Shown piece after piece: positions 1 to 64,000 of a stretch of 64,000 bases of DNA. Positions within the stretch are counted from its first letter, which is position 1; every line of letters begins with the position of its first letter. The notes beneath the pieces were generated by a model that did not search any database, had not been told where the DNA came from, and saw only the letters and a list, made by a program, of their open reading frames with translations. Origin of the DNA: Vibrio astriarenae (GTDB taxonomy: Bacteria; Pseudomonadota; Gammaproteobacteria; Enterobacterales; Vibrionaceae); assembly GCF_010587385.1 (NCBI RefSeq), contig NZ_CP047476.1, positions 1,615,008 through 1,679,007 on the forward strand. The letters are read 5' to 3'. The position numbers and the translations under genes were made by a program.

Positions 1-763
1 GGACTCTGGTCTAAACCGTAATGCGGGTGTATTCGTTCGTAACTTCTACAGCCCGATCATCAATAAGAACGCTTCAGAGAAGAAGCTGATGCGAGTCAGT
101 CAGTTGGTGACATCAGTATTTGGTGTGTTGATCATCATGGTTGCATTGTTCATCAACTCTCTTCGTGAGCTTAGCCTGTTTGATGCAATGATGTACGTAA
201 GTACACTGCTGCAAATGCCAATTTTGGTGCCTCTATTCTTTGGTATGTTTATCAAGAAAACGCCTGATTGGGCAGCGTGGGCAACACTGGTTGTTGGTGT
301 TGGCGTATCTTACTTGGTGAGCTTTGTTGTTACTCCTGATGTCATTGCGAACATGATTGGCATTGAGGGTGGTTTCACTAGCCGTGAAGCCTCTGACCTA
401 ATCGTAATGAACGGCATTATCGGTCATCTGGTGATTACTGGTGGTTTCTTCTGCCTAACGACAAAATTCTACAAAGAACCACAAGGTGAACGTGCAGAGG
501 AGATCCAAGAGTTTTGGACAGACGTTGCAACGCCTGTGATTGAAGAAGAAGGTCAAGATGAGTTTGACCGTCAGCAACGCAACATGCTTGGTCGTCTGAT
601 CCTTGTCTTTGGTGCTCTGGTTATGGCTATGGTGCTTATTCCAAACCCATTCTGGGGACGTATGGCCTTTGTTTTCTGTGGTGGTGTTGTTCTCACTGTT
701 GGTGCTCTTCTTCTTAAGAGTGCGCGAGTATCACAACCGCTACGAACTCAAACTCAAAGTTAA
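1..763 (+). CDS. Sodium/solute symporter (SSS family), C-terminal part
   Basis: This is the C-terminal 253 residues of a polytopic membrane protein whose start lies before the window; the reading frame is open from base 2. Several hydrophobic helices are visible, for example around VFGVLIIMVALFI and LILVFGALVMAMVLI, with a hydrophilic loop between the later helices. The architecture fits the C-terminal end of an SSS (solute:sodium symporter) protein. Because it precedes uxaC, a heparinase-type lyase and a KduD-like gene on the same strand, it probably imports an oligouronide or uronate with sodium. The substrate is inferred from context only. Confidence 0.75.
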   Translation, partial: DSGLNRNAGVFVRNFYSPIINKNASEKKLMRVSQLVTSVFGVLIIMVALFINSLRELSLFDAMMYVSTLLQMPILVPLFFGMFIKKTPDWAAWATLVVGVGVSYLVSFVVTPDVIANMIGIEGGFTSREASDLIVMNGIIGHLVITGGFFCLTTKFYKEPQGERAEEIQEFWTDVATPVIEEEGQDEFDRQQRNMLGRLILVFGALVMAMVLIPNPFWGRMAFVFCGGVVLTVGALLLKSARVSQPLRTQTQS

Positions 764-781
764 TTCTATTTAATTACTCTT

Positions 782-809
782 CAAGGTCACTCTGAATAGA
801 GTGGCCTTG
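782..809 (+). terminator. Stem-loop between symporter gene and uxaC
   Basis: A 12-base inverted repeat, CAAGGTCACTCT / AGAGTGGCCTTG, with one G-U pair and a GAAT loop lies just after the symporter stop. No strong U-tract follows, so it may be a partial terminator or an mRNA-stabilising hairpin that lowers expression of uxaC relative to the transporter. Confidence 0.45.
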
Positions 810-874
810 CTTCAAGTTAGAGTCTTTAGCCAGATGAACCCAACATCTACCTAAGCACTCTCGAGATACGAGCT

Positions 875-2296
875 ATGGAACAAAAAAATTATATTCACGA
901 CAACGTCTTACTGAACTCAGGTTTAGCGCAGAAGCTGTATCATACTTATGCGGCAGAACTGCCGATCATCGATTTTCACAATCACCTCGACGCTAAAGAC
1001 ATTTGGCAAGACACTCAACACTCGAACCTCGCTGAGGCATGGTTGCACAGTGATCACTATGTATGGCGTGCAATGCGCAGTAACGGCATCAATGAACATT
1101 TTATTACGGGTAATGCACCAGATAACGATAAGTTCGCAAAGTGGTGTGAGGCAATGCCTTATTTATTAGGTAATCCCCTTTACCAGTGGTCTCATCTCGA
1201 GCTCAAACGCTTTTTTGATTGCGATCGACTACTCAACCCTGAGAACAGCAAAGAGATCTGGCAGCATTGTAATTCGCAGCTTCAGGAAGGAAAGAACAGC
1301 ACGCGTCAGGTGCTAAAGAACTTAAAGGTACAAACACTGTGTACAACAAATTCGCCACTAAGTCATTTGCAGTACCACGCTGCGCTGGCTGAATCAGATT
1401 TTGATGTTCAAGTCCTACCGACTTTCCGCGCCGATGAACTGTTTGTTTTCGACAACACGATAGCACTCAATGAGCTAACGGAACGCCTGCAAACATTGAC
1501 CTCGATTCCATCGAATACTTTCAAGAATTTTGTCGCAGCTATTGAAGCACGAATCGAAAACTTTCATCGACTTGGTTGTAGGCTATCTGATTTAGGTTTG
1601 ACTACCGTCGATTTTGCCTCATGTGATGAGCAGCAAGCCGAGCGGTTATTTTATAACGCACTACAGGGCGAACCATTAACAGAACATGAACTGATTCAAC
1701 TCAAGACGCGTTTGTTTGTTGAGCTAGGGCGCTGCTATCACAAGTATGGTTGGAGCATGCAAATTCATATCGGTGTTCTGGTCAATGTCAATGAACGCCG
1801 TAAACAAACCTTGGGAGGCGGCACGGGTTTCAGTGTTATCAATGATCGCCTGATTGCACAGAACTTAGCTCAACTATTAAGTGCCTTAGATAAACAAGAA
1901 GCCCTGCCAAATACGGTGCTATATAACTTAAATCCGAACCATAATGCCATCTTAAGCTGTATGGCAGGTGCGTTCCAAGATAGTGATGGCTCCGCGGGTA
2001 AAATCCAATTTGGCGCAGCTTGGTGGTTTAACGATCACAAGGATGGCATGGAAGCGCAATTGACCACGCTGAAAAACTTGGGTGCGTTGGGCCGTTTCGT
2101 CGGCATGCTGACAGACTCACGTAATGTCTTTTCATTCAGTCGCCATGAGTATTTCCGCCGAGTGCTGTGCAACTTGCTAGCCAAATGGGTGGAAGAGGGT
2201 GAGATTCCGCACGATGAGACCCTACTCAAGCAAACCATTGAGAACATCTGCTACAAAAATGCAGAGCGCTATTTCAACTTCAATCAAATCGCCTAA
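875..2296 (+). CDS. uxaC: Uronate isomerase (glucuronate/galacturonate isomerase)
   Basis: The 473-residue protein has the usual length of UxaC, which converts D-glucuronate to D-fructuronate or D-galacturonate to D-tagaturonate in the cytoplasm. The N-terminal metal-site signature is present as DFHNHLDAKDIW, keeping the HxH metal ligands although the central residue is Asn rather than the more common Cys. The amidohydrolase-fold signature SDGSAGKIQFGAAWWFND appears near residue 370. It lies between the symporter and a heparinase-like lyase gene (18-base gap to the latter), so it probably processes the saturated end uronate released from an imported oligosaccharide. Confidence 0.92.
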   Translation: MEQKNYIHDNVLLNSGLAQKLYHTYAAELPIIDFHNHLDAKDIWQDTQHSNLAEAWLHSDHYVWRAMRSNGINEHFITGNAPDNDKFAKWCEAMPYLLGNPLYQWSHLELKRFFDCDRLLNPENSKEIWQHCNSQLQEGKNSTRQVLKNLKVQTLCTTNSPLSHLQYHAALAESDFDVQVLPTFRADELFVFDNTIALNELTERLQTLTSIPSNTFKNFVAAIEARIENFHRLGCRLSDLGLTTVDFASCDEQQAERLFYNALQGEPLTEHELIQLKTRLFVELGRCYHKYGWSMQIHIGVLVNVNERRKQTLGGGTGFSVINDRLIAQNLAQLLSALDKQEALPNTVLYNLNPNHNAILSCMAGAFQDSDGSAGKIQFGAAWWFNDHKDGMEAQLTTLKNLGALGRFVGMLTDSRNVFSFSRHEYFRRVLCNLLAKWVEEGEIPHDETLLKQTIENICYKNAERYFNFNQIA

Positions 2297-2314
2297 TTAG
2301 GGGAGTTAATCAAG

Positions 2315-4315
2315 ATGTTACAGTTTACAGCCCAAGAAATGGCGGCGATTAAACAAAAAGCAAGCCGCTCAACCATTGAAGCACTGATAAAGAATAATGA
2401 AGTTGTCCTAAACAACGACGTGCTGGTTCCTGTTGATGGGCGAGCGACGTGGAACCTTTATTACTTCTGCCCAGAGCACGGCGTGCGTTTGACTTGGGAT
2501 AGAAACAAACCAGAATCTCATTGCTGCCCGGTTGATGGTAAAGAGTTTACTGGAGAGCCGTATGACGGTGCTTGGTGGCGCTGGTTGAATGGTCTTAATG
2601 CAAAAGCGTGTTATGACCTTGGTCTGCTGTGGCACTTGACGGATGAACCTGTTTATCTCGAAAAAGTTCGTGAGATCCTGTTAGCTTACGCCACTTACTA
2701 CCCTGATTATGAAGTGCATGGCGGCATTCCTTACAATGGCCCGGGTAAAGCCAATGCTCAGACGCTGTGTGAGGCCAATTGCCATATCGATCTCGCTCGT
2801 GGCTACGATTTCATCAAATCAGCACTCACACCAAAAGAGCAAGAAAAAATCGAGGTGCGTCTGTTGCGTGAAGGGGCAGATTTCCTAATTGAACATCGTA
2901 CCGACCAGCTGCATAACCATGAAATGAAGATCAATGCGACTATCGGTGTGATCGGTTTGATTTTGGATGAGCAGCAGTATTTAGATTTTGCCCTAAACAC
3001 AGATTACGGTATTCACTACCAACTTAACCATGGTGCAATCGGTGATGGCATGTGGTTTGAGGGTTCAATTCATTACCACTACTACGCACTGCAAGCGTTA
3101 CAAAATTTCGAAAAAATGGCGTGTAACACGCCATACTCAGTGGCATCGAATCCTAATTATCTGAAGATGATGAAGTACCCGCTACAGCTGGTACTTAACA
3201 CAGGAGATTTCCCACGCTTGAATGACTGCATTGCGGGACAAGAGAAGCTGACTCATGCACATCTGTTCGAGTTCGCCTACAAGCAGCATCCTTGTGATGA
3301 GTTTGCAAGCGCGCTAGCAAGCATTTATCAGAATATCAGTCGAGACAATATCGATGCGCTGCTTTATGGTGTCGATGAGTTGCCTCATGCACAGCCACTT
3401 AAATGCCAGTCAACCCATTGCCCAGAAGTGGGTATCACGATTGAGCTCGACAAGGCTCGCAATAATGCCATGCTGCTTAAACACGCCCCATATGGTGGTG
3501 AGCACGATCATTATGATCGCCTAGGGCTTATTTTAACTCGTGGTGGCCAAGAGATCCTGCCTGATTTGGGTACGACAGGCTACGGTGCCGAGCTGCATTA
3601 CGGCTACTACAAGAATACCGCGACACATAATACCTTGGTTGTGAACCAGCAAAACCAATCACCGATCGATCCAACGTTGTTGAGTTATCAACAAGGAGAC
3701 AGTTTTACCTTGGTGGATACACTCGCTGATTGGACGCAACCTGAAGCATCGGTCGATAGCCACACCATTGTTCAGTGGGATTCTGCTGCTTACAAAGAGG
3801 TTACGTTCCGTCGAACTATGTTGTGGCTTGGCGATTTAGCACTTGAGCTTAATGTGATTGGTAACCCTCACCAACAGCAGTTGGATTTGACTTATCATGT
3901 CCGTGGCAAGCATAAAGATCATGAATGGCGTGTTGCCATTGATAATCCTCTTAAAGGTGCTTTAGCTCGCATGAAAGAGACACACTTAGTTGATGCTCAG
4001 CGTAGTTTTACACAAGGCTATAAGATTGAAGGGCAAGCGGACTATCACCAGCATGTGATCACTGATGGTGATGTGGATGTGTTGACTGGGTATGCGCCAG
4101 ATAATCCAGCAACCTCAGACTTGGCTTATACCTTGATTCGTTCAAAACAGTCTGAGCTAAAGACGGTCGTACTTCATGATTTGTCTGAGTTGCAAAGTGC
4201 AGAGCTTAAAGCCGTGAGTTGGGATGACTGCAACGTATGGTTTACGATTGAGAGCCATGGTGAAGCACAACGCTGGCGCTATTGTTTCTCGACCTGTGAA
4301 GTGACGTTATTGTAG
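2315..4315 (+). CDS. Heparinase II/III-family polysaccharide lyase, probably cytoplasmic oligouronide exolyase
   Basis: A 666-residue protein with the alpha/alpha-toroid plus beta-sheet layout of the heparinase II/III superfamily (PL12/PL15/PL17/PL21 type). Visible family landmarks are HNHEMKINATIG (the active-site Asn/His region, about residue 200), EGSIHYHYYAL (the Tyr/His region, about residue 250) and the hallmark GGEHDHYDRLGL followed by GGQEILPDLGTTGYG, about residues 390-425. No signal peptide is visible, so it should act inside the cell on oligosaccharides imported by the upstream symporter, releasing unsaturated uronate. Which polymer (alginate, glycosaminoglycan, other) cannot be decided from sequence alone; the UxaC neighbour argues for glucuronate or galacturonate content. 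The start follows uxaC with a GGGGAG ribosome site. Confidence 0.82.
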   Translation: MLQFTAQEMAAIKQKASRSTIEALIKNNEVVLNNDVLVPVDGRATWNLYYFCPEHGVRLTWDRNKPESHCCPVDGKEFTGEPYDGAWWRWLNGLNAKACYDLGLLWHLTDEPVYLEKVREILLAYATYYPDYEVHGGIPYNGPGKANAQTLCEANCHIDLARGYDFIKSALTPKEQEKIEVRLLREGADFLIEHRTDQLHNHEMKINATIGVIGLILDEQQYLDFALNTDYGIHYQLNHGAIGDGMWFEGSIHYHYYALQALQNFEKMACNTPYSVASNPNYLKMMKYPLQLVLNTGDFPRLNDCIAGQEKLTHAHLFEFAYKQHPCDEFASALASIYQNISRDNIDALLYGVDELPHAQPLKCQSTHCPEVGITIELDKARNNAMLLKHAPYGGEHDHYDRLGLILTRGGQEILPDLGTTGYGAELHYGYYKNTATHNTLVVNQQNQSPIDPTLLSYQQGDSFTLVDTLADWTQPEASVDSHTIVQWDSAAYKEVTFRRTMLWLGDLALELNVIGNPHQQQLDLTYHVRGKHKDHEWRVAIDNPLKGALARMKETHLVDAQRSFTQGYKIEGQADYHQHVITDGDVDVLTGYAPDNPATSDLAYTLIRSKQSELKTVVLHDLSELQSAELKAVSWDDCNVWFTIESHGEAQRWRYCFSTCEVTLL

Positions 4316-4338
4316 CGATCGAAATTGGATTGAATATG

Positions 4339-4373
4339 TTACAAAAAAGCTAGCAATGCTGGCTTTTTTGTAA
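4339..4373 (+). terminator. Rho-independent terminator after the lyase gene
   Basis: The near-perfect hairpin TTACAAAAAAGC...GCTTTTTTGTAA ends in a T-run directly after the lyase stop. It separates the uxaC-lyase transcript from the downstream kduD gene. Confidence 0.8.
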
Positions 4374-4462
4374 CTATTGCTGAGCGTTAAGATTTGTCAT
4401 ACAAAATTAATTCTGCCAACATAGTAGCAGTTTTCACTGTGCGTTAATTTCGGAAGATAAAG

Positions 4463-5224
4463 ATGATTCTTGATGCGTTCAATCTGCAAGGAAAAGTAGC
4501 CATTGTTACGGGATGTAATACTGGCCTAGGCCAAGGAATGGCAGTAGGTCTTGCCCAAGCTGGTTGTGATATTGTTGGTGTAAACCGATCTGAACCGACA
4601 GAAACACAAGTATTAGTTGAGCAATCTGGACAACGTTTTTTCAATGTGAAAGCCGATCTGAGTGATAGCCATTGCGTGAATGAGGTGGTGAAGCAAGCGC
4701 TAGAGCAGGCGGGTCGTATCGACATTCTCGTTAACAATGCCGGTATCATTCGTCGTAATGAGGCGCTTGAGTTCACTGAGCAGGATTGGGATGATGTGAT
4801 GGATACCAATGCGAAGTCGGTTTTCTTTTTATCACAAGCCGTTGCGAAACAGTTTATTGCTCAGGGAGACGGCGGTAAAATTATTAATATCGCTTCAATG
4901 TTGTCTTATCAAGGTGGTATTCGTGTCTCTTCTTACACCGCATCGAAAAGCGGCTTGCTAGGACTGACGCGTTTGATGGCCAATGAGTGGGCTCAATATG
5001 GAATCAATGTCAATGGTATTGCGCCTGGTTACATGGCCACCAATAACACGCAGGCTTTGCGTGAAGATGAGCAACGAAATAGAGAGATTGTTGGCCGCAT
5101 TCCCGCAGGTCGTTGGGGGACACCAGAGGATTTAGCGGGCAGCTGTGTCTTCTTAGCCTCAGCAGCGTCCAATTATATGCATGGTCATACGATAGCCGTT
5201 GATGGCGGTTGGTTAGCGCGCTAA
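4463..5224 (+). CDS. kduD: SDR oxidoreductase, 2-deoxy-D-gluconate 3-dehydrogenase / DKII dehydrogenase type
   Basis: A 253-residue short-chain dehydrogenase, the same length as KduD. It shows the cofactor motif TGCNTGLG (residues 17-23), NNAG (91-94), and the catalytic Ser145, Tyr158, Lys162 in YTASK. KduD reduces 5-keto-4-deoxyuronate-derived DKII to 2-keto-3-deoxygluconate, the step that channels unsaturated uronates produced by lyases into the Entner-Doudoroff end. Its place behind a heparinase-type lyase fits that role. A strong terminator follows, shared with the convergent chemoreceptor gene. Other SDRs can look alike, so the exact substrate is inferred. Confidence 0.85.
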   Translation: MILDAFNLQGKVAIVTGCNTGLGQGMAVGLAQAGCDIVGVNRSEPTETQVLVEQSGQRFFNVKADLSDSHCVNEVVKQALEQAGRIDILVNNAGIIRRNEALEFTEQDWDDVMDTNAKSVFFLSQAVAKQFIAQGDGGKIINIASMLSYQGGIRVSSYTASKSGLLGLTRLMANEWAQYGINVNGIAPGYMATNNTQALREDEQRNREIVGRIPAGRWGTPEDLAGSCVFLASAASNYMHGHTIAVDGGWLAR

Positions 5225-5234
5225 TCCCGCTTTA

Positions 5235-5271
5235 CACAAAAATAGCCTGTATATCACAGGCTATTTTTGTG
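5235..5271. terminator. Bidirectional terminator between kduD and the convergent chemoreceptor gene
   Basis: A perfect 15-base inverted repeat, CACAAAAATAGCCTG / CAGGCTATTTTTGTG, has A/T runs on both flanks and so can stop transcription from both sides. Confidence 0.85.
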
Positions 5272-5294
5272 AGTGGAACTCAGTTAACACAAGC

Positions 5295-7421
5295 CTAAGC
5301 GCTGTGTTTGCTGACCTCAAATCGTCCTACTAATTGCTCGAGTCTTTCGAGCGCATTACTCATCAAAGTCACTCGGCGTTCCAGCTGTTGGGTCGAGCCT
5401 TGCAGATCTTGCACCGAACGCTGGGCTTTATCCGCGGTTTCACCATTTTGAGCACTGTTTTGATCGAGTTTAGAAATCGTGTGGAAGAGATCAGAGACGG
5501 CGGCGTGCATCTGCTCGCTGCGTTCACCTGAATTCACCATTAGGTTACCGTTACTCACGTTTTCTACCCCTTGCTCCATAGAAATAACCGCTTGGCGTGA
5601 TTTAGCGTTAAGCTCCTTCATGATACTGCCAATGTGGTTGGCTGCTTCAGAGGTTCGGTCGGCGAGAGTGCGCACTTCCGAAGCCACCACCGAAAATCCT
5701 CGACCATGCTCACCCGCTCGAGCGGCTTCGATTGCTGCATTGAGCGCGAGCAGGTTGGTTTGAGCTGTGATGTCAGTGATGATGTCGATAATGCCAGAGA
5801 CTTTATCCATATCGCTGTTGACTTGATTAACGCTGCTGGCAGACTCTTCCACGATACTACGAACCGTTTCCATCCCCCTTGCCGCTTGCTCATACTCTTG
5901 TTCTGCGCTCTCAACCGCCTCTTTCATCACGACATCCATTTGGGTGGCAGAGACGTTTGCATTGGTGATTTCGTCTTGTTGATACTGGCTTAGCTCCACC
6001 ATGTTGTTCAGAGAAGCGGAGGCTTCCTCACTCGCACTGCGCATCGCTTGGCTGCGACGGAACATTGACTCTGATACCTGCTTAACCTCATTACTGGCAT
6101 GAACGAGCTCGCTGATAATACCGTCGAGATTATCGATAAAACTATTGGTCCAACGCCCTAAGTTTCCTAGTTCATCGCTGCTAAAGGTGGTTGGGTCTAG
6201 TCTCTGTCGTAAGTTACCGTCACCCTCGGCAAGTGTTTGTATCACCATTGTCATTTGATGCACTTTGTTAGCGAGAGGTTTTGCGGAGAATGTGCGGAAC
6301 AACCCAAAACTAAGCAACATGCAAGCGAACATTATCGCTCCTTGCGCAGCCAAGCCTAGCCCTAACCAGTGAGTCAAAAGGAGTGGCAAAAAGAGCGTCA
6401 TGACCATGCTAGTGAGGAAGTGCGTGGATAGTTTAAAGCTAAGGCTTCGGTCGCGATAAACCTCCTCAAGGTCTGATTCACACATCATACCAAAAGTATC
6501 TGGTGAGCCATCAAGCTGGAACGTTAGGCCTTTGCCGATCACGGGAATATGGCGGTAGTCTGAATATCCTGGATATTCAACAAATAAGTTACTGCCATTT
6601 TTGATGGTCTCTCTAACGCCAGGATGAAGCTCGTTGGTTGCCGGATCAGTAAAGCGAATTTCAAACTCAGTGTGACGTTGAATACGCACGCTTCCCCAAT
6701 CAGTGCTCACTCCTTGCTTTAAGTTCTCTCCGTGAGAGAAGGTATTATCTTCAAATCGTGAACGAGAAAGGGCGATACCAGGTTGAATTGAAGGGTCATG
6801 AATGGAGTTCACCATAAACAGATAGTTGTCACCAGACTCGCTATAAATATGACCAGCCTCGCGTTGAATAAGATCACCAATCACGTCATTGGGGATTCGG
6901 CCAATGAGACAGCCACTATTGCCCTCTTTATTGGTGAAGGGCACATAGAACATGAGTGTCACTTCGTCGTGAAAAGAAGAGCTCGAAGGCCCAATATTTA
7001 AACTGCGCTTGTCGACAAATGGCCCGTGTAAGTAACGCTCGCTCAGACCGCTCTTAAACGCTTTATCGTCAATCACACGCTGCCCAATGTGAGGCGAATA
7101 AGAGGAATGTGTGGTGATGCCATCGCTATCAACAACCAGTAGTTCAGAAAAATCCTGACCGCGTTTGAGTAACTGATCGAGGGTCATATTGGTTTGCTGG
7201 TTGTCACGACTCGCCACATACAGCGCCGCATCCTCAAGAAAGTGCCATTGGTTGCTGACCCAAGTTTTCAGTAGCTGTACTCGAGTATGGGCAATGCTAT
7301 CAAAGGTCTGTTCTAGTTCTTTAGTGCGACTCCGATTGAGAAAGCAAGCCTTGCGCATCGCCAGCTTTCCGGTACTACCAAACCACTTTAGCCAATGTCT
7401 CTCCTGATGGCTCAAATTCAT
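5295..7421 (-). CDS. Methyl-accepting chemotaxis protein with N-terminal sensor region and central membrane hairpin
   Basis: The 708-residue chemoreceptor has the conserved CheA/CheW-contacting hairpin tip [20 protein letters not shown] and [15 protein letters not shown] around residues 550-600, and a HAMP-like segment near residue 390. The N-terminal 330 residues include a Cache/PAS-like stretch ([21 protein letters not shown]). It lacks the usual N-terminal membrane anchor. The only clear membrane segments are two adjacent helices at about residues 335-378, which would place the sensor on the same side as the signalling domain unless an unrecognised N-terminal helix exists. It is convergent with kduD and may respond to uronate-derived ligands, but this is inference. 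Confidence 0.9.
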
Positions 7422-7647
7422 AAGATCATTCCCTTTACTCTATATTTAGCAGTAACTTAGCAAGATGCACGCCATGTGAAATGGGTACAAAAATGGAGTG
7501 AGGAGGTAGGAATATAAAAAAGACTCACCATAATGGTGCGGTCAGTTGGTGGTTTTGGTGCAACGCACTGAGTTGGCCCATCGGGGAGTGATGAACTTAG
7601 GCACTAGATAGGATGCAGTGGTGCACAGGCCGCACTACATCCATGAA

Positions 7648-8130
7648 TCAGAACCTACTACTACTCAAATCCTGATAGAGAATATGCTGAGGTCCAACAG
7701 GCCCGCCGTAATAGAGCTCTCCAGAGTCGATAAAGCCTCCCTTTATGTAGCAGTGTTTGGCAGCTTCATTTTTACAATTCACGGTAAGATAAATCGTGTT
7801 GAATTTAGGGTAGTGTTTCTTGATATATGCCGGCAGGGCGTTAACGGCTCGTTGGCCGATACCCTGACCTTGAAATGCGGGATCGATCACAAAGGTTTTC
7901 AGCCCTAGCGATCGCACAGGGACAAAGTCATTCTGCTCAGCAAAGTAGCGGTCGAGTTTGAAAAAACCCACCACGTCATTCGCAATTTTAATCACATGAT
8001 GATCAATACCGATGGTTTTATCGGCGAGAAAAGCGATAGGTGAGGTGGAAAATTGAGTCTGCTCCGTGGTTAAAGATATCTCTAATATCTTTTGGTGGTA
8101 TTTGGGCTTGAGACTATCTAACTCAATCAT
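7648..8130 (-). CDS. GNAT-family N-acetyltransferase
   Basis: A 160-residue protein with the GNAT acetyl-CoA binding signature in FVIDPAFQGQGIGQRAV (motif A, QGQGIG) and a following motif B region with NEAAKHCYIKGGF. The substrate is unknown. The start codon overlaps the stop of the upstream Gfo/Idh/MocA oxidoreductase by four bases (ATGA), so the two are translationally coupled and co-transcribed. No signal peptide is seen; a cytoplasmic enzyme is expected. Confidence 0.85.
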   Translation of the reverse strand: MIELDSLKPKYHQKILEISLTTEQTQFSTSPIAFLADKTIGIDHHVIKIANDVVGFFKLDRYFAEQNDFVPVRSLGLKTFVIDPAFQGQGIGQRAVNALPAYIKKHYPKFNTIYLTVNCKNEAAKHCYIKGGFIDSGELYYGGPVGPQHILYQDLSSSRF

Positions 8131-9137
8131 ACGCAGAACTCTTCAAGAAAAGGGTATTTCACCCCAGCTTGAGCAAGAATGGCATCCATCACCGCCATGT
8201 TTCTGATGGTGAACTCTGGGGAGACATTGTCACTGCTCAACTTCCCCTCACGCAGACAACGATTTACCTCTAATACTTGATACTCAAAGCCATTGCTCAG
8301 GTATGGGAAGGAGAACCACTGCTCAGTGCCATCTTGATTAAATAGCTGCACACTGTTGGCTTCCCAGAAATTGCTTTCCGCAACAATAGAGCCTTTCGAA
8401 CCAACGATTTTGAACTCATTAGGCAGGGGTTCAAGGAATGAGCAAGTAAATTCACTGACAACATCACCAAAGCTTAACGTCACGTTGCTGCGCTCATCGA
8501 CGCCCGTTTCTCCGACAAGCACATCGGAAACAATCGTGTCTGGTGCTGTGCCCATAACAAAGTCAGACATCGCAATGTTATACACACCGGTGTCGAGTAG
8601 TGCGCCGCCAGCAAGGTCTAAGTTAAAGAGGCGGTCGTCATTGTTTCGCTCTGCTTTAAAGCCGAATGTGGAGTGCATGGACACCACATCGCCAATCGCA
8701 CCTTCTGCAAGCCACTGCTTGATTTGTTGCCAAGCAGGCAAAAAGCGTGACCACAGAGCTTCCATTAAGAACACTTGGTTCTTATTTGCCAGCTCGAACA
8801 GTGCTTGGCTCTGGGCGCTAGTTACGGTGAGAGGCTTTTCGCAAAGTACCGCTTTACCTGACTCTAATGCTTGTTTGGCTAAATCAAAGTGAAAGCGATG
8901 CGGCGTTGCGATGTAGATCGCATCAACATTTTTGTCCGCGAGAATGGCTTGATAATCTGAGTATCGCTTGTTTATAGAAAACTGATCAGCAAACTCGTGC
9001 AGTCTATTTTCATTTCGGCTTGCAACCGCATAAAGCTCGCCATCTTCAACAGCAGAAAACGCATCGGCAAAACGATGAGCAATGCGCCCGGGACCGATGA
9101 TTCCCCAGCGAATATTTGGGCTAGATTGAACTGACAT
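8127..9137 (-). CDS. Gfo/Idh/MocA-family oxidoreductase
   Basis: A 336-residue NAD(P)-dependent sugar or sugar-derivative dehydrogenase of the Gfo/Idh/MocA family. The N-terminal Rossmann motif is GIIGPGRIAHRFADAF. The family motif EKP is visible in VLCEKPLTV (about residues 97-105), followed by the C-terminal alpha/beta domain containing GGALLDTGVYNIAM. It overlaps the GNAT gene downstream by four bases. The promoter region facing the second chemoreceptor gene contains a LacI-type operator. The substrate cannot be named; trans-1,2-dihydrobenzenediol-dehydrogenase-like members have similar length. Confidence 0.88.
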   Translation of the reverse strand: MSVQSSPNIRWGIIGPGRIAHRFADAFSAVEDGELYAVASRNENRLHEFADQFSINKRYSDYQAILADKNVDAIYIATPHRFHFDLAKQALESGKAVLCEKPLTVTSAQSQALFELANKNQVFLMEALWSRFLPAWQQIKQWLAEGAIGDVVSMHSTFGFKAERNNDDRLFNLDLAGGALLDTGVYNIAMSDFVMGTAPDTIVSDVLVGETGVDERSNVTLSFGDVVSEFTCSFLEPLPNEFKIVGSKGSIVAESNFWEANSVQLFNQDGTEQWFSFPYLSNGFEYQVLEVNRCLREGKLSSDNVSPEFTIRNMAVMDAILAQAGVKYPFLEEFCV

Positions 9138-9254
9138 GACAACTCTCTATTTATTCGGCATCACGAAATGCCATTTCATTTATATTAGTCATACCTTACC
9201 GCGTTCACTTGGAGCGAAAACAGGTGTTATGTCTGAAGTTGCAAAGCTGGACTG

Positions 9255-9268
9255 TGTGAACGCTCACA
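9255..9268. promoter_or_regulatory. TGTGA-N4-TCACA dyad
   Basis: TGTGAACGCTCACA is a dyad resembling a CRP site but with a 4-base instead of a 6-base spacer. It lies in the 307-base divergent region between the Gfo/Idh gene and the chemoreceptor. Binding by CRP is doubtful because of the spacing. Confidence 0.3.
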
Positions 9269-9284
9269 AAAGCTACTTTTTTAT

Positions 9285-9300
9285 ACGGAAACGTTTTCAT
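9285..9300. promoter_or_regulatory. LacI/PurR-type operator candidate
   Basis: ACGGAAACGTTTTCAT differs from the known PurR consensus (ACGCAAACGTTTTCNT) at one position and carries the central CG typical of LacI-family operators. It sits about 150 bases before both the Gfo/Idh start and the chemoreceptor start. The cognate LacI-family protein is not in this window. Confidence 0.45.
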
Positions 9301-9444
9301 AGTTAAGGCAAGAGTTCCGTAAGTCGTTACACCTAGTTACATATTGAGCTGGTCAATATCAGTAAAGTTAGCGGTTGGCACTACTAATGAAATACATTGC
9401 AATACAAAATGTACGGGTTTGAGTCGAACAATAAGAGAATAAGA

Positions 9445-11061
9445 ATGAAATTAAAAAACGTCTCCATAAAGCACAAGTTGCTATTTATGGTTTTGGCTGC
9501 TGCCACCCTTATTATCGGAATGAGTATTTTTAATCTGTTCATACAAAAAGAACAGCAGTTGCAAGAGCGGATGGAGAAGCTGGAGCACCAAATAGAAACC
9601 GCAGTGTCTTTGGTTAACTTTTACAAAGGCAGAAGTGATCTGTCGGTTGAAGAGGCGAAACAGCAAGCTTTAGACAGTTTGGCGGCACTGCGCTATGAAG
9701 ATAACAACTATTATTGGATTACCGACACCCGTAATACGCTGGTGATGCATCCACTGCGCCCAACCTCTGTTGGTAATAATATGACTAACGTTCGCGATGG
9801 TGCGGGTCATTACCACTGGCAAGAGATGTCGCAAATTGCTCGCACAACGGGCAAAGGTGGTTTGGACTATACATGGTTATCACCGCAAGGTGAGCTGCAC
9901 GATAAAATCTCATATGTGAGCTATATTCGTGAGTGGGATTGGATTATTGGGTCAGGTTTATTTGTCTCCGATATCGAACAGGCCTTCGTTCGAAATATTC
10001 AGATTCAAATTGCTTTATCTGTCACTATGGTGGGCTTGCTGTTTGCCGCGAGCACAGTGATTGGCAACAGCATTGTTAAACCGATTGAAGAGCTGCTTGG
10101 TATGCTCAAGCGTATTGCAGGCGGTGATCTTACCCAGTCAATCAGACTCAAACGCCAAGATGAGATAGGCGAGTTGGCGAAGGGGTTAGATGACATGCAA
10201 GCGACAATGAAAGAGACGTTGAGTTTGTCACTGCAGACAGCAGAGAAAGCCAGCGCCTTGTCTGAGACGATTGCTTCAACGAGTGAAGAGACCTCCACCA
10301 GTATTCGTTCTCAAAACCTACAGCTAGAACAGCTTTCAACTGCAATGACTGAAATGTCGAGCACAATCAAAGACGTAGCAAGTAATGCGGAGCACACGTC
10401 AGAAAGAACCAATCAAGTGTCAGAACAAGCGGTTGCAGGCAGCGAAAGCATGAACTCAACACTGGGCGCTGTGAATCAAATCGCGTCTTCGATTGAAGGC
10501 ACTTCAGCATTGATGGCAGACCTGAAAAAGGGTGTCGACAACATTGGTGCGGTGGTTCAGGTCATACAAGAAGTATCAGAGCAAACGAACCTGTTAGCAC
10601 TTAATGCTGCCATTGAGGCTGCAAGGGCTGGTGAACAAGGCCGTGGTTTTGCCGTGGTTGCTGACGAGGTGAGAAACCTAGCCAGTCGTACGCAAACATC
10701 GACCAACGAAGTGCAAACTACGATCAATGCGTTGTATGAAAATGCCGATAAAGTACTTACTGTAATGGAAGGCAACAATCAAAATATCGATGCAACTGCA
10801 CAGGTAGCAAACGAGACGAAATCGACGCTCGATTCAATGTTAGGTGAAATGAATCATGCCAGCAGCATGGTGGCGCAAATTGCCGCGGCAGCTGAGCAAC
10901 AGGGTGGTGTTGCGAATGAGATGAGTGAGAATGTCTCAACGATTCATTTATCAGCGGCAGAAATCAGTCAAGCAACCCACAGTCTGGCAGAACAGACGCA
11001 AGAGATGGTGAGTATTGCTGAGGCGCTTAGAGTACAGCTGTCTCACTTTAAAATTAGCTAG
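9445..11061 (+). CDS. Methyl-accepting chemotaxis protein with periplasmic single-Cache domain
   Basis: A classical chemoreceptor. It has TM1 ([18 protein letters not shown]), a periplasmic single-Cache domain of about 150 residues ([26 protein letters not shown]), TM2 (about residues 180-205), HAMP, and the signalling hairpin [18 protein letters not shown] choose the ATG at 9445 (538 residues), because it gives the usual short MKLKN...K start before TM1; an in-frame ATG at 9397 would add 16 residues. Single-Cache receptors often bind small organic acids or amines, but the ligand here is unknown. A terminator follows. Confidence 0.92.
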
Positions 11062-11084
11062 TTATGTAAGAGAGCGATATGAAT

Positions 11085-11110
11085 AAGGAGTCTTCGAGAC
11101 TCCTTTTTTG
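11085..11110 (+). terminator. Rho-independent terminator after the Cache chemoreceptor
   Basis: AAGGAGTCT - TCG - AGACTCCTT followed by TTTTTG is a perfect 9-base hairpin with a T-tract. Confidence 0.85.
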
Positions 11111-11131
11111 TGTGTGCATCAATAGCGTGTG

Positions 11132-11566
11132 TTACTGAATAAATGAGATAAAGTAGTTGAGCGCGATCATGTCACTGTTGAAATCAATTGTCGCACCTTG
11201 CCCAAGGTTGTGATAAACCAAGTTTGAAGCGAACATCAGTGAGACAACCCAGCTATCGTCACTGTATTTGTAGTCAAGTACACCTGCGCCGATACCAATG
11301 CTAGCATTGCCGTGTTCAAACGGCTGAACTGGAATACTGAAACCCGCAGAGGCGGTATGGTAGTTCTTGAAGTCGGATGCGGCTTTTGTGTATAGCTTAC
11401 CCGGTTGGTTGTACATGATACTGCCGTGTAGGCGCATATCATCTTCCCATTGCTGATCAATCTCTTTTTCACCGAAGTGGAAGCCCACGCCCACGCCGAT
11501 TTGTTGATTTGCCACTGCGCTAAATGAGAGACCCATTAGCAGGATTAATTGAACGATGTACTTCAT
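11132..11566 (-). CDS. Small secreted, possibly outer-membrane beta-strand-rich protein
   Basis: I take the ATG at 11566 (144 residues), because it opens a good signal peptide (MKYIVQLILLMGLSFSAVANQ); a longer in-frame start at 11623 would bury it. The mature part alternates Gly/aromatic residues (IGVGVGFHFG, ASIGIGAGVLDYKY) as in small beta-barrel or lipocalin-like envelope proteins. No family is recognised and no function is assigned. It stands alone, convergent with the chemoreceptor gene. Confidence 0.65.
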   Translation of the reverse strand: MKYIVQLILLMGLSFSAVANQQIGVGVGFHFGEKEIDQQWEDDMRLHGSIMYNQPGKLYTKAASDFKNYHTASAGFSIPVQPFEHGNASIGIGAGVLDYKYSDDSWVVSLMFASNLVYHNLGQGATIDFNSDMIALNYFISFIQ

Positions 11567-11868
11567 GTCTGCAGAAAAAATTGTATAAAAAAGTGGCGCA
11601 ATCTTAATACAAACAGGGGGCAATAATAAGTGTAAAACCCATCAGTCCGGCTTATGTATGTGGTGTGAGTTTTTTGTAATTAAGCTTCTGATATTTATGG
11701 TTATTATTTGTTGAATGACGTTTCAGAGTTGCTTTGTGTTTATATTTAGAAACACTTTAGTTGAGCTCTTTGTCATTAAATGACCTTGCGATGATGTTGT
11801 TGATCTTAGTTAAGGTCCCTATGACTGACCGTGATAGGGTAGTTGGAAGTATTTCTTAGGAGAGCGAT
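11567..11868. other. Intergenic region, divergent promoters
   Basis: About 300 AT-rich bases between the divergent secreted-protein gene and the DUF6868-like gene. I see no additional ORF, repeat or clear operator; it presumably holds the two promoters. Confidence 0.5.
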
Positions 11869-12114
11869 ATGTTGGAAATTAACGTGCTAACTGAGTTTTT
11901 AGGCTGGTGTACAGTGCTGAATTTGGGTCTGTTAGCGCTATCGAGTGTCTTGATGTCAATGTTGCGGCCGCAAATCGCCTCTTTTCATAGCCGAGTTTCT
12001 GCACTTAGTGAGAAGGAGCTAAATGTCGCCTACTTTCGCTATTTGAGTCACTATAAGATAGTGACCTTAGTGTTTAATGTGGTTCCTTATTTAGCCTTGA
12101 AGATCATGAGCTAG
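11869..12114 (+). CDS. Small two-helix membrane protein, DUF6868-like
   Basis: An 81-residue protein with hydrophobic helices at about residues 13-33 and 62-78 separated by a basic loop. The N-terminus (LTEFLGWCTVLN) and the end (LVFNVVPYLAL) match my recollection of the DUF6868 family common in marine bacteria. The start is supported by TTAGGAG seven bases upstream. Function unknown; a terminator follows, so it is monocistronic. Confidence 0.75.
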   Translation: MLEINVLTEFLGWCTVLNLGLLALSSVLMSMLRPQIASFHSRVSALSEKELNVAYFRYLSHYKIVTLVFNVVPYLALKIMS

Positions 12115-12133
12115 AATGCTGTACATAGAGTAA

Positions 12134-12157
12134 AAACCGCAGTGATGACTGCGGTTT
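12134..12157 (+). terminator. Terminator after the DUF6868-like gene
   Basis: AAACCGCAGT - GATG - ACTGCGGTTT is a perfect 10-base hairpin followed by GTTGTTTT. It probably also serves the convergent crotonase gene. Confidence 0.75.
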
Positions 12158-12181
12158 GTTGTTTTGGGGCAAAATAATCAT

Positions 12182-13033
12182 TTACTCATCGTTGACGTTT
12201 TGAATGTCGATGACCAGTTTTTCCCAATTATGTTGATTGTTTAGGTCGAACTGTGCCCCTTGCTCATCAGCCCAAGTAAAACGTGTAATGGCAGATGTTT
12301 GGCTGGTGGCTTGGTATAACCAGTAGGCTTCGGCTTTTAGTGCCTCTTCGATCGGCTTATCAATGGACTCATACACCGTCTGTTTACAGGCATTAATTGA
12401 TTCTGCTGGGAACTGAGCGATGCGGCGTGCAAGGTTCTCTACATATTCTCCGATTTCATCTGGCTCTAATGCTTTGTTGATGGTGCCATAGGCTTCGGCT
12501 TCATCAGCGTCAAAGTCACGAGCACTTAGGATGATCTCCAAAGCGCGGCCAAGACCAGCTTGACGAGCCATTCGCGAAGCACCGCCGCCGCAAGGCAAGA
12601 TGCCCATTGCCACTTCCATCTGCATGAATTTGTATTTTCCTCGCGCTGCAAAGCGCATATCACAGGCAAGGGCAAACTCGTGACCACCACCTCGGGCATA
12701 ACCTTCGAGTTTTGCAATTGTCGCTTGAGGCAGTTTACTGATACGTTCTAACACCGCTTGAAGGTCTAGCAGCTTCGCTTCGTCGCGTGAAACCGCTTGT
12801 TTTGACATATCTCGCAGCAGGTTAGTGTCGTAGTGACAGACCCAGATGTCAGGGTTGGCAGATTGGAAAACAACGACTTTTACCGTTCTATCACGCTCTA
12901 ATCTCAACGCTAGGCTACTTAAATCAGCCAGCATCTCTTGCCCTTGTACATTGACCGGAGGGAAGTCAAATGTAACCCAAGCAATGCCGTTATCGATGTC
13001 TACTTTGAATGTGGTGAAGTTTTTGTATTCCAT
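12182..13033 (-). CDS. Crotonase / enoyl-CoA hydratase-isomerase family protein
   Basis: A 283-residue crotonase-fold enzyme from the ATG at 13033. The frame is open 52 codons further up to 13189, but that extension runs into the divergent regulator's promoter and is unlike the family. The oxyanion-hole region reads IAKLEGYARGGGHEFALACD, with the second part in GILPCGGGASRMARQAG. It acts on a CoA thioester in the cytoplasm; the reaction is not fixed by sequence. The divergent LysR gene starts about 160 bases away and is the obvious candidate regulator. Confidence 0.85.
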   Translation of the reverse strand: MEYKNFTTFKVDIDNGIAWVTFDFPPVNVQGQEMLADLSSLALRLERDRTVKVVVFQSANPDIWVCHYDTNLLRDMSKQAVSRDEAKLLDLQAVLERISKLPQATIAKLEGYARGGGHEFALACDMRFAARGKYKFMQMEVAMGILPCGGGASRMARQAGLGRALEIILSARDFDADEAEAYGTINKALEPDEIGEYVENLARRIAQFPAESINACKQTVYESIDKPIEEALKAEAYWLYQATSQTSAITRFTWADEQGAQFDLNNQHNWEKLVIDIQNVNDE

Positions 13034-13194
13034 GGCCTTGACCCTTGTTGTTGTGTGCCACATAAACTTAGGTTGTGAGCATGAATTCTTGTATGGGCTA
13101 TATTGGAAAAGAGAATTCGCATTATCGATATAATCTTGGCGTACTTTTTCTCGTACGAATCTGGTTGCTATAATCGTGTAAAGAGACAATGTAA

Positions 13195-14106
13195 ATGGAT
13201 ATTGAGAGTCTAAAGCTGTTCGTGAAAGTCGCAGAGACGCTCAATATTAGTGCTGCCGGTAGAGCACTAGGGTTAGCCCCAGCAATGGCTAGCGCGCGTA
13301 TCGCAAAACTAGAAAGTTATTTGGGGGCTGACCTCTTCCACCGCTCTACTCGACGTGTTGCCCTATCAACTGAAGGGGAGTATTTTCTTCCTCATGCAAT
13401 CAGTATCTTAGCTCAACATGACACAGTGATGGATGTCATTGGCGCGGAAAGTCAGCAACTGGCCGGCACCATTCGTTTCGCCTCTTCCAGTACATTTGCC
13501 CAGCTATATGTAGTGCCTTTGCTACCCGCTTTTTTCGAGCGCTACCCTAATATCAATTTTGATATGCGATTGGGAGACCGACCGATCAACATTATTGAAG
13601 ATGGCATTGATTTAGCACTAAGGAGTTCTACCGTCGATGATTCAGGGCTTCGGGCAAGAAAGCTGGCTACCGACAAAAGAATACTTTGCGCGTCCCCAGA
13701 TTATCTTTCTCGTCATGGACATATCTCTGTACCCGCGGATTTAGAGCACCACCATATCATCAGTTTTAAAGAACGAAAGCCGAGAATAATGCGCTCCTCA
13801 CACTCGGCCCAGGAGAGTGTCTTCCCACCCACCGAGTGCAGTGCCAGGCTGATATGCGATGACGGGACGAGCATGCGCCTTGCGACATTGAACGGTGTGG
13901 GTGTATCGATGAACTCTTTCTGGAGTGTGGCTGCTGAGCTTAAGCAAGGAAGATTGGTGCAGGTATTGTCAGACTATGAAGTAGACGAAGAAACGAACAT
14001 CTGGTTGGTATACCCAAAAGCCAATGCTTTGAGTGGCAAAGTGAGAGTGTTTATCGACTTCTTGGTGGAGAAGATAGGTGATCCCCCTGTTTGGGAGCGA
14101 GACTAG
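13195..14106 (+). CDS. LysR-family transcriptional regulator
   Basis: A 303-residue LysR protein with the N-terminal winged HTH (MDIESLKLFVKVAETLNISAA, residues 1-60) and a substrate-binding domain from about residue 90. The form resembles the AaeR/DsdC-like group that begins with DLF...FH-RSTR. It is transcribed away from the crotonase gene and may control it; the effector is unknown. Confidence 0.9.
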   Translation: MDIESLKLFVKVAETLNISAAGRALGLAPAMASARIAKLESYLGADLFHRSTRRVALSTEGEYFLPHAISILAQHDTVMDVIGAESQQLAGTIRFASSSTFAQLYVVPLLPAFFERYPNINFDMRLGDRPINIIEDGIDLALRSSTVDDSGLRARKLATDKRILCASPDYLSRHGHISVPADLEHHHIISFKERKPRIMRSSHSAQESVFPPTECSARLICDDGTSMRLATLNGVGVSMNSFWSVAAELKQGRLVQVLSDYEVDEETNIWLVYPKANALSGKVRVFIDFLVEKIGDPPVWERD

Positions 14107-14134
14107 TGCCTGTTGGCTCAACCAGGCAGGCACT
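14105..14134. terminator. Hairpin between convergent LysR and DMT genes
   Basis: AGTGCCTG / CAGGCACT arms with further inner pairing (TTGG/CCA) lie between the two stops and can act as a shared terminator. Confidence 0.6.
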
Positions 14135-14145
14135 ATTTAATTTGC

Positions 14146-15036
14146 CTACTTAATGAGTTTGAGCTGACGTCCAAATACGTTGATTAACGCACCCGTGACA
14201 ATTAAACCGCCCCCCATGTAAGTCCAGATAGATGGAATCTCATTAAATACCCATACTCCGATAAGGGCAGAGAAGACAATTTGGATGTAAGAGTACGCGG
14301 AGGCTTGTCCGGCCGCTTGAGTTTGCATCGCTTTGGTGAGGCCGTATTGCCCGATTTGGGTGAAAATTCCAATCAACACCAAGATAAACGTGAGATAAAG
14401 GCTTGGCATAACAAAGTCATTCCAAGTCAGCATGATGGAGGTGGGTAAAGCAACCAGTGGGAAGTAGAAGATAATCACTGAGCTGTCTTCGGTGCGGCTA
14501 AGCTTGCGAACAATAATGTAAGCAATGGAGCTACCCATCGCGCCCAACAGGGCGATCATCACGCTAAACAATGGCAAGTCTTCGGCCTGGTTGCCAGCCA
14601 TGTTGGGTTGCACGATAACGAATAAGCCAAGAATACAGAGGCCAATACAGATGAGCGTTGGCAATTGAATACGCTCTTTGAGGAACAGCAAACCGAGTAG
14701 AGCAGTAGACACTGGATGAACGTATTGCAAAATAGTGGCTTCGGCGAGAGGCAAAGTGGTGACTGAGTAGTACACACACATCAGTGCCATCGTGCCGACG
14801 GTGCCCCGTGCAAGTAGTAGCTTACGGTTGTTACCCCAAATCGAGATGCGCTTACGCTTGACATCTAGGTAGCTCAAAATGAGTGAAACTAGGGCTCTTG
14901 CCGCCACGATTTCAAACACAGGAATGCCATAGGTGCTGACATATTTAACGCAGGCAGACATCAGGGCAAAGCCTAGTGCCGAGAGCAGCATGTAGCGAAC
15001 GCCCGTGGGGAGCAGGGCAATTGGGTTTAAGGTCAT
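14146..15036 (-). CDS. DMT-superfamily (EamA) inner-membrane transporter
   Basis: A 296-residue protein of ten hydrophobic helices in two EamA repeats. The first repeat carries LPLAEATILQYVHPVSTALLG and the second QASAYSYIQIVFSALIG, the typical DMT signature positions. EamA proteins export metabolites such as amino acids or drugs; the substrate is unknown. It lies downstream of yibL on the same strand but a stem-loop separates them. Confidence 0.88.
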   Translation of the reverse strand: MTLNPIALLPTGVRYMLLSALGFALMSACVKYVSTYGIPVFEIVAARALVSLILSYLDVKRKRISIWGNNRKLLLARGTVGTMALMCVYYSVTTLPLAEATILQYVHPVSTALLGLLFLKERIQLPTLICIGLCILGLFVIVQPNMAGNQAEDLPLFSVMIALLGAMGSSIAYIIVRKLSRTEDSSVIIFYFPLVALPTSIMLTWNDFVMPSLYLTFILVLIGIFTQIGQYGLTKAMQTQAAGQASAYSYIQIVFSALIGVWVFNEIPSIWTYMGGGLIVTGALINVFGRQLKLIK

Positions 15037-15071
15037 TACGAACTCTGGTTTTTATAGGAACAGATGTTAAA

Positions 15072-15094
15072 AGGACAGGCAAAATGCCTGTCCT
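15072..15094 (-). terminator. Stem-loop between yibL and the DMT gene
   Basis: AGGACAGGCA - AAA - TGCCTGTCCT is a perfect 10-base hairpin just beyond the yibL stop. No long T-run follows, so termination may be partial. Confidence 0.55.
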
Positions 15095-15126
15095 GAAACT
15101 CGATCAATTTGCAATGAAATTGAACA

Positions 15127-15483
15127 TTAGAACTTCTTAGGCGCGAATCCTGTCATCACTTCCAGACGTAGCTCTTTACCAAGTTTTGTCATTGGGTGTA
15201 CAACTACTAGACCGCGCACTGACTTTTTCAGTTTACCCATGTCTGCCTGCTCTGCTTTGGTGATTTCACGCTTGAACGGCATATCGAGCAGACTCTTGCG
15301 CTCTTTGTTCATATCGTAGCTCATCTTGTGTTTTAGGGAGCTTGCTTTCTTAGTCAGTTTATCCAAGTCATCGGTAAATTTTGTAATCATTTCCTGATCA
15401 CCGCGAGACTTTGCCGCGTCAAGTTTACGCTGACAAGTGTTAATGCGGTTGTTGAGGTTCTGTAGCTCTTGTTTAATTTTCAT
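15127..15483 (-). CDS. yibL: YibL-family ribosome-associated protein
   Basis: A 118-residue, highly charged coiled-coil protein. Its C-terminal part (ITKAEQADMGKLKKSVRG, then LVVVHPMT) is almost the same as the conserved stretch I know from E. coli YibL, a protein reported with ribosomes. The N-terminal half is a predicted coiled coil (residues 1-60). The exact role is unknown. It stands between the P-type ATPase and the DMT gene. Confidence 0.88.
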   Translation of the reverse strand: MKIKQELQNLNNRINTCQRKLDAAKSRGDQEMITKFTDDLDKLTKKASSLKHKMSYDMNKERKSLLDMPFKREITKAEQADMGKLKKSVRGLVVVHPMTKLGKELRLEVMTGFAPKKF

Positions 15484-15624
15484 CTGTATCGTCTCGGTGA
15501 ATCAGAAAAGGGAGGCGAGTCTAGCACAAGCACTCGCGTTGTTCTAATTGTAGACGCGTTAATAAATGAGCGTAGGGCTCAATATGACAGAACCCTACAC
15601 AAATGGATTAAAGGAGCTTTTGGA

Positions 15625-18381
15625 TTAAAGAAACTTTACCCGAGTCAGCTCTTTGATTGCAGAAAGAGCAAACGTTGGCAGGGCAGCACCGATAATAATA
15701 CCAATTAAGTGTTCTGTACTCAGAGCTTGAGTGTTAAACACTAGCTGGCCTAGCTCGGTATACACAACACCAAGAGAAAGCGTTGTGGAGATAGCGATTG
15801 CCGCAAGCAAATACGGGTTAGTAAACGGTGCAATTCGATAAAGCGTTGTCATCGAACGACTATCGAATAAGTGCCACAGCTGACCAAAAATCAGCGCAGT
15901 AAAGGCCGCCGTTTGTGCATATTCCGCAGTTTGATTGTGGCTAAGCATCCAGCTAAACACACAGTAGCTCAATCCACCAAGGGCAAGACCACGAATAATG
16001 ATCTGCATGCCAAGGCCGTCTGAGAAGAAGCCTTGATCACGCTTACGCGGTTTACGCTGCATCACGTTACGCTCTTCAGGCTCCATACCTAACGCCAGTG
16101 CTGGAATTCCATCTGAAATCAGGTTAACCCATAAGATCATCAGTGGTGTGAGAGGAAGCACCACTTCTGGTCCCATGCATAGGAAGGCAAATAGGATCAC
16201 AGACACTTCCGCCACGTTGGCGGTGAGCGCTTGACGGATAAATTTACGCAGGTTGTCGTAAATCTTTCGGCCTTGGCGCACCGCTTTTACAATGGTGCTA
16301 AAGTCATCATCAAGTAGAATCAGGTCACCAGAGTCTTTCGCCACGGAGGTTCCGGTTATGCCCATTGCCACACCGATATCTGCAGCTCGAAGTGCAGGAG
16401 CATCGTTCACACCATCACCGGTCATCGCAGCCACCTCGTTGTTGGCTTGCTGAGCCTTTACGATTCTCAGCTTATGCTCTGGCGTCACTCGAGCATAAAC
16501 GGCGATGGTTGGACAGATCTTCTCTAAGTCGTGATCCGTCATCTCATCGAGCTCAGCACCCGTGATCACCTTGTCATCAGCATTACGAATCATGCCAATA
16601 TTTCTGGCAATGGCTTTGGCCGTTGCAGCATGATCACCTGTGATCATTACCGTTTTCAGTCCCGCATCGTGACATTCTTGGATGGCTGCTTTCACTTCAG
16701 GACGTGGTGGGTCCATGATGCCAAAGATACTCAGTACGGTGAGCTGTTTCTCTAGCTCTTCTGCTTCAAGCTCGATGTCACTCTCATTAATAAATCGGTA
16801 ACCGACAGCAAGAGTACGCAATGCTTGTTGTGCGAAATTGTCTATCACTCCATTGAAGCAGACATTAGCAACCTTGGTTGTCTTATCATGATCTTTACGG
16901 TCTTCAGCATGTCTTGTCGGTAGCAGCGGCAGTGATTGTTGTGTATCAACACTCCCTTTTGCTGCTTTAGTTAGCATCACATCGGGTGCGCCTGCTGATG
17001 CGACAAAGTAGCGGCCTAGAGGATCGCGAACAATGGCAGAACCCAGCTTTCTCGTAGAGTCAAAAGGGAGCTTACGAACAATTTTATAGCCCACTTTTTC
17101 AGTCAATGCTGAAAGGGTAATCCCTGCTTTTTTTGCGGCAACAATCAGTGCACCGTTGGTTGGGCTGCCATTCACTGCCCAGTTACCATCATGATTAGAA
17201 AGCTCAGCATCATTACACAGCGTGCTGACAACCAGCGCTGTGGTAATCACATCATTCTCGTGTAGGTCTTGTGCACCGTTTTGAGGAACAAATCGACCGG
17301 AAGGGTCAAAGCCACTTCCAGTGATCCACCAGTACTTACCACTAACGTCAAAGGCTTCGGTTACCTGCATTTGGTTTTGGGTTAGAGTCCCGGTTTTGTC
17401 AGAGCAGATGACGGTTGTAGAGCCTAAAGTCTCTATTGCGGACAAGTGCTTGGCTAGGGCATTGCTTTTAGCCATCTTGTTAGAGCCCATGGTCAATACA
17501 ATGGTAAGAACCGTCGGTAGGCCTTCAGGAATGGCAGCCACTGAAAGTGATATACCAGTGGTTAGGATATCAAGCCAATCCATGCCATAGCGATAGCCAA
17601 TCAAACAGATAACCGCAACCACTGAGAGGCCTGCAATTAGAAGAATTTTCGCCAATGTGTCCATACGCACTTGCATTGGAGAGCGAGTTTCTTCGGTAGA
17701 ATCAAGCATTTCTGCAATATGGCCGACTTCTGTTTGCATACCGATGGACGTGACGACACCAACTCCGTTTCCTCCAGTGACTTGAGTGGTCATAAAGCCC
17801 ATGTTGGTGCGATCTCCCAGTGAGATGTTTTCATCTTCTAAAACGGTATTCGCTTTTTGTACTGGCTCTGATTCACCGGTTAGCGCTGCTTCATCAATCG
17901 ACAAGTTGTGCGTTTCCAGTAGGCGCATGTCGGCGGCTAAGATGTCACCTGTTTTGATTTTTACAATGTCTCCGGGAACGAGTTCAATCGCAGGAATGTC
18001 GACCCAGCGACCTTCTCTGCGAACCTCAGCCGATGGGGCTGCCATCTGCTGGAGTGCTTCCATACTTTTATTCGCTTTGTATTCCTGCCAAAACGAGATT
18101 CCCGTGTTGATGAGAATGATCACCGCAATCGCGATCGCATCAACCAGGTGTCCGGTGAGCCCTGAAACGATGCTGCCCACCAGTAGGATGTAGACGAGAG
18201 GGTTCTTAAACTGCTCGAAATAGATTGCCCAAGCAGATTTTTTGGCTTGGGTTGTGATTTCATTCTTACCAAATGAATTGTATCTAGCGTCAATTTGCTT
18301 CGGAGAAAGGCCTTTCGAAACGTCGACTTTGAGTTTACTGATGACACTCGAACAGGAGAGAGTATGCCAACTTGTGCTCAT
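15625..18381 (-). CDS. P-type (type IIA, calcium-type) cation-transporting ATPase
   Basis: The 918-residue protein has all P-ATPase landmarks: TGES in the actuator domain, the phosphorylation loop ICSDKTGTLT (about residue 330), the hinge MTGDGVNDAPAL, M4 with PEGLPTVL, and M6 with WVNLISDGIPALALG. PEGLP together with NL(x)(S/T)DGxPA is the pattern of SERCA/PMR1-like calcium pumps, so export of Ca2+ (or Mn2+) is likely. The cytosolic N-terminus is a cation_ATPase_N domain. Its start lies 64 bases after mdtI on the same strand, suggesting an mdtJ-mdtI-ATPase transcript. Confidence 0.9.
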   Translation of the reverse strand: MSTSWHTLSCSSVISKLKVDVSKGLSPKQIDARYNSFGKNEITTQAKKSAWAIYFEQFKNPLVYILLVGSIVSGLTGHLVDAIAIAVIILINTGISFWQEYKANKSMEALQQMAAPSAEVRREGRWVDIPAIELVPGDIVKIKTGDILAADMRLLETHNLSIDEAALTGESEPVQKANTVLEDENISLGDRTNMGFMTTQVTGGNGVGVVTSIGMQTEVGHIAEMLDSTEETRSPMQVRMDTLAKILLIAGLSVVAVICLIGYRYGMDWLDILTTGISLSVAAIPEGLPTVLTIVLTMGSNKMAKSNALAKHLSAIETLGSTTVICSDKTGTLTQNQMQVTEAFDVSGKYWWITGSGFDPSGRFVPQNGAQDLHENDVITTALVVSTLCNDAELSNHDGNWAVNGSPTNGALIVAAKKAGITLSALTEKVGYKIVRKLPFDSTRKLGSAIVRDPLGRYFVASAGAPDVMLTKAAKGSVDTQQSLPLLPTRHAEDRKDHDKTTKVANVCFNGVIDNFAQQALRTLAVGYRFINESDIELEAEELEKQLTVLSIFGIMDPPRPEVKAAIQECHDAGLKTVMITGDHAATAKAIARNIGMIRNADDKVITGAELDEMTDHDLEKICPTIAVYARVTPEHKLRIVKAQQANNEVAAMTGDGVNDAPALRAADIGVAMGITGTSVAKDSGDLILLDDDFSTIVKAVRQGRKIYDNLRKFIRQALTANVAEVSVILFAFLCMGPEVVLPLTPLMILWVNLISDGIPALALGMEPEERNVMQRKPRKRDQGFFSDGLGMQIIIRGLALGGLSYCVFSWMLSHNQTAEYAQTAAFTALIFGQLWHLFDSRSMTTLYRIAPFTNPYLLAAIAISTTLSLGVVYTELGQLVFNTQALSTEHLIGIIIGAALPTFALSAIKELTRVKFL

Positions 18382-18445
18382 AATTTTGCTTCCGGGTTTG
18401 AGAAAGCCCTAGTGGATAGCTAGGGCTGAATAGAAAAGGGTTGGG

Positions 18446-18775
18446 TTACGCTGACTTGAGGACAACAACCGCAGCGATAACGGTAAAGATACCCGCCCAA
18501 CCAATAGGCTTAAGCTTCTGACCTAGTAGGAAGTACCCACCAAGTGCCGTACCCAAAATACCAATGGCTCCCCAAGTTGCGTACGCAACCGCAAGGTCAA
18601 TGCCTTTTACTGCTTGTGCAAGCAGTGTAAAAGCGCCAAGCACTAGGAAGATGGCAGTGAAACCGTATTTCTTGATTTCAAAGCCTTTTGACTTTGATAG
18701 GTACATGTTAGCGACAATGTCTAGAAGAGCCGCAATAACAACAAACGCAAAGTAAATATTAAAAATTGGGTGCAT
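18446..18775 (-). CDS. mdtI: Small multidrug resistance protein, MdtI-like polyamine exporter subunit
   Basis: A 109-residue SMR protein with four helices. The conserved region LAQAVKGIDLAVAYATWGA closely follows the E. coli MdtI sequence as I remember it, and LDIVANMYLSKS matches its first helix. MdtI and MdtJ form a heteromeric spermidine exporter in E. coli. It follows mdtJ by ten bases. Confidence 0.85.
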   Translation of the reverse strand: MHPIFNIYFAFVVIAALLDIVANMYLSKSKGFEIKKYGFTAIFLVLGAFTLLAQAVKGIDLAVAYATWGAIGILGTALGGYFLLGQKLKPIGWAGIFTVIAAVVVLKSA

Positions 18776-18785
18776 TTTTTAGCTC

Positions 18786-19160
18786 CTATTTGTTCATCGT
18801 GATGTGTTCGTCTTTCGAAGGGCAAGGCATTGGTTCGTGCTCTTCACCCAGCGTTACCATCACGACACCAGCAACGACTAATGCGAGGCCGAATAACTCT
18901 TGACCGCTTAAATCTGAACCGAAGTAGAAAATGGAGACGACGGTAATCAGAGCTATTCCCAGCCCTTCCCAGCAGGCATAAGCCACACCGATAGCAATTT
19001 TTTTTGCAGCCAGTGCTAAGAAGTAATAAGAGATGGCGATAAGTACATACATAAGGCCGTAATTAAATAGGCTTCCACTTTGACCAGCGATATTCATTGA
19101 GCTTGTGCCAGCTACTTCAGAAATAATGGCTAGTAAGAGAAAGAATCGTGCAATAATCAT
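18786..19160 (-). CDS. mdtJ: Small multidrug resistance protein, MdtJ-like polyamine exporter subunit
   Basis: A 124-residue SMR protein with the membrane-embedded glutamate in ISEVAGTSSMNIAG and the conserved KKIAIGVAYACWEGLG, both characteristic of MdtJ. It forms a gene pair with mdtI directly downstream. The C-terminal tail (EEHEPMPCPSKDEH) is cytosolic and hydrophilic. A LysR gene on the same strand lies 110 bases upstream and may regulate the pair. Confidence 0.85.
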   Translation of the reverse strand: MIIARFFLLLAIISEVAGTSSMNIAGQSGSLFNYGLMYVLIAISYYFLALAAKKIAIGVAYACWEGLGIALITVVSIFYFGSDLSGQELFGLALVVAGVVMVTLGEEHEPMPCPSKDEHITMNK

Positions 19161-19270
19161 TGTTTCCTCTACAGGTATATATAATAAAGAGATGCAACGC
19201 TCTGTGTCGTTGCATCGACAATATAAAGATTACCTAAAAATGAGTTTTGATAATGAATAACTGCTATTCG

Positions 19271-20200
19271 TTATTGAAACAGCATTGCCTTGCCCTTAAA
19301 TTCATTTTTTAGCATAGTGTTAATGCACTGAGTCAGGGGGTGGTTTCTTTTAGACTGTAAGAATCCACCATATATTTGGTAGCTACTGTTAGATGAGATA
19401 TTTGAAGGCGTATAAATATCGAGATCTGTGAAGTTTTTGGCGGTTGCCGGGCTACCAAACATAATCGCATCAGAAGAGGAAAGGTAAGCAGAAGCAGTAC
19501 GTAGATTCGTCGTTTCGAACACAATGTTTGGCTCCAAGCCATTATCAATGTAGAGATCGAGATAATCCGTATTGTCAGATGCAAGCCCTGGTGCTGGGAT
19601 AGAAACCATAGGTAAAGACAGAAGATCCTCCAGTTGATGGTCGTGAGACAACACTGGGTGATGTTTCCTAGCGATGATGACGTTAGGTTCATCATAGAGC
19701 TTCTCTTGATAAATGGTTTGTGGCAATGAAACGGTTTGGTCAGTTATACAATAGTCAAACTCACCAAGCTTCATTGCTTGAATGGATTGAGCATCCCAAG
19801 TGCTAAAGATGAGCTTGGAGTGAGGAAACGCTTGAGAGCACGCTTTTGTAAGGCGTTCTGCTTGTTCCTCTAAAATGAAAGGATCAATAACGATAGAGAT
19901 GGACCTATCGTAGGAAGCAGGGTCAAATTCGGTAAATTCGCCGAGTGCGAGCTGAAGAGGAACGAGCATTTCATCCGCTGCGCTAGCCAGTTTTTGAGCA
20001 AGCGCTGAAGGCTCCATACCATGAGCACTGCGGGTGAAAACATTTTGGCCAAATACATCGTTTATTTTTCTCACATTGCGACTGACACTGGCTTGTGAGA
20101 TCCCTAAATGAAGCGCTGTCGCCTTAGTGCTTTTGTATTTGACGAGTGTACGAACAACAGAAAGAAGGTTTAAGTCGAAATTGTCTAGATTTGAGATCAT
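19271..20200 (-). CDS. LysR-family transcriptional regulator
   Basis: A 309-residue LysR regulator. The HTH is in the first 65 residues (LSVVRTLVKYKSTKATALHL, ISQASVSRNVRKIN) and the effector-binding domain from about residue 95. It lies upstream of and in the same direction as mdtJI-ATPase, so regulation of polyamine/cation efflux is possible but not shown. Confidence 0.88.
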   Translation of the reverse strand: MISNLDNFDLNLLSVVRTLVKYKSTKATALHLGISQASVSRNVRKINDVFGQNVFTRSAHGMEPSALAQKLASAADEMLVPLQLALGEFTEFDPASYDRSISIVIDPFILEEQAERLTKACSQAFPHSKLIFSTWDAQSIQAMKLGEFDYCITDQTVSLPQTIYQEKLYDEPNVIIARKHHPVLSHDHQLEDLLSLPMVSIPAPGLASDNTDYLDLYIDNGLEPNIVFETTNLRTASAYLSSSDAIMFGSPATAKNFTDLDIYTPSNISSNSSYQIYGGFLQSKRNHPLTQCINTMLKNEFKGKAMLFQ

Positions 20201-20516
20201 TTGGCTTACTCTGCTAATGGTTAGACAGTTTGCGCGTCACCTTTATGGCTGATATCCCAAACGCTAGCTCCTCTCGTTCCTTAGTGACGGGTCAATGTGA
20301 GCCGTTGGGAAGAGCCTAACTGATAGTTGAAATTTCGGCATAGATTAAAAGCAGGGTTGGGAAAGTGAATGCACTGAGAGTGCGCGAGCTGTTTTTGCTT
20401 CTACTGAACTCGAACTTCAGTGGAAAATTTTGAGGTATTTTCTTGAGCATATGGGCTTTATAAAGACAGTAATGAATAATAAGCTATTGATAAGTGTTCA
20501 AGATTAAGGCGGCACC
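20201..20516. other. Intergenic region, divergent promoters
   Basis: 316 bases between the LysR and Crp/Fnr-like genes. I found no ORF with a ribosome site, strong dyad or repeat; it should contain the two divergent promoters. Confidence 0.5.
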
Positions 20517-21179
20517 ATGCAAGGCTATGAAGAGTTTCAAAAGCGATTTGAATTTTCACCAGAGCTGAGAAACGCCCTATTTGAAAATGCACAATACCAA
20601 ACTTTTGAAGCAGGTGAAGAGATCATTGCGCAAGGTGATACTCTAGATTCAATAGGTTTCGTCCTTGAGGGCGTGCTGACGGGCAATAGAGGCAACTATG
20701 ATGGTGTAGAGCGTATGATTGGTCTCGTGGGGGCGGGTGATATCTATGCTGAGACAGGGTTGTTTCACACCACTAAAGCGTTTTGTACGTTTCAAGCGGT
20801 AACCGATTGCACGGTGCTTGTCGTACCCAATCAAGTTATTGAGACGATTGATAACAAGTTGGAAATGATGGAGTTTCTATTTTGGTCGCAATCAAAAAAA
20901 CTACAGTATACGAGCATGATTCACTTTGCGAGTACAGAAAGAGATAAAGTGATCAAGGTGGCTGCTATTTTAGAAGCAATAGCCCATTACAGCCATTTAG
21001 AGGACATTCCTCTAACCATAGAGCAGTTAGCCAGCTTTTTAGGGATGTCGAGAAATACAGTTTCGAAATCTTTACGCGAGTTAGAAAAACGCGGAGCCGT
21101 AGAAATAGGTAAGGCTGGTATTCGTATAAAAGAACGGTACTTACTCACTATTGATGGTTCAGGTAAGAAACTGTTTTAA
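20517..21179 (+). CDS. Crp/Fnr-family transcriptional regulator
   Basis: A 220-residue protein with an N-terminal cyclic-nucleotide-binding-like beta-roll (GEEIIAQGDTLDSIGFVLEGVL, split by family turns) and a C-terminal winged HTH (TIEQLASFLGMSRNTVSKSLRELEK region, residues 165-190). It lacks the N-terminal cysteine cluster of FNR, so it is not an Fe-S oxygen sensor of that type. It precedes the baeRF/MgtE genes by about 140 bases and may regulate them. Confidence 0.87.
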   Translation: MQGYEEFQKRFEFSPELRNALFENAQYQTFEAGEEIIAQGDTLDSIGFVLEGVLTGNRGNYDGVERMIGLVGAGDIYAETGLFHTTKAFCTFQAVTDCTVLVVPNQVIETIDNKLEMMEFLFWSQSKKLQYTSMIHFASTERDKVIKVAAILEAIAHYSHLEDIPLTIEQLASFLGMSRNTVSKSLRELEKRGAVEIGKAGIRIKERYLLTIDGSGKKLF

Positions 21180-21319
21180 AGAATTAAAAACAAAGGTAAA
21201 GCTATCTATTAATCGTAGATGACATGAACCTCACCCTACAAAATAAATAGTATTTTATTGCATAAATATGGCAAGGACGCTCTACATATTAAAGATAATT
21301 TAATTTAATAGAGATTACT

Positions 21320-22402
21320 ATGAATAACACGATTCAAGATTTGTTTGGCTCATTAAGAGAGTATATTGAACATCACCAAAGCACTAAATCAAATATGATG
21401 ACGGTGTACGCGAATATTGATCCTAGCGTTCGCGACAACCAACGTGAACGTCCAGCTTGGATGATTGAGTTGAAAAATCAGTTTGATCAACTGTCAGACG
21501 CGCAAAAGCGTGAAGCAGAAGAAGCGGTAGGTTCGGCTTTAACGTGGGAGTTTATCGAAGAGCGTACGCTGGAAGCATTCAAAGAGCACGAAGCAAAAGG
21601 TAAATCAGCGATGATTTTGACCGATTTTGTCGATGGCATCATGGTTGATCTGCCTCTTCCAGTGGATAACAAAGTGTATTTTGGCTTACCGCAGCTATCG
21701 CACCTGATGTCTCAACTGCACCGTTACGGCAAGTACTTGGTGGTTCTGTTCTCTGAGACGGAATACCGCATTATTTCAGCCAAGCTCAACACGTTGGGCT
21801 CGGAAGAAATTATCGAGAGCGGAATGGAAGTGGGCGTATCACTTCGACCGGGTGGCAAGAAGTCTCGCACCCAGGCGTCAGAGCGCAGAGAACTAGATTC
21901 AGAAGCGCGCTTATACAAGCACGCGGCGAGCGAGATCAGTGCTTATTTCCTAGAGAATAGCGAGTTTGACCGCATTATTTTTGGTGGCAACCTGAAAATT
22001 GCTAACCAAGTGAAAAATGCCCTTCACCACAGTGTGTCTGAAAAGCTGGTAACGATTGAGCCGATTGCATTTAACGCTGAAAACAAAGAGATTGAGCGAA
22101 TTGTCCAAGCGATTGCCAGTGAATACGAAGCGGTTCGCGACGTTACCTTAATTCAGGAACTTGTGACGCGCCGTAATGTGTGTGGACGCACTGCCTTTGG
22201 TCGTGAAGAGGTTATTGAGGCATTAAACAGTGGTCAAGCCCAGCGTGTTTACTTGCCTTACCCAATTGTGGCTGAGAAATTCAACCAGATTCTAGTGGAG
22301 TCAATGGCGAACAATGTCGACATTGAAATCATTCATGGCGAAGCTGCAGAACGTTTAATTTCTCTGGGTGGAGTGGGCGCTACGCTTTATTACCTAGTGT
22401 AA
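21320..22402 (+). CDS. Bacterial eRF1-like (baeRF/VLRF1-type) protein
   Basis: The 360-residue protein has the three-part layout of bacterial eRF1-like proteins. There is an N-terminal domain (TVYANIDPSVRDN, ILTDFVDG), a middle RNase-H-like domain (FDRIIFGGNLKIANQVKNAL) and a C-terminal L7Ae-like domain (EEVIEALNSGQAQRVYLP) ending in the family hallmark GGVGATLYY. Such proteins are proposed to act at ribosomes or in translation quality control; experimental function is scarce. A second, shortened copy lies 1.2 kb downstream, with an MgtE-type transporter between them. A function at stalled ribosomes is family inference. Confidence 0.7.
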   Translation: MNNTIQDLFGSLREYIEHHQSTKSNMMTVYANIDPSVRDNQRERPAWMIELKNQFDQLSDAQKREAEEAVGSALTWEFIEERTLEAFKEHEAKGKSAMILTDFVDGIMVDLPLPVDNKVYFGLPQLSHLMSQLHRYGKYLVVLFSETEYRIISAKLNTLGSEEIIESGMEVGVSLRPGGKKSRTQASERRELDSEARLYKHAASEISAYFLENSEFDRIIFGGNLKIANQVKNALHHSVSEKLVTIEPIAFNAENKEIERIVQAIASEYEAVRDVTLIQELVTRRNVCGRTAFGREEVIEALNSGQAQRVYLPYPIVAEKFNQILVESMANNVDIEIIHGEAAERLISLGGVGATLYYLV

Positions 22403-22439
22403 GGAAAGCTCATGAACGGCAGACACATCAACATTCGGT

Positions 22440-22740
22440 CTAGTGTCTGTATGGGTTTAGGCCGTACCCGTTTCGGCTCTATCAAGGAAGGTAGAGTCGG
22501 ACAAAAATTCGAGAGGCTGCCGAAAGACTGGCATCAACGAGGGGCCTCTTGAGGTCGTAAGCGACCAACCTTCGCTCTCATCATGGATGGGGGAGCGCTT
22601 TTTAATAGCGAATGGAGGCAACGTTGTATGCGAGCAGCACATAGCTCGTATCTCTATCAAGAGCGCAGAACGCCTATCTTCTAGTAACACGGTTGAACTG
22701 ATGGTTCTGGCTGAGCGTTCAGGTTAATCAGGAAAAAGAC
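22440..22740 (+). ncRNA. Candidate structured leader RNA upstream of the MgtE-type gene
   Basis: The 339-base spacer between the baeRF and transporter genes contains successive strong stems. They are CGGCTCTATC/GGTAGAGTCG (22474-22483 with 22490-22499), GAGAGGC/GCCTCTT (22511-22517 with 22544-22550) enclosing TGCC/GGCA, GGTCG-TAAG-CGACC (22553-22566), and CGCTCTC/GGGAGCG (22573-22579 with 22591-22597). I recognise no known riboswitch in it. A 46-codon ORF at 22412-22552 has an AAGGAAAG ribosome site, but it matches no family I know and could be a leader peptide or chance. The position suggests cation-dependent or translational control of the transporter. Confidence 0.4.
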
Positions 22741-22741
22741 A

Positions 22742-23587
22742 ATGGGTAATCAAGAGCCTATTTGTACCGAAGATCTATCAATCTTTTCCTCCGCAAACAG
22801 AAATGACTTTATCGAGAAATTTATAAGTCTCGATGACGAAGAAAAGATTCGAATACTGAGAATACTCTGTGTCGAAGAGTCCGTTAAAATTTTATCTGAG
22901 CTGCCCATTTCCAAGGTTCAGAAGATAATCCAAAAAATTGAGGCGAAAGGCCTAGATTCTTTAGCGAGTCACCTCTCTCATCAACTGGGATTTATCCACT
23001 CGGAAGCCGAGCCGGACCATGATTATTTAACCACCACCGTGATCGAGCACGTTAAAGAGCGCGTTGGGTGGATTGTGATGCTTGCATTACTGGGTATCGT
23101 CTCTGGCGTGATTATTTCTCAGTATGAAGACACCATTAGCCAACTGATTCTATTAGCTGTCTACATGCCGGTTATCGCGGCGGCTGGTGGTAACACTGGA
23201 AGCCAAGCGGCGACCTTGGTTGTGCGGTCTCTCGCCACCAATGAGATTGGTTTGAGAGATTGGTTCAAAGTGCTGTGGAAAGAGAGCCAGATTGCCCTTT
23301 GGTTGGCGAGCATCCTCTCCACTGTGATTATCATGCGAGTACTGCTATTTACCGATTCTTCATCCGTGGGTGAATTTTCAATATGGATGATCGCGGTAGC
23401 GATAGCCATTGCCCTATTCATACAAGTCACCATCTCAACCGTTGTTGGTGGGTTACTACCGATTTTTGCTCGCGCGTTGCGACTTGATCCTGCTGTTTTG
23501 GTTAGCCCCGTGCTGGCCTCCATTGTCGATATCTCAGGGATTTGGATCTACTTCAATGTCGTGAGTTATGTATTAGATATCAATTAA
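22742..23587 (+). CDS. MgtE-family divalent-cation transporter without CBS domains
   Basis: A 281-residue protein. The C-terminal 170 residues match the MgtE membrane domain of five helices, with the pore-region signature AAAGGNTGSQAATLVVRSLA (about residues 142-161). The first 90 residues are soluble and helical, like a fragment of the MgtE N domain, but there is no pair of CBS domains, so the usual Mg2+-gating module is absent. It probably moves Mg2+ or another divalent cation. It lies between two baeRF genes and behind the stem-rich spacer. Confidence 0.85.
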   Translation: MGNQEPICTEDLSIFSSANRNDFIEKFISLDDEEKIRILRILCVEESVKILSELPISKVQKIIQKIEAKGLDSLASHLSHQLGFIHSEAEPDHDYLTTTVIEHVKERVGWIVMLALLGIVSGVIISQYEDTISQLILLAVYMPVIAAAGGNTGSQAATLVVRSLATNEIGLRDWFKVLWKESQIALWLASILSTVIIMRVLLFTDSSSVGEFSIWMIAVAIAIALFIQVTISTVVGGLLPIFARALRLDPAVLVSPVLASIVDISGIWIYFNVVSYVLDIN

Positions 23588-23615
23588 CTAGAAACCAGTT
23601 ATAACGAGAAAAATT

Positions 23616-24053
23616 ATGATGATTAACGAAACCAAGAGTGTTCTGGGTGTGCTCGGTTGTTACTTAAAGTTAGATAATACCCATAAGAACAAGATATTAA
23701 GCTTGTACATTAACACCGACTTCCGTGATGCAGACAATCACGATGCGCCTCCACGTTGGCAAGTCGATTTGAGTGCAGAGATAGAGAGCCTGCGAGTGGA
23801 GTTTGGTGATGAAGCTATCCAGCATATGGACTGCTCTCTCACCTGGCTGAAGGTTGAAGAGCGATTGGTTGAACAGGTGATGCAGATTCGTCCGCAAGGT
23901 CGAGCGATTGCTATCTTCACCGATTTCATTGATGACGTATTTATTGAGTTGAGTAATCCGGTGCAAACGGAGGCGCATTTCGGCATTCCAGAGATTGCGA
24001 CTGTGCTAACATCACCATGTATACGTCAAATTTCTCACTATCCATTTCTGTAG
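23616..24053 (+). pseudogene. Truncated second baeRF paralogue
   Basis: The 145-residue product aligns with the N-terminal domain of the baeRF protein at 21320. SLYINTDFRDADN corresponds to TVYANIDPSVRDN, SLTWLKVEER to ALTWEFIEER, and IFTDFIDDVFIEL to ILTDFVDGIMVDL. The similarity ends near residue 130, after which an unrelated 14-residue tail reaches a stop. The middle and C-terminal domains are missing, so it is either a remnant or a stand-alone N-domain protein. It starts 28 bases after the MgtE-type gene. Confidence 0.65.
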
Positions 24054-24057
24054 GTTA

Positions 24058-24426
24058 ATGATGATGACTGAGGTAATGCCGCAGCTATCGGAACGCGAAA
24101 TTAGAGCATTGGAAGCGCTGTATGAATTAGAGAAAAACTCTGGAGAAGCGGTCTATGTGATCGACGAACACGTCGGAGTATGGCTGTCTGATCTAGAGTT
24201 TGAAGATGAGCAAATGATCCTGAATGATTTGGGGTTGTTCACCATAGAGCATCAAACGCTCTCAAACTTGATAAAGCACCGTACGGTCTACAAACAAGCT
24301 TTGTGTGACACGATATCGAAATTTAGATCGGGTTATAAGCTTACGTCCTGTGCGAGAGCTATGTTAGCTGCGAATCGAATGGGTAGCTTAGACGGTGCGA
24401 CGCTTGCACGCTCATTTAATGTCTAA
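24058..24426 (+). CDS. Hypothetical protein
   Basis: A 122-residue, acidic, mostly helical protein (SEREIRALEALYELEKNSGEA at the start, split here by family-free sequence) with no signal peptide or membrane segment. It begins five bases after the stop of the truncated baeRF gene, with three alternative ATG codons in a row at 24058, 24061 and 24064 and only a weak ribosome site. I do not recognise a family. It could be a genuine gene of the operon or an ORF created by rearrangement of the baeRF paralogue. Confidence 0.5.
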   Translation: MMMTEVMPQLSEREIRALEALYELEKNSGEAVYVIDEHVGVWLSDLEFEDEQMILNDLGLFTIEHQTLSNLIKHRTVYKQALCDTISKFRSGYKLTSCARAMLAANRMGSLDGATLARSFNV

Positions 24427-24474
24427 CCTCCTATCTTATTTACCCTCCAAGTTTTTCATATCAAGCACATACAA

Positions 24475-24502
24475 AAAAGCCTTGCTCAAGAGCAAGGCTT
24501 TT
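24475..24502 (-). terminator. Terminator of the cold-shock gene
   Basis: AAAAGCCTTGCTC / GAGCAAGGCTTTT is a perfect 13-base inverted repeat with an A-run on the left, i.e. a T-run for the minus strand. Confidence 0.85.
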
Positions 24503-24524
24503 AGAAACTGTATTAAACGGTAAC

Positions 24525-24731
24525 TTATAGTGGAGTTACGTTTGCAGCTTGAGGACCTTTAGGACCGTTCTCAACGTCAAAAGAAACTTTTTGACCTTCG
24601 TTTAGAGTTTTGAAACCGTCAGAAACGATTGAACGGAAGTGTACGAATAGGTCTTCGCCGTTTTCTTGAGAAATGAAACCGAAACCTTTAGTTTCGTTGA
24701 ACCATTTTACTGTACCAGTAGCTTTAGACAT
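24525..24731 (-). CDS. Cold-shock-domain protein (CspA family)
   Basis: A 68-residue single cold-shock domain with RNP1 KGFGFI (residues 15-20) and RNP2 LFVHF (28-32), the usual length for CspA-type RNA chaperones. It binds single-stranded RNA/DNA in the cytoplasm. A GGGGA ribosome site precedes the ATG, and a 289-base intergenic region upstream leaves room for the long 5' leader typical of these genes. Confidence 0.95.
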
Positions 24732-25020
24732 AGTATGTCCCCTTTGTATTTGATTAATATGATGCGCTAGAAGTAGTAATTATTTAGACGACAATAACGA
24801 AGGGTAGGACAGTGTATAACCACGATGGAACAACTGGAGAACTAACTTTTACGGTATTTCTAAAACAACTCTATTACCAGAGCACGGGCTACTATACAGC
24901 AATTGGTAGGAATAGATAGTCATTTGTGCAATCTCTCTTGATTCAGCGATGAGGTCGGCTGAGTTGTGTGAGTGTATAACGCCAATCTACCTTGTTGCTT
25001 ATCTCACAACTCTTCATTAA

Positions 25021-25899
25021 CTAAAAGCCAAATAGGTAGTCACTGATCTGATCCGCAAGCCAGGACATTCCCTCCTCTTCTGCCATACCTGCGGAGAAGT
25101 ACATACAAAAGTCTTGTTGAGTCAGGCCATAGGTATGTTTGATGACGGCGAGCTCTTGGTCTCGGAGTTTTTGGCGGATGAGTGGCTCTGGGAGCACACC
25201 CCAAGCATTTTCCTGTTGGATTGTGTTGAGCATAAACTCGAAGCTGGAAAAGCCTAGGTACTTTAAAGCAAAAGGTTCGAGTTCAGGATTCTCTTTTTCG
25301 TTGAGATACACCATGAGGGCTTGCATATATTGCCTTAATTTATCGTCGCTGACTCTACGAAGCTGCGCCAGAGGGTGATCTGCGCTACACACTGACATCA
25401 TGCGAATCTTGCCAAGGGGTTGATGCACGAGCTTAGGATCTTCTACTCGCTCATAATCAACACCAAACGCAAAATCGACCTGCTGCGTCTCAACTAAGTT
25501 GGCTAAGTCGCCGCTGGAGGCCAATACGAAGTTAAAGGAGGTAGCTGGGAAGCGATTGTTCAAGGTGTGAGCCCAATCTTGCCAGATGCTGTCGGGGATA
25601 GCATCGTCGCGAGCAATCCATAACTCGGCAGAGAACTCGCCGTTAATTTGCGCACAGGTTTGGCGAATTCGTGCAGAGGTCGCTAGCAAGTTTTCACAGT
25701 CTTTTAAAATCGCCTTACCCGCTTCTGATAGCGCCAAGTGATTGCCAGTGCGGTCAAATAGGGGAGTGTCGAGGTCGGTTTCGAGCGCTTTGATCGCCAT
25801 ACTGAGCTTGGTTCGGTTGCATTCTAGTTGGCGAGCGGCTTCTGATACAGAGCCCGTTGATGCCACAGTGTAAAACGCTTCAATTTGCGAGAAATTCAT
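25021..25899 (-). CDS. LysR-family transcriptional regulator
   Basis: A 292-residue LysR regulator from the second in-frame ATG (25899), which gives the standard start MNFSQIEAFYTVA; the first ATG at 25911 lies immediately against the Shine-Dalgarno-like AGG and is less likely. HTH residues 1-60 (SVSEAARQLECNRTKLSMAI), effector domain from about 90. Divergent from the methyltransferase gene, its possible target. Confidence 0.87.
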   Translation of the reverse strand: MNFSQIEAFYTVASTGSVSEAARQLECNRTKLSMAIKALETDLDTPLFDRTGNHLALSEAGKAILKDCENLLATSARIRQTCAQINGEFSAELWIARDDAIPDSIWQDWAHTLNNRFPATSFNFVLASSGDLANLVETQQVDFAFGVDYERVEDPKLVHQPLGKIRMMSVCSADHPLAQLRRVSDDKLRQYMQALMVYLNEKENPELEPFALKYLGFSSFEFMLNTIQQENAWGVLPEPLIRQKLRDQELAVIKHTYGLTQQDFCMYFSAGMAEEEGMSWLADQISDYLFGF

Positions 25900-26087
25900 G
25901 ATGTTCGACATCCTGTAACGGATAAATGTTATACAAACAGTTAACTATGAGTGCTTTATCTTTGATAATGCCGACGAAATTGGCAAGCACTGCTTGATTA
26001 TAACGGTAAGTTAGGGTCTATTTAAGGCGTTATGACAAATACACTATGTTGTTTGGCCTGATAATTTGAGGCTTTAGGGAGAGAAAG

Positions 26088-26663
26088 ATGGCAGTAGATT
26101 GGGATGCTGTAGCAGAGACTTGGGAACACAACGAAGCAGTTCAAACCTTCGCCGACCAAGTGTTCGCGTCACTGAGTGAGTTAACCCAGGTTTCCAATAA
26201 AACCATTCTTGATTTCGGCTGTGGCACAGGAATGCTGAGCCAGCAATTGGCGCCAATGGCAAAGAGTATTGTCGCGCTGGATAGCTCTGAAGCGATGATT
26301 GAAGTGTTAGAGGAGAAAAACCTCTCCAACGTTGAACCTGTCGTCGACATGCTTACGCGTGGCTTAGTCGCTCAACATCCTGCTTTTCGAGGGCAATTTG
26401 ATCTTGTTGTTGCGTCTTCCGTGTGTGGGTTCATCCCAAGCTTTGCTGATGCGTGTGACATCATCTACTCGATTTTGGAAGATGACGGCCTGTTCGTTCA
26501 CTGGGACTGGGAAGCAGCAGACGCAGAAGAAGGTTTGACCAAAGATAGAGTTGAGCAGGTATTGAGCTGCGTTGGCTTTAAAGACGTCACAGTCAAGGAC
26601 GCATTTACCATACAAACGGAACAAGGCCCGCAGAAAGTGATTATGGGTATTGCGAAAAAATAG
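26088..26663 (+). CDS. Class I SAM-dependent methyltransferase
   Basis: A 191-residue methyltransferase. Motif I is ILDFGCGTGMLSQQLA (SAM-binding glycine loop), the acidic residue after strand 2 is in VALDSSEAMIEVLE, and the motif IV region is FDLVVASSVCGFI. Substrate unknown. It is monocistronic, with a terminator directly behind and a divergent LysR gene about 190 bases upstream. Confidence 0.87.
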   Translation: MAVDWDAVAETWEHNEAVQTFADQVFASLSELTQVSNKTILDFGCGTGMLSQQLAPMAKSIVALDSSEAMIEVLEEKNLSNVEPVVDMLTRGLVAQHPAFRGQFDLVVASSVCGFIPSFADACDIIYSILEDDGLFVHWDWEAADAEEGLTKDRVEQVLSCVGFKDVTVKDAFTIQTEQGPQKVIMGIAKK

Positions 26664-26683
26664 TGTTTCTTGCATCTTCTAAT

Positions 26684-26719
26684 AAAACCACTTGCTGTTC
26701 ACACCAAGTGGTTTTTTTG
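26684..26719 (+). terminator. Terminator after the methyltransferase
   Basis: AAAACCACTTG / CAAGTGGTTTT is a perfect 11-base hairpin followed by a run of seven T. Confidence 0.9.
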
Positions 26720-26800
26720 TCTCTAAATTTCTGTAGAAGGTATAGATTTTTACTCAAATGCCGATATAGAACTGTCGACTGAATACACCGGAGCCCGAGC

Positions 26801-27472
26801 ATGAAAAAATTGTTAATGATCATTCTGCTGCTGCTTGGCGTTGCGTGTGCAGCCGGGGGGTACTACCTATTCATCTATAAAAATGATGAGGTGCCTGACG
26901 CTTCCATCGAAGAAGTGGCTGAGCTTGAAATAGTAGAAAGTGAAGTGCAGCAGCCTATCTTAGATTTAGAGGCAGAAAAGCCTCGAATCAAAGAGTATTA
27001 CGTAGCGGAGCCAAGAATAGGCGTTCGTGAATCGCGAGTACAAGAAGCCTTTGTCGAACGTGAATTGTTCCGAGGGGAAAAAGTCGTTGTGCTTGAGGAA
27101 AAGGACGGCTGGGGAAGGATCTCTTCTTACTTCGTTTATCAAGAAGGCGGCGACGAAGTTGCGGAATGGGTTCAGCTTTCAGAGCTTCAAGAACAACCTC
27201 CAGAGATATCAAAAGAAGAGCGCTACGAGACGGTCAAGCTCTCCATCCAGGGTTCCGATGACTTCTTGTTATATCAAGAATCTTTTACCAAACATTCCGA
27301 CCGGCTCATTGAGCAGAAAACCTGTGACTTGCTTGATTTCGAAGAAAGCAGTGGCTGGATGCGTTCAATTAACTACCCAGACAGACAAATCTATTTTGTC
27401 TACTGCGGTGGTTTGCGCCCCGCAGACAAAGTCTACCTAGATGTCCTTTCTGGAGATATCTTCTTTCCATAG
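26801..27472 (+). CDS. Membrane-anchored SH3-like domain protein
   Basis: A 223-residue protein with an N-terminal hydrophobic helix (MKKLLMIILLLLGVACAAGG). This could be an uncleaved anchor; GVAC is only a weak lipobox. An acidic linker follows, then a bacterial SH3-like (SH3_3) domain at about residues 65-130, recognised from the pattern YYVAEPRIGVRESR ... GEKVVVLEEKDGWGRI ... AEWVQLSEL. The C-terminal 90 residues contain two cysteines that may form a disulfide. Such domains often bind peptidoglycan or peptides in the envelope. No partner gene is adjacent. Confidence 0.7.
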   Translation: MKKLLMIILLLLGVACAAGGYYLFIYKNDEVPDASIEEVAELEIVESEVQQPILDLEAEKPRIKEYYVAEPRIGVRESRVQEAFVERELFRGEKVVVLEEKDGWGRISSYFVYQEGGDEVAEWVQLSELQEQPPEISKEERYETVKLSIQGSDDFLLYQESFTKHSDRLIEQKTCDLLDFEESSGWMRSINYPDRQIYFVYCGGLRPADKVYLDVLSGDIFFP

Positions 27473-27492
27473 ATTTGATTGAGTGAAGACAA

Positions 27493-27510
27493 ATACCTAT
27501 TAATAGGTAT
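27493..27510. promoter_or_regulatory. Perfect 18-base palindrome, operator candidate
   Basis: ATACCTATTAATAGGTAT is a perfect palindrome 25 bases before a His-rich micro-ORF and overlapping an AT-rich TATAAAAT promoter-like stretch. It looks like a repressor site for the short transcript ending at the terminator near 27736. Confidence 0.45.
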
Positions 27511-27535
27511 ATAAAATCGTATTAGGTACGTTATT

Positions 27536-27607
27536 ATGTGCATGTTTCGACATCATCACCCCCATCATGAATTTTACGACGTTGTGATGAGCGCACTTAT
27601 TATCTAA
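27536..27607 (+). CDS. Possible 23-residue His-rich micropeptide
   Basis: A short ORF with product MCMFRHHHPHHEFYDVVMSA plus three residues, holding five histidines within six positions, followed about 100 bases later by a strong terminator. Palindrome, promoter-like sequence, ORF and terminator form a compact unit of about 250 bases. It resembles a His-rich leader peptide, but no histidine operon follows, since the next gene (gcvP) is convergent. It could instead be a metal-binding micropeptide or a small RNA with incidental ORF. No strong ribosome site is seen. Confidence 0.3.
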   Translation: MCMFRHHHPHHEFYDVVMSALII

Positions 27608-27707
27608 AAGCGGTTTTTCGAAATAGTGGCTTGTGAAAGTGTGTGAGTCCCACTTTGCTTACTGATTATCACCGTAGTCAGCAGCCATCTTTACTTGTCT
27701 TGAGTTT

Positions 27708-27738
27708 CGCCCTCACTGGATAGTGAGGGCTTTTTTTG
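27708..27738 (+). terminator. Terminator of the short transcript before gcvP
   Basis: GCCCTCACT - GGAT - AGTGAGGGC followed by seven T is a perfect 9-base hairpin. It marks the 3' end of the short transcript carrying the His-rich ORF. Confidence 0.85.
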
Positions 27739-27798
27739 TTTGGAAGATATGTAAGGCAACTGAGTCTATTTCTGGTACAGAAATATCACCATCACAGC

Positions 27799-30660
27799 TT
27801 ATTCATAGTTGTCAATCGAAGGACAAGAGCAGATCAAATTGCGATCCCCATATACATTATCCACGCGGTTCACTGTCGGCCAGTATTTCCATATGTGGGT
27901 AGATGGTGCTGGGAAGCAGCCAACTTCACGCGAGTATGGGCGCTTCCAAGTGTCAGATGCTAGGTCTACTTGCGTGTGTGGGGCGTTGACTAGTGGGTTG
28001 TTGTCTAGCGGCCACTCACCATTTTTAACCTTGTTCATCTCCTCTCGGATGGCAATCATTGCTTCGCAGAAGCGGTCAAGCTCTTCGAGATCTTCTGATT
28101 CTGTTGGCTCAACCATCAAGGTACCTGCCACAGGGAACGACATGGTTGGCGCGTGGAAACCATAATCCATCAGACGTTTGGCAATGTCTTCTTCACTAAT
28201 ACCCGTCTCTTCTTTCAGAGGACGAATATCAATGATGCACTCGTGAGCAACACGGCCATTATTGCCGCGATACAACACAGGGTAGTGCGGACGTAGGCGC
28301 TCCATCACGTAGTTTGCGTTGAGGATAGCTACCTTAGTTGCGTCTGTTAGGCCTTGTTCACCCATCATGGCAATGTAAGCCCATGAGATAGGCAAGATAG
28401 AGGCGCTACCTAAATCCGCTGCCGAAACCGCATATTCAGACCCTTCTACACCATTTTCGATGTGACCAGGCAGGAAGGGGGCCAGGTGAGATTTGACACC
28501 GATAGGCCCCATACCAGGGCCGCCGCCACCGTGCGGGATGCAGAACGTTTTGTGGAGGTTTAGGTGTGACACATCTGAGCCAATAATACCTGGCGATGTG
28601 AGACCAACCTGAGCGTTCATGTTTGCGCCATCTAGGTAAACTTGACCGCCTGCAGCGTGGACCATCTCACACACCTGTTTCACCTGCTCTTCATACACGC
28701 CGTGTGTTGAAGGGTAAGTGATCATAATGCTTGATAGGTTTTCTGCATGCTTTTCGATTTTCGCGGCTAAGTCATCAATATCAATGTTGCCATCGTCATC
28801 ACACTTCACTACCACAACTTTCATCGACACCATGGATGCCGTCGCAGGGTTAGTACCGTGCGCTGAGCTTGGGATCAAACACACATTACGGTGCGCTTCA
28901 CCTCGGCTCTCATGGTAGCGTTGGATTGCAATCAGACCTGCGTATTCACCAGAAGCGCCAGAGTTAGGTTGCAGTGACATTGCGTCGTAGCCGGTGATTT
29001 CACATAGCTTCTGTTTTAGGTCTTCAGCCAGTGCAGCGTAGCCTGCCGCTTGATCTGCTGGTGCAAATGGGTGGATAGCGCCAAACTCTGGCCAGGTTAC
29101 CGGAATCATCTCTGCAGCTGCGTTGAGCTTCATGGTACAACTACCGAGGGGAATCATACCGTGTGTTAACGAGAAGTCTTTGTTTTCAAGCTGCTTCAGG
29201 TAACGCATCATCTGGGTTTCGCTGTGGTGCGTGTTGAAAACTGGGTGAGTGAGGTAAGTGGAGGTACGACGCAGAGATTCTGGAATTGCAGCGAACTCAT
29301 TGTTGGCGATTTCTGATGACAGAGCAGTGATGTCTTCATTGATAGCGAATACAGCAAACAGAGCGCGGATATCGTCCAGTGTGGTGGTTTCATCACAGCT
29401 GATACCAAGCTGGTTTGGCAGGCAACGTAAATTCAGGTCGGCAGCAAGTGCAGTGTTGTAAAGGCTCTCAGTCTTATCGCCACTTTCAATGGTAATAGTA
29501 TCAAAGAAGCTATTATGGCTGAGCTCATACCCTGCCTTAGTTAAACCAGCGGCAAGAATGGCGGTCATGTGGTGAGTGCGTCGAGCGATAGTACGAAGCC
29601 CTTCAGCACCGTGGTATACGGCATAGAAGGCTGCCATGTTGGCAAGTAGCGCTTGTGCAGTACAAATGTTCGATGTCGCTTTTTCACGGCGAATATGTTG
29701 CTCACGCGTTTGCATTGCCATGCGTAGAGCTTGATTACCATTTGAGTCGATCGACACGCCAATCACGCGGCCTGGCATTGTGCGTTTGTGTTTATCGCGT
29801 GTTGCCATGAATGCAGCATGTGGGCCGCCATAACCCATAGGCACACCAAAGCGCTGAGCAGAACCAATTACAACATCCGCGCCCATTTCACCAGCAGGTT
29901 TGAGTAGTGCAGAGGCAAGTAAGTCTGTTGCCACGGTGACTAAGGTCTTGTTGCTTTGAGCTTGAGCAATGATATCCGTCAAGTCGCGAACTTCACCCGT
30001 TGTGCTTGGGTATTGGACTAGTGCACCAAAAACATCTTGCTCTGTAAGTGTTTCCAACGCGCCAATCGTGACATCAAAGCCAATGTATTTTGCACGTGTT
30101 TTGACAACTTCGATGGTTTGCGGGTGAACATCATCGGCAACAAAGAAGGTTTTACTTTTGCTCTTGCCTGCTCGTTTACACAACGTCATAGCCTCGGCAG
30201 CGGCGGTTGCTTCATCGAGTAGGGAGGCGTTGGCGATCTCCATGCCAGTCAGGTCCATCACCATCTGCTGGAAATTCAGCAGTGCTTCTAAACGTCCTTG
30301 TGAAATCTCAGGTTGGTAAGGGGTGTATGCTGTATACCAGCCAGGATTTTCGAATACATTGCGTAAGATGACGTTCGGTGTGAAGGTGTTGTAGTAGCCT
30401 TGACCGATAAAGGTACGCTTTACTTGGTTTTTGTCTGCAAAGACGCGCATTGCGCTGAGCATGTCAGATTCGCTTTGCGCAGCAGAGAGTTCAAGTGGGC
30501 GCTCTAATCGAATTTGGCTTGGCACTGTTTCATCGATAAGTGCGTCAAGGCTGGTGGCGTTGATCGCCGCAAGCATTTTTTGTTGATCAGCGAGGTTGGG
30601 GCCATTGTGTCGTGCCACAAACTCATGTTGAGTGCTGAGACTTTTCAGTAAGTCAGTCAT
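27799..30660 (-). CDS. gcvP: Glycine dehydrogenase (decarboxylating), P protein
   Basis: A full-length 953-residue P protein of the glycine cleavage system. It decarboxylates glycine on PLP and passes the aminomethyl group to lipoyl-GcvH. The PLP lysine is in [17 protein letters not shown] (about residue 700), and the N-terminal half shows the paired non-catalytic fold with [20 protein letters not shown]. It follows gcvH on the same strand with a 166-base gap; gcvT is transcribed the other way. Confidence 0.97.
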
Positions 30661-30761
30661 TGAAACCTCTCCTCATGAGGGCTTGCTTGGCATGGTATGG
30701 TTTTAATAGTGGTTATTGCCAAGGTTTAAAAAGCTGCCGACAGTAATCAGAATGCCTTTAG

Positions 30762-30787
30762 GCCGAGCGCCTCTAGCCGAGCGCCTC
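30762..30787. repeat. Short tandem repeat between gcvH and gcvP
   Basis: GCCGAGCGCCTC occurs twice with a 14-base period (30762-30773 and 30776-30787) in the gcvH-gcvP spacer. Function unknown. Confidence 0.6.
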
Positions 30788-30826
30788 GTATTTGGCTCTG
30801 TTGATGGCTGGGCAGCTTAGTGTTCA

Positions 30827-31207
30827 TTATTCGTCTTCGATTGAGTTTAGATACTCTTCAGCATCTTTCAGGTTGTCTAACTCTGCCGCATCGCTGAGTT
30901 TCACACGTGCAATCCAACCGCCATCGTAAGGTTCTTCGTTCACTAACTCAGGGCTGTCTTCAAGCTCTTCGTTAACTTCTACGATTTCACCGCTGATTGG
31001 TGCATAAATGTCTGATGCCGCTTTCACTGACTCAACCAGAGAGAAGGTATCGCCTGCTTCAATGTCATCCTCTATTTCTGGTAAATCTACAAATACCACA
31101 TCACCCAACATCTGTTGTGCGTGATCAGAAATACCGATCGTGACCGTGCCATCTCCGTTGTCGCGTACCCATTCGTGGCTATCAGTAAACTTCAGTGTTT
31201 TATCCAT
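30827..31207 (-). CDS. gcvH: Glycine cleavage system H protein
   Basis: A 126-residue lipoyl carrier. The lipoylated lysine is Lys62 in [10 protein letters not shown], within the biotinyl/lipoyl hammerhead fold. It shuttles the aminomethyl group between GcvP and GcvT. It is the first gene of a gcvH-gcvP transcript and is divergent from the XRE-cupin regulator, with a palindromic operator in the shared 214-base promoter region. Confidence 0.96.
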
Positions 31208-31285
31208 TTTCTTTGGTCTCCAAAAGAGTCGTTTGTGACTAACATCTCACCAACATACTTGTTGAGCATAAAACATTCAAACAAA

Positions 31286-31300
31286 ATTTCCTATAGGAAA
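31286..31300. promoter_or_regulatory. Palindromic operator TTTCCTATAGGAAA in the gcvH / XRE promoter region
   Basis: TTTCCTATAGGAAA is a perfect 14-base palindrome; its minus-strand reading begins GTTTCCTATAG. The same 11 bases recur upstream of gcvT at 32069-32079. This pairing with the adjacent XRE gene points to it as the binding site of that regulator. Confidence 0.6.
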
Positions 31301-31421
31301 CAAAATTGAGACTTCAACTCAAACATGTGCTAGCTTTGCTGAATATTTAAACGGATTTTAGCTGCAAATGAGTGACAGAGCACCTCGTTCTACTCATTTT
31401 TAAGGCAACAGGAGTAGAGTT

Positions 31422-32045
31422 ATGGCTGAGGATGTATTCGACGAATACCCATCAATGACGCTAGCGAAGCAAACAGAAGATGAAGCGATAGAACCTCTGC
31501 GTTTAGGGGCAAGAATCAAAGCCATTCGTTCGTCATTGAGTTTGACTCTCGAAGAGGCCAGTCAGCGTACAGGCTTGGCGCGTTCTACGCTGAGCAAGAT
31601 TGAAAATGAGCAGATATCACCAACCTTTCAAGCGATGCAGAAACTCGCACATGGTTTGCAGATAGATATGCCTCAACTCTTTGAGCCACAAAGCAAAAAC
31701 TTGGCTTCAGGCCGCCGTGATATTACTTTGAAAGGAGAGGGTAAACCCCATCCAACACCCACCTATGAGCACGAGCTTCTCGCGACCCAACTATCTCGAA
31801 AAAAGATGATGCCTTTTAAGAGCCAGGTACGCGCTCGAGATATTTCTGAATACCCAGATTGGGTTCGTCACGATGGTGAAGAGTTCCTTCTGATCCTGTC
31901 CGGTGAGGTGTGTTTTTACTCAGAGTTTTACGAGCCGCTGCCGTTAGCTGAGGGAGACAGTGTCTATTATGACGCCAGTATGGGGCATATGTTGACCTCG
32001 CTCAGTGAAGAAGACGCCCATATTCTGTGGGTGACAGCAAAGTAA
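31422..32045 (+). CDS. XRE-family regulator with C-terminal cupin domain, probable glycine-cleavage regulator
   Basis: A 207-residue protein with an XRE helix-turn-helix (IRSSLSLTLEEASQRTGLAR, residues 35-85) and a C-terminal cupin (EEFLLILSGEVCFYS ... EGDSVYYDASMGH). This architecture is typical of regulators of amino-acid or amine catabolism. It lies between gcvH (divergent) and gcvT (same strand, 223-base gap). The ATG has AGGAG twelve bases upstream. Confidence 0.85.
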   Translation: MAEDVFDEYPSMTLAKQTEDEAIEPLRLGARIKAIRSSLSLTLEEASQRTGLARSTLSKIENEQISPTFQAMQKLAHGLQIDMPQLFEPQSKNLASGRRDITLKGEGKPHPTPTYEHELLATQLSRKKMMPFKSQVRARDISEYPDWVRHDGEEFLLILSGEVCFYSEFYEPLPLAEGDSVYYDASMGHMLTSLSEEDAHILWVTAK

Positions 32046-32068
32046 AGTGGTGGTGAATGTTTGCTCAT

Positions 32069-32079
32069 GTTTCCTATAG
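32069..32079 (+). promoter_or_regulatory. Half-operator GTTTCCTATAG upstream of gcvT
   Basis: GTTTCCTATAG is identical to one arm plus centre of the palindrome at 31286-31300. It lies 190 bases before gcvT, just after the XRE gene. Confidence 0.5.
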
Positions 32080-32082
32080 TGT

Positions 32083-32098
32083 CAGCAAACGTTTGCCT
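32083..32098. promoter_or_regulatory. PurR-type operator upstream of gcvT
   Basis: CAGCAAACGTTTGCCT contains the perfect palindrome GCAAACGTTTGC, the core of the PurR box (ACGCAAACGTTTTCNT type). PurR represses the glycine cleavage genes in E. coli, so the location before gcvT makes functional sense. Confidence 0.7.
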
Positions 32099-32268
32099 AA
32101 AAAATACAATTAACAGTGAGACTACATTCGGGCATTGTATAAATGTCGAGATTGTTAAAATCACGTGTTTGTTGAAATAAACTGGGGATTTTCTCGCTCA
32201 ACAGAGAGTTTGTGTTCACTATCAGAAACACATCCCCGCATAAGAGATGATTTAGCAAGGAGAGAGTC

Positions 32269-33399
32269 ATGGCTGAGCCAACCAACGAAGCGTTACTGCA
32301 AACCCCATTATATCAAGCTCATATTGATGCTGACGCGAAGATGGTGCCGTTTGCAGGCTACGAGATGCCAGTTCAATACCCATTGGGTGTGAAGAAAGAG
32401 CACCTACATACTCGTGATTCTGCGGGCTTGTTCGATGTGTCGCATATGGGACAACTGTTATTGAAGGGCAGTGAAGCCGCGGCGTTCATGGAAACACTTG
32501 TGCCTGTTGACGTTATTGGGTTGGAAGCAGGTAAACAGCGCTACGCATTTTTTACTAATGAGCAAGGTGGTATTGAGGATGATTTAATGATTGCCAACTT
32601 GGGCGATGAGCTGTTTGTTGTCGTCAACGCCGCTTGTAAAGCGCAAGACATCGCACATATTCAAAGTCACTTGCCACAAGGCGTGGAACTTGAAGTTATT
32701 GAAGATCGCGCTCTATTGGCTCTTCAAGGACCAAAGGCGGCAGCAGTGCTGGCTCGCTTGGCACCCGTTGTATCTGACATGGTGTTTATGGATGTGGTGC
32801 GTACCTCGATTCAAGGTGCCGAGTGTATTGTCTCGCGCAGTGGCTATACTGGGGAAGATGGCTACGAAATCTCAGTACCAGCTGAGCAAGCTGTGCAGCT
32901 CGCACAAGCGTTAACGGCTGAGGCAGAAGTGGAGTGGATCGGCCTTGGTGCTCGCGACTCTTTGCGTTTAGAGTGCGGCCTGTGCCTATATGGGCATGAT
33001 TTGGACACAACGACCACGCCAGTTGAAGCAAGCTTACTTTGGGCGATTCAACCTGTTCGTCGCAAAGGTGGTGAACGTGAAGGTGGTTTCCCTGGTGCTG
33101 ATGTCATCCTAAATCAGATCGTGACAAAAGATGTTGCGCGCAAGCGTATTGGCTTAGTTGGCCAAACCAAAGCCCCTGTTCGAGAAGGCGCAGAGCTGTT
33201 TGATGCGCAGGATAATCTAATTGGTAAAGTCACCAGTGGCACCGCAGGGCCTAATGCTGGCAAGCCGGTGTCGATGGGCTATATAGAGACGTCCTTTGCC
33301 TCAGTAGGCACTGAGGTCTTTGCCGAAGTTCGTGGTAAGAAACTTCCGATGACGGTAGAAAAAATGCCGTTTGTTCCTCAGCGTTACTATCGTGGCTGA
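32269..33399 (+). CDS. gcvT: Glycine cleavage system T protein (aminomethyltransferase)
   Basis: A 376-residue tetrahydrofolate-dependent aminomethyltransferase. Family features include MVPFAGYEMPVQYPLGVKKEH at the start (shown over two adjoining motifs), the folate-site region RYAFFTNEQGGIEDDLMI, GYTGEDGYEI, and the C-terminal barrel with GKVTSGTAGPNAGKPVSMGY. It works with GcvH and GcvP to form methylene-THF and ammonia. AGGAGAG lies upstream of the ATG. A hairpin terminator separates it from the convergent CDF transporter. Confidence 0.96.
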   Translation: MAEPTNEALLQTPLYQAHIDADAKMVPFAGYEMPVQYPLGVKKEHLHTRDSAGLFDVSHMGQLLLKGSEAAAFMETLVPVDVIGLEAGKQRYAFFTNEQGGIEDDLMIANLGDELFVVVNAACKAQDIAHIQSHLPQGVELEVIEDRALLALQGPKAAAVLARLAPVVSDMVFMDVVRTSIQGAECIVSRSGYTGEDGYEISVPAEQAVQLAQALTAEAEVEWIGLGARDSLRLECGLCLYGHDLDTTTTPVEASLLWAIQPVRRKGGEREGGFPGADVILNQIVTKDVARKRIGLVGQTKAPVREGAELFDAQDNLIGKVTSGTAGPNAGKPVSMGYIETSFASVGTEVFAEVRGKKLPMTVEKMPFVPQRYYRG

Positions 33400-33421
33400 C
33401 CAATACGGATTCGGAAATTGA

Positions 33422-33447
33422 CAAAGCGCCTGGGATCAGGCGCTTTG
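33422..33447. terminator. Terminator between gcvT and the convergent CDF gene
   Basis: CAAAGCGCCTG - GGAT - CAGGCGCTTTG is a perfect 11-base hairpin with TTGTT beyond it. Confidence 0.7.
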
Positions 33448-33450
33448 TTG

Positions 33451-34344
33451 TTAACAGGCAACATTGAGGATAAGATTAAGATCCATCGGCAAAATAGAAA
33501 GCCTCTCTTTTAATCGTGCACGGGTCTTTTTCAGCTCTTTAATGTCTAGCTCGTTGTCGTTGGCGTGAACATCAAGTTTTACCAGTAGTTGCTTACCTAC
33601 TTTGGTTACCGCGACAACTTGAATATCAGACTCCAAGTTTTCATTGATCATCTCGACTTCACGCTCAACTTTCTGTGTCACTTCTTTGCGTGGTGCCATC
33701 ATTAGTAGCTCACGAAACGCTTGAATTAACATCTCAGAAGGTACTTTCAAGAAATAGAAACCCATGATGAGCATCATTATTGGGTCAGCATAACCTGCGT
33801 ATTGTGCCATTGAGGTGTTACTCAGGATCAAAGCCACAATAAAACCGAGTGCAACTGCCACACTGATCAGGGTATCCATTTTCCACTGTTTGGTTTCCGC
33901 TTCAATAAGTCCCGTTGAACACAGACGTGCTTTTTTCGCAACATACCACCAGCCGAACGCACAGCCAATCACGTTGACGATACCAAAGATAAAGGCGATG
34001 CCTGCATCAACGTCTCGACCACCTTCAAGTAACGCAATAACCGCGTTATACAAAGAAGTGACAACCAGGCCGAGGATTACAGCCCCTTTAATCGCGATCA
34101 CTAAAGGTTCAAGAACCGCTTTACCGAAAGGGAAGGCCTTCATTGCCGGTTTTGCGATAAAGGCAGACACGGCCAGAGAAAGTAGAGTCAGTAGAAGACT
34201 GACTAATGAGTAAGCACCGTCAAAAATAATGACAAGTGAGCCAACCAGCCACCCCAACACGACACCCAGAATCGCGAAGCTCAGTGATAGCACTGCAGAG
34301 AATTTAAGGGTTTGCTTTTCAAATTGGGTTTGTGAGATAGCCAT
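33451..34344 (-). CDS. Cation diffusion facilitator (CDF)-family transporter with atypical metal site
   Basis: A 297-residue protein with about six helices and a C-terminal cytosolic domain, as in CDF exporters such as YiiP. The TM2 site reads FDGAYSLVS, keeping the first Asp but with Ser where the second Asp is usual. The TM5 site reads KQWKMDTLIS, with Asp kept and no His four residues earlier. This alignment is by eye. The canonical four-ligand Zn2+ site therefore seems changed, so the substrate may not be zinc. Confidence 0.8.
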   Translation of the reverse strand: MAISQTQFEKQTLKFSAVLSLSFAILGVVLGWLVGSLVIIFDGAYSLVSLLLTLLSLAVSAFIAKPAMKAFPFGKAVLEPLVIAIKGAVILGLVVTSLYNAVIALLEGGRDVDAGIAFIFGIVNVIGCAFGWWYVAKKARLCSTGLIEAETKQWKMDTLISVAVALGFIVALILSNTSMAQYAGYADPIMMLIMGFYFLKVPSEMLIQAFRELLMMAPRKEVTQKVEREVEMINENLESDIQVVAVTKVGKQLLVKLDVHANDNELDIKELKKTRARLKERLSILPMDLNLILNVAC

Positions 34345-34676
34345 AATAAGTCATTGGTTGAGAATCTGGGGCTAATGATGGCGATTGCCGACGCGACTCT
34401 CAATGATTAAATATGTTTTACTCTCAGTTGGTAACTTCACCACTCGAGTAAAGTCATTATGAATCAGCAGGTTAGTTGACATTGTGTGGTGTCATTAAAT
34501 TTGACACTGACTGAGGTGAGTTGAGTAAGGTGATAGTGTATCAAAATCTTGAGGATGAAGGACAATGCGCAAGTCATCATGAGCATTGTCCTGAACATGT
34601 TGTCGATTGTGCCTTTGGTCAGTGGGCTCTAAAAATGTAATTTAGAACGTTACTAAAGTCGTGACAGCCACGAAAG
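34345..34676. other. Intergenic region with a stem-loop behind ridA
   Basis: 332 bases between ridA and the CDF gene, both on the minus strand. It contains one perfect hairpin, AGGACAATGC (34559-34568) with GCATTGTCCT (34583-34592), without a clear T-run; this probably ends the ridA transcript. The remaining part, next to the CDF start, should hold its promoter. No ORF is supported. Confidence 0.5.
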
Positions 34677-35030
34677 TTACTTGCGCGTTACCGCAGCAAT
34701 CACTGAAATCTCAACCAGCAGCTCTTCACGAGCCATTGATGCTTCAACACATGCGCGAGCGGGGGCATGACCTTCAGGAATCCAGTTGTCCCATACCGCA
34801 TTCATTTCAGCAAAATCATCCATCGTTTTAATGTAGATCGTTGCTGACAAAATAGACTCACGGTCTGAGCCATAGTTGTTCAGTAACTCATCGACTTTTT
34901 CAAGCATGGTGGCGGTTTGCTCTGTGATGTCTTTGGTTGAGTCTTTGGCAACTTGACCACAAAGGTAAATGGTATCGTTATGAATCACAGCGCGGCTCAT
35001 GCGCTGTTTCATCTCTTTTCTTTCAATCAT
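34677..35030 (-). CDS. RidA-family (YjgF/YER057c/UK114) protein
   Basis: A 117-residue RidA-type protein from the ATG at 35030; an in-frame codon at 35105 would give an atypical 25-residue extension. The substrate-binding Arg is in [11 protein letters not shown], followed by the LLVEISVIA strand, both standard for the family. RidA proteins hydrolyse reactive enamine/imine intermediates made by PLP enzymes. The product is a small cytosolic trimer by family analogy. Confidence 0.87.
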
Positions 35031-35162
35031 GACGGCTAATCTTTGTGTTGAGTGGATGACTTTATCATCGTTGAACGAGTCTCGTGTCGGTATTGAAGTA
35101 TCCAATGGCCGTACACGTTAAGGCGCTTAGCCTATCACAACGTACAGCCAGCACGAACACGT

Positions 35163-36854
35163 TTACTCAATCACTTCGTTCAGCACTTCCCCTGCCGAGC
35201 CTGTCGGGAAGGTAATTCTCAAGTACTGCGAAATGGTTGGCGCAATATAATAAGGCGTCACTTCACGGCTAATACGTTGACCCTCAATATTCATACCCGC
35301 GAAGATCACCGGTACAAACGTATCATAGCGCCATGGCGAACCATGCACGGAGGCGACCTTCAAGCCGTCAAAGTCGTTGATGTAGACGTTTGGTTCGTAA
35401 ACGATGTAGATGTCGCCCGAACGAATTGGGTGATGGTTATTGGTGACAAGTTGATTGATACGCGTATCTGCCAATTGGCCTTTCATGATGTCAGTTGCTG
35501 TTATGGCTTGGTTGATACCGTTGATGTTCTCAAGCAAGCGAGCAATATACGCCTGAACCTCTGCTAAATTGTAGCCCTTCGCTCCAATTAGCTCATGGTT
35601 GAGGTATAGGTATGGGTCGGCATACTGGCGAACCACGTCTTCACCGAGGCCAAAGCGCTTTTCAACCGCCTCAAACACGCCGGATTGCTTCATTTTTTCG
35701 ATGCCGAAGTAGTCGGCTTTGTTGCCACCAAGCGCATTCACGTAACCAGGAACGTCGGGAGCACCATGATCAGCAGATAAAACGATCAAGGTATTTTCTA
35801 GGCCGACAGTTTTATCAACATGGGCGAATAGGTCAGCGAGAGTGCGGTCTAGACGAATCAGGTTGTCTTCCGCTTCGATGCTTGAAGGGCCGTACATGTG
35901 AATAACGTAATCTGTTGCCGAGAAACTGACGGACAGATAATCAGGGTAGTCACCTTGCCCTAACTTCTCAGCATCAATCACTTCTTTGGCGAAATCAGCA
36001 ACAATCTCATCACCCGCCGGACTTAAGCTCAGAAGTGTCGTAAAGTATGGGAAACTTGCTGGGCCGTATGGGTGTGGGAAGCTGCGACTGAAGTTTGCAA
36101 GATCGATTTTGTATTCCACATCACCATCGCCTGCGAAGAGATACTTCTCTTGCGGTAGCGATAGTTCCCAACGTTTGCTTCCATATTGCTGGGTAAACCC
36201 TTTGGCGTTCCATTCGTCTACCCAAGTTGGGTTCGCGTCATAGTAGTAATCGCTAGTCACAAACGCATTGGCGGATTTAGAGAACCAGAATGCTTTGCCG
36301 AGCTCACCGCCCAGCGAGACTGCCCCACGGTCTTTAAATGAGACGGAAAACGCGCGAGATTGACCGTGATAAGCCTTGACGATCTCATCACCAATGGTAG
36401 AGGTGTGAATGTTTGCAGGTGAGCGACCATCGCCTTGAGCAGCGCGCTGCGTCGAGTCGATCTCGGTTGATTGATCGACGTCAGCACCGCTGGCTAATAG
36501 GTTGTAGTTGGCATCTTCAATGTTGTAGACCACGCGCTCTTGTGTGCGGTCATACCATAGGTTACCCACCATGCCGTTGACTGCGGGTGGCGCACCCGTC
36601 GCGAGGGCTGCGTGGCCCACAATCGTTTCTGTATTGGAATGCTGGTAGTGAGCATTGGTATAGTGGATACCGTCATTGAGAAGCAGGTTAAAACCACCTT
36701 CACCAAAGTTGTGTTTGAAACGATCTGGGAGATCACCACGCAGGGCATCAACAGTGACCTGAAGAATCAGCTTTGGTTGGGCTTGCTCTGCCATCACGGC
36801 ATGCGATGAGAGCATGACACTGAGTGCGAGGGTACTGACAGCAAGGTTTTTCAT
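35163..36854 (-). CDS. Periplasmic alkaline-phosphatase-superfamily enzyme (PafA / phosphodiesterase type)
   Basis: A 563-residue secreted protein with a signal peptide (MKNLAVSTLALSVMLSSHAVMA). Metal ligands and the nucleophile of the alkaline phosphatase superfamily are visible: VTVDALRGD at the N-terminus, the Thr nucleophile region SNTETIVGHAALATG (about residue 80), SFSATDYVIHMYGP, and LSADHGAPDVPGY. The Thr nucleophile resembles PafA-type phosphatases rather than sulfatases, whose position would be Cys/Ser in CxAxR. It hydrolyses phosphate mono- or diesters; the substrate is unknown. It is adjacent to the sulfatase island and, like it, belongs to the same fold superfamily. Confidence 0.85.
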   Translation of the reverse strand: MKNLAVSTLALSVMLSSHAVMAEQAQPKLILQVTVDALRGDLPDRFKHNFGEGGFNLLLNDGIHYTNAHYQHSNTETIVGHAALATGAPPAVNGMVGNLWYDRTQERVVYNIEDANYNLLASGADVDQSTEIDSTQRAAQGDGRSPANIHTSTIGDEIVKAYHGQSRAFSVSFKDRGAVSLGGELGKAFWFSKSANAFVTSDYYYDANPTWVDEWNAKGFTQQYGSKRWELSLPQEKYLFAGDGDVEYKIDLANFSRSFPHPYGPASFPYFTTLLSLSPAGDEIVADFAKEVIDAEKLGQGDYPDYLSVSFSATDYVIHMYGPSSIEAEDNLIRLDRTLADLFAHVDKTVGLENTLIVLSADHGAPDVPGYVNALGGNKADYFGIEKMKQSGVFEAVEKRFGLGEDVVRQYADPYLYLNHELIGAKGYNLAEVQAYIARLLENINGINQAITATDIMKGQLADTRINQLVTNNHHPIRSGDIYIVYEPNVYINDFDGLKVASVHGSPWRYDTFVPVIFAGMNIEGQRISREVTPYYIAPTISQYLRITFPTGSAGEVLNEVIE

Positions 36855-36993
36855 ATTGTTATTCCATTATTTGACGTTGCTATTGTCCGAGAGGACGTAT
36901 TTTTTAATGTGTTGGTATATAAAACATATTAGATTGATCCGAGTAAATTGCCGCTTATTCGTACTATAAACAACCATTACCAATCAGTGCGTC

Positions 36994-37374
36994 TCAGTCG
37001 ATAGTTTGGCGAATATAGTCGCGGGCTAGGTCTTCTGCTCGTGTGCTGGTTATCCAGCATTTTGCCTCTGTGATATCGCCATCATCTTCACGGGTGTACA
37101 TATTGGACACCGAATAGGGGGGGTAGATAACAATAGAGTCTATCGCGACAGCGGTTTCATCAGCGTCGAAGCCCACACAGCGCGCTTTAACTGCTTCTGT
37201 GTGGGAGACTTTGATACGCCAGTGGATATCTGAAAGTGGTTGAATACGCTCGCCGGTAATGACAATCGGTTGGTTTGATTGCTGCTCTTTTGCTTGCGGT
37301 GTTTTCGCCGTTTGTGCGAAGACACTTGAACAGGTTAGAGCAGCAAGCAGCAATGTGATTTTGACAAATTTCAT
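36994..37374 (-). CDS. Small periplasmic protein of unknown function
   Basis: A 126-residue protein with a signal peptide (MKFVKITLLLAALTCSSVFAQ). I choose the ATG at 37374, preceded by GAGAGAG; a GTG three codons upstream is possible. The mature part has two cysteines (residues about 66 and 106) that could form a disulfide, and no recognised family. A TAGGA-N4-CCCTA dyad lies 69 bases upstream, nearly the motif found before sulfatase-2, MoxR-2 and anSME-2, so it may belong to that regulon. Confidence 0.6.
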   Translation of the reverse strand: MKFVKITLLLAALTCSSVFAQTAKTPQAKEQQSNQPIVITGERIQPLSDIHWRIKVSHTEAVKARCVGFDADETAVAIDSIVIYPPYSVSNMYTREDDGDITEAKCWITSTRAEDLARDYIRQTID

Positions 37375-37443
37375 AGTAAACACTCTCTCAGATTAGCTGA
37401 CAAATCACTTTGAACATTACGCGCTTCATCATTAGAGATTAAC

Positions 37444-37457
37444 TAGGAATTTCCCTA
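37444..37457. promoter_or_regulatory. TAGGA-N4-(T/C)CCTA dyad, copy 4 (one mismatch)
   Basis: TAGGA-ATTT-CCCTA, preceded by AAC as in two other copies, sits 69 bases before the small periplasmic gene at 37374. It is the weakest of the four copies. Confidence 0.45.
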
Positions 37458-37478
37458 ATTTACACTTCAGAGACGATC

Positions 37479-37501
37479 AAGCCCAAGCAGGACTTGGGCT
37501 T
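37479..37501 (-). terminator. Terminator after the HEAT/TPR gene
   Basis: AAGCCCAAG - CAGGA - CTTGGGCTT is a perfect 9-base hairpin eight bases beyond the stop at 37510. Confidence 0.65.
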
Positions 37502-37509
37502 TGTGAGTG

Positions 37510-38520
37510 CTAGTTCGACATTTGAGCTTGAAGCTGCTCAATCACAAAAGGCGGTGCTTGCTGTGATAGGGCATCAAGACACACTTGGCTGTTATCGTGG
37601 TCGCTGCGAATATAGATATCGCAAAGGGCGTAAAGGTGCTCCGAAGACCCTGACAGCATATACGCTGTCTCAAACGACGCTACTGAGTTATCCAAGTTTA
37701 TTGGCTCTTGCAATACCCCATTTAAGTACCAGTAATAGCTATTTTCCGGCTTGAGTTGCGTTGCTTTCTCCATCTCGCCTGCTGCTAAGTCGCGGCTGTC
37801 TAGTCGTACGAGTGCAAGCGATTTGGCATAGTGAAAGTCTCCATTCTCAGGAATGGTTAAGATAGCTTGGTCGAGTATCTCTACGGCTTTTTGATCTTTA
37901 TGCTGCGCTCGATAGTTATCAGACAAGTTGAGCCATAAGTCTGCGCGTTGTGGATCTTGCTCAAGTAGCTTTTTATACTTCACTTCCGCGTTAGCGTAAT
38001 CTCCCGTCCAGCGCAGAACATCTGCTAGTAACAATTGAGAGTCGAGATCATCTTGAGTGGGCAGAAACTCTTTGAGCTCAGTAATTGTGGCGCGCATGTC
38101 CGCTTTTTGCTGATCATCAAGTTGTGAATAGCCAGAGATAAGACTCATTACTGCTGAGAGGCGTACGGACTTCACTTCATCATTGAGTAGTGGCGATAGC
38201 ATCGTCCAACGATGCTCCAGTTGGTAAGGTGCTGCGCCGATCACTGCCGCTTCACGAAGCACTGGGCTTTCGTCTTTTAGCGCTCGGGCTACCGCAACCA
38301 GCCCATTTTGACTCGGTTGTTGACCCAGTGCTCTGAGGGCTGCGGCACGCTCCTCATCGCTCAGGCGAACATCTTGCGCCTGGTAAGAGAGCTGCGACAT
38401 ATCTTTAGGAGCATCTTGTGCAACTACCGTTTCTGCACGCAGCGGGCCTTGCGCTGTGGGCGTTGCCATTGCGCTCAAAGACAAGAGTGTCACTAAAAGG
38501 CATAGAGTGAATTTTTTCAT
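37510..38520 (-). CDS. Periplasmic HEAT-repeat plus TPR protein
   Basis: A 336-residue protein with a signal peptide (MKKFTLCLLVTLLSLSAMA). Residues about 50-130 form HEAT-like helical pairs (SPVLREAAVIGAAPYQL, EVKSVRLSAVMSLIS) and residues about 155-300 form TPR units (YANAEVKYKKLLEQDPQRADL, AVEILDQAILTIPENGDFHY). Such solenoids bind partner proteins. It follows anSME-1 by 12 bases on the same strand, so the two are co-transcribed. I infer a scaffold role for the periplasmic sulfatase or Bat complex, but no enzymatic motif is present. Confidence 0.8.
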   Translation of the reverse strand: MKKFTLCLLVTLLSLSAMATPTAQGPLRAETVVAQDAPKDMSQLSYQAQDVRLSDEERAAALRALGQQPSQNGLVAVARALKDESPVLREAAVIGAAPYQLEHRWTMLSPLLNDEVKSVRLSAVMSLISGYSQLDDQQKADMRATITELKEFLPTQDDLDSQLLLADVLRWTGDYANAEVKYKKLLEQDPQRADLWLNLSDNYRAQHKDQKAVEILDQAILTIPENGDFHYAKSLALVRLDSRDLAAGEMEKATQLKPENSYYWYLNGVLQEPINLDNSVASFETAYMLSGSSEHLYALCDIYIRSDHDNSQVCLDALSQQAPPFVIEQLQAQMSN

Positions 38521-38532
38521 CGGTTCACCTGT

Positions 38533-39861
38533 TTAGAATTTGGTTTGATAGCTTGGCGCCATTTGGGCTTGATAGTGCTTGCGCATCTCGGCATCACTGT
38601 ACTTGCCATGCGCAACGGGGTGACCTGTCTTTCTCAAGATATAAGCCATCGACTTGTCGACATGTGAGAAGAATTTATGCCATCCTGCACATAAGTAGTT
38701 CAGGCCCTCTTCGCCGTTTCTGGTCTTTATAAAGCGGTTTTTTGGACACTCGCCGTGACACGCAAACTTATAATCACAGCCTTGGCACTGGCTTGTCAGA
38801 GTGCGAGACTTACCAAAGCCAAACTCTTGTTGTTTTGGTCCATAGGCCATGTCGTCGAGCTTCTGGTGATGAATGTTACCAATTTTGTACTCTGGGTAGA
38901 CATAGTGGTCACAGGTGAACACATCACCGTTTGGTTCCATCGCCAAGCCTTTGCCACACAGGTCACTGAGCGTGCACAATGGGTTGCGGCGACCCATCCA
39001 CGCCTCTAGGCTGGCTTCAAAATACTGAACAAACACTTTACCAAGGTCGTTTCGCACCCACTCATCAAAGATCGCGATAAGGAAATTACCCCAAGCTTGG
39101 TCTGATACACACCACGGCTCAACCACAGAGTTAGCATTGCCCGGAATAAGGCGTTTATCGCCTTGTTTTGGTTGTTCTTCTGGCTGCCACTTTTGTGGCG
39201 CCGTTGTGCGGAAGGTTTTCTGTTCCACAATCGGGATAAACTGCATTTGTGGAGAGCGAACCTCATCACGCAGAAAGCGATACATTTCAAGCGGGTTTTG
39301 ACTGGTGAGGTTGTTGACACACGTTAGTGTCGCGAATTTAACTTGATGCTTGTGCAGCAACTCTACCGCTTCCATCACTTGCTTGAAGGTGCCCTTACCT
39401 GCACGGTTGGTGCGATAAGCATTGTGCAGCATTTCGGGGCCATCGATGCTTAGGCCAACGAGGAAGTTGTTTTTAGCAAGGAACGCACACCACTTGTCAT
39501 TGAGCAAGGTGCCGTTGGTTTGCAGATCATTGGAGATTTGAATCCCCTCTGGCTGATATTTTTTTTGCAGTTCGACTATGCGTTCAAAATACTCAAGACC
39601 GAGCATGGTTGGCTCGCCACCTTGCCATGAGAAGATGATTTCAGGGGTGTTCTGCGCCTCAATGTATTGACGAACATACGCCTCAAGCATGTCATCATCC
39701 ATTTTAGGCGAGCAACCTTTTTTATACTCAAGCAAGTCCTGCTTACTGAGGTAATAGCAGTAGGTGCAGTCAATATTACAGGCAGCGCCGATCGGTTTCG
39801 CCATGACATGAAGGCGCTTTGAGGCTTTGCCTTTGAACTGTGGACCTTGAGATAGGAGCAT
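38533..39861 (-). CDS. Anaerobic sulfatase-maturating enzyme (radical SAM), copy 1
   Basis: A 442-residue radical-SAM enzyme with a SPASM-like C-terminus. The start at 39861 has AAAGGG seven bases upstream; an in-frame codon at 39897 adds 12 residues. The radical-SAM cluster is Cys28-x3-Cys32-x2-Cys35 (CNIDCTYC), followed by SWQGGEPTMLG. The C-terminal auxiliary Fe-S cysteines lie in CDHYVYPEYKIGN and CQGCDYKFACHGECPK. Such enzymes oxidise the active-site Cys or Ser of sulfatases to formylglycine in the cytosol. It pairs with the HEAT/TPR gene and shares a promoter region with the divergent FGE-like lipoprotein. Confidence 0.92.
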   Translation of the reverse strand: MLLSQGPQFKGKASKRLHVMAKPIGAACNIDCTYCYYLSKQDLLEYKKGCSPKMDDDMLEAYVRQYIEAQNTPEIIFSWQGGEPTMLGLEYFERIVELQKKYQPEGIQISNDLQTNGTLLNDKWCAFLAKNNFLVGLSIDGPEMLHNAYRTNRAGKGTFKQVMEAVELLHKHQVKFATLTCVNNLTSQNPLEMYRFLRDEVRSPQMQFIPIVEQKTFRTTAPQKWQPEEQPKQGDKRLIPGNANSVVEPWCVSDQAWGNFLIAIFDEWVRNDLGKVFVQYFEASLEAWMGRRNPLCTLSDLCGKGLAMEPNGDVFTCDHYVYPEYKIGNIHHQKLDDMAYGPKQQEFGFGKSRTLTSQCQGCDYKFACHGECPKNRFIKTRNGEEGLNYLCAGWHKFFSHVDKSMAYILRKTGHPVAHGKYSDAEMRKHYQAQMAPSYQTKF

Positions 39862-39933
39862 AGATAAACCCTTTAAAACTGTTAACGCTAGCATCATAAG
39901 CTTTAGAGGGGCAGAGCGCGCCTTATACGGGAT

Positions 39934-39948
39934 ATAACCAATTGTTAT
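39934..39948. promoter_or_regulatory. ATAAC-N5-GTTAT dyad, copy 3 (anSME-1 / FGE-like)
   Basis: ATAACCAATTGTTAT has the T-N11-A form of a LysR box. It is preceded by GGGAT just as copy 2, read on the opposite strand, has GGGATATAACCAAAAG. It lies between the divergent anSME-1 and lipoprotein genes. Confidence 0.55.
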
Positions 39949-40005
39949 GGGGAGAACTGGTAATCTTGTCCCTTCTGATTACTCATCGAAATATGAGGCT
40001 TGATT

Positions 40006-40791
40006 ATGCTTTCTTATCACAAGATATTGCTCCCAGGAGCATTATTGATGTCCATCGCTTTAACCGGGTGTGCGACCAAACCTGAACACCCGATTGCAGC
40101 CTCGATCAACAGCCAAATGGTGTTGGTTGAAGGTGGTCATTATATTCGTGGTTCGGACGCCAAAGAGGCGACAACCGTTGAGCGACCAGCGCGTGAAGTG
40201 ACGGTAGATAGCTTTTACATTGCACAGTTTGAAGTGACTCAAGAGCTGTTCCATAGTGTGATGGGCTCATCGATGAGCTTTTTCCAAGAAGATCCAATGA
40301 CACCTGTGAATAACTTGAGCTGGCAGCATGCGGTTTACTTTGTCGAGCAGCTCAATGAGTTGACTGGTGAAAACTATCGTTTGCCAACGGAAGCAGAGTG
40401 GGAGTTTGCCGCTAAGGGGGGGAATAAGAGCCAAGGGTATCGCTATGCTGGTTCAGACAATATCGAGGATGTAGCTTGGTATGCCGGCAACTCTAACAAT
40501 CGTGCCCAGCCTGTTGGACAAAAGCTACCGAATGAGTTGGGGCTGTATGATATGACCGGTAATGTTGGAGAGTTTGTAATCGATTCATTCGACGATACTT
40601 TCTATCGATTTGGGCCGACAAATAATCCAGCCAACATTAAAGACGAAGCGAGTCATCTTGCACACAAGACCGTGCGCGGTGGAAGTTTTGCTTATGAGCC
40701 TGAACTGTCTGAGAACTACCGTCGAGATTTTGCTTCTCAATCGATTTTAATGTCCGATATGGGGCTGCGTTTGGCCAAAGATGCCAAATAA
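40006..40791 (+). CDS. FGE-sulfatase (SUMF1)-domain lipoprotein without catalytic cysteines
   Basis: A 261-residue lipoprotein; I take the ATG at 40006 preceded by GAGGC, since the longer frame begins with TTG at 40000. The lipobox is LTGC, so it is anchored in a membrane facing the periplasm. The rest is a formylglycine-generating-enzyme-type fold: MVLVEGGHYIRGS, YRLPTEAEWEFAAKGG, GLYDMTGNVGEFV, VRGGSFAYEPELSENYRR. True FGEs carry two active-site cysteines in the last of these motifs. Here there are none, and the lipidated Cys is the only cysteine in the protein. It should therefore not mature sulfatases by oxidation and may be a structural or substrate-binding relative. Confidence 0.85.
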   Translation: MLSYHKILLPGALLMSIALTGCATKPEHPIAASINSQMVLVEGGHYIRGSDAKEATTVERPAREVTVDSFYIAQFEVTQELFHSVMGSSMSFFQEDPMTPVNNLSWQHAVYFVEQLNELTGENYRLPTEAEWEFAAKGGNKSQGYRYAGSDNIEDVAWYAGNSNNRAQPVGQKLPNELGLYDMTGNVGEFVIDSFDDTFYRFGPTNNPANIKDEASHLAHKTVRGGSFAYEPELSENYRRDFASQSILMSDMGLRLAKDAK

Positions 40792-40796
40792 CGCCG

Positions 40797-41708
40797 CTAA
40801 ATAAATTCTAAGTCTTTTGCACAGCTGCGGATCTGGGCTCTCAACCACAGATGCGCAGCATCGTGGTTTCGGCTCGGGTGCCAAATTGAGCAGACATTTT
40901 GTGCTGAGATTTCGAAAGGAACGTCATGCACTTGGAAGCCATATAGGCGCTCACACTCTTGCGCCATAATACTTGGCACTAGCGAGATGCAGTCTGAAAT
41001 AGCAATCACTGGAATAGCTTCAAGTAGCCCAGGTGCACTGTAGATGACTTTACGATTCTCGAGCTCCGTGACGCCAAGGTCGGTTAATATGTGGCGACGG
41101 TTGTGCCAGCGTGAAATCGCCACATGCTCCTCTTGATTAAACTGCTCTTTTGTCAGCTCGCCCGGTTTGATTCTCGGATGGTCTCCGCGACAACACGCCT
41201 TAAATGTTCCCCTTAATACCACTTCAGTTTTCAGCGTTGTTCTACCTTGTGGCTCGAGATCGAGCACTAAATCGTACTTACCAAGCCTGAGGTCTGACTC
41301 ATAGTCTTCAGCAAACAAAGGATGAATATCGAGCGAGATATTGGGGGCGATCTTGTGAATTCTAGCAAACACTGCCGGCATCAGGTGGTATGAGATAGAA
41401 GACAAACACGCAATGGACAAAACACGGTTAGACTTTTCAGCGGCGAAATCACGCGAGGAAATCAATGTAGATTTGTAATTTTGCAGTGCAGCCGCCATTG
41501 CTGGGTAGATATCGACGGAAAAACCGGTCGGTTCGACGCCAGCCGTTGAGCGGTTAAATAGTGGATCTTGATAAATATCACGTAGGCGAGATAACGCTTT
41601 ACTAACGGCAGGCTGGCTAATCTCTAAGCGCGTGGCAGCTTTCGAGAGGCTTTGCTCCTCATAGATAGCTACGAAGATAGGGATTAGGTTCAACTCATTA
41701 TTTTTCAT
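40797..41708 (-). CDS. LysR-family regulator, candidate regulator of sulfatase module 1
   Basis: A 303-residue LysR protein from the ATG at 41708 (GTGAG upstream); the frame is open to 41771, but a start there would be atypical. HTH residues 1-60 (LSKAATRLEISQPAVSKALS), effector domain from about 90. It sits between the FGE-like gene (convergent) and the batD-1 gene, inside module 1. The three ATAAC-N5-GTTAT (T-N11-A) sites in this module fit LysR-type recognition; the assignment is inferred. Confidence 0.87.
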   Translation of the reverse strand: MKNNELNLIPIFVAIYEEQSLSKAATRLEISQPAVSKALSRLRDIYQDPLFNRSTAGVEPTGFSVDIYPAMAAALQNYKSTLISSRDFAAEKSNRVLSIACLSSISYHLMPAVFARIHKIAPNISLDIHPLFAEDYESDLRLGKYDLVLDLEPQGRTTLKTEVVLRGTFKACCRGDHPRIKPGELTKEQFNQEEHVAISRWHNRRHILTDLGVTELENRKVIYSAPGLLEAIPVIAISDCISLVPSIMAQECERLYGFQVHDVPFEISAQNVCSIWHPSRNHDAAHLWLRAQIRSCAKDLEFI

Positions 41709-41812
41709 AAAAAAACTCACTATTGCCGCAGCGTGTACTGTCGGCAATAGTAACAGGTAAGATATTCTCAAGTAACCTTAAATGTGTAACTTGAAGATAG
41801 AACTATCACACT

Positions 41813-43108
41813 TTAGTAACGCTTTTCTAATGAGGGTAGCGCTTTTGGTATTACCCGAGTGAACCTGCTCTTTTTAGCCTTAGTTTCTTGAGTTTTCAGC
41901 CATGCAGACTTAGCAACCACTGCCGCTATATCTTTGGTTTGTATGGCTTCACTTTCGGTTTGCCACGTTTGTTCCGTTGATACCTGTTTTAATGTATCGC
42001 TATCGTGATTAAGCCTTGCTCGAACATATAGTATCTTCCTTATCTGTTGTGACTGTTTTCTGGTTATCGCTAAAGCAAACTCCACCCATGTTGGTAGAGG
42101 ATGGGTTTGGTAGTAGCGATAGCTGGTCAAAATTAGCAATATCAAAGCGCCCAAAATGAGGCCAGTCATAGCGATGATTTGCCAATATGCAGATAAGAAA
42201 GAGGTAAAAGTGTGGGAGACCTCAAGGCTTAACCCTGCGATAACCATTGATTCCAGCTCACCTGTTTGCGTATTCCACCATTGGACTCGGTATTCAGGCA
42301 GTACAATTTTGCCGCCTTGCTGGAGCAGATACGTTTGTTGCTCGGTACGAGTCGAGTAATAGCGCCCGCGCATCTGAGCGTCATCGAGTTGATTGGTGGT
42401 GATATAGCGTTGGAACGCTTTGGTTGAGTGTGTCGGTAGAACACTTGGTAGTAAAACTGAGAGTGAGTTTTCAGCTTTTAACGTCAGCGTACGGGTAACA
42501 CTATCACCCACTTTAAAGCGCTTAGTCTCAGAGTCTTGATATGTAATCTGCCAATCCTGCTCTATCGTTGCGTTTGACGCTGAGAACCAGTTGCTTGTCT
42601 GGGTGAGCCGTGGGCTAGGAAGGTGAACAGCAAATAATTGAGGCGCGGCATACAAGGTGGCATAGCGCGATCCCCCTTCGGATGAGGAAAAGGCGACATC
42701 CACTTTCGTTGGAGGAATGCTGACTTGACCACTGTTGATAGGGTAAATAGTCAACTCCCATCGCTGCTTGGCCCACGTTTGCCCATTGCGTCTTTCTGTC
42801 AGGTTGGTGGCAAATTGGTTACGCTGCATAATGATGGCATTGCTCACTTCAGGCAGCTCTATTTGAGTCCCTCCGGTGAACCACCTCGGTGTGGCGACTT
42901 CAATCACCATAATCACTTGCTGCTTTTGGGCAACGTCTAGCGTTTGCGAGTTATCGTGATCGCTCTGACCCTCTGTTTTGAGCCAAGATCGAATTTCAAT
43001 CTCAGGGTGTTTTTGTGATGTCGGCGCTAAATCGCCACTTCCAGCAAAACTACTGAATGACAAAGCAAAGCTGAGACCCCAAAGCAGAAAGTTTTTGAAT
43101 ATGCGCAT
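41813..43108 (-). CDS. BatD-family protein, module 1
   Basis: A 431-residue envelope protein: signal peptide (MRIFKNFLLWGLSFALSFSSFA), beta-rich Ig-like periplasmic part (residues about 25-310), and one C-terminal membrane helix (IIAMTGLILGALILLILTSY). The pattern matches the BatD family. The start at 43108 is fixed by AAGGAG seven bases upstream, four bases after the preceding stop. It is the last gene of the operon MoxR-DUF58-DUF4381-vWA-vWA/TPR-BatD. Confidence 0.85.
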   Translation of the reverse strand: MRIFKNFLLWGLSFALSFSSFAGSGDLAPTSQKHPEIEIRSWLKTEGQSDHDNSQTLDVAQKQQVIMVIEVATPRWFTGGTQIELPEVSNAIIMQRNQFATNLTERRNGQTWAKQRWELTIYPINSGQVSIPPTKVDVAFSSSEGGSRYATLYAAPQLFAVHLPSPRLTQTSNWFSASNATIEQDWQITYQDSETKRFKVGDSVTRTLTLKAENSLSVLLPSVLPTHSTKAFQRYITTNQLDDAQMRGRYYSTRTEQQTYLLQQGGKIVLPEYRVQWWNTQTGELESMVIAGLSLEVSHTFTSFLSAYWQIIAMTGLILGALILLILTSYRYYQTHPLPTWVEFALAITRKQSQQIRKILYVRARLNHDSDTLKQVSTEQTWQTESEAIQTKDIAAVVAKSAWLKTQETKAKKSRFTRVIPKALPSLEKRY

Positions 43109-43112
43109 TGGG

Positions 43113-44804
43113 TTACTCCTTGTCATTGTTATTCAAGTCGAGCTGATCTGACTCTAGCTGCAAATAGAACTTGTTTTGTAAGAACAAACTTGGGTCAGAC
43201 TCAATACGGTCAAGCCAACGCTTGGCGAGCTCTTCGCTGCCTAAAATCTCATTTGCATTTAAGGTCTCACTCATCAGCAGCTCTTGCACAACCTCTTCCT
43301 CAGCCCCTTCACTTGTCTGAGGGTTATCTCCCAGTTCGATAGACTCCTCTGGCTTTTCAGAGATGCTGTTTCTTTGGCTTTCACTGTAACGCTCGATCTC
43401 TTCGATGATAGCGTTCACTGCAGCCAAGTTTTGCTTTGCCGTCACGTGAATATTGGGATCTAATTCTTCCTTGCTTAAGAGACTTTCAAATAGTTGACGC
43501 GTTGCCAGGTATTCACGCTGACGCGCCAATGCCATGCCAGCATAGAGCAAGGCAAGATCTTGGTCGGCCTCAATGAAGGCAGCCTGCGCTTGTAGGTAGT
43601 CGCGGCCATAGTAGTAGGCCACGCCACGATAAAGAGGGTCTTCAAATTGTAAAGCCGCCTCTAGATATCGTCCTTGGTCAAACAGGCGCTGCCCTTGCTG
43701 ATCCCGAGTAAACCATAAATCCCACCAAAACTGTTTTAACTCTGAAGGCGGGGAGGGAAGTTCGCTATGTGTTTTTGTCTCTAACTCGTTCTCGGCAGCA
43801 ACGACATTATGGCTAAGCAATAGGCTCGGTGTAACCAGACAAGCCACAATGGCCCACTGCACTAGCCATCCCTTTCTAAACCAAAGTAAGGTGAACAGAA
43901 CGATCGGTAGCAACAGAGCATAGCCCATATCTTTCCAAGGCATTGTGCTGTCACCGTTGAGCTGCATATTACGTTCAATGAGGCGTTCAATTTGCTTGAT
44001 GTCGCTGTTGTCGATCGATAACTCCACTAGATTGCCATTGGCGCTGCGAGCAAGTCGTCCCAGATCCTCAAAACCAGTAGGGTTAGAGGAGTTGGAGCTT
44101 CTATTGCCGATAGCCAATATGACTAGCGAGTTTGAGGTGCGGTTGAAATAGTCAGCAACCCTATCAATATCATTCGCATTGACACCATCAGAGAACAAAA
44201 CCACACTGCCGCCTGAATCAGGGGAGAGGAGTGACTCAATAACGGGAAGGGTGCTTGCCAGCGATTTACCCGCGACAGGCATCACTTGCGGCTCAATGGC
44301 TTGCAAAAATGGCGTGAGAATTGCGCCGTCTTGTGTCATTGGCATGGCAATGTGTGCGCTGCCAGCGTAAGCAATGAGAGCGTTGTTGCCGCCGCCACGT
44401 AGTTTAATCAGATCGGTGATCTTGTGTTTAGCACGCTCTAATCGCGTCGGTGGTACATCGGTTTGTGTCATTGAGCTGCTGACGTCTAGAACAAACACGA
44501 CTTGAGCTTTATCTTCACCAAAGGGTGAGGCCTCTCGTTGCCATGTTGGGCCGGAGCAAGTAATGATCGCAAGGCCCAACATTAGGCCAAGTATCTTCAG
44601 TGGCAGCTGACTTTGCCAGCCACTGTCGTGCAGGGTTAACGCTTGTTTGAGATGCGAAGGAATGGACTGCTGCCAGTCATTATTATCTACCTTCTCCCAT
44701 TGCGAGTAGATCAGAAGAGCGGCAGGGATGAAAGCGAGCAGCCACAGCGGACGAATGAAATGGAACTGGGTAAAAAATAGCTGCCAGTTTTGCCAATCAA
44801 ACAT
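43113..44804 (-). CDS. von Willebrand factor A / TPR membrane protein (BatB/BatC-like), module 1
   Basis: A 563-residue protein. N-terminal helices are at residues 16-34 and 68-84, then a vWA domain with the metal-site motif DVSSSM (Asp107), a further helix pair around residues 300-335, and a C-terminal soluble part with TPR-like helices (YLEAALQFEDPLYRGVAYYYG, YLQAQAAFIEADQDLALLYAG). BatB and BatC functions thus appear fused. The gene overlaps the upstream vWA gene by eight bases. The vWA part should face the cytosol or periplasm as a protein-binding platform; the exact topology is not certain. Confidence 0.85.
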   Translation of the reverse strand: MFDWQNWQLFFTQFHFIRPLWLLAFIPAALLIYSQWEKVDNNDWQQSIPSHLKQALTLHDSGWQSQLPLKILGLMLGLAIITCSGPTWQREASPFGEDKAQVVFVLDVSSSMTQTDVPPTRLERAKHKITDLIKLRGGGNNALIAYAGSAHIAMPMTQDGAILTPFLQAIEPQVMPVAGKSLASTLPVIESLLSPDSGGSVVLFSDGVNANDIDRVADYFNRTSNSLVILAIGNRSSNSSNPTGFEDLGRLARSANGNLVELSIDNSDIKQIERLIERNMQLNGDSTMPWKDMGYALLLPIVLFTLLWFRKGWLVQWAIVACLVTPSLLLSHNVVAAENELETKTHSELPSPPSELKQFWWDLWFTRDQQGQRLFDQGRYLEAALQFEDPLYRGVAYYYGRDYLQAQAAFIEADQDLALLYAGMALARQREYLATRQLFESLLSKEELDPNIHVTAKQNLAAVNAIIEEIERYSESQRNSISEKPEESIELGDNPQTSEGAEEEVVQELLMSETLNANEILGSEELAKRWLDRIESDPSLFLQNKFYLQLESDQLDLNNNDKE

Positions 44805-45834
44805 GGTTGCCCTCCTTGCTCAATGTCGTTTGACTTGAAGTGGCTCTGCGCCTTTTTCTTTGGATGGTCGCGACAGTGAAAGCGCTTAAGTAGATGATGA
44901 TTACTATGCCAAGTAGATGCGAGTGCAGGCTGATTTTTGGCCAGTGAGTTTGGCTCTCATACAGCTGCGGCTCGAGTTGATTGATCATCTCATAAGCAGC
45001 CAGCAGCTCTTCTCGGTTCAGGGCTGCAAAGGCTTCCCCACCTGTCAGGCTAGCGACTTGATGAATTACTGCCATATCGAGGGCTTGTTCACCTACAGTG
45101 GTTGGGTCACCCATGGCGATGATGTGCATTTTAATCTCTTTTGCGGCAGCGACTTTTGCTGCTTCTATCGGCTCTACAAAGCTGCCGGTATCATTACCAT
45201 CAGTGAGAATGATCGCCACTTTCTCTTGTTGGTTTGTGCCGTGTTCAAACGCTTTGATGGCGAGTCCGAGCGCATCGCCGAGGTGCGTGCTGGGTCCTGC
45301 CATAGCGACATCGGTTTGTTGCAGTAAGTTGAGCCATGCAGCATGGTCCGCAGTAAACGGCGTTTGAACGAAAGCCGCATCACCGAAAAGGATCAGCCCG
45401 AGGCGATCCCCTTCACGTAAAGCAACGAATTCATTGAGTACCATTTTTGCCGCGTCGAGACGGTGAATCTTCTCCCCATTAGGTTGCTGGAAATCTCTTT
45501 CGCCCATTGAGCCTGAGAGATCAAGTACAATCATAATATCCCGTCCCTCAAGTTGGCGGGTTTCTGGCTCACCGAGAACGGTGGGCTGCGTGAGCGCCGT
45601 GACAATCAATACCCAGCTAACAAGCAGTGTTCCTCGCTGCCACCATTTTGGCGTCAGCAAGCTTGCCCCTTTTTGTGGCGTTTCACCAAGCGCATCAATG
45701 ATGAGCTGAAAAAAGGGTATTTTAATCACTGATTGCTGCGTCTGATACGCGGGGGCTAGCCACGCGATGAGCGCTGGCGCTGGCAGCAAGAGGAACCACA
45801 ATGGGTACACAAATTCGATATTCCACCACGTCAT
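44797..45834 (-). CDS. von Willebrand factor A membrane protein (BatA-like), module 1
   Basis: A 345-residue protein with membrane helices at about residues 8-28 and 68-86, a vWA domain with MIDAS motif DLSGSM (Asp105) and LTDGNDTG, and a C-terminal helix near residue 310. It is typical of BatA. Start and stop overlap both neighbours (ATGA with DUF4381), indicating translational coupling within the operon. The domain binds partner proteins through a divalent cation. Confidence 0.88.
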   Translation of the reverse strand: MTWWNIEFVYPLWFLLLPAPALIAWLAPAYQTQQSVIKIPFFQLIIDALGETPQKGASLLTPKWWQRGTLLVSWVLIVTALTQPTVLGEPETRQLEGRDIMIVLDLSGSMGERDFQQPNGEKIHRLDAAKMVLNEFVALREGDRLGLILFGDAAFVQTPFTADHAAWLNLLQQTDVAMAGPSTHLGDALGLAIKAFEHGTNQQEKVAIILTDGNDTGSFVEPIEAAKVAAAKEIKMHIIAMGDPTTVGEQALDMAVIHQVASLTGGEAFAALNREELLAAYEMINQLEPQLYESQTHWPKISLHSHLLGIVIIIYLSAFTVATIQRKRRRATSSQTTLSKEGNHV

Positions 45835-46313
45835 AGAGAAGCTACCTCATGTTGCTTTAACCAATCTAGGCAGTAGTGTTTGAGTTGCTGTTTCTCTGAA
45901 TCACTGAGATGTACATGACAACTCACCAAGCTCAATGTCCAGCGTTGCTGAAGCGGCTGAGGGAGAGATAGCGAGTGGTAGCTGTCTAGGGTTTGAAAAA
46001 AGGGCGAGCCGAACGCCGTGCTGTTGCCCGGAGAAAGGTAGTTTAGTACGACCTTCATGATGGTAAACAGCTCTCTAGGGAACTGTTCATTTTCTAGCGA
46101 GAGTGACTCTATGGCTTGTTTGGCCTCACTGCGGTATCGGTTGTGATACCAGATAGTCAGGCGAGCATACATGCCATAGGCGAGCAGAGCGAGGGCAATC
46201 GCCCCTAAGATCTGCCAGCCTAGTGTTTGTGGGTACCAAGAGATCGGTTGTAACACTTCTACGTCTTGGAAATAACGCAGAATATAGGTACTCGGCGGCT
46301 GGTGGATAGTCAT
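45831..46313 (-). CDS. DUF4381-family membrane protein, module 1
   Basis: A 160-residue protein with one central membrane helix (LGWQILGAIALALLAYGMYA) and a C-terminal cytosolic helical region. It is typical of DUF4381 proteins found between DUF58 and vWA genes in Bat-type operons. The start is the ATG at 46313, with AGGAGG six bases upstream and an ATGA overlap with the DUF58 stop; an upstream codon at 46331 is less likely. No enzymatic motif. Confidence 0.83.
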   Translation of the reverse strand: MTIHQPPSTYILRYFQDVEVLQPISWYPQTLGWQILGAIALALLAYGMYARLTIWYHNRYRSEAKQAIESLSLENEQFPRELFTIMKVVLNYLSPGNSTAFGSPFFQTLDSYHSLSLPQPLQQRWTLSLVSCHVHLSDSEKQQLKHYCLDWLKQHEVASL

Positions 46314-47275
46314 GCATGTCCTCCTGCGCATTGGGTAAACTGTCGGATGTGCTCACCATCGGTTGTCAACTCGATCAACGGCAGCTTTTTGCTGCTCAAC
46401 AAGCGACTTAAGTTTTGTGCTCTTGATTGTGCTCGGGATGAAAAAGACTGGTTGATCAGTTGACGCTGCTTTTCACTATCGAGGCTAATTTGATAGTCGC
46501 CATCTCCGACTTTCCACTGTGTCTCAATCAACTGTGAGGGCAGTGCTTGTTCAACAGGGTCAGTGATGGTGATGGGGATAATGTCGTTATTGCGTTGCAG
46601 TGCGTGTAAACGATCAATGTCAGTTTCCGTCATGTCGCTTAAATCACTAAGGATGAATATCGTGTTACCGCTACTGCCTAGACGTGAGAGCTGCTGCAGT
46701 AGGTCACTAAACGAAGGAACACGGGTGTTGGAAGGCCGAGCGTTCAAGGTAAGGTTGCTTTTTGATAGCTTTTTAAGAAACGCGAGAAAGCCACCTTGAT
46801 TGCGAGTGGCTTTGCCTTTTTGGATTCCATGATCGGTAATGATGAAGCTTGAGACGCGATCGCTCTCCCTTAGAGCTCTCCAACCGATCAGCGCTGCAAC
46901 TTCGGCAGCGATGACCGATTTCATTACCTCAATCGAGGCAAAGAACATCGAGCTACGTTGGTCCACACACAGGATGACGTTGCGATCTTTCTCTTCACTG
47001 TATCCGCGAACGTGCGGTTTACCGGTTCTTAGGGTAACCTTCCAATCTAGGTTGCGAATGTCATCACCCAATTGGTAATGGCGTAGCTCTTCAAAATTGA
47101 GTCCACGACCACGTAGCTTGGAGGTGTGGCGACCATCTAACGGTGTGCCGATCTTGGCATTCGGCAGCAGGTTAAATGACGTCGCGTGAGCTTGCATCCG
47201 CACCAGTTGTGCGTAGTCACAATGTAGCCTGGGATCATGGGCTAAACTCAGTGGTGCTCTAGTAGGTTTAATCAT
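46310..47275 (-). CDS. DUF58-domain protein, module 1
   Basis: A 321-residue soluble protein with the DUF58 core RGRGLNFEELRHYQLGDD (residues 55-72), then IRNLDWKVTLRTGKPHVRGY, followed by a vWA-like C-terminal fold (VILCVDQRSSMFF, IFILSDLSD). DUF58 proteins accompany MoxR ATPases and are thought to link them to client or partner proteins. It starts 11 bases after MoxR-1. Confidence 0.88.
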   Translation of the reverse strand: MIKPTRAPLSLAHDPRLHCDYAQLVRMQAHATSFNLLPNAKIGTPLDGRHTSKLRGRGLNFEELRHYQLGDDIRNLDWKVTLRTGKPHVRGYSEEKDRNVILCVDQRSSMFFASIEVMKSVIAAEVAALIGWRALRESDRVSSFIITDHGIQKGKATRNQGGFLAFLKKLSKSNLTLNARPSNTRVPSFSDLLQQLSRLGSSGNTIFILSDLSDMTETDIDRLHALQRNNDIIPITITDPVEQALPSQLIETQWKVGDGDYQISLDSEKQRQLINQSFSSRAQSRAQNLSRLLSSKKLPLIELTTDGEHIRQFTQCAGGHA

Positions 47276-47286
47276 GGCTGGCCCTA

Positions 47287-48276
47287 CTAACCGATCAATA
47301 CATGATCAAGCAACTCATTCACAACATCGGTTTGAGTCACGCCGTCAGCCAGCGCATCGTAAGAAAGGGTAATACGGTGGCCCAGGACCATTTGCGCGAC
47401 AGCGCGAATGTCATCAGGCAGCACAAAGTCACGTCCTTCCAGCCACGCGTTGGCTCTTGCACACTTGTCGAGTGCAATGGAGGCCCTTGGGCTGACTCCG
47501 ACTTCAATCCATGCAGCAAGCTTGGTGTCTGGATAGGCTTCAGGGGATCGGGTTGCCATAATCAGTGCTACCAAGTAGTCTTCGCACAGATCGGAAATCT
47601 CCACTTGGGATACCTGCTCACGGGCCAATAGCACCAGGTCTGGTGTGATGGTTTGCAGTTGTGACGAATCCGTCGACGTTTTTCCAAGCTCTTCCGAGCG
47701 AACTAAACGAATGATCTCTTTCTCTGCTTCGGCATCTGGGTAGCTCACATTGACCTTGAGCATAAAGCGGTCCATTTGTGCCTCAGGCAGTGGGTAAGTG
47801 CCTTCTTGCTCTACCGGGTTTTGTGTGGCGAGCACCATAAATAGGTCTGGCAGAGCGTGGGTTTCTCCGCCAACCGTAATGGTGTATTCCGCCATGGCTT
47901 CGAGCAGAGCTGCTTGTACTTTAGCGGGTGCACGGTTGATTTCATCTGCCAATACAAGGTTGTTAAAGATGGGTCCAGGCTGGAAATTGAGCTGCGGTTT
48001 TCCGTCCAACTCTTGATAAGTCTCTGTCCCCGTCACGTCGGATGGCAGCAGGTCAGGTGTAAACTGAATACGAGCAAACTCAGCACTTAATGCCTCTGCT
48101 AATGATTTGACAGCTCTTGTCTTTGCGGTGCCAGGCAGTCCCTCAAGTAAGATATGCCCCTTGGTTAACAAACCAATCGTTAAAGCTTTAACTACATGAG
48201 CTTGTCCAACAACTTGAGTTGAAACTTGTTGTGTAATCACCTTAAACGCGTGTTGAGCATCTGTAGAAAGAGTCAT
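47287..48276 (-). CDS. MoxR-family AAA+ ATPase, module 1
   Basis: A 329-residue AAA+ chaperone-type ATPase from the ATG at 48276, which has TTTAGG at a proper distance; the ATG at 48282 is too close to it. Walker A is GLPGTAKT (residues 46-53), Walker B LVLADEINRAP, and the MoxR signature NPVEQEGTYPLPEAQMDRFM follows. MoxR proteins act with vWA proteins as chaperones for assembly of specific complexes. It is the first gene of the operon. An ATAAC-N5-GTTAT dyad lies about 50 bases upstream. Confidence 0.92.
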   Translation of the reverse strand: MTLSTDAQHAFKVITQQVSTQVVGQAHVVKALTIGLLTKGHILLEGLPGTAKTRAVKSLAEALSAEFARIQFTPDLLPSDVTGTETYQELDGKPQLNFQPGPIFNNLVLADEINRAPAKVQAALLEAMAEYTITVGGETHALPDLFMVLATQNPVEQEGTYPLPEAQMDRFMLKVNVSYPDAEAEKEIIRLVRSEELGKTSTDSSQLQTITPDLVLLAREQVSQVEISDLCEDYLVALIMATRSPEAYPDTKLAAWIEVGVSPRASIALDKCARANAWLEGRDFVLPDDIRAVAQMVLGHRITLSYDALADGVTQTDVVNELLDHVLIG

Positions 48277-48328
48277 AGCCATACCTAAACCAACAATAAA
48301 TAAGGCACTAATTCTATCTAAATTAAGA

Positions 48329-48343
48329 ATAACCTTTGGTTAT
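48329..48343. promoter_or_regulatory. ATAAC-N5-GTTAT dyad, copy 1 (MoxR-1 promoter)
   Basis: ATAACCTTTGGTTAT is a perfect dyad of the T-N11-A type, about 50 bases before the MoxR-1 start in the 378-base divergent region with sulfatase-1. Confidence 0.6.
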
Positions 48344-48495
48344 ACTCGGTATCACTGAATAGATAGATCGTCCAAATATCATCACTTTTTCTATGGATAA
48401 TTCCCGTCAGTGCTAAGTTTGGCTTTGTGTGTATAGGTTGCTCAAGATTGGGCAGTGATAGCGTAAAGTGGATTGCCGTCACACTATTTCTTTGA

Positions 48496-48510
48496 ATAAC
48501 TTTTGGTTAT
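48496..48510. promoter_or_regulatory. ATAAC-N5-GTTAT dyad, copy 2 (sulfatase-1 promoter)
   Basis: ATAACTTTTGGTTAT followed by ATCCC lies 150 bases before the sulfatase-1 ATG. Apart from copies 1 and 2 and the presumed promoters, I see nothing else in the region 48283-48660. Confidence 0.6.
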
Positions 48511-48660
48511 ATCCCTTATAAGCAGTTTTACCCCTTGAGTTACGTTTAAATATTGAAGAATTCAAGGCCGCCTCAAAGTGGAGTTTTCAATACTTAAATT
48601 GAGAACCTCCGTTGTCGGGCACTTTGTTCCATTTCTAATAAACGTCTTTTCGGAGTCAAT

Positions 48661-50217
48661 ATGGCAAATGTACTAAGCAAAGTCGCGGTTAGCGTCGGTG
48701 CACTAGTAACAGCGGGTGCGGCAGCAGCAGCTGATAAACCAAATATCCTCGCTATTTGGGGTGATGATATCGGTATCTTTAACATCGGTGCTTACAACCA
48801 CGGCATGATGGGATACGAAACACCAAATATCGACCGTATCGCAAATGAAGGTGCAATCTTTACTGACCACTACGGTCAGCAATCTTGTACCGCGGGCCGT
48901 GCTGCATTTCTAACAGGTCAAGAACCTTTCCGTACAGGTCTATTGACGATTGGTATGCCGGGATCAGACCACGGTATCCCTGATTGGGCGCCAACCATTG
49001 CAGACCTGCTTAAAGAGCAAGGCTACATGACCGCTCAGTTCGGTAAAAACCACATGGGTGACCAAGATAAGCACCTACCGACTGCGCACGGTTTTGATGA
49101 GTTCTTCGGTAACCTTTACCACTTGAACGCAGAAGAAGAGCCAGAGACGTACTACTACCCACAAGATCCTGAGTTTAAAAAACGCTTTGGCCCTCGTGGT
49201 GTTATCAAGTCAACGGCTGATGGCAAGATTGAAGACACTGGTCCTATGACGCGTAAGCGCATGGAAACGGCGGACGAAGAGTTCCTAGAGTCATCACTAG
49301 ACTTCATGGAACGTGCAGTTAAAGCGGATAAACCATTCTTCATCTGGCATAACACAACGCGTATGCACGTTTGGACGCGTCTACAAGAGAAGTACCAAGG
49401 TGCTTCAGGCGTTTCTATCTACGCTGACGGTATGCTAGAGCACGATGATCACGTTGGTGTGCTTCTAGACAAACTGGACGAGCTAGGTGTGGCTGATAAT
49501 ACTATCGTTATCTACTCAACCGATAACGGCGCAGAAACAGCAACATGGCCTGATGGCGGTGCGACTTTCTTCCACGGTGAGAAGGGCACAACATGGGAAG
49601 GCGGTTTCCGTGTACCTCAGCTTGTTCGTTGGCCTGGCGTTATCGAACCAGGCACTAAGATCAACGACATGATGTCTCACAAAGACTGGATCCCAACGCT
49701 TCTAGCTGCAGCAGGTGACGATAAAGTTGTTGAGAAACTGAAGTCTGAAAAAGGCGCTCGTTACAACGGTAAGCAATGGCGTGTTCACCTAGATGGCTAC
49801 AACTTCCTACCTTTCTTCGAAGGTAAAGCGGAAGAAGGTCCACGTAACGGTCTACTGTACTTCTCTGCGAACGCTGAGCTAGATGCAGTTCGTACTGATG
49901 ACTTCAAAGTTCAGTTTGCTCACATGGAAGGTAACATCTCTGATGGTGTTCGTTTCCAAACGAACTGGCCGTCAATCGTTCACCTACGTGCTGACCCATT
50001 CGAGAAAGCACCACACGAATCTGGCATGTACATCCGTTGGATGGCAGACAACATGTGGCTATTCGTTCCAGTTGCAGGTCAAATCAATGAGTTCCTAGCA
50101 ACCGTTCCTGATTACCCATTCCAGGCTAGCCAAGTGCTAAACCCAGGTATGTTTAACCAGAACGTGATGATGCTACAAGGTCGTCTACATCAACTAGAAG
50201 CTGCTGTTGCTAAGTAA
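48661..50217 (+). CDS. Periplasmic Cys-type sulfatase (arylsulfatase family), sulfatase-1
   Basis: A 518-residue sulfatase with an Ala-rich signal sequence. The metal-binding start is ILAIWGDDIG (Asp35, Asp36). The formylglycine signature is Cys76-Thr-Ala-Gly-Arg80 in QQSCTAGRAAFLTG, so it is a Cys-type enzyme that must be converted to formylglycine. Later landmarks are FGKNHMGDQD and STDNGAE. It removes sulfate esters in the periplasm; the substrate is unknown. Nearly all Arg codons are CGT, unlike the neighbouring Bat genes, which suggests high expression. It stands between the two MoxR-Bat operons with its own terminator. Confidence 0.93.
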   Translation: MANVLSKVAVSVGALVTAGAAAAADKPNILAIWGDDIGIFNIGAYNHGMMGYETPNIDRIANEGAIFTDHYGQQSCTAGRAAFLTGQEPFRTGLLTIGMPGSDHGIPDWAPTIADLLKEQGYMTAQFGKNHMGDQDKHLPTAHGFDEFFGNLYHLNAEEEPETYYYPQDPEFKKRFGPRGVIKSTADGKIEDTGPMTRKRMETADEEFLESSLDFMERAVKADKPFFIWHNTTRMHVWTRLQEKYQGASGVSIYADGMLEHDDHVGVLLDKLDELGVADNTIVIYSTDNGAETATWPDGGATFFHGEKGTTWEGGFRVPQLVRWPGVIEPGTKINDMMSHKDWIPTLLAAAGDDKVVEKLKSEKGARYNGKQWRVHLDGYNFLPFFEGKAEEGPRNGLLYFSANAELDAVRTDDFKVQFAHMEGNISDGVRFQTNWPSIVHLRADPFEKAPHESGMYIRWMADNMWLFVPVAGQINEFLATVPDYPFQASQVLNPGMFNQNVMMLQGRLHQLEAAVAK

Positions 50218-50237
50218 TTAAGCATTATTGTCAACAG

Positions 50238-50266
50238 AAGCCCGCTGAAGTTCAGCGGGCTTTTTT
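50238..50266 (+). terminator. Terminator of sulfatase-1
   Basis: AAGCCCGCTGAA / TTCAGCGGGCTT is a perfect 12-base inverted repeat followed by T-rich sequence. Confidence 0.9.
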
Positions 50267-50355
50267 ATGCATGAACAACAGAAGCAACTGAAGTAGTTTA
50301 AGTGTCCTTAAGATATTCGAAACCGTATACCTCGAAGGTAATGACTGACCAAAAC

Positions 50356-51549
50356 TCAGTCATGATTCAAAGGTTTTAGCCGATACCTCGCGGCCCATCG
50401 ATTTTGAACTTGTAAAAGAATGAGCTTACAAGTTTGAAACCTTTCAATATTCACTCCATCTTGTTCCGTAGACACGTAATCGTGAGCGAGCACATCATAA
50501 ACTCTTTGATGAGATAACCAGCGATATAAGTGTTTCTTAGCGGTTGGTTGTGAGCTAGTGGCAACCAATATTGCAGTTTTTATTGCTTGATAATCTTCGT
50601 GTGAACTTAGTTGGCTGACTCTACTGCGTAACAGCTTAAAACGCAGGGTAAGTGCAGCTCTGCAATTGACGGTGACACCGATGATTAACAACCCCAAAAA
50701 TAGAAGCCATTGATTGTCCTCTAGCCACTGCTTTGACTCTAACATCATGATTTCTAGGCGCTGTGAGAGTGGCAAAGGCGGCGCCGGGGCTACGGTGACC
50801 TCTATCGCCTTCAAATCGAGTGTTTTAACCTGTTGTGTGTTGCTATCCCACCACTCTAGATGCACTGGCGGGAGAGTGTAGTTCCCTTTTTGCTCAAAGC
50901 GGTAGTGGTAATCGGTGGTTCTTGAACCAGAGAGTTCCGAGCGATTGGTGATTGTGTTGGTGGCGCTATAGCCGGTTCGCAGTTCGACATGTTCGATTTG
51001 GGTCAATGGGGGTAAGTCGTTGATGAAATGTCCTGGCAGATCGTTCACTTCCAATTTGATGGAACGTGTGACAACACCACCAGCGGTAATATCAACATCG
51101 GTGGCTGTTTGTGATAGAGCGACCTTGCTTGAGACGATTTTTCCTCTCGACTCAATGGGCAGTTTCGCGACTGAGAAGGTCTTGGGCTGGCTATTGATAG
51201 TGATAGCGTTTTCGCCTCTTCCCACCTGAATGGTTGCTGATGGCAGGGTGAAGTCACCGTCTGAAGAGGGATAGATATCGAAACGTAGCACGGCCTGTGC
51301 GAGGGTTTGGTTGCCTTGCTGAAAAGAGCCGTATTGCCAAAAGTTTGAAGTTTGCTCGATGAACAAACCTTTGGCAGTGACTGGTTCAAGGTGGATGACG
51401 CCAGCAATAGCCTCATCATTGAGCAGTTGGAGGTAGATGGTGTGTCTTTGACGTTCTTGAAAGTCTACACCATCCACCAACCAGTGAGCTTGCCAGGTTG
51501 CTAGGGCGTGAGTAGAAAAGAGTGTAAGAATGAGAATCATCAAGCGCAT
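50356..51549 (-). CDS. BatD-family protein, module 2
   Basis: A 397-residue counterpart of the module-1 BatD. It has a short signal peptide (MRLMILILTLFSTHALA), a beta-rich periplasmic part with the BatD-like stretch TRSIKLEVNDLPGHFINDLPP (split between adjacent motifs), and a C-terminal membrane helix (WLLFLGLLIIGVTV). The start overlaps the upstream stop by one base (TAATG). Last gene of the module-2 operon. Confidence 0.82.
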   Translation of the reverse strand: MRLMILILTLFSTHALATWQAHWLVDGVDFQERQRHTIYLQLLNDEAIAGVIHLEPVTAKGLFIEQTSNFWQYGSFQQGNQTLAQAVLRFDIYPSSDGDFTLPSATIQVGRGENAITINSQPKTFSVAKLPIESRGKIVSSKVALSQTATDVDITAGGVVTRSIKLEVNDLPGHFINDLPPLTQIEHVELRTGYSATNTITNRSELSGSRTTDYHYRFEQKGNYTLPPVHLEWWDSNTQQVKTLDLKAIEVTVAPAPPLPLSQRLEIMMLESKQWLEDNQWLLFLGLLIIGVTVNCRAALTLRFKLLRSRVSQLSSHEDYQAIKTAILVATSSQPTAKKHLYRWLSHQRVYDVLAHDYVSTEQDGVNIERFQTCKLILLQVQNRWAARYRLKPLNHD

Positions 51550-53099
51550 TACGGCTGCACCTCACTGGCTTTTTGTAACTGGATAGCGAACTTATTGCGT
51601 AAAAACACTTCCGGGTTAGACTTCACTTGCTCTAACCAAATTTTAGTTAGGTGCTCTTCTGCCATCAGATCGGCACTGTTGATGACTTCCACTTTATCTT
51701 CTGGCTCTTCAATCTGCATATCTTCTTCTAAGGTTGAGATGACATCGGCAGTCATATCCTCACCTGCGGTGCCTTGCCCTTGGGCGCGAGCAGCCATCAA
51801 ATCAAATATCTCATCAAGCAGGGCAAGGTTTGCAAGGGTCTGAGGGTGTTGCGGTGCTAATTCAAGCACTTGCTCGAACCAGTGTTGGGCAGAGCGAAAA
51901 CGTTGAATATTGAGGTAGCTCAATGCGACATTGAAACGTTTGTCGATAGAGTCTGGCTGATTGTTTAGCATGGTGAGCGCCCACTCCCACTGCTTGTTTT
52001 TCATTAACGCTCGAATCTTCCACTCACTATCAATAAAGCTGTTGGCGGCGCATTGATAGTTTCCTCTGTTGTAGAACCATTGCCCTTGCTGGTCTGGTGT
52101 CATGAGGAGGTTCATCCACAACGTATCGCAATCTACGGATTGGCTCCCAGCACTGGCTTGAGTGGGAGTTGGTGTCAGTGACGCCCCCAATAATACGCAG
52201 ATTAGAAAACTTGGAATCCAGCGTATGCTCCAACCGCGTCGAAACCACAGTAGACTCAGTAGTAGAGTCGGAAAAACAAGGAAGTAGCCTGCCTCTTGCC
52301 ACTGTATTTCTTCATTAAGAGGGTCGAAGTAGCGAAACCCATCAACCCAACGGACGATGGAGCGTATATCACTGTTATCCGGCGTATTTTGAAGGTACGT
52401 CGCTCCACGGGGGGTACTGATGCTTTGTGCGTAGCCAAATTTCCAAAACAGCAACTGGTGCTCAGTGTTGGATACGAATTCATCGATTGCTTGATGGGCT
52501 CTGTTGTCGAGACTATCGGAGATCACGATGACACTACCTGGAAGACCCAAAGCGGCGTCATCCGTAATGAGCGACAGTACGGACGCGAGATCTTTGCCTT
52601 GCCTTGGCACAATATTGCTCGAAAGCGCTGATAGATAGAGCTCTAGCACTTCTCTATCTTCTGTTGGTGGAATCAACATATGGCTGCTGCCTGCATAGAC
52701 ATAAGCACCGATAACCCCATCGGTTTTCTCACTGAGAAAGTCGGCCAACTTGATTTTGCTGTTCTCAAGGCGATTAGGCGCGATATCAGACTCGGTCATT
52801 GAGCGGGATAGGTCGATAACAAAATAGATTGGCGACTGGTTTTTAGTATGAGAATCCGGCTCAGGCTGCCAAGTCGGGCCTGCCGATATCACCGCCAACA
52901 GGCTCAACATCCAAGGCAGTATATTTTGCGGATTGAACCAGGTCCCTGATTTCTGCCCAGCCGCCAAATGCGCTTGCAGATGTGAGGCGATAGGCAGTGC
53001 CTGTTCGGCTTCCTTTCTCGCTTTGAGATAACGAAAGAGTACCAATATTGGAAGCAATAGAAGCAGCAGCCAAGGTCGAATAAAGTGAAACTCAGCCAT
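51549..53099 (-). CDS. von Willebrand factor A / TPR membrane protein, module 2
   Basis: A 516-residue paralogue of the module-1 vWA/TPR protein. There are N-terminal helices (residues 8-24, 60-75), a vWA domain with DLSRSM (Asp96), a membrane helix pair near residues 270-310, and a C-terminal TPR-like region (FNVALSYLNIQRFRSAQHWF). Overlaps the upstream vWA gene by eight bases, as in module 1. The conserved order and similar overlaps show that the two operons arose by duplication or shared ancestry. Confidence 0.85.
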   Translation of the reverse strand: MAEFHFIRPWLLLLLLPILVLFRYLKARKEAEQALPIASHLQAHLAAGQKSGTWFNPQNILPWMLSLLAVISAGPTWQPEPDSHTKNQSPIYFVIDLSRSMTESDIAPNRLENSKIKLADFLSEKTDGVIGAYVYAGSSHMLIPPTEDREVLELYLSALSSNIVPRQGKDLASVLSLITDDAALGLPGSVIVISDSLDNRAHQAIDEFVSNTEHQLLFWKFGYAQSISTPRGATYLQNTPDNSDIRSIVRWVDGFRYFDPLNEEIQWQEAGYFLVFPTLLLSLLWFRRGWSIRWIPSFLICVLLGASLTPTPTQASAGSQSVDCDTLWMNLLMTPDQQGQWFYNRGNYQCAANSFIDSEWKIRALMKNKQWEWALTMLNNQPDSIDKRFNVALSYLNIQRFRSAQHWFEQVLELAPQHPQTLANLALLDEIFDLMAARAQGQGTAGEDMTADVISTLEEDMQIEEPEDKVEVINSADLMAEEHLTKIWLEQVKSNPEVFLRNKFAIQLQKASEVQP

Positions 53100-54087
53100 G
53101 CTGCGCTCCTTGTCTTAACTTGTGGCGATGTTGGCCAATGACAAACATCAAACAGATCAAATTGAGGGAGAGTGAGAGTAGTAGTGGCCAGTAAAACAGT
53201 TCAGTTTTAGGGCGTAAGGTATAGCTATCAAACAGTTGCGCCTCTCGTTGATTTAAGGTGGCATAGACGGTCGCAAGATCTTCACCATTGAGGGCTTCAA
53301 AAACCTGACCATCTGTGTAGTCGGCGATACGGTTGAGCATGTCTAAATCAATACCGTCTTCACCCACATTCGTCGCATCACCAATGGCGATAGGGTAGAT
53401 GGTTATGCCGTGGTCACCTGCAAATTTAGCCGCATCCAGCGGAGGAAACTTGCTAGTGGTATCGCGACCATCAGTGAGTAGGAGTAATACTCGGTTCTCG
53501 GACTGCGTTTGTGAAAAGTGGTTTACCGCAACACCAATGGCATCACCTAGGGCAGTACCAGCGCCAGCCATTCTTACATCCATCTCGCTAAGTAGTTGAC
53601 GTATTATCGAAAAATCTTCGGTAAATGGGGCTTGTAGGTACGCGTCATCACCAAAGGCAATCAGACCAATGCGATCGCCTTGACGCTGTGATAAGAAGTC
53701 ATCGAGCAGTAGTTTCACACCATCAATGCGTCTAACACTATCTCCTTCTGTGGTTACAAAGTCCGTTGCTTCCATCGATCCCGAGAGATCAATGGCGACC
53801 ATCATTTCGCGACCACTTTTTTCGATAGTGATCGGCGCACCAAGCCATATAGGCTTAGTTGCTGCAATAACCAGCGATAGGTAAGTAAGTGCGACTAAAC
53901 AACGTTGCCAGCGAAGTGGAGAGAGCACGAGGGCGCCTTTACTCGCCTGTGTGCCAGTGATATCGAGATATTTTTGGAACAAACTAAAACGCAACGCTGT
54001 TTCTTGAGTGGTGTGCTTTGGTGCCATAACAACCATAAATGGCACGATGAGCAGAAGAAACAGCCAGGGATAAGTGAAGTTCAGCAT
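53092..54087 (-). CDS. von Willebrand factor A membrane protein (BatA-like), module 2
   Basis: A 331-residue BatA-type protein: helices at residues 5-22 and 63-80, MIDAS motif DLSGSM (Asp100), LLTDGRDTTS, and a C-terminal helix. It overlaps the DUF4381 gene by seven bases. Same role as its module-1 counterpart, a membrane platform that binds partners through a divalent cation. Confidence 0.88.
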   Translation of the reverse strand: MLNFTYPWLFLLLIVPFMVVMAPKHTTQETALRFSLFQKYLDITGTQASKGALVLSPLRWQRCLVALTYLSLVIAATKPIWLGAPITIEKSGREMMVAIDLSGSMEATDFVTTEGDSVRRIDGVKLLLDDFLSQRQGDRIGLIAFGDDAYLQAPFTEDFSIIRQLLSEMDVRMAGAGTALGDAIGVAVNHFSQTQSENRVLLLLTDGRDTTSKFPPLDAAKFAGDHGITIYPIAIGDATNVGEDGIDLDMLNRIADYTDGQVFEALNGEDLATVYATLNQREAQLFDSYTLRPKTELFYWPLLLSLSLNLICLMFVIGQHRHKLRQGAQHG

Positions 54088-54593
54088 ACGTTATCTGCTC
54101 TTTTGTGTTTGGCGCTCTGGCGCGTTATTTCACTGAACCACGACAGAGTGAGGATATGCATTTCGTCGGTGTAATCAGGGGTGCGTTGATACGACGAGCT
54201 CATTAGCTGCAATAAAATGGCCTTGGACAGTGAACGTTCGCTATGGGTAATAATAAAATCAGCAAACTCATCCGTTGTTAGTGTCGCAACGTTGGCTAGT
54301 GGCCAGTGTTGGTGGGCTGTTTGTTTCATTAGTTGGGCAATTGCCGCACCATCTTGTTGGGTATCAAGTAATAGGTATCGCTGCCATGCTTCTCTTAGAT
54401 AGGTATTTTTAAGGTAGCGATGGTAGCGCACAATGAAGTAGCCTAAGGTCGACAAGAGGGCGATGCTAAATAGTATTTTCCATGCAAGGGTTTGAGGTAG
54501 CCAAAAGACAGCGGTGGGAGTATCCATCCACTGTGCTCGGTGTATCAGGTGGCTACCAAATTCAACAATTTGGCCTTGATGTGGTGTTGTCAC
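54081..54593 (-). CDS. DUF4381-family membrane protein, module 2
   Basis: A 170-residue protein with one membrane helix (WKILFSIALLSTLGYFIVRY) and a C-terminal cytosolic part. I choose the GTG at 54593, which overlaps the DUF58 stop as GTGA and has AAAAGGGG six bases upstream; the ATG at 54632 would overlap by 43 bases. It matches the module-1 DUF4381 protein in layout. Confidence 0.8.
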   Translation of the reverse strand: MTTPHQGQIVEFGSHLIHRAQWMDTPTAVFWLPQTLAWKILFSIALLSTLGYFIVRYHRYLKNTYLREAWQRYLLLDTQQDGAAIAQLMKQTAHQHWPLANVATLTTDEFADFIITHSERSLSKAILLQLMSSSYQRTPDYTDEMHILTLSWFSEITRQSAKHKRADNVC

Positions 54594-55504
54594 TGGTTTC
54601 CCCTTTTGCAACGCGATTGCATTTGAGCCCATGTCTCTTGATGAGTGGTAAAGTTCAAGAGTGGCAAGCGGTGCTTGTCACAGTGTGCTTTGAGCTGTTG
54701 TTTCTCTTCGGCAACATGCTCTTCAAACTGTGCTTTGTCTGTGAGTTGGTGTTTCTTGACTTCTACCTGTAATTCTTGATTACCAAAGAGCACATCGTGC
54801 GTGGGAAGTTTCTCTTCTAAAGGGTCATTGATGGAAAAACCAATCAAACTGTTGTGCTTTGCAAGAGCATCTAGGTAGCGCGAGGCATGACTAGATGCAT
54901 AATCATGAAAATCACTGATGATGAAACATTGGCTGTTTCGTAAGCCAAGATTGTTGAGCGTCTCTAAGCCGTCAGCTAGGGATACGGATTTTGGTTTCAA
55001 ACTGGGCAGTTTCCCCGCCTCTTGCACTAATGTATTGAGTATTGATAACAGCGCTTTTTCACCGCGTCTGCACGGAATAGTAATGATTCCTTGTGCGGTC
55101 AAAACTACGGCCCCCAGTCGGTCGCCATCGCGAATAATGCCCCCGGATATAATGGCGGCAACCTCACTTGCTATTGCAGATTTCATGCTGCCATCAGAGG
55201 CAAAGAACATGGTGTTTCTCAGGTCGATCAATAGGGCAATTTGCTTGTCATTCTCTTCGGCGTACACTCGCAGGTAGGGCTGCCCAGTACGTTGAGTGAC
55301 TTTCCAATCAATACAACGTACATCATCACCCGGATAGTAGTGACGGAGCTCTACAAAGTCTAAGCCTCTGCCTCGCTGATGGCTGCGATGCTTACCTGTC
55401 AGTGGAGTAAGGCGCTGATAGGGTGGATGCCAGGCCAAGGTTTTGCCTAGCTGGCTGAGGTGCCCCAGTCCATCAATGTTGGGGTAGATTCTTGAATCAC
55501 TCAT
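54590..55504 (-). CDS. DUF58-domain protein, module 2
   Basis: A 304-residue protein from the ATG at 55504; the frame can also begin with TTG at 55531. The DUF58 core is RGRGLDFVELRHYYPGDD then WKVTQRTGQPYLRVY, followed by a vWA-like domain (IALLIDLRNTMFF). The residues correspond closely to the module-1 protein, confirming paralogy. It follows MoxR-2. Confidence 0.87.
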   Translation of the reverse strand: MSDSRIYPNIDGLGHLSQLGKTLAWHPPYQRLTPLTGKHRSHQRGRGLDFVELRHYYPGDDVRCIDWKVTQRTGQPYLRVYAEENDKQIALLIDLRNTMFFASDGSMKSAIASEVAAIISGGIIRDGDRLGAVVLTAQGIITIPCRRGEKALLSILNTLVQEAGKLPSLKPKSVSLADGLETLNNLGLRNSQCFIISDFHDYASSHASRYLDALAKHNSLIGFSINDPLEEKLPTHDVLFGNQELQVEVKKHQLTDKAQFEEHVAEEKQQLKAHCDKHRLPLLNFTTHQETWAQMQSRCKRGNQ

Positions 55505-55534
55505 AGAGAACACTCGTTTGAATTTACTCAAGAA

Positions 55535-56485
55535 TTAGGCAAAGCCAACATTTTCAAGCAGCTGGGTGATCACCGCTTCAGCAGTGACTCCTTGGTTTAG
55601 CGCGCTAAAACTCAACGCTAAGCGGTGGCGCAATACACTATGAGCAATGGCTCGCACGTTTTCTGGTGCCACATAGTCTTGTCCATTGAGCCAAGCATGG
55701 GCGCGAGCGCATTTATCCAGTGCAATGCTTGCCCTTGGGCTTGCTCCAAGCTCAATGACCGTAGCAAGCTCAGTGGATGGATAACGCGTTGCATGGACGA
55801 TATCGATGATGTATTGGTCAACTTGTTCCGATACATGCACCTGATCCACTAACTGACGTGCAGTAAGCACTTCGTCAGTCGTTAACTCTGAAGAGGCATT
55901 GCTGTTGATAGAACGTTCACTGCGAAGCATACGTAACATTTGCTTCTCGGCCTCTTTGTCTGGGTAGTCCACCAATATCTGTATCAAGAAGCGATCCATC
56001 TGTGCTTCGGGAAGAGGATAGGTGCCTTCTTGTTCTACTGGGTTTTGCGTGGCAAGCACCATAAAAAGGTCTGGTAATGGATGACTTTCACCCGCGACAG
56101 AGACCTGACCTTCAGCCATGGCTTCTAAAAGAGCCGACTGAACTTTGGCTGGTGCGCGATTAATTTCATCTGCTAGCAGTAAGTGGGTAAATACAGGCCC
56201 GCGTTTGAAGCTTAGGGTTTGAGATTGGCTGTCGTAGACCTCACAGCCAGTCACATCGGCCGGCAGCATATCTGGTGTAAACTGAATTCGATTGAGGTTG
56301 CAGGCAAGCTGTGTTGCCATAGCATTAACACTGCGTGTCTTTGCTAAGCCAGGTAGACCTTGCAATAACACATGACCATCAGCCAGTAGTGCAATAACTA
56401 GTTGTTGCACGGTGTTCTCTTGACCCAGAACACTCTGGTTGATTTTTTCTTGTAGCGAGATGAATTTCAGGCGCAAAGAGCTCAT
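55535..56485 (-). CDS. MoxR-family AAA+ ATPase, module 2
   Basis: A 316-residue MoxR ATPase: Walker A GLPGLAKT (43-50), Walker B LLLADEINRAP, and the signature NPVEQEGTYPLPEAQMDRF, identical to module 1 over this stretch. It heads the second six-gene operon. A TAGGA-N4-TCCTA dyad lies 62 bases before the start. Confidence 0.92.
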   Translation of the reverse strand: MSSLRLKFISLQEKINQSVLGQENTVQQLVIALLADGHVLLQGLPGLAKTRSVNAMATQLACNLNRIQFTPDMLPADVTGCEVYDSQSQTLSFKRGPVFTHLLLADEINRAPAKVQSALLEAMAEGQVSVAGESHPLPDLFMVLATQNPVEQEGTYPLPEAQMDRFLIQILVDYPDKEAEKQMLRMLRSERSINSNASSELTTDEVLTARQLVDQVHVSEQVDQYIIDIVHATRYPSTELATVIELGASPRASIALDKCARAHAWLNGQDYVAPENVRAIAHSVLRHRLALSFSALNQGVTAEAVITQLLENVGFA

Positions 56486-56547
56486 GCTTGCCTCTCAATA
56501 ATACTGGAATTGAAGACAGGATAACGAAGTGAGAAAGGGCTGGTAAC

Positions 56548-56561
56548 TAGGAGTCTTCCTA
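56548..56561. promoter_or_regulatory. TAGGA-N4-TCCTA dyad, copy 3 (MoxR-2 promoter)
   Basis: TAGGA-GTCT-TCCTA, preceded by AAC, lies 62 bases before the MoxR-2 ATG and before the sulfatase-2 terminator, so it serves MoxR-2. Confidence 0.65.
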
Positions 56562-56569
56562 AACGTAAA

Positions 56570-56592
56570 AAGGGCATGCTTCGCATGCCCTT
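56570..56592 (-). terminator. Terminator of sulfatase-2
   Basis: AAGGGCATGC - TTC - GCATGCCCTT with an A-run on the left (T-run on the minus strand). It makes sulfatase-2 and the MoxR-2 operon separate transcripts. Confidence 0.85.
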
Positions 56593-56634
56593 AGTTATTG
56601 ATATTCAATCGAAAGTCATGTTATTCAATCGAAC

Positions 56635-58161
56635 TTACTTCTCTTCACGGTAAGGAAGTTGTTGTAGAACACGCTCTAGGTTGAACGCGGTTGGTTCTTG
56701 ACGTAGAGGGAATTCGTTAAACGTTTGTAGAAGTTTTGCGACTTCAACCTGGATAGGTACGAAGAAGAACATACGCTCACCGAACCAACGTAGGTACATC
56801 ATAGAGTGCTCAGGAGCTTCCTCATATGGGTCTGCACGCAAGTCAACTAGCTCTGGCCAAGTTGATGCAAGACGCGGAGCGAACCAGCTCTCTTCTGTTG
56901 GGTGGATGAAGGTCGCTTTGATTTTACCAACACGTACTGCTTCTAGGTTACCCGTTTCAGCAAAGTAGAAGATCTCGTTACGCTCAGTGTCTTCGTTGTT
57001 AAACCATGCATTGCGGTGATCGTAACCATCGATGTAAACATCATGCTTAGTTTTAAAGTTCTCTTGAACGTCCTTTTCACCCGCGATAGTTGCAAGCGTA
57101 GTGAACAAGTCTTCATGTGATTGGATACCGTTATTGATTGTTCCAGCAGGGATATTACCCGGCCAGCTCACCATGAACGGTACGCGAACACCACCTTCAG
57201 TCGTTAGGCCTTTCTCGCCTTTAAATGGCGTGTTACCGCCATCTGGCCAAGACATTTTCTCAGCACCGTTGTCGGTCGTGAAAATAACGATGGTGTTGTC
57301 ACGTTGTCCTGTTTCTTCTAGCTTGTCTAGAATCTCACCAACGTAGTGGTCAAGCTCTGCCATACCGTCAGCGTAAAGACCGTAGCCTGTTTTGCCTTGC
57401 CACTCTTCGCTCAGGTGAGTCCAAACGTGCATACGCGATGGGTTGAACCACATGAAGAATGGGTCATCTGCTTTAGCGAAGTCGTCTAGGTAGTCCAGCG
57501 CCATGTCTGTTAGCTCACGGTCAATGGTTTCCATGCGCTTACGAGTTAGAGGACCCGCTGATTCAGTTGGACCGTCAGGCGTACCAGTGACAATACCGCG
57601 AGGACCGAAGCGCTCGAAGAACGCGGGATCTTGCGGGTAATCTTCATTTTCTGGCTCCTCTTCCGCATTTAGGTGGTAAAGGTTACCGTAGAAGAAATCG
57701 AAGCCACGACGGTGTGGCATCATGTGCTCTTGGTCGCCGAGGTGGTTTTTACCAAGTTGAACGTTAAAGTAGCCATGGTCTTTTAGGACTTCCGCTAGCG
57801 TTGGGTCCTCTGGGTGGATACCCAGTGGCGAGCCCGGTAGGCCAACGTTAACCAAACCAGTACGGATAGGAAGCTGACCTGTCAGAAAAGCAGCACGGCC
57901 CGCAGTAGAACTCGGTTGACCGTAGTGGTCAGTGAACAACATACCCGTATTTGCAATGCGGTCGATGTTCGGCGTTTTGTAGCCCATCATACCCATGTTG
58001 TAAGCGGAAGTGTTCGACCAGCCGATATCATCTGCCATGATGACGAGAATGTTTGGTTTCTCTGTGGTGTTTTTCGCGATAGCTGGTGCAGCGCCTAATG
58101 TCGCCACTGCCGCAGTACCGAGTACAGCCTTGTTTAGCAGGCTTTTTGTAAAGTGTTTCAT
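56635..58161 (-). CDS. Periplasmic Ser-type sulfatase (arylsulfatase family), sulfatase-2
   Basis: A 508-residue paralogue of sulfatase-1. It has a signal peptide (MKHFTKSLLNKAVLGTAAVA then TLGAAPAIA), metal-binding ILVIMADDIG, and the activation signature Ser85-Thr-Ala-Gly-Arg89 in GQPSSTAGRAAFLTG, so the residue to be oxidised is serine. Ser-type sulfatases depend on radical-SAM maturases, two of which are in this window. Later motifs: LGKNHLGDQE, FTTDNGAEKMSWPDGG. Arg codons are again mostly CGT. A TAGGA-N4-TCCTA site lies 58 bases upstream, next to the divergent histidine kinase. Confidence 0.93.
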   Translation of the reverse strand: MKHFTKSLLNKAVLGTAAVATLGAAPAIAKNTTEKPNILVIMADDIGWSNTSAYNMGMMGYKTPNIDRIANTGMLFTDHYGQPSSTAGRAAFLTGQLPIRTGLVNVGLPGSPLGIHPEDPTLAEVLKDHGYFNVQLGKNHLGDQEHMMPHRRGFDFFYGNLYHLNAEEEPENEDYPQDPAFFERFGPRGIVTGTPDGPTESAGPLTRKRMETIDRELTDMALDYLDDFAKADDPFFMWFNPSRMHVWTHLSEEWQGKTGYGLYADGMAELDHYVGEILDKLEETGQRDNTIVIFTTDNGAEKMSWPDGGNTPFKGEKGLTTEGGVRVPFMVSWPGNIPAGTINNGIQSHEDLFTTLATIAGEKDVQENFKTKHDVYIDGYDHRNAWFNNEDTERNEIFYFAETGNLEAVRVGKIKATFIHPTEESWFAPRLASTWPELVDLRADPYEEAPEHSMMYLRWFGERMFFFVPIQVEVAKLLQTFNEFPLRQEPTAFNLERVLQQLPYREEK

Positions 58162-58219
58162 GTGTCACTCCTACGATAAGATGGGCGTAAGTATGATTTT
58201 CGGCCTTGGGGAAATGAAC

Positions 58220-58233
58220 TAGGAGAATTCCTA
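58220..58233. promoter_or_regulatory. TAGGA-N4-TCCTA dyad, copy 1 (sulfatase-2 / histidine kinase)
   Basis: TAGGA-GAAT-TCCTA, preceded by AAC, lies 58 bases before the sulfatase-2 ATG and about 90 bases before the kinase start in the divergent region. Confidence 0.7.
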
Positions 58234-58321
58234 ATTCCCCCGAAACACAGAGCGGTAACACTTTATTATTTGAAGAAATTGACGTTAAACTGTGCAGAGC
58301 AAATTACGGTGGAGTAGGATT

Positions 58322-59494
58322 TTGCCAGCAATAGACAGTGTTCTTATTTCGATTTCAAGCAAGTTACTCGATAGTCATACAGCAGGTATGGAAAGTGTCA
58401 TTTTGGAGGCACTTGAAGAGAGTCGAATTGCATTGGGCGTAGACCGAATCTCCTGTTTGCCTATCGACCCGACCATTCGCCAAGGTCGCCATTATGAGTC
58501 ATTTGGCCAGGGAATCCCTCCGGTTGATGCCGTTGTCCCTGAAAATGTTCGTCGTCGATATCGAGAGTTGATTCGGCAAGGGGAGGTGGTGTTTAGTAAA
58601 GATTCTCCTGAACTGCTCGAATTGGCGAATCAGCTTCAATCTGAAACGATTTTGAATCATGTGTTGGTGCCTATTCGAGCGATGGGAAAACCGTGGGGGT
58701 TGATGGCGTGTGCCAATTTTGTCTCCAAGCAAGAGTTGGATAGCGAGTTTGTCCATTCAGCGACCCTACTGGGCAACATCATTGCATCGAGTATCGAGCG
58801 TTTGATGCACTATGAGAACCTCAAACGCAGTGAGAAAGAGGTGATTGCCCGCAACCACCGCATTGTTAATGAAAGAGAGCGAGAGCGACGAACGATTGCC
58901 CGTGATCTGCACGATGATTTTAGCCAAAGACTGGCATCACTCGGTATCGAAATGGCAATCGCCCTCGGACAGTGTAATGACCAAGCACGTCCGGCATTTA
59001 CGAAGTGCGCCTCAGATCTGGCTGATATTACTCGCGATATTCAACACCTTTCGCGTCATCTTCACCCTGTTGTTATTGAGCGTGTTGGGTTGCACGCTGC
59101 TATCACCTCGTATGTAGAGCAGGTGACAAAGCGATCAAGCCTAGACGGTCATTTAGAGCTTGATAATTCGATTGAGTTCGATAGTGAAACGGCATTACAT
59201 CTCTATCGAGTGATTCAAGAGTCACTGTCGAATGTGGTTAAGCATGCGCAAGCAAGCGATGTTTGGGTTCGACTTTATCGTCACCCACAAGGTGATGTTG
59301 TATTGGAGGTGGAAGATAATGGTGTTGGCATCAGTGACAATCCATTAGTTCTTGATTCACCAACGTTAGGTTTGAGATCAATGATAGAGCGTGGAGAGTT
59401 AATCGGTGCTACGGTAAGCTATCTTTCTAATCACGAAGAGAAGGGAGTGACCGTAAAGGTGACGATTCCCTCCGCCCATACTCGAAAGGAGTAA
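58322..59494 (+). CDS. Cytosolic GAF-domain histidine kinase (NarL-partner type)
   Basis: A 390-residue kinase. I choose the TTG at 58322, seven bases after GGTGGAG; a GTG at 58292 gives ten more residues but has no ribosome site. The N-terminal GAF domain spans residues about 15-160. The HisKA_3 dimerisation domain has phospho-accepting His197 in ARDLHDDFSQRL, and the HATPase_c domain has EDNGVGIS and GLRSMIERGELIGA. No membrane helix, so it senses a cytosolic signal. Its response-regulator gene follows by three bases. Confidence 0.9.
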   Translation: MPAIDSVLISISSKLLDSHTAGMESVILEALEESRIALGVDRISCLPIDPTIRQGRHYESFGQGIPPVDAVVPENVRRRYRELIRQGEVVFSKDSPELLELANQLQSETILNHVLVPIRAMGKPWGLMACANFVSKQELDSEFVHSATLLGNIIASSIERLMHYENLKRSEKEVIARNHRIVNERERERRTIARDLHDDFSQRLASLGIEMAIALGQCNDQARPAFTKCASDLADITRDIQHLSRHLHPVVIERVGLHAAITSYVEQVTKRSSLDGHLELDNSIEFDSETALHLYRVIQESLSNVVKHAQASDVWVRLYRHPQGDVVLEVEDNGVGISDNPLVLDSPTLGLRSMIERGELIGATVSYLSNHEEKGVTVKVTIPSAHTRKE

Positions 59495-59497
59495 CGA

Positions 59498-60091
59498 ATG
59501 GCCACTGTTGTTATAGCTGATGACCATCAGATCGTCAGTGAGGGCATTGCCCGCTTGATTGAAGCGTCGCATCAGGTGCTTGCTATGGCTATAGATGCGA
59601 ATGAGTTGGTTCAGTTGGTGAAACAGCACCAGCCAGATTTGATCATTACCGACATTTCAATGCCGGGAATGCAGCTGAACACCACCATTTCCTTACTCAA
59701 AAGGACTTCACCAAACAGCGCTATTGTCTGCCTATCAATGCATGATGAGCCCGAAATTGTTAAGGCTGCGTATGAGTTTGGTGCCAATGGATATGTGCTT
59801 AAACACCAAGCAGGATTTGAGTTGGCGACGACCATAGAAAAAGTGCTTCAAGGTGAGCGCTATATTCCGCAAGATCTGAAAAACATTATTGAACAGAAAA
59901 CCGACTTGAGTGCTCGCCAACTCGATATTTTGAAATATTTGGCGCAAGGGATGTCAGCAAAACAGGTCGCTTCAGAGCTCAATATCTCATCAAAAACTGT
60001 TGAATATCATAAGTATAAGATGATTGAACAACTTGAAATACGCAGTGCGTCCGAACTGATTGCTTGGGCACATAGCCGCAACCTAGTTTGA
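59498..60091 (+). CDS. LuxR/NarL-family response regulator
   Basis: A 197-residue regulator: receiver domain with phospho-accepting Asp52 in LIITDISMPGM, acidic pair Asp8-Asp9, Lys near residue 103 in YVLKHQAG, and a C-terminal LuxR-type HTH (LSARQLDILKYLAQGMSAKQ and SSKTVEYHKYKMIEQL, residues 133-195). Co-transcribed with the kinase. It is the obvious candidate to bind the TAGGA-N4-TCCTA dyads upstream of sulfatase-2, MoxR-2 and the adjacent anSME-2, since NarL-type proteins bind short inverted repeats. Confidence 0.92.
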   Translation: MATVVIADDHQIVSEGIARLIEASHQVLAMAIDANELVQLVKQHQPDLIITDISMPGMQLNTTISLLKRTSPNSAIVCLSMHDEPEIVKAAYEFGANGYVLKHQAGFELATTIEKVLQGERYIPQDLKNIIEQKTDLSARQLDILKYLAQGMSAKQVASELNISSKTVEYHKYKMIEQLEIRSASELIAWAHSRNLV

Positions 60092-60128
60092 TTTGCTGTT
60101 TGTTCCTAAGTCGTGGGCAGACAGGACT

Positions 60129-60142
60129 TAGGAAATCTCCTA
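60129..60142. promoter_or_regulatory. TAGGA-N4-TCCTA dyad, copy 2 (anSME-2)
   Basis: TAGGA-AATC-TCCTA lies 56 bases before the anSME-2 ATG. The distance is nearly the same as at sulfatase-2 (58) and MoxR-2 (62). Confidence 0.7.
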
Positions 60143-60198
60143 GTGGTTTAAGTCAACTCGTGAATAGATAATGAGCAAAATATTCTCGGGAGCTCGAA

Positions 60199-61383
60199 AT
60201 GACCATTCCATCACCTCATCCATTTCATCTACTCGTAAAGCCTGTCGGTTCGAAGTGTAACCTAGATTGCCATTACTGCTACTACTTGCGTAAAGAAGAG
60301 CGCTATCAGCCTGGTGCCACGATGCAGATGTCTGAGGCTATGCTTGAGACCTATGTGCAGCAGTACATCGCCGCACAACCTAAGCACATCACCTTTGTTG
60401 ATTTTAGCTGGCAGGGTGGTGAGCCAGCACTCCGTGGTCTTGAGTTTTATGAAAAAGCGGTGGAGTTACAGCGCAAATACGCACGTCCGGGAATGACTGT
60501 AACGAATACGTTCCAGAGTAATGGCACTTTGATCAATGAACGCTGGGCGCAATTCTTCAAAAAGAACAATTTTTTGATTGGCCTGAGTATTGATGGTGAT
60601 GAGTTGAACCACAACAATGGTCGCCCGGATAGTAAAGGAAACGAAAGCTACTCACGTGTATTGCGCGGTTTAGAGTTATTGAAAAAGCACGGTGTGCAGT
60701 TCAATACCCTTACCGTTGTGCACAACGACAATGCTCATTTAGGCAAACAGACTTATCAAAAGTTAAAAGAACTTGGCTCTAGTGTCATCCAATTCCAGCC
60801 TTGCGTTGAGCACCCGTTAGATCAACGCGGTGAGAAAGATTGGTCACTCACACCGCATCAATGGGGACATTTCTTGTGTGATGTTTTTGACGAGTGGCGA
60901 AAAGAAGACGTGGGTAAGGTTTACGTTCAGTTCTTTGAGAATACACTGGGTATTCTGGCAGGCCAGCCAAGCCAAATGTGTTTCCATGCAGAAACTTGTG
61001 GTCAGCAAATGATGCTAGAACATGATGGCAGCCTATATTCCTGTGACCACTATAGTTATGAAGACCATAATGTGGGTGATATCGATGCGGTCGACCTTGG
61101 TGCAGTTGCTTCATCTCAAACCCAAGTGAACTTTGGTACCAACAAATGGCGTTCGTTGCCAAAACAGTGTCGAGAGTGTCACTTCCGTCCTATGTGTAAT
61201 GGTGGTTGTCCGAAAGAGCGCACTGCGATGACAGCGGACCTAGAGCCTGGCTTGAACCACCTATGTATGGGGTACAAAAAGTTCTTCTTACACTCAATGC
61301 CATATTTTGCGGCAATGTTAGAGGCGCTTAAGCAAGGGCATCCTGCCTCGGTTTATCCTATGTTTGTGCAGCGCGTTAGTTAA
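60199..61383 (+). CDS. Anaerobic sulfatase-maturating enzyme (radical SAM), copy 2
   Basis: A 394-residue radical-SAM sulfatase maturase. The cluster motif is Cys20-x3-Cys24-x2-Cys27 (CNLDCHYC), followed by DFSWQGGEPALRG, the core SIDGDELNH, and auxiliary Fe-S cysteines in CDHYSYEDHNVGD and CRECHFRPMCNGGCPKE. It converts Cys or Ser of sulfatases to formylglycine before export. Start supported by GGGAG. It lies behind the two-component genes with its own dyad and shares clear homology with copy 1. Confidence 0.93.
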   Translation: MTIPSPHPFHLLVKPVGSKCNLDCHYCYYLRKEERYQPGATMQMSEAMLETYVQQYIAAQPKHITFVDFSWQGGEPALRGLEFYEKAVELQRKYARPGMTVTNTFQSNGTLINERWAQFFKKNNFLIGLSIDGDELNHNNGRPDSKGNESYSRVLRGLELLKKHGVQFNTLTVVHNDNAHLGKQTYQKLKELGSSVIQFQPCVEHPLDQRGEKDWSLTPHQWGHFLCDVFDEWRKEDVGKVYVQFFENTLGILAGQPSQMCFHAETCGQQMMLEHDGSLYSCDHYSYEDHNVGDIDAVDLGAVASSQTQVNFGTNKWRSLPKQCRECHFRPMCNGGCPKERTAMTADLEPGLNHLCMGYKKFFLHSMPYFAAMLEALKQGHPASVYPMFVQRVS

Positions 61384-61473
61384 AGACAAAAAAACAAAAC
61401 CGTCTTACGAAGTGAGGTGGTTCAACCTCATATTTTCAACCCGAGATATTGCTTCTGTCTCAATACCTTATCA

Positions 61474-61488
61474 ATAGAAATTATCTAT
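61474..61488. promoter_or_regulatory. OxyR-like ATAG-N7-CTAT dyad, site 1
   Basis: ATAG-AAATTAT-CTAT has the exact dyad geometry of an OxyR half-operator (ATAG-N7-CTAT), about 320 bases before the catalase start. The second dyad begins 42 bases further on. Confidence 0.5.
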
Positions 61489-61515
61489 CAAAACAATCAT
61501 TAATCCCCATTTTCA

Positions 61516-61530
61516 ATAGCGTATCTCTAT
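61516..61530. promoter_or_regulatory. OxyR-like ATAG-N7-CTAT dyad, site 2
   Basis: ATAG-CGTATCT-CTAT, same geometry, 42 bases (four helical turns) from site 1. Together with site 1 it suggests peroxide control of the catalase gene. Confidence 0.5.
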
Positions 61531-61662
61531 TCGTATAGTAATTGCATCAGGTTACGGCTGTGTAGGGACTTTCACTCACTGCTGTAAAACTCAGGTAGAA
61601 ATGTGAATCAAGGTTAATGAAAGGTAATGAAACTTGATTTTGGTCAAAATTCATTAACAAAT

Positions 61663-61690
61663 TCTTGCCATACAATAATTCATGGCAAGA
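61663..61690 (+). other. Hairpin in the catalase leader
   Basis: TCTTGCCAT / ATGGCAAGA is a perfect 9-base inverted repeat with a ten-base loop, about 115 bases before the catalase ATG. No T-run follows. Function unknown; it may stabilise the mRNA. The region 61384-61805 otherwise has no supported ORF. Confidence 0.5.
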
Positions 61691-61805
61691 GCCAAAGGAA
61701 AACCATTTGTATTTACGTTTATAAAAAGGCAGCTGGAAGATCGTTATCCTTCACTTGCTGTCATGAAATTGACTGGATTCAATATAAATTAAAGGACACC
61801 CCAAT

Positions 61806-63290
61806 ATGACTAAGAAGCTCACCACCGCAGCAGGTTGCCCTGTTGCTCATAACCAAAACTCTATGACTGCGGGCAAACGTGGTCCAATGCTCCTGCAAGA
61901 CGTTTGGTTTCTAGAAAAACTCGCGCACTTTGACCGTGAAGTGATCCCAGAGCGACGCATGCACGCAAAAGGCTCTGGTGCTTACGGAAAATTTACGGTG
62001 ACTAACGACATCACTAAATACTCTAAAGCAGCTATCTTCTCTGAAGTTGGCAAAACAACTGAGCTGTTTGCACGCTTTACGACAGTAGCTGGTGAGCGCG
62101 GTGCAGCAGACGCTGAGCGTGATATTCGTGGTTTTGCGCTAAAGTTCTATACGGAAGAGGGTAACTGGGATCTGGTCGGTAATAACACGCCAGTATTCTT
62201 CTTGCGCGATCCACTAAAATTCCCTGACTTGAACCACGCGGTAAAACGTGACCCTCGCACTAACATGCGTAGCGCTGAAAACAACTGGGATTTCTGGACG
62301 TCATTGCCAGAAGCGTTCCACCAAGTCACTATCGTGATGAGTGATCGTGGTCTTCCTGCGACTTATCGCCATATGAATGGTTACGGCAGTCATACTTTCA
62401 GTATGATTAATGCGGACAATGAGCGTGTTTGGGTCAAGTTCCACTTTAAAACTCAGCAAGGCATCAAAAACCTAACTGACCAAGAAGCTGAAGTGTTGGT
62501 TGGTAAAGATCGTGAGAGTCACCAGCGTGATCTCTACGATAGCATTGAAAATGGCGACTTCCCGAAATGGACAATGCAAATTCAGGTGATGACAGAAGCG
62601 GAAGCAAACGAAGTAGAATTTAATCCATTCGATCTAACCAAAGTTTGGCCACATGCTCGTTTCCCATTGATTGAAGTAGGTGAGTTTGAGCTAAACCGTA
62701 ACCCTGAAAACTTTTTCGCGGAAGTTGAGCAGTCTGCGTTTAACCCTGCGGCGATTGTTCCGGGCATTGGCTTCTCTCCAGACCGTATGCTTCAAGGTCG
62801 TTTGTTCGCTTATGGTGATGCGCAGCGTTACCGCCTAGGCGTTAACCATCATCAGATTCCAGTGAATGCACCACGTTGTCCTGTGCATAGCTACCACCGC
62901 GACGGTGCAATGCGTGTCGACGGGAACTTCGGTTCAACCAAAGGTTATGAGCCGAACCAATACGGTGAGTGGGCACAGCAGTCAGAGCATGCTGAACCAG
63001 CACTAGAGCTAGACGGTGCGGCAAATAACTGGGATCACCGAGAGGATACCGATTACTTCACGCAAGCGGGCAACCTGTTCCGAATCATGACAGCTGAAGA
63101 GCAACAGCGTCTATTTGAAAATACGGCACGCTCGGTCGGTGGTGCATCTAAGCCAATTCAACTGCGACACCTACGTCATGCACTGCAAGCTGACCGTGCC
63201 TACGCTGAAGGCTTGGCGGCAGCGCTTAATATTTGTATGTCAGAAGTAGAGGCTCAAGATGCAGTGGCTGAAGACTCTGTTCCAGCTTGA
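61806..63290 (+). CDS. Monofunctional haem catalase
   Basis: A 494-residue small-subunit catalase that splits hydrogen peroxide to water and oxygen. The active-site His region is [20 protein letters not shown], the active Asn lies further on in [12 protein letters not shown], and the haem-Tyr motif is [14 protein letters not shown]. The length fits the clade-3 catalases. AAAGGA precedes the ATG. Two OxyR-like dyads lie upstream and a terminator follows. Confidence 0.95.
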
Positions 63291-63373
63291 TCAACTGTTC
63301 TTCACTTTTGAGGAAAACACGAGTTGTGTGAGTGTACAGCCTCACTATTAGTCGATTTAAACTGTTGAAAAGG

Positions 63374-63400
63374 CCCGAGGCATAACATGTCTCGGGTTTT
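63374..63400 (+). terminator. Terminator after the catalase gene
   Basis: CCCGAG - 11 bases - CTCGGG followed by TTTTGTTATTTT. Confidence 0.75.
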
Positions 63401-63482
63401 GTTATTTTAGTGTCTTAGAATGAACGAAGTTTCTTGGGCATGATAGAATATTGACAGATTTCGATTAGTGAGAATAAATGAG

Positions 63483-64000
63483 ATGCGCCATCTACAAACT
63501 AGTATCCATGAGAGTATTGAGCACCTAGACCAAGTTTCTATTATTAAGAGAAATGCAGCGCGAGCCATCGTGGTCAGTGGTGAAGACATCTTGTTGCTTT
63601 ATACCGAGCGTTACCATGATTACACGTTACCAGGTGGTGGAATCGATGATGGTGAAGATAAAATTGCCGGCCTAGTTAGAGAGTTAGAAGAGGAGACGGG
63701 TGCTCAGAACATTCATGGCATCAAACCTTATGGCATCTACGAAGAGTTTCGTCCTTGGTATAAAGATGATGCGGATGTGATGCACATGATTTCGTACTGT
63801 TATACGTGCAAAATTGATCGTGACTTAGGTGAAACTCGCTATGAAGATTACGAAGTAAAGAATGGCATGAAGCCGGTGTGGATCAATATTCATCAGGCAA
63901 TCGCTCATAACGAACAGACCATCGCCAAAAGCCCGAAAAAGGGCATGAGTATTGAGCGAGAGACATTCCTACTTAGACAAGTTGCCAGGGAGCTGTTGTG
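63483..64000 (+). CDS. Nudix hydrolase, cut by the window end
   Basis: The open frame from the ATG at 63483 runs to the window edge (172 complete codons) without a stop. It carries a complete Nudix box, GGIDDGEDKIAGLVRELEEE followed by TG (G-x5-E-x7-R-E-U-x-E-E-x-G-U), which binds Mg2+ for hydrolysis of nucleoside diphosphate derivatives. The substrate is unknown. A weak GTGAG ribosome site precedes the ATG. Confidence 0.87.
   Translation, partial: MRHLQTSIHESIEHLDQVSIIKRNAARAIVVSGEDILLLYTERYHDYTLPGGGIDDGEDKIAGLVRELEEETGAQNIHGIKPYGIYEEFRPWYKDDADVMHMISYCYTCKIDRDLGETRYEDYEVKNGMKPVWINIHQAIAHNEQTIAKSPKKGMSIERETFLLRQVARELL

What the first reader, a model, noticed from the sequence alone, without database searches (positions are those of the whole stretch)
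36994..61383. Twin sulfatase / MoxR-Bat modules: a candidate dedicated sulfatase maturation and envelope-assembly system
Seen: two complete paralogous six-gene operons (MoxR, DUF58, DUF4381, vWA, vWA/TPR, BatD) with the same order and similar overlaps. Each sits next to a periplasmic sulfatase and has its own radical-SAM maturase nearby; an FGE-like lipoprotein, a HEAT/TPR protein, a LysR and a two-component pair complete the set. Known: MoxR/vWA pairs act as chaperones for assembly or activation of specific complexes, and anSMEs make formylglycine in sulfatases. Inference: the Bat modules insert metal into, fold, anchor or activate the sulfatases in the envelope. I know of no described sulfatase system that needs a MoxR-Bat machine.
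Basis: partly seen in the sequence, partly recalled or inferred. Interest (0 to 1): 0.88.

Follow-up and report, generated by a model that had tools for sequence, protein, structure and literature searches.

The report
Sulfatase-linked MoxR-Bat chaperone operons
Two sulfate-removing enzymes in this probably marine bacterium each sit beside their own six-gene membrane chaperone machine, a pairing that recurs in several bacterial phyla and points to an unrecognised way of assembling sulfatases, with a possible new way of making their active-site residue.

Summary
In detail: two complete, diverged MoxR-DUF58-DUF4381-vWA-vWA/TPR-BatD operons each flank an S1 sulfatase; a third such cluster lies elsewhere in the genome. 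The link is not chance. In 61 related genomes 40 of 66 sulfatases of this family lie within 15 kb of DUF4381, against 0 of 87 other sulfatases checked. Two or more DUF4381 genes occur in 23 of 24 genomes with the sulfatase and 2 of 37 without. The fixed arrangement recurs in isolates of four phyla and MAGs of two more.

Bat occurs beside sulfatases of every maturation route seen, so it most likely acts after formylglycine (FGly) is made, as a periplasmic folding or Ca2+-loading machine like mxaRSACKL; that step is inferred. The FGE-like lipoprotein lacks the catalytic cysteine pair.

The boldest lead came from the HEAT/TPR gene: elsewhere it is the tail of an octaheme cytochrome c, present in 25 of 26 family-sulfatase genomes lacking both known FGly makers, 13 of 20 with anSME, 2 of 13 with FGE and 0 of 21 without the sulfatase. 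It is a candidate for the suspected third FGly-forming system.

The parts
36994..37383 (-). small, probably secreted protein of unknown function (129 aa); relatives in three other module-B-type loci (L176, L178, L180)
   Evidence: no Pfam hit; HMM hits
37510..38520 (-). probably secreted HEAT/TPR protein, heme-less; matches the C-terminal ~310 aa of the octaheme c-HEAT-TPR protein of related loci
   Evidence: Pfam; BLASTP residues 44-332 to 470-764 of the octaheme protein of L122, 33% identity, E 1e-41; no CXXCH
38533..39897 (-). anSME A, radical-SAM sulfatase maturase
   Evidence: TIGR03942 496 bits, cut-off 349
40000..40791 (+). FGE-fold lipoprotein without the FGE cysteine pair; not an FGE by the known mechanism
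   Evidence: PF03781 E 7e-42; motif check
40797..41771 (-). LysR-type regulator
41813..43126 (-). BatD, module A
   Evidence: PF13584; recurrent position
43113..44804 (-). vWA/TPR membrane protein (BatB+BatC-like), module A
   Evidence: PF13519; MIDAS DVSSS
44797..45834 (-). vWA membrane protein (BatA-like), module A
   Evidence: MIDAS DLSGS; hydropathy suggests a periplasmic vWA domain
45831..46331 (-). DUF4381, module A
   Evidence: PF14316 E 6e-15
46310..47275 (-). DUF58, module A
   Evidence: PF01882
47287..48282 (-). MoxR AAA+ ATPase, module A
   Evidence: PF07726 E 1e-61; tree
48661..50217 (+). S1 sulfatase A, Cys-type (CTAGR)
   Evidence: PF00884; motif and Ca2+ ligands
50356..51549 (-). 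BatD, module B
51549..53099 (-). vWA/TPR, module B
   Evidence: MIDAS DLSRS
53092..54087 (-). vWA, module B
   Evidence: MIDAS DLSGS
54081..54632 (-). DUF4381, module B
54590..55531 (-). DUF58, module B
55535..56485 (-). MoxR AAA+ ATPase, module B
   Evidence: tree
56570..56592 (-). terminator-like hairpin plus T run between sulfatase B and MoxR-B; likely partial read-through
   Evidence: first-listed hit of the scan; hairpins in the 14 other same-strand loci, partly judged by eye
56635..58161 (-). S1 sulfatase B, Ser-type (STAGR)
   Evidence: PF00884
58292..59494 (+). GAF-HisKA_3 sensor kinase
   Evidence: also in some module-B-type loci
59498..60091 (+). LuxR-type response regulator
60199..61383 (+). 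anSME B, radical-SAM sulfatase maturase
   Evidence: TIGR03942 500.5 bits

Best explanation
Each six-gene operon is an accessory machine dedicated to the neighbouring exported S1 sulfatase. Shown: the association, its fixed gene order, its breadth, and the intact catalytic and MIDAS motifs. Inferred: FGly is made by anSME, FGE or a third route, and the chain is exported by Sec. The inner-membrane Bat complex (cytosolic MoxR motor and DUF58; periplasmic vWA, TPR and BatD domains) then binds it and uses ATP to fold it and load the active-site Ca2+, as recalled for mxaRSACKL and Ca2+-methanol dehydrogenase. A terminator-like hairpin between sulfatase and MoxR would keep the machine scarcer than its client.
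For: Adjacency: in 61 relatives 40 of 66 family sulfatases are within 15 kb of a DUF4381 match over cut-off; of 150 PF00884 hits taken from a capped list, 39 of 63 family members and 0 of 87 others. Copy number: at least 2 DUF4381 in 23 of 24 sulfatase-positive genomes and 2 of 37 negative ones; within the genus 22 of 23 against 2 of 14. Breadth: 4 or more Bat genes beside the sulfatase in 29 of 60 (order set), 11 of 51 (phylum set) and 27 of 80 (genome contigs) loci, order MoxR-DUF58-DUF4381-vWA in 66 of 67; named isolates in Pseudomonadota, Bacteroidota, Planctomycetota and Desulfobacterota and MAGs labelled Acidobacteriota and Sulfurovaceae (phyla recalled from the names); a cassette on a 66-kb Persicobacter plasmid. 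MoxR tree: nine ordinary Bat MoxRs form a clade of their own, with one other row. MoxR and sulfatase distances correlate, r 0.31, 47 non-redundant pairs, p 0.0002. Route independence: Bat at 14 of 27 anSME, 9 of 25 FGE and 23 of 34 octaheme loci. The mxa operon in three MxaI-bearing genomes is also MoxR-DUF58-x-vWA-x-vWA, and MxaA aligns to BatD.
Against: Most family sulfatases read have no Bat within about 10 kb: 122 of 194 loci classed, some of them cut by contig ends. A clade at about 49% identity in the 61 relatives is never linked. Sulfatases can be active in E. coli without a cognate Bat (FGly table in PMC6189696, passage). The distance correlation is confounded by host descent, and the ordinary MoxR clade is nested among the sulfatase-linked ones, which are therefore not one clade. 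A Bat module of a sulfatase-linked MoxR clade also occurs beside DUF1254/DUF1214, so the client need not be a sulfatase. The Ca2+ step rests on analogy; MxaA-BatD (probability 77%) and the TPR-like MxaK (E 0.08) are weak matches.
Confidence: 0.55

Rival explanations
1. The operons travel with sulfatases only as part of polysaccharide-utilisation or mobile islands; Bat answers envelope stress and has no sulfatase client.
For: Cassettes occur on plasmids. Ordinary Bat operons are linked in print to aerotolerance and stress (search listing). Some Bat modules sit beside DUF1254 or YfdX genes.
Against: 0 of 87 non-family sulfatases are near DUF4381. Close adjacency and fixed order persist across phyla. 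Genome-level co-occurrence holds even where the genes are apart, e.g. G034 and G020. The sulfatase-hairpin-MoxR arrangement recurs.
Confidence: 0.15
2. Bat helps the FGly-making step itself, for example by holding the sulfatase open for FGE or the octaheme protein.
For: The octaheme gene lies directly beside MoxR and between it and a sulfatase in 18 of 22 linked loci that have both. In G193 and G627 octaheme and DUF4381 are close together while the listed sulfatases are on other contigs.
Against: anSME is cytosolic (recalled), whereas vWA and BatD domains are predicted periplasmic. Bat occurs with all three routes and is absent from many loci of each.
Confidence: 0.15
3. Bat inserts the sulfatase or a partner into the envelope (anchoring or secretion) and does not touch the active site.
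For: Envelope-protein neighbours in some sulfatase loci: DUF2490, BamA/TamA (no Bat gene listed there), an annotated transporter (likewise).
Against: These neighbours are not general. The sulfatase sequences look like ordinary secreted proteins and I saw no extra anchor (by eye).
Confidence: 0.15

Closest known systems
MoxR-Bat (Bacteroides aerotolerance) operons
   Same: Same gene set and order: MoxR, DUF58, DUF4381, vWA, vWA/TPR, BatD
   Different: MoxRs lie outside the clade of nine ordinary Bat MoxRs and the operon is wedded to an S1 sulfatase
mxaRSACKL of methylotrophs (Ca2+ insertion into MxaFI methanol dehydrogenase; that function is recalled)
   Same: MoxR-DUF58-(MxaA, BatD-like)-vWA-x-vWA next to a periplasmic Ca2+ enzyme (gene order in PMC6414531, passages)
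   Different: No DUF4381 found; MoxRs on a separate long branch; client is a PQQ dehydrogenase
NorQ/NorD (Fe_B insertion into nitric oxide reductase; PMC9976466, start of abstract and one passage)
   Same: MoxR plus vWA pair needed to load a metal into a named client
   Different: A two-protein system as described there; no DUF58, DUF4381 or BatD (recalled)
anSME and FGE, the two known FGly-forming systems
   Same: anSMEs in the window are true members; true FGEs occur in other loci of this family
   Different: They act on the residue, not on folding; neither is known to need a Bat machine (recalled)
Multiheme c-type cytochromes (PDB 6i5b, 6qvm as nearest sequence hits of the heme part)
   Same: CXXCH multiheme protein
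   Different: C-terminal HEAT/TPR fusion and linkage to sulfatases; the hits give no function, and the heme-domain model was of low confidence

Membership tests
MoxR-Bat operon | MoxR AAA_3 ATPase, DUF58, vWA, vWA/TPR and BatD genes in one directon | tested here: met
   Pfam over cut-off for MoxR, DUF58, DUF4381, vWA and BatD in both modules; BatD-A only just (25.8 bits, cut-off 24.1); the TPR part rests on weak profile hits (module B)
MoxR-Bat operon | MIDAS motif DxSxS in the vWA proteins | tested here: met
   4 of 4
MoxR-Bat operon | Role in stress or aerotolerance | not testable with these tools
   needs mutants
mxaRSACKL calcium-insertion module | MoxR, DUF58, two vWA proteins, BatD-like and TPR-like member | tested here: inconclusive
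   MoxR, DUF58 and two vWA match in L191 by Pfam and in L189-L190 by profile; MxaA-BatD and the TPR-like member only weakly
mxaRSACKL calcium-insertion module | Adjacent MxaF/MxaI methanol dehydrogenase | tested here: not met
   PF02315 has no match in the genome; works like, but is not a member
mxaRSACKL calcium-insertion module | Ca2+ loading of the client | not testable with these tools
   needs metal analysis
S1 (FGly) sulfatase | C/S-x-A/P-x-R motif and Ca2+ ligands | tested here: met
   both window proteins and the family members aligned with them
anSME | TIGR03942 over cut-off | tested here: met
   both
FGE (gene 40000-40791) | CxxxxC cysteine pair | tested here: not met
Third FGly-forming system (octaheme c-HEAT-TPR) | Present where FGly sulfatases occur without anSME or FGE | tested here: met
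   25 of 26 genomes; 0 of 21 family-negative genomes
Third FGly-forming system (octaheme c-HEAT-TPR) | Converts Cys to FGly | not testable with these tools
   needs mass spectrometry

The most novel reading that the evidence does not exclude
The octaheme cytochrome c-HEAT-TPR protein that accompanies these sulfatases is a third, periplasmic, heme-based FGly-forming system. It oxidises the active-site Cys of exported Cys-type S1 sulfatases, exchanging electrons with the respiratory chain, and the MoxR-Bat machine presents or folds the substrate. In this window the same HEAT/TPR scaffold survives without hemes because neighbouring anSMEs make FGly. (Odds lowered from 0.40 to 0.37 on re-check: the locus-level exclusion of anSME is partly an effect of where the stretches end.)
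Probability: 0.37. Interest if true: 0.94.

Novelty: new variant of a known kind. Interest (0 to 1): 0.85.

Why it matters
MoxR-Bat operons are widespread but have few known clients (recalled). A conserved sulfatase client gives a simple assay (aryl sulfate hydrolysis) for what the machine does. Sulfatases are central to marine and gut polysaccharide breakdown. The octaheme lead makes a question open since 2007 directly testable: which system makes FGly in bacteria that have neither FGE nor anSME (Benjdia 2007, seen only as a citation in PMC6189696; a passage of PMC8379841 says a third, still unidentified system is suspected in E. coli).

Tried and rejected
Rejected: chance or a recent duplication (identities; statistics). 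Rejected: the FGE-like lipoprotein as an FGE. Rejected: 'each module needs its own anSME'. Considered and set aside: that Bat itself is the third FGly system; Bat occurs beside sulfatases of all three routes and is missing near many sulfatases in genomes with neither known route.

Led nowhere or weak: structure of the full octaheme protein (pLDDT 75; the 50 best PDB matches shown are TPR or similar helical-repeat proteins and complexes); structure of its heme domain alone (pLDDT 48; not searched); plasmid records without gene tables; promoter scan (6 found, 12.9 expected). Six paired sulfatase terms with MoxR, DUF58, BatD, vWA, AAA ATPase or chaperone terms (13, 17, 19, 61, 80, 81). Of the hits holding sulfatase with MoxR or DUF58, I opened passages of three (PMC7159879, PMC12839542, PMC2997495), none of which links them; PMC8195603, PMC5819568 and PMC10052015 were not opened.

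Limits. Four DUF4381 matches under the cut-off and the second fragment of a split sulfatase in G001 were left out. The PF00884 list was capped. Searches scored only three sulfatase candidates per genome, so counts per genome are lower bounds. Of the sulfatase hits in those calls I fetched stretches for most but not all. In one search nine of the 26 'neither' genomes had more FGE candidates than the 24 scored (G480, G484, G491, G562, G588, G321, G404, G555, G664). In one search most genomes had only 13 candidates scored. One search covered 13 of 20 FGE genomes, 20 of 30 anSME genomes, all 26 'neither' genomes and 21 of 37 family-negative relatives, chosen by me; the negatives are all from the window's order, 12 of them from its genus. 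The FGly motif was seen in loci of 24 of the 26 'neither' genomes (not G013, G094). Of the 25 loci counted as FGE, L241 is doubtful. Loci with 1-3 Bat genes beside a sulfatase (L091, L092, L093, L136, L199, L249) were left out of both classes. The tree used only sulfatase matches over 450 bits. The ordinary MoxRs were chosen by me from high DUF4381 scores.


Full report
WHAT IS THERE. The window is G000:C2:1615008-1679007, the last 64 kb of the second contig of a 4.8-Mb, two-contig genome. Both six-gene operons, both S1 sulfatases, both anSMEs, the FGE-fold lipoprotein, the HEAT/TPR protein, a LysR and a two-component pair are present at the stated coordinates. Both sulfatases keep the FGly motif and Ca2+-ligand positions; A is Cys-type, B is Ser-type. 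The modules are diverged paralogues (BatD 20%, MoxR 56% identity). The genome holds four DUF4381 genes: the two here, one at C2:568 kb beside a third family sulfatase (561 kb), and one ordinary Bat operon at 680 kb.

IS IT MORE THAN CHANCE. In 61 related genomes DUF4381 has 84 matches over the cut-off (four weaker ones left out), and 28 lie within 15 kb of a sulfatase of this family. Seen from the sulfatases, 40 of 66 family members are near DUF4381. Of 150 PF00884 hits taken from a capped list, 39 of 63 family members and 0 of 87 others are near it, Fisher p 1e-19. At genome level two or more DUF4381 genes occur in 23 of 24 genomes with the family and 2 of 37 without; within the genus 22 of 23 and 2 of 14, p 6e-7. 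Four DUF4381 copies without a nearby family sulfatase were opened. G034 and G020 have family sulfatases elsewhere in the genome. G004 lies at a contig start with an anSME and HEAT/TPR gene. G017 lies beside a DUF1254 protein. The two family-negative exceptions are G014 (DUF1254/DUF1214 neighbour) and G036 (YfdX neighbour).

HOW WIDE. I fetched stretches of up to 20 kb around family hits outside the genus and 80 named loci. With 4 or more Bat genes counted as linked, 29 of 60 (order set), 11 of 51 (phylum set) and 27 of 80 (named set) are linked. With at least 8 kb on both sides the figures are 25 of 53, 11 of 44 and 21 of 53. The order MoxR-DUF58-DUF4381-vWA holds in 66 of 67, and the sulfatase is on the MoxR side in 56 of 66. 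Named hosts include Vibrio, Photobacterium, Gilvimarinus, Bradyrhizobium, Rhizobium, Bosea, Gemmata, Echinicola, Algoriphagus, Galbibacter and Desulfoluna, plus MAGs labelled Acidobacteriota and Sulfurovaceae. On a 66-kb Persicobacter plasmid the deposited annotation reads arylsulfatase, HAD hydrolase, MoxR, DUF58, DUF4381, VWA, VWA, BatD, DUF2490, arylsulfatase. A Sinorhizobium meliloti pSymA carries a linked cassette.

EVOLUTION. On a tree of 123 family sulfatases the label for Bat beside it is clustered (21 changes against 39.8 in shuffles) but scattered, so linkage was gained or lost many times. In a MoxR tree of 90 rows the nine ordinary Bat MoxRs fall, with the G036 copy, in one clade (support 100). 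That clade is nested among the sulfatase-linked MoxRs, which therefore are not one clade; three mxa MoxRs form the outgroup. Sulfatase and MoxR distances correlate (r 0.31, 47 non-redundant pairs, p 0.0002); host descent is not controlled for.

EXPRESSION ANATOMY. In 15 loci the sulfatase lies just upstream of MoxR on the same strand. All 15 show, by eye in the printed sequences, a terminator-like hairpin with a T-rich tail between them. An automatic search for perfect stems of 7 bp or more found 7 of the 15, and the window's copy at 56570-56592 heads the list. In L148 only 61 nt separate the stop codon from the first MoxR ATG, leaving little room for a separate promoter. I read this as a leaky terminator that makes more sulfatase than machine (inference).

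HOW IT MOST LIKELY WORKS. Hydropathy and charge and the domain order suggest cytosolic MoxR and DUF58, and membrane vWA, vWA/TPR and BatD proteins with their domains outside; this is my reading, no topology program was run. Sulfatase A has a hydrophobic N-terminus; that of B is judged by eye. Bat occurs at 14 of 27 anSME loci, 9 of 25 FGE loci and 23 of 34 octaheme loci, so it does not belong to one FGly route and probably acts after or beside that step. The nearest functional model is mxaRSACKL, recalled as needed for Ca2+ insertion into methanol dehydrogenase. I located it by MxaI (PF02315; 8 of 299 genomes) and read three of the eight: MoxR, DUF58, MxaA, vWA, a possibly TPR-like protein (E 0.08), vWA (MxaA named by its homologues). 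MxaA aligns with BatD (201 columns, probability 77, E 2e-5). S1 sulfatases are Ca2+ enzymes too (recalled). Loading of Ca2+, or ATP-driven folding that permits it, is therefore my best mechanism; this step is not shown.

THE HEAT/TPR GENE AND A POSSIBLE THIRD FGLY ROUTE. The window's HEAT/TPR protein corresponds to residues 470-764 of a 770-aa open frame whose first ~430 residues carry eight CXXCH motifs. Among 194 classed loci the octaheme form is present in 32 of 142 loci without anSME or FGE in the stretch and 2 of 52 with one (Fisher 0.0013). This locus-level contrast is partly an effect of stretch length: in 4 of 13 octaheme-plus-anSME genomes the nearest anSME is 1.4-11.6 kb away, in 2 about 30 kb, in 7 farther or on another contig. 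The heme-less form is tighter. It occurs in 16 loci: 10 have an anSME in the stretch, 5 more have one 36-703 bp from the HEAT/TPR frame at or just beyond the end of the stretch, and L218 has none seen. So the HEAT/TPR scaffold is usually either fused to the octaheme domain or placed beside an anSME. All 14 Ser-type loci have an anSME.

I then asked which family-sulfatase genomes own the known FGly makers. The 76 genomes are all the positives outside the genus, plus G013. Of these, 30 have anSME over cut-off and 20 others have an FGE; the 30 FGE loci cut out all show CxxxxC. The remaining 26 have neither. The octaheme protein (E at most 1e-60) is present in 25 of these 26, in 13 of 20 tested anSME genomes, in 2 of 13 tested FGE genomes (G488, G527) and in 0 of 21 family-negative genomes. 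Fisher p is 5e-7 against FGE, 0.014 against anSME and 2e-12 against negatives, not corrected for descent. The 26 genomes belong to 16 families. The one miss, G404, is a 380-contig assembly from a genus (g36) in which six of the seven other genomes tested have anSME. Within-family contrasts agree: G559 (FGE, no octaheme) against G599 (neither, octaheme), and in g36 G321 (neither, octaheme) against G162 and G311 (anSME, no octaheme). The octaheme gene is within 15 kb of a scored family sulfatase in 14 of 25. In the 61 relatives 23 of 24 family-positive genomes have an anSME match over cut-off (in G001 it is broken), so there the octaheme protein is not the only possible route; the exception, G013, has octaheme.

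A second collection supports the pairing. In PLSDB the octaheme protein is in 59 plasmid records. I opened 14 of the 40 listed, chosen for variety; 13 have a gene annotated as sulfatase or arylsulfatase within 9 kb. The exception, Alteromonas sp. 76-1 pAlt76, has two sulfatase-like genes elsewhere on the plasmid. In Methylosinus trichosporium OB3b the arylsulfatase and octaheme genes overlap by 4 bp. In Aureibacter a cytochrome b and a Rieske gene precede the octaheme gene, which suggests a link to the quinone pool but not the direction of electron flow. A third FGly-forming system has been suspected since 2007 (citation seen in PMC6189696; passage in PMC8379841). The octaheme protein is a good candidate, perhaps not the only one. 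An oxidation of released sugars would not by itself explain the complementarity with anSME and FGE, but it is not excluded.

VERDICT. Observation confirmed; interpretation partly supported. The Bat-sulfatase pairing is a new variant of a known machine, with strong genomic support and an unproven mechanism.

Noticed in passing
G000:C2:555000-574999 (L122): A third sulfatase cluster in the same genome: Cys-type sulfatase, octaheme c-HEAT-TPR gene, then a full Bat operon, all on one strand.
   Followed up: yes
L280 (G014) and L282 (G017): Bat operons divergent from a DUF1254/DUF1214 protein with no family sulfatase nearby; MoxR of L280 groups with sulfatase-linked ones. DUF1254/1214 proteins may be a second kind of Bat client.
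   Followed up: partly
L281 (G036): Bat operon next to a YfdX protein and a sensor kinase; its MoxR groups with ordinary Bat MoxRs.
   Followed up: partly
L230:8443-9477, also L287, L323, L331, L332: A HAD-family hydrolase (PF12710) recurs between the arylsulfatase and the Bat or octaheme genes (cluster seen in 19 linked and 12 unlinked loci).
   Followed up: no
window 35163-36854: PafA-like alkaline phosphatase (NF042991, 424 bits, below its cut-off of 650) next to the cluster; relatives recur near family sulfatases (13 loci incl. window).
   Followed up: no
L325 (Aureibacter plasmid pAT1): Cytochrome b, Rieske and octaheme genes in a row beside sulfatase genes, hinting at the redox partner of the octaheme protein.
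   Followed up: no
L320 (Pseudoalteromonas carrageenovora plasmid): The octaheme gene is divergent from a gene annotated 'sulfatase' that may belong to another S1 family (not tested), so the link may not be limited to the window's sulfatase family.
   Followed up: no
window 56570-56592 and 14 other loci: Recurrent terminator-like hairpin between a sulfatase stop codon and the MoxR start.
   Followed up: partly
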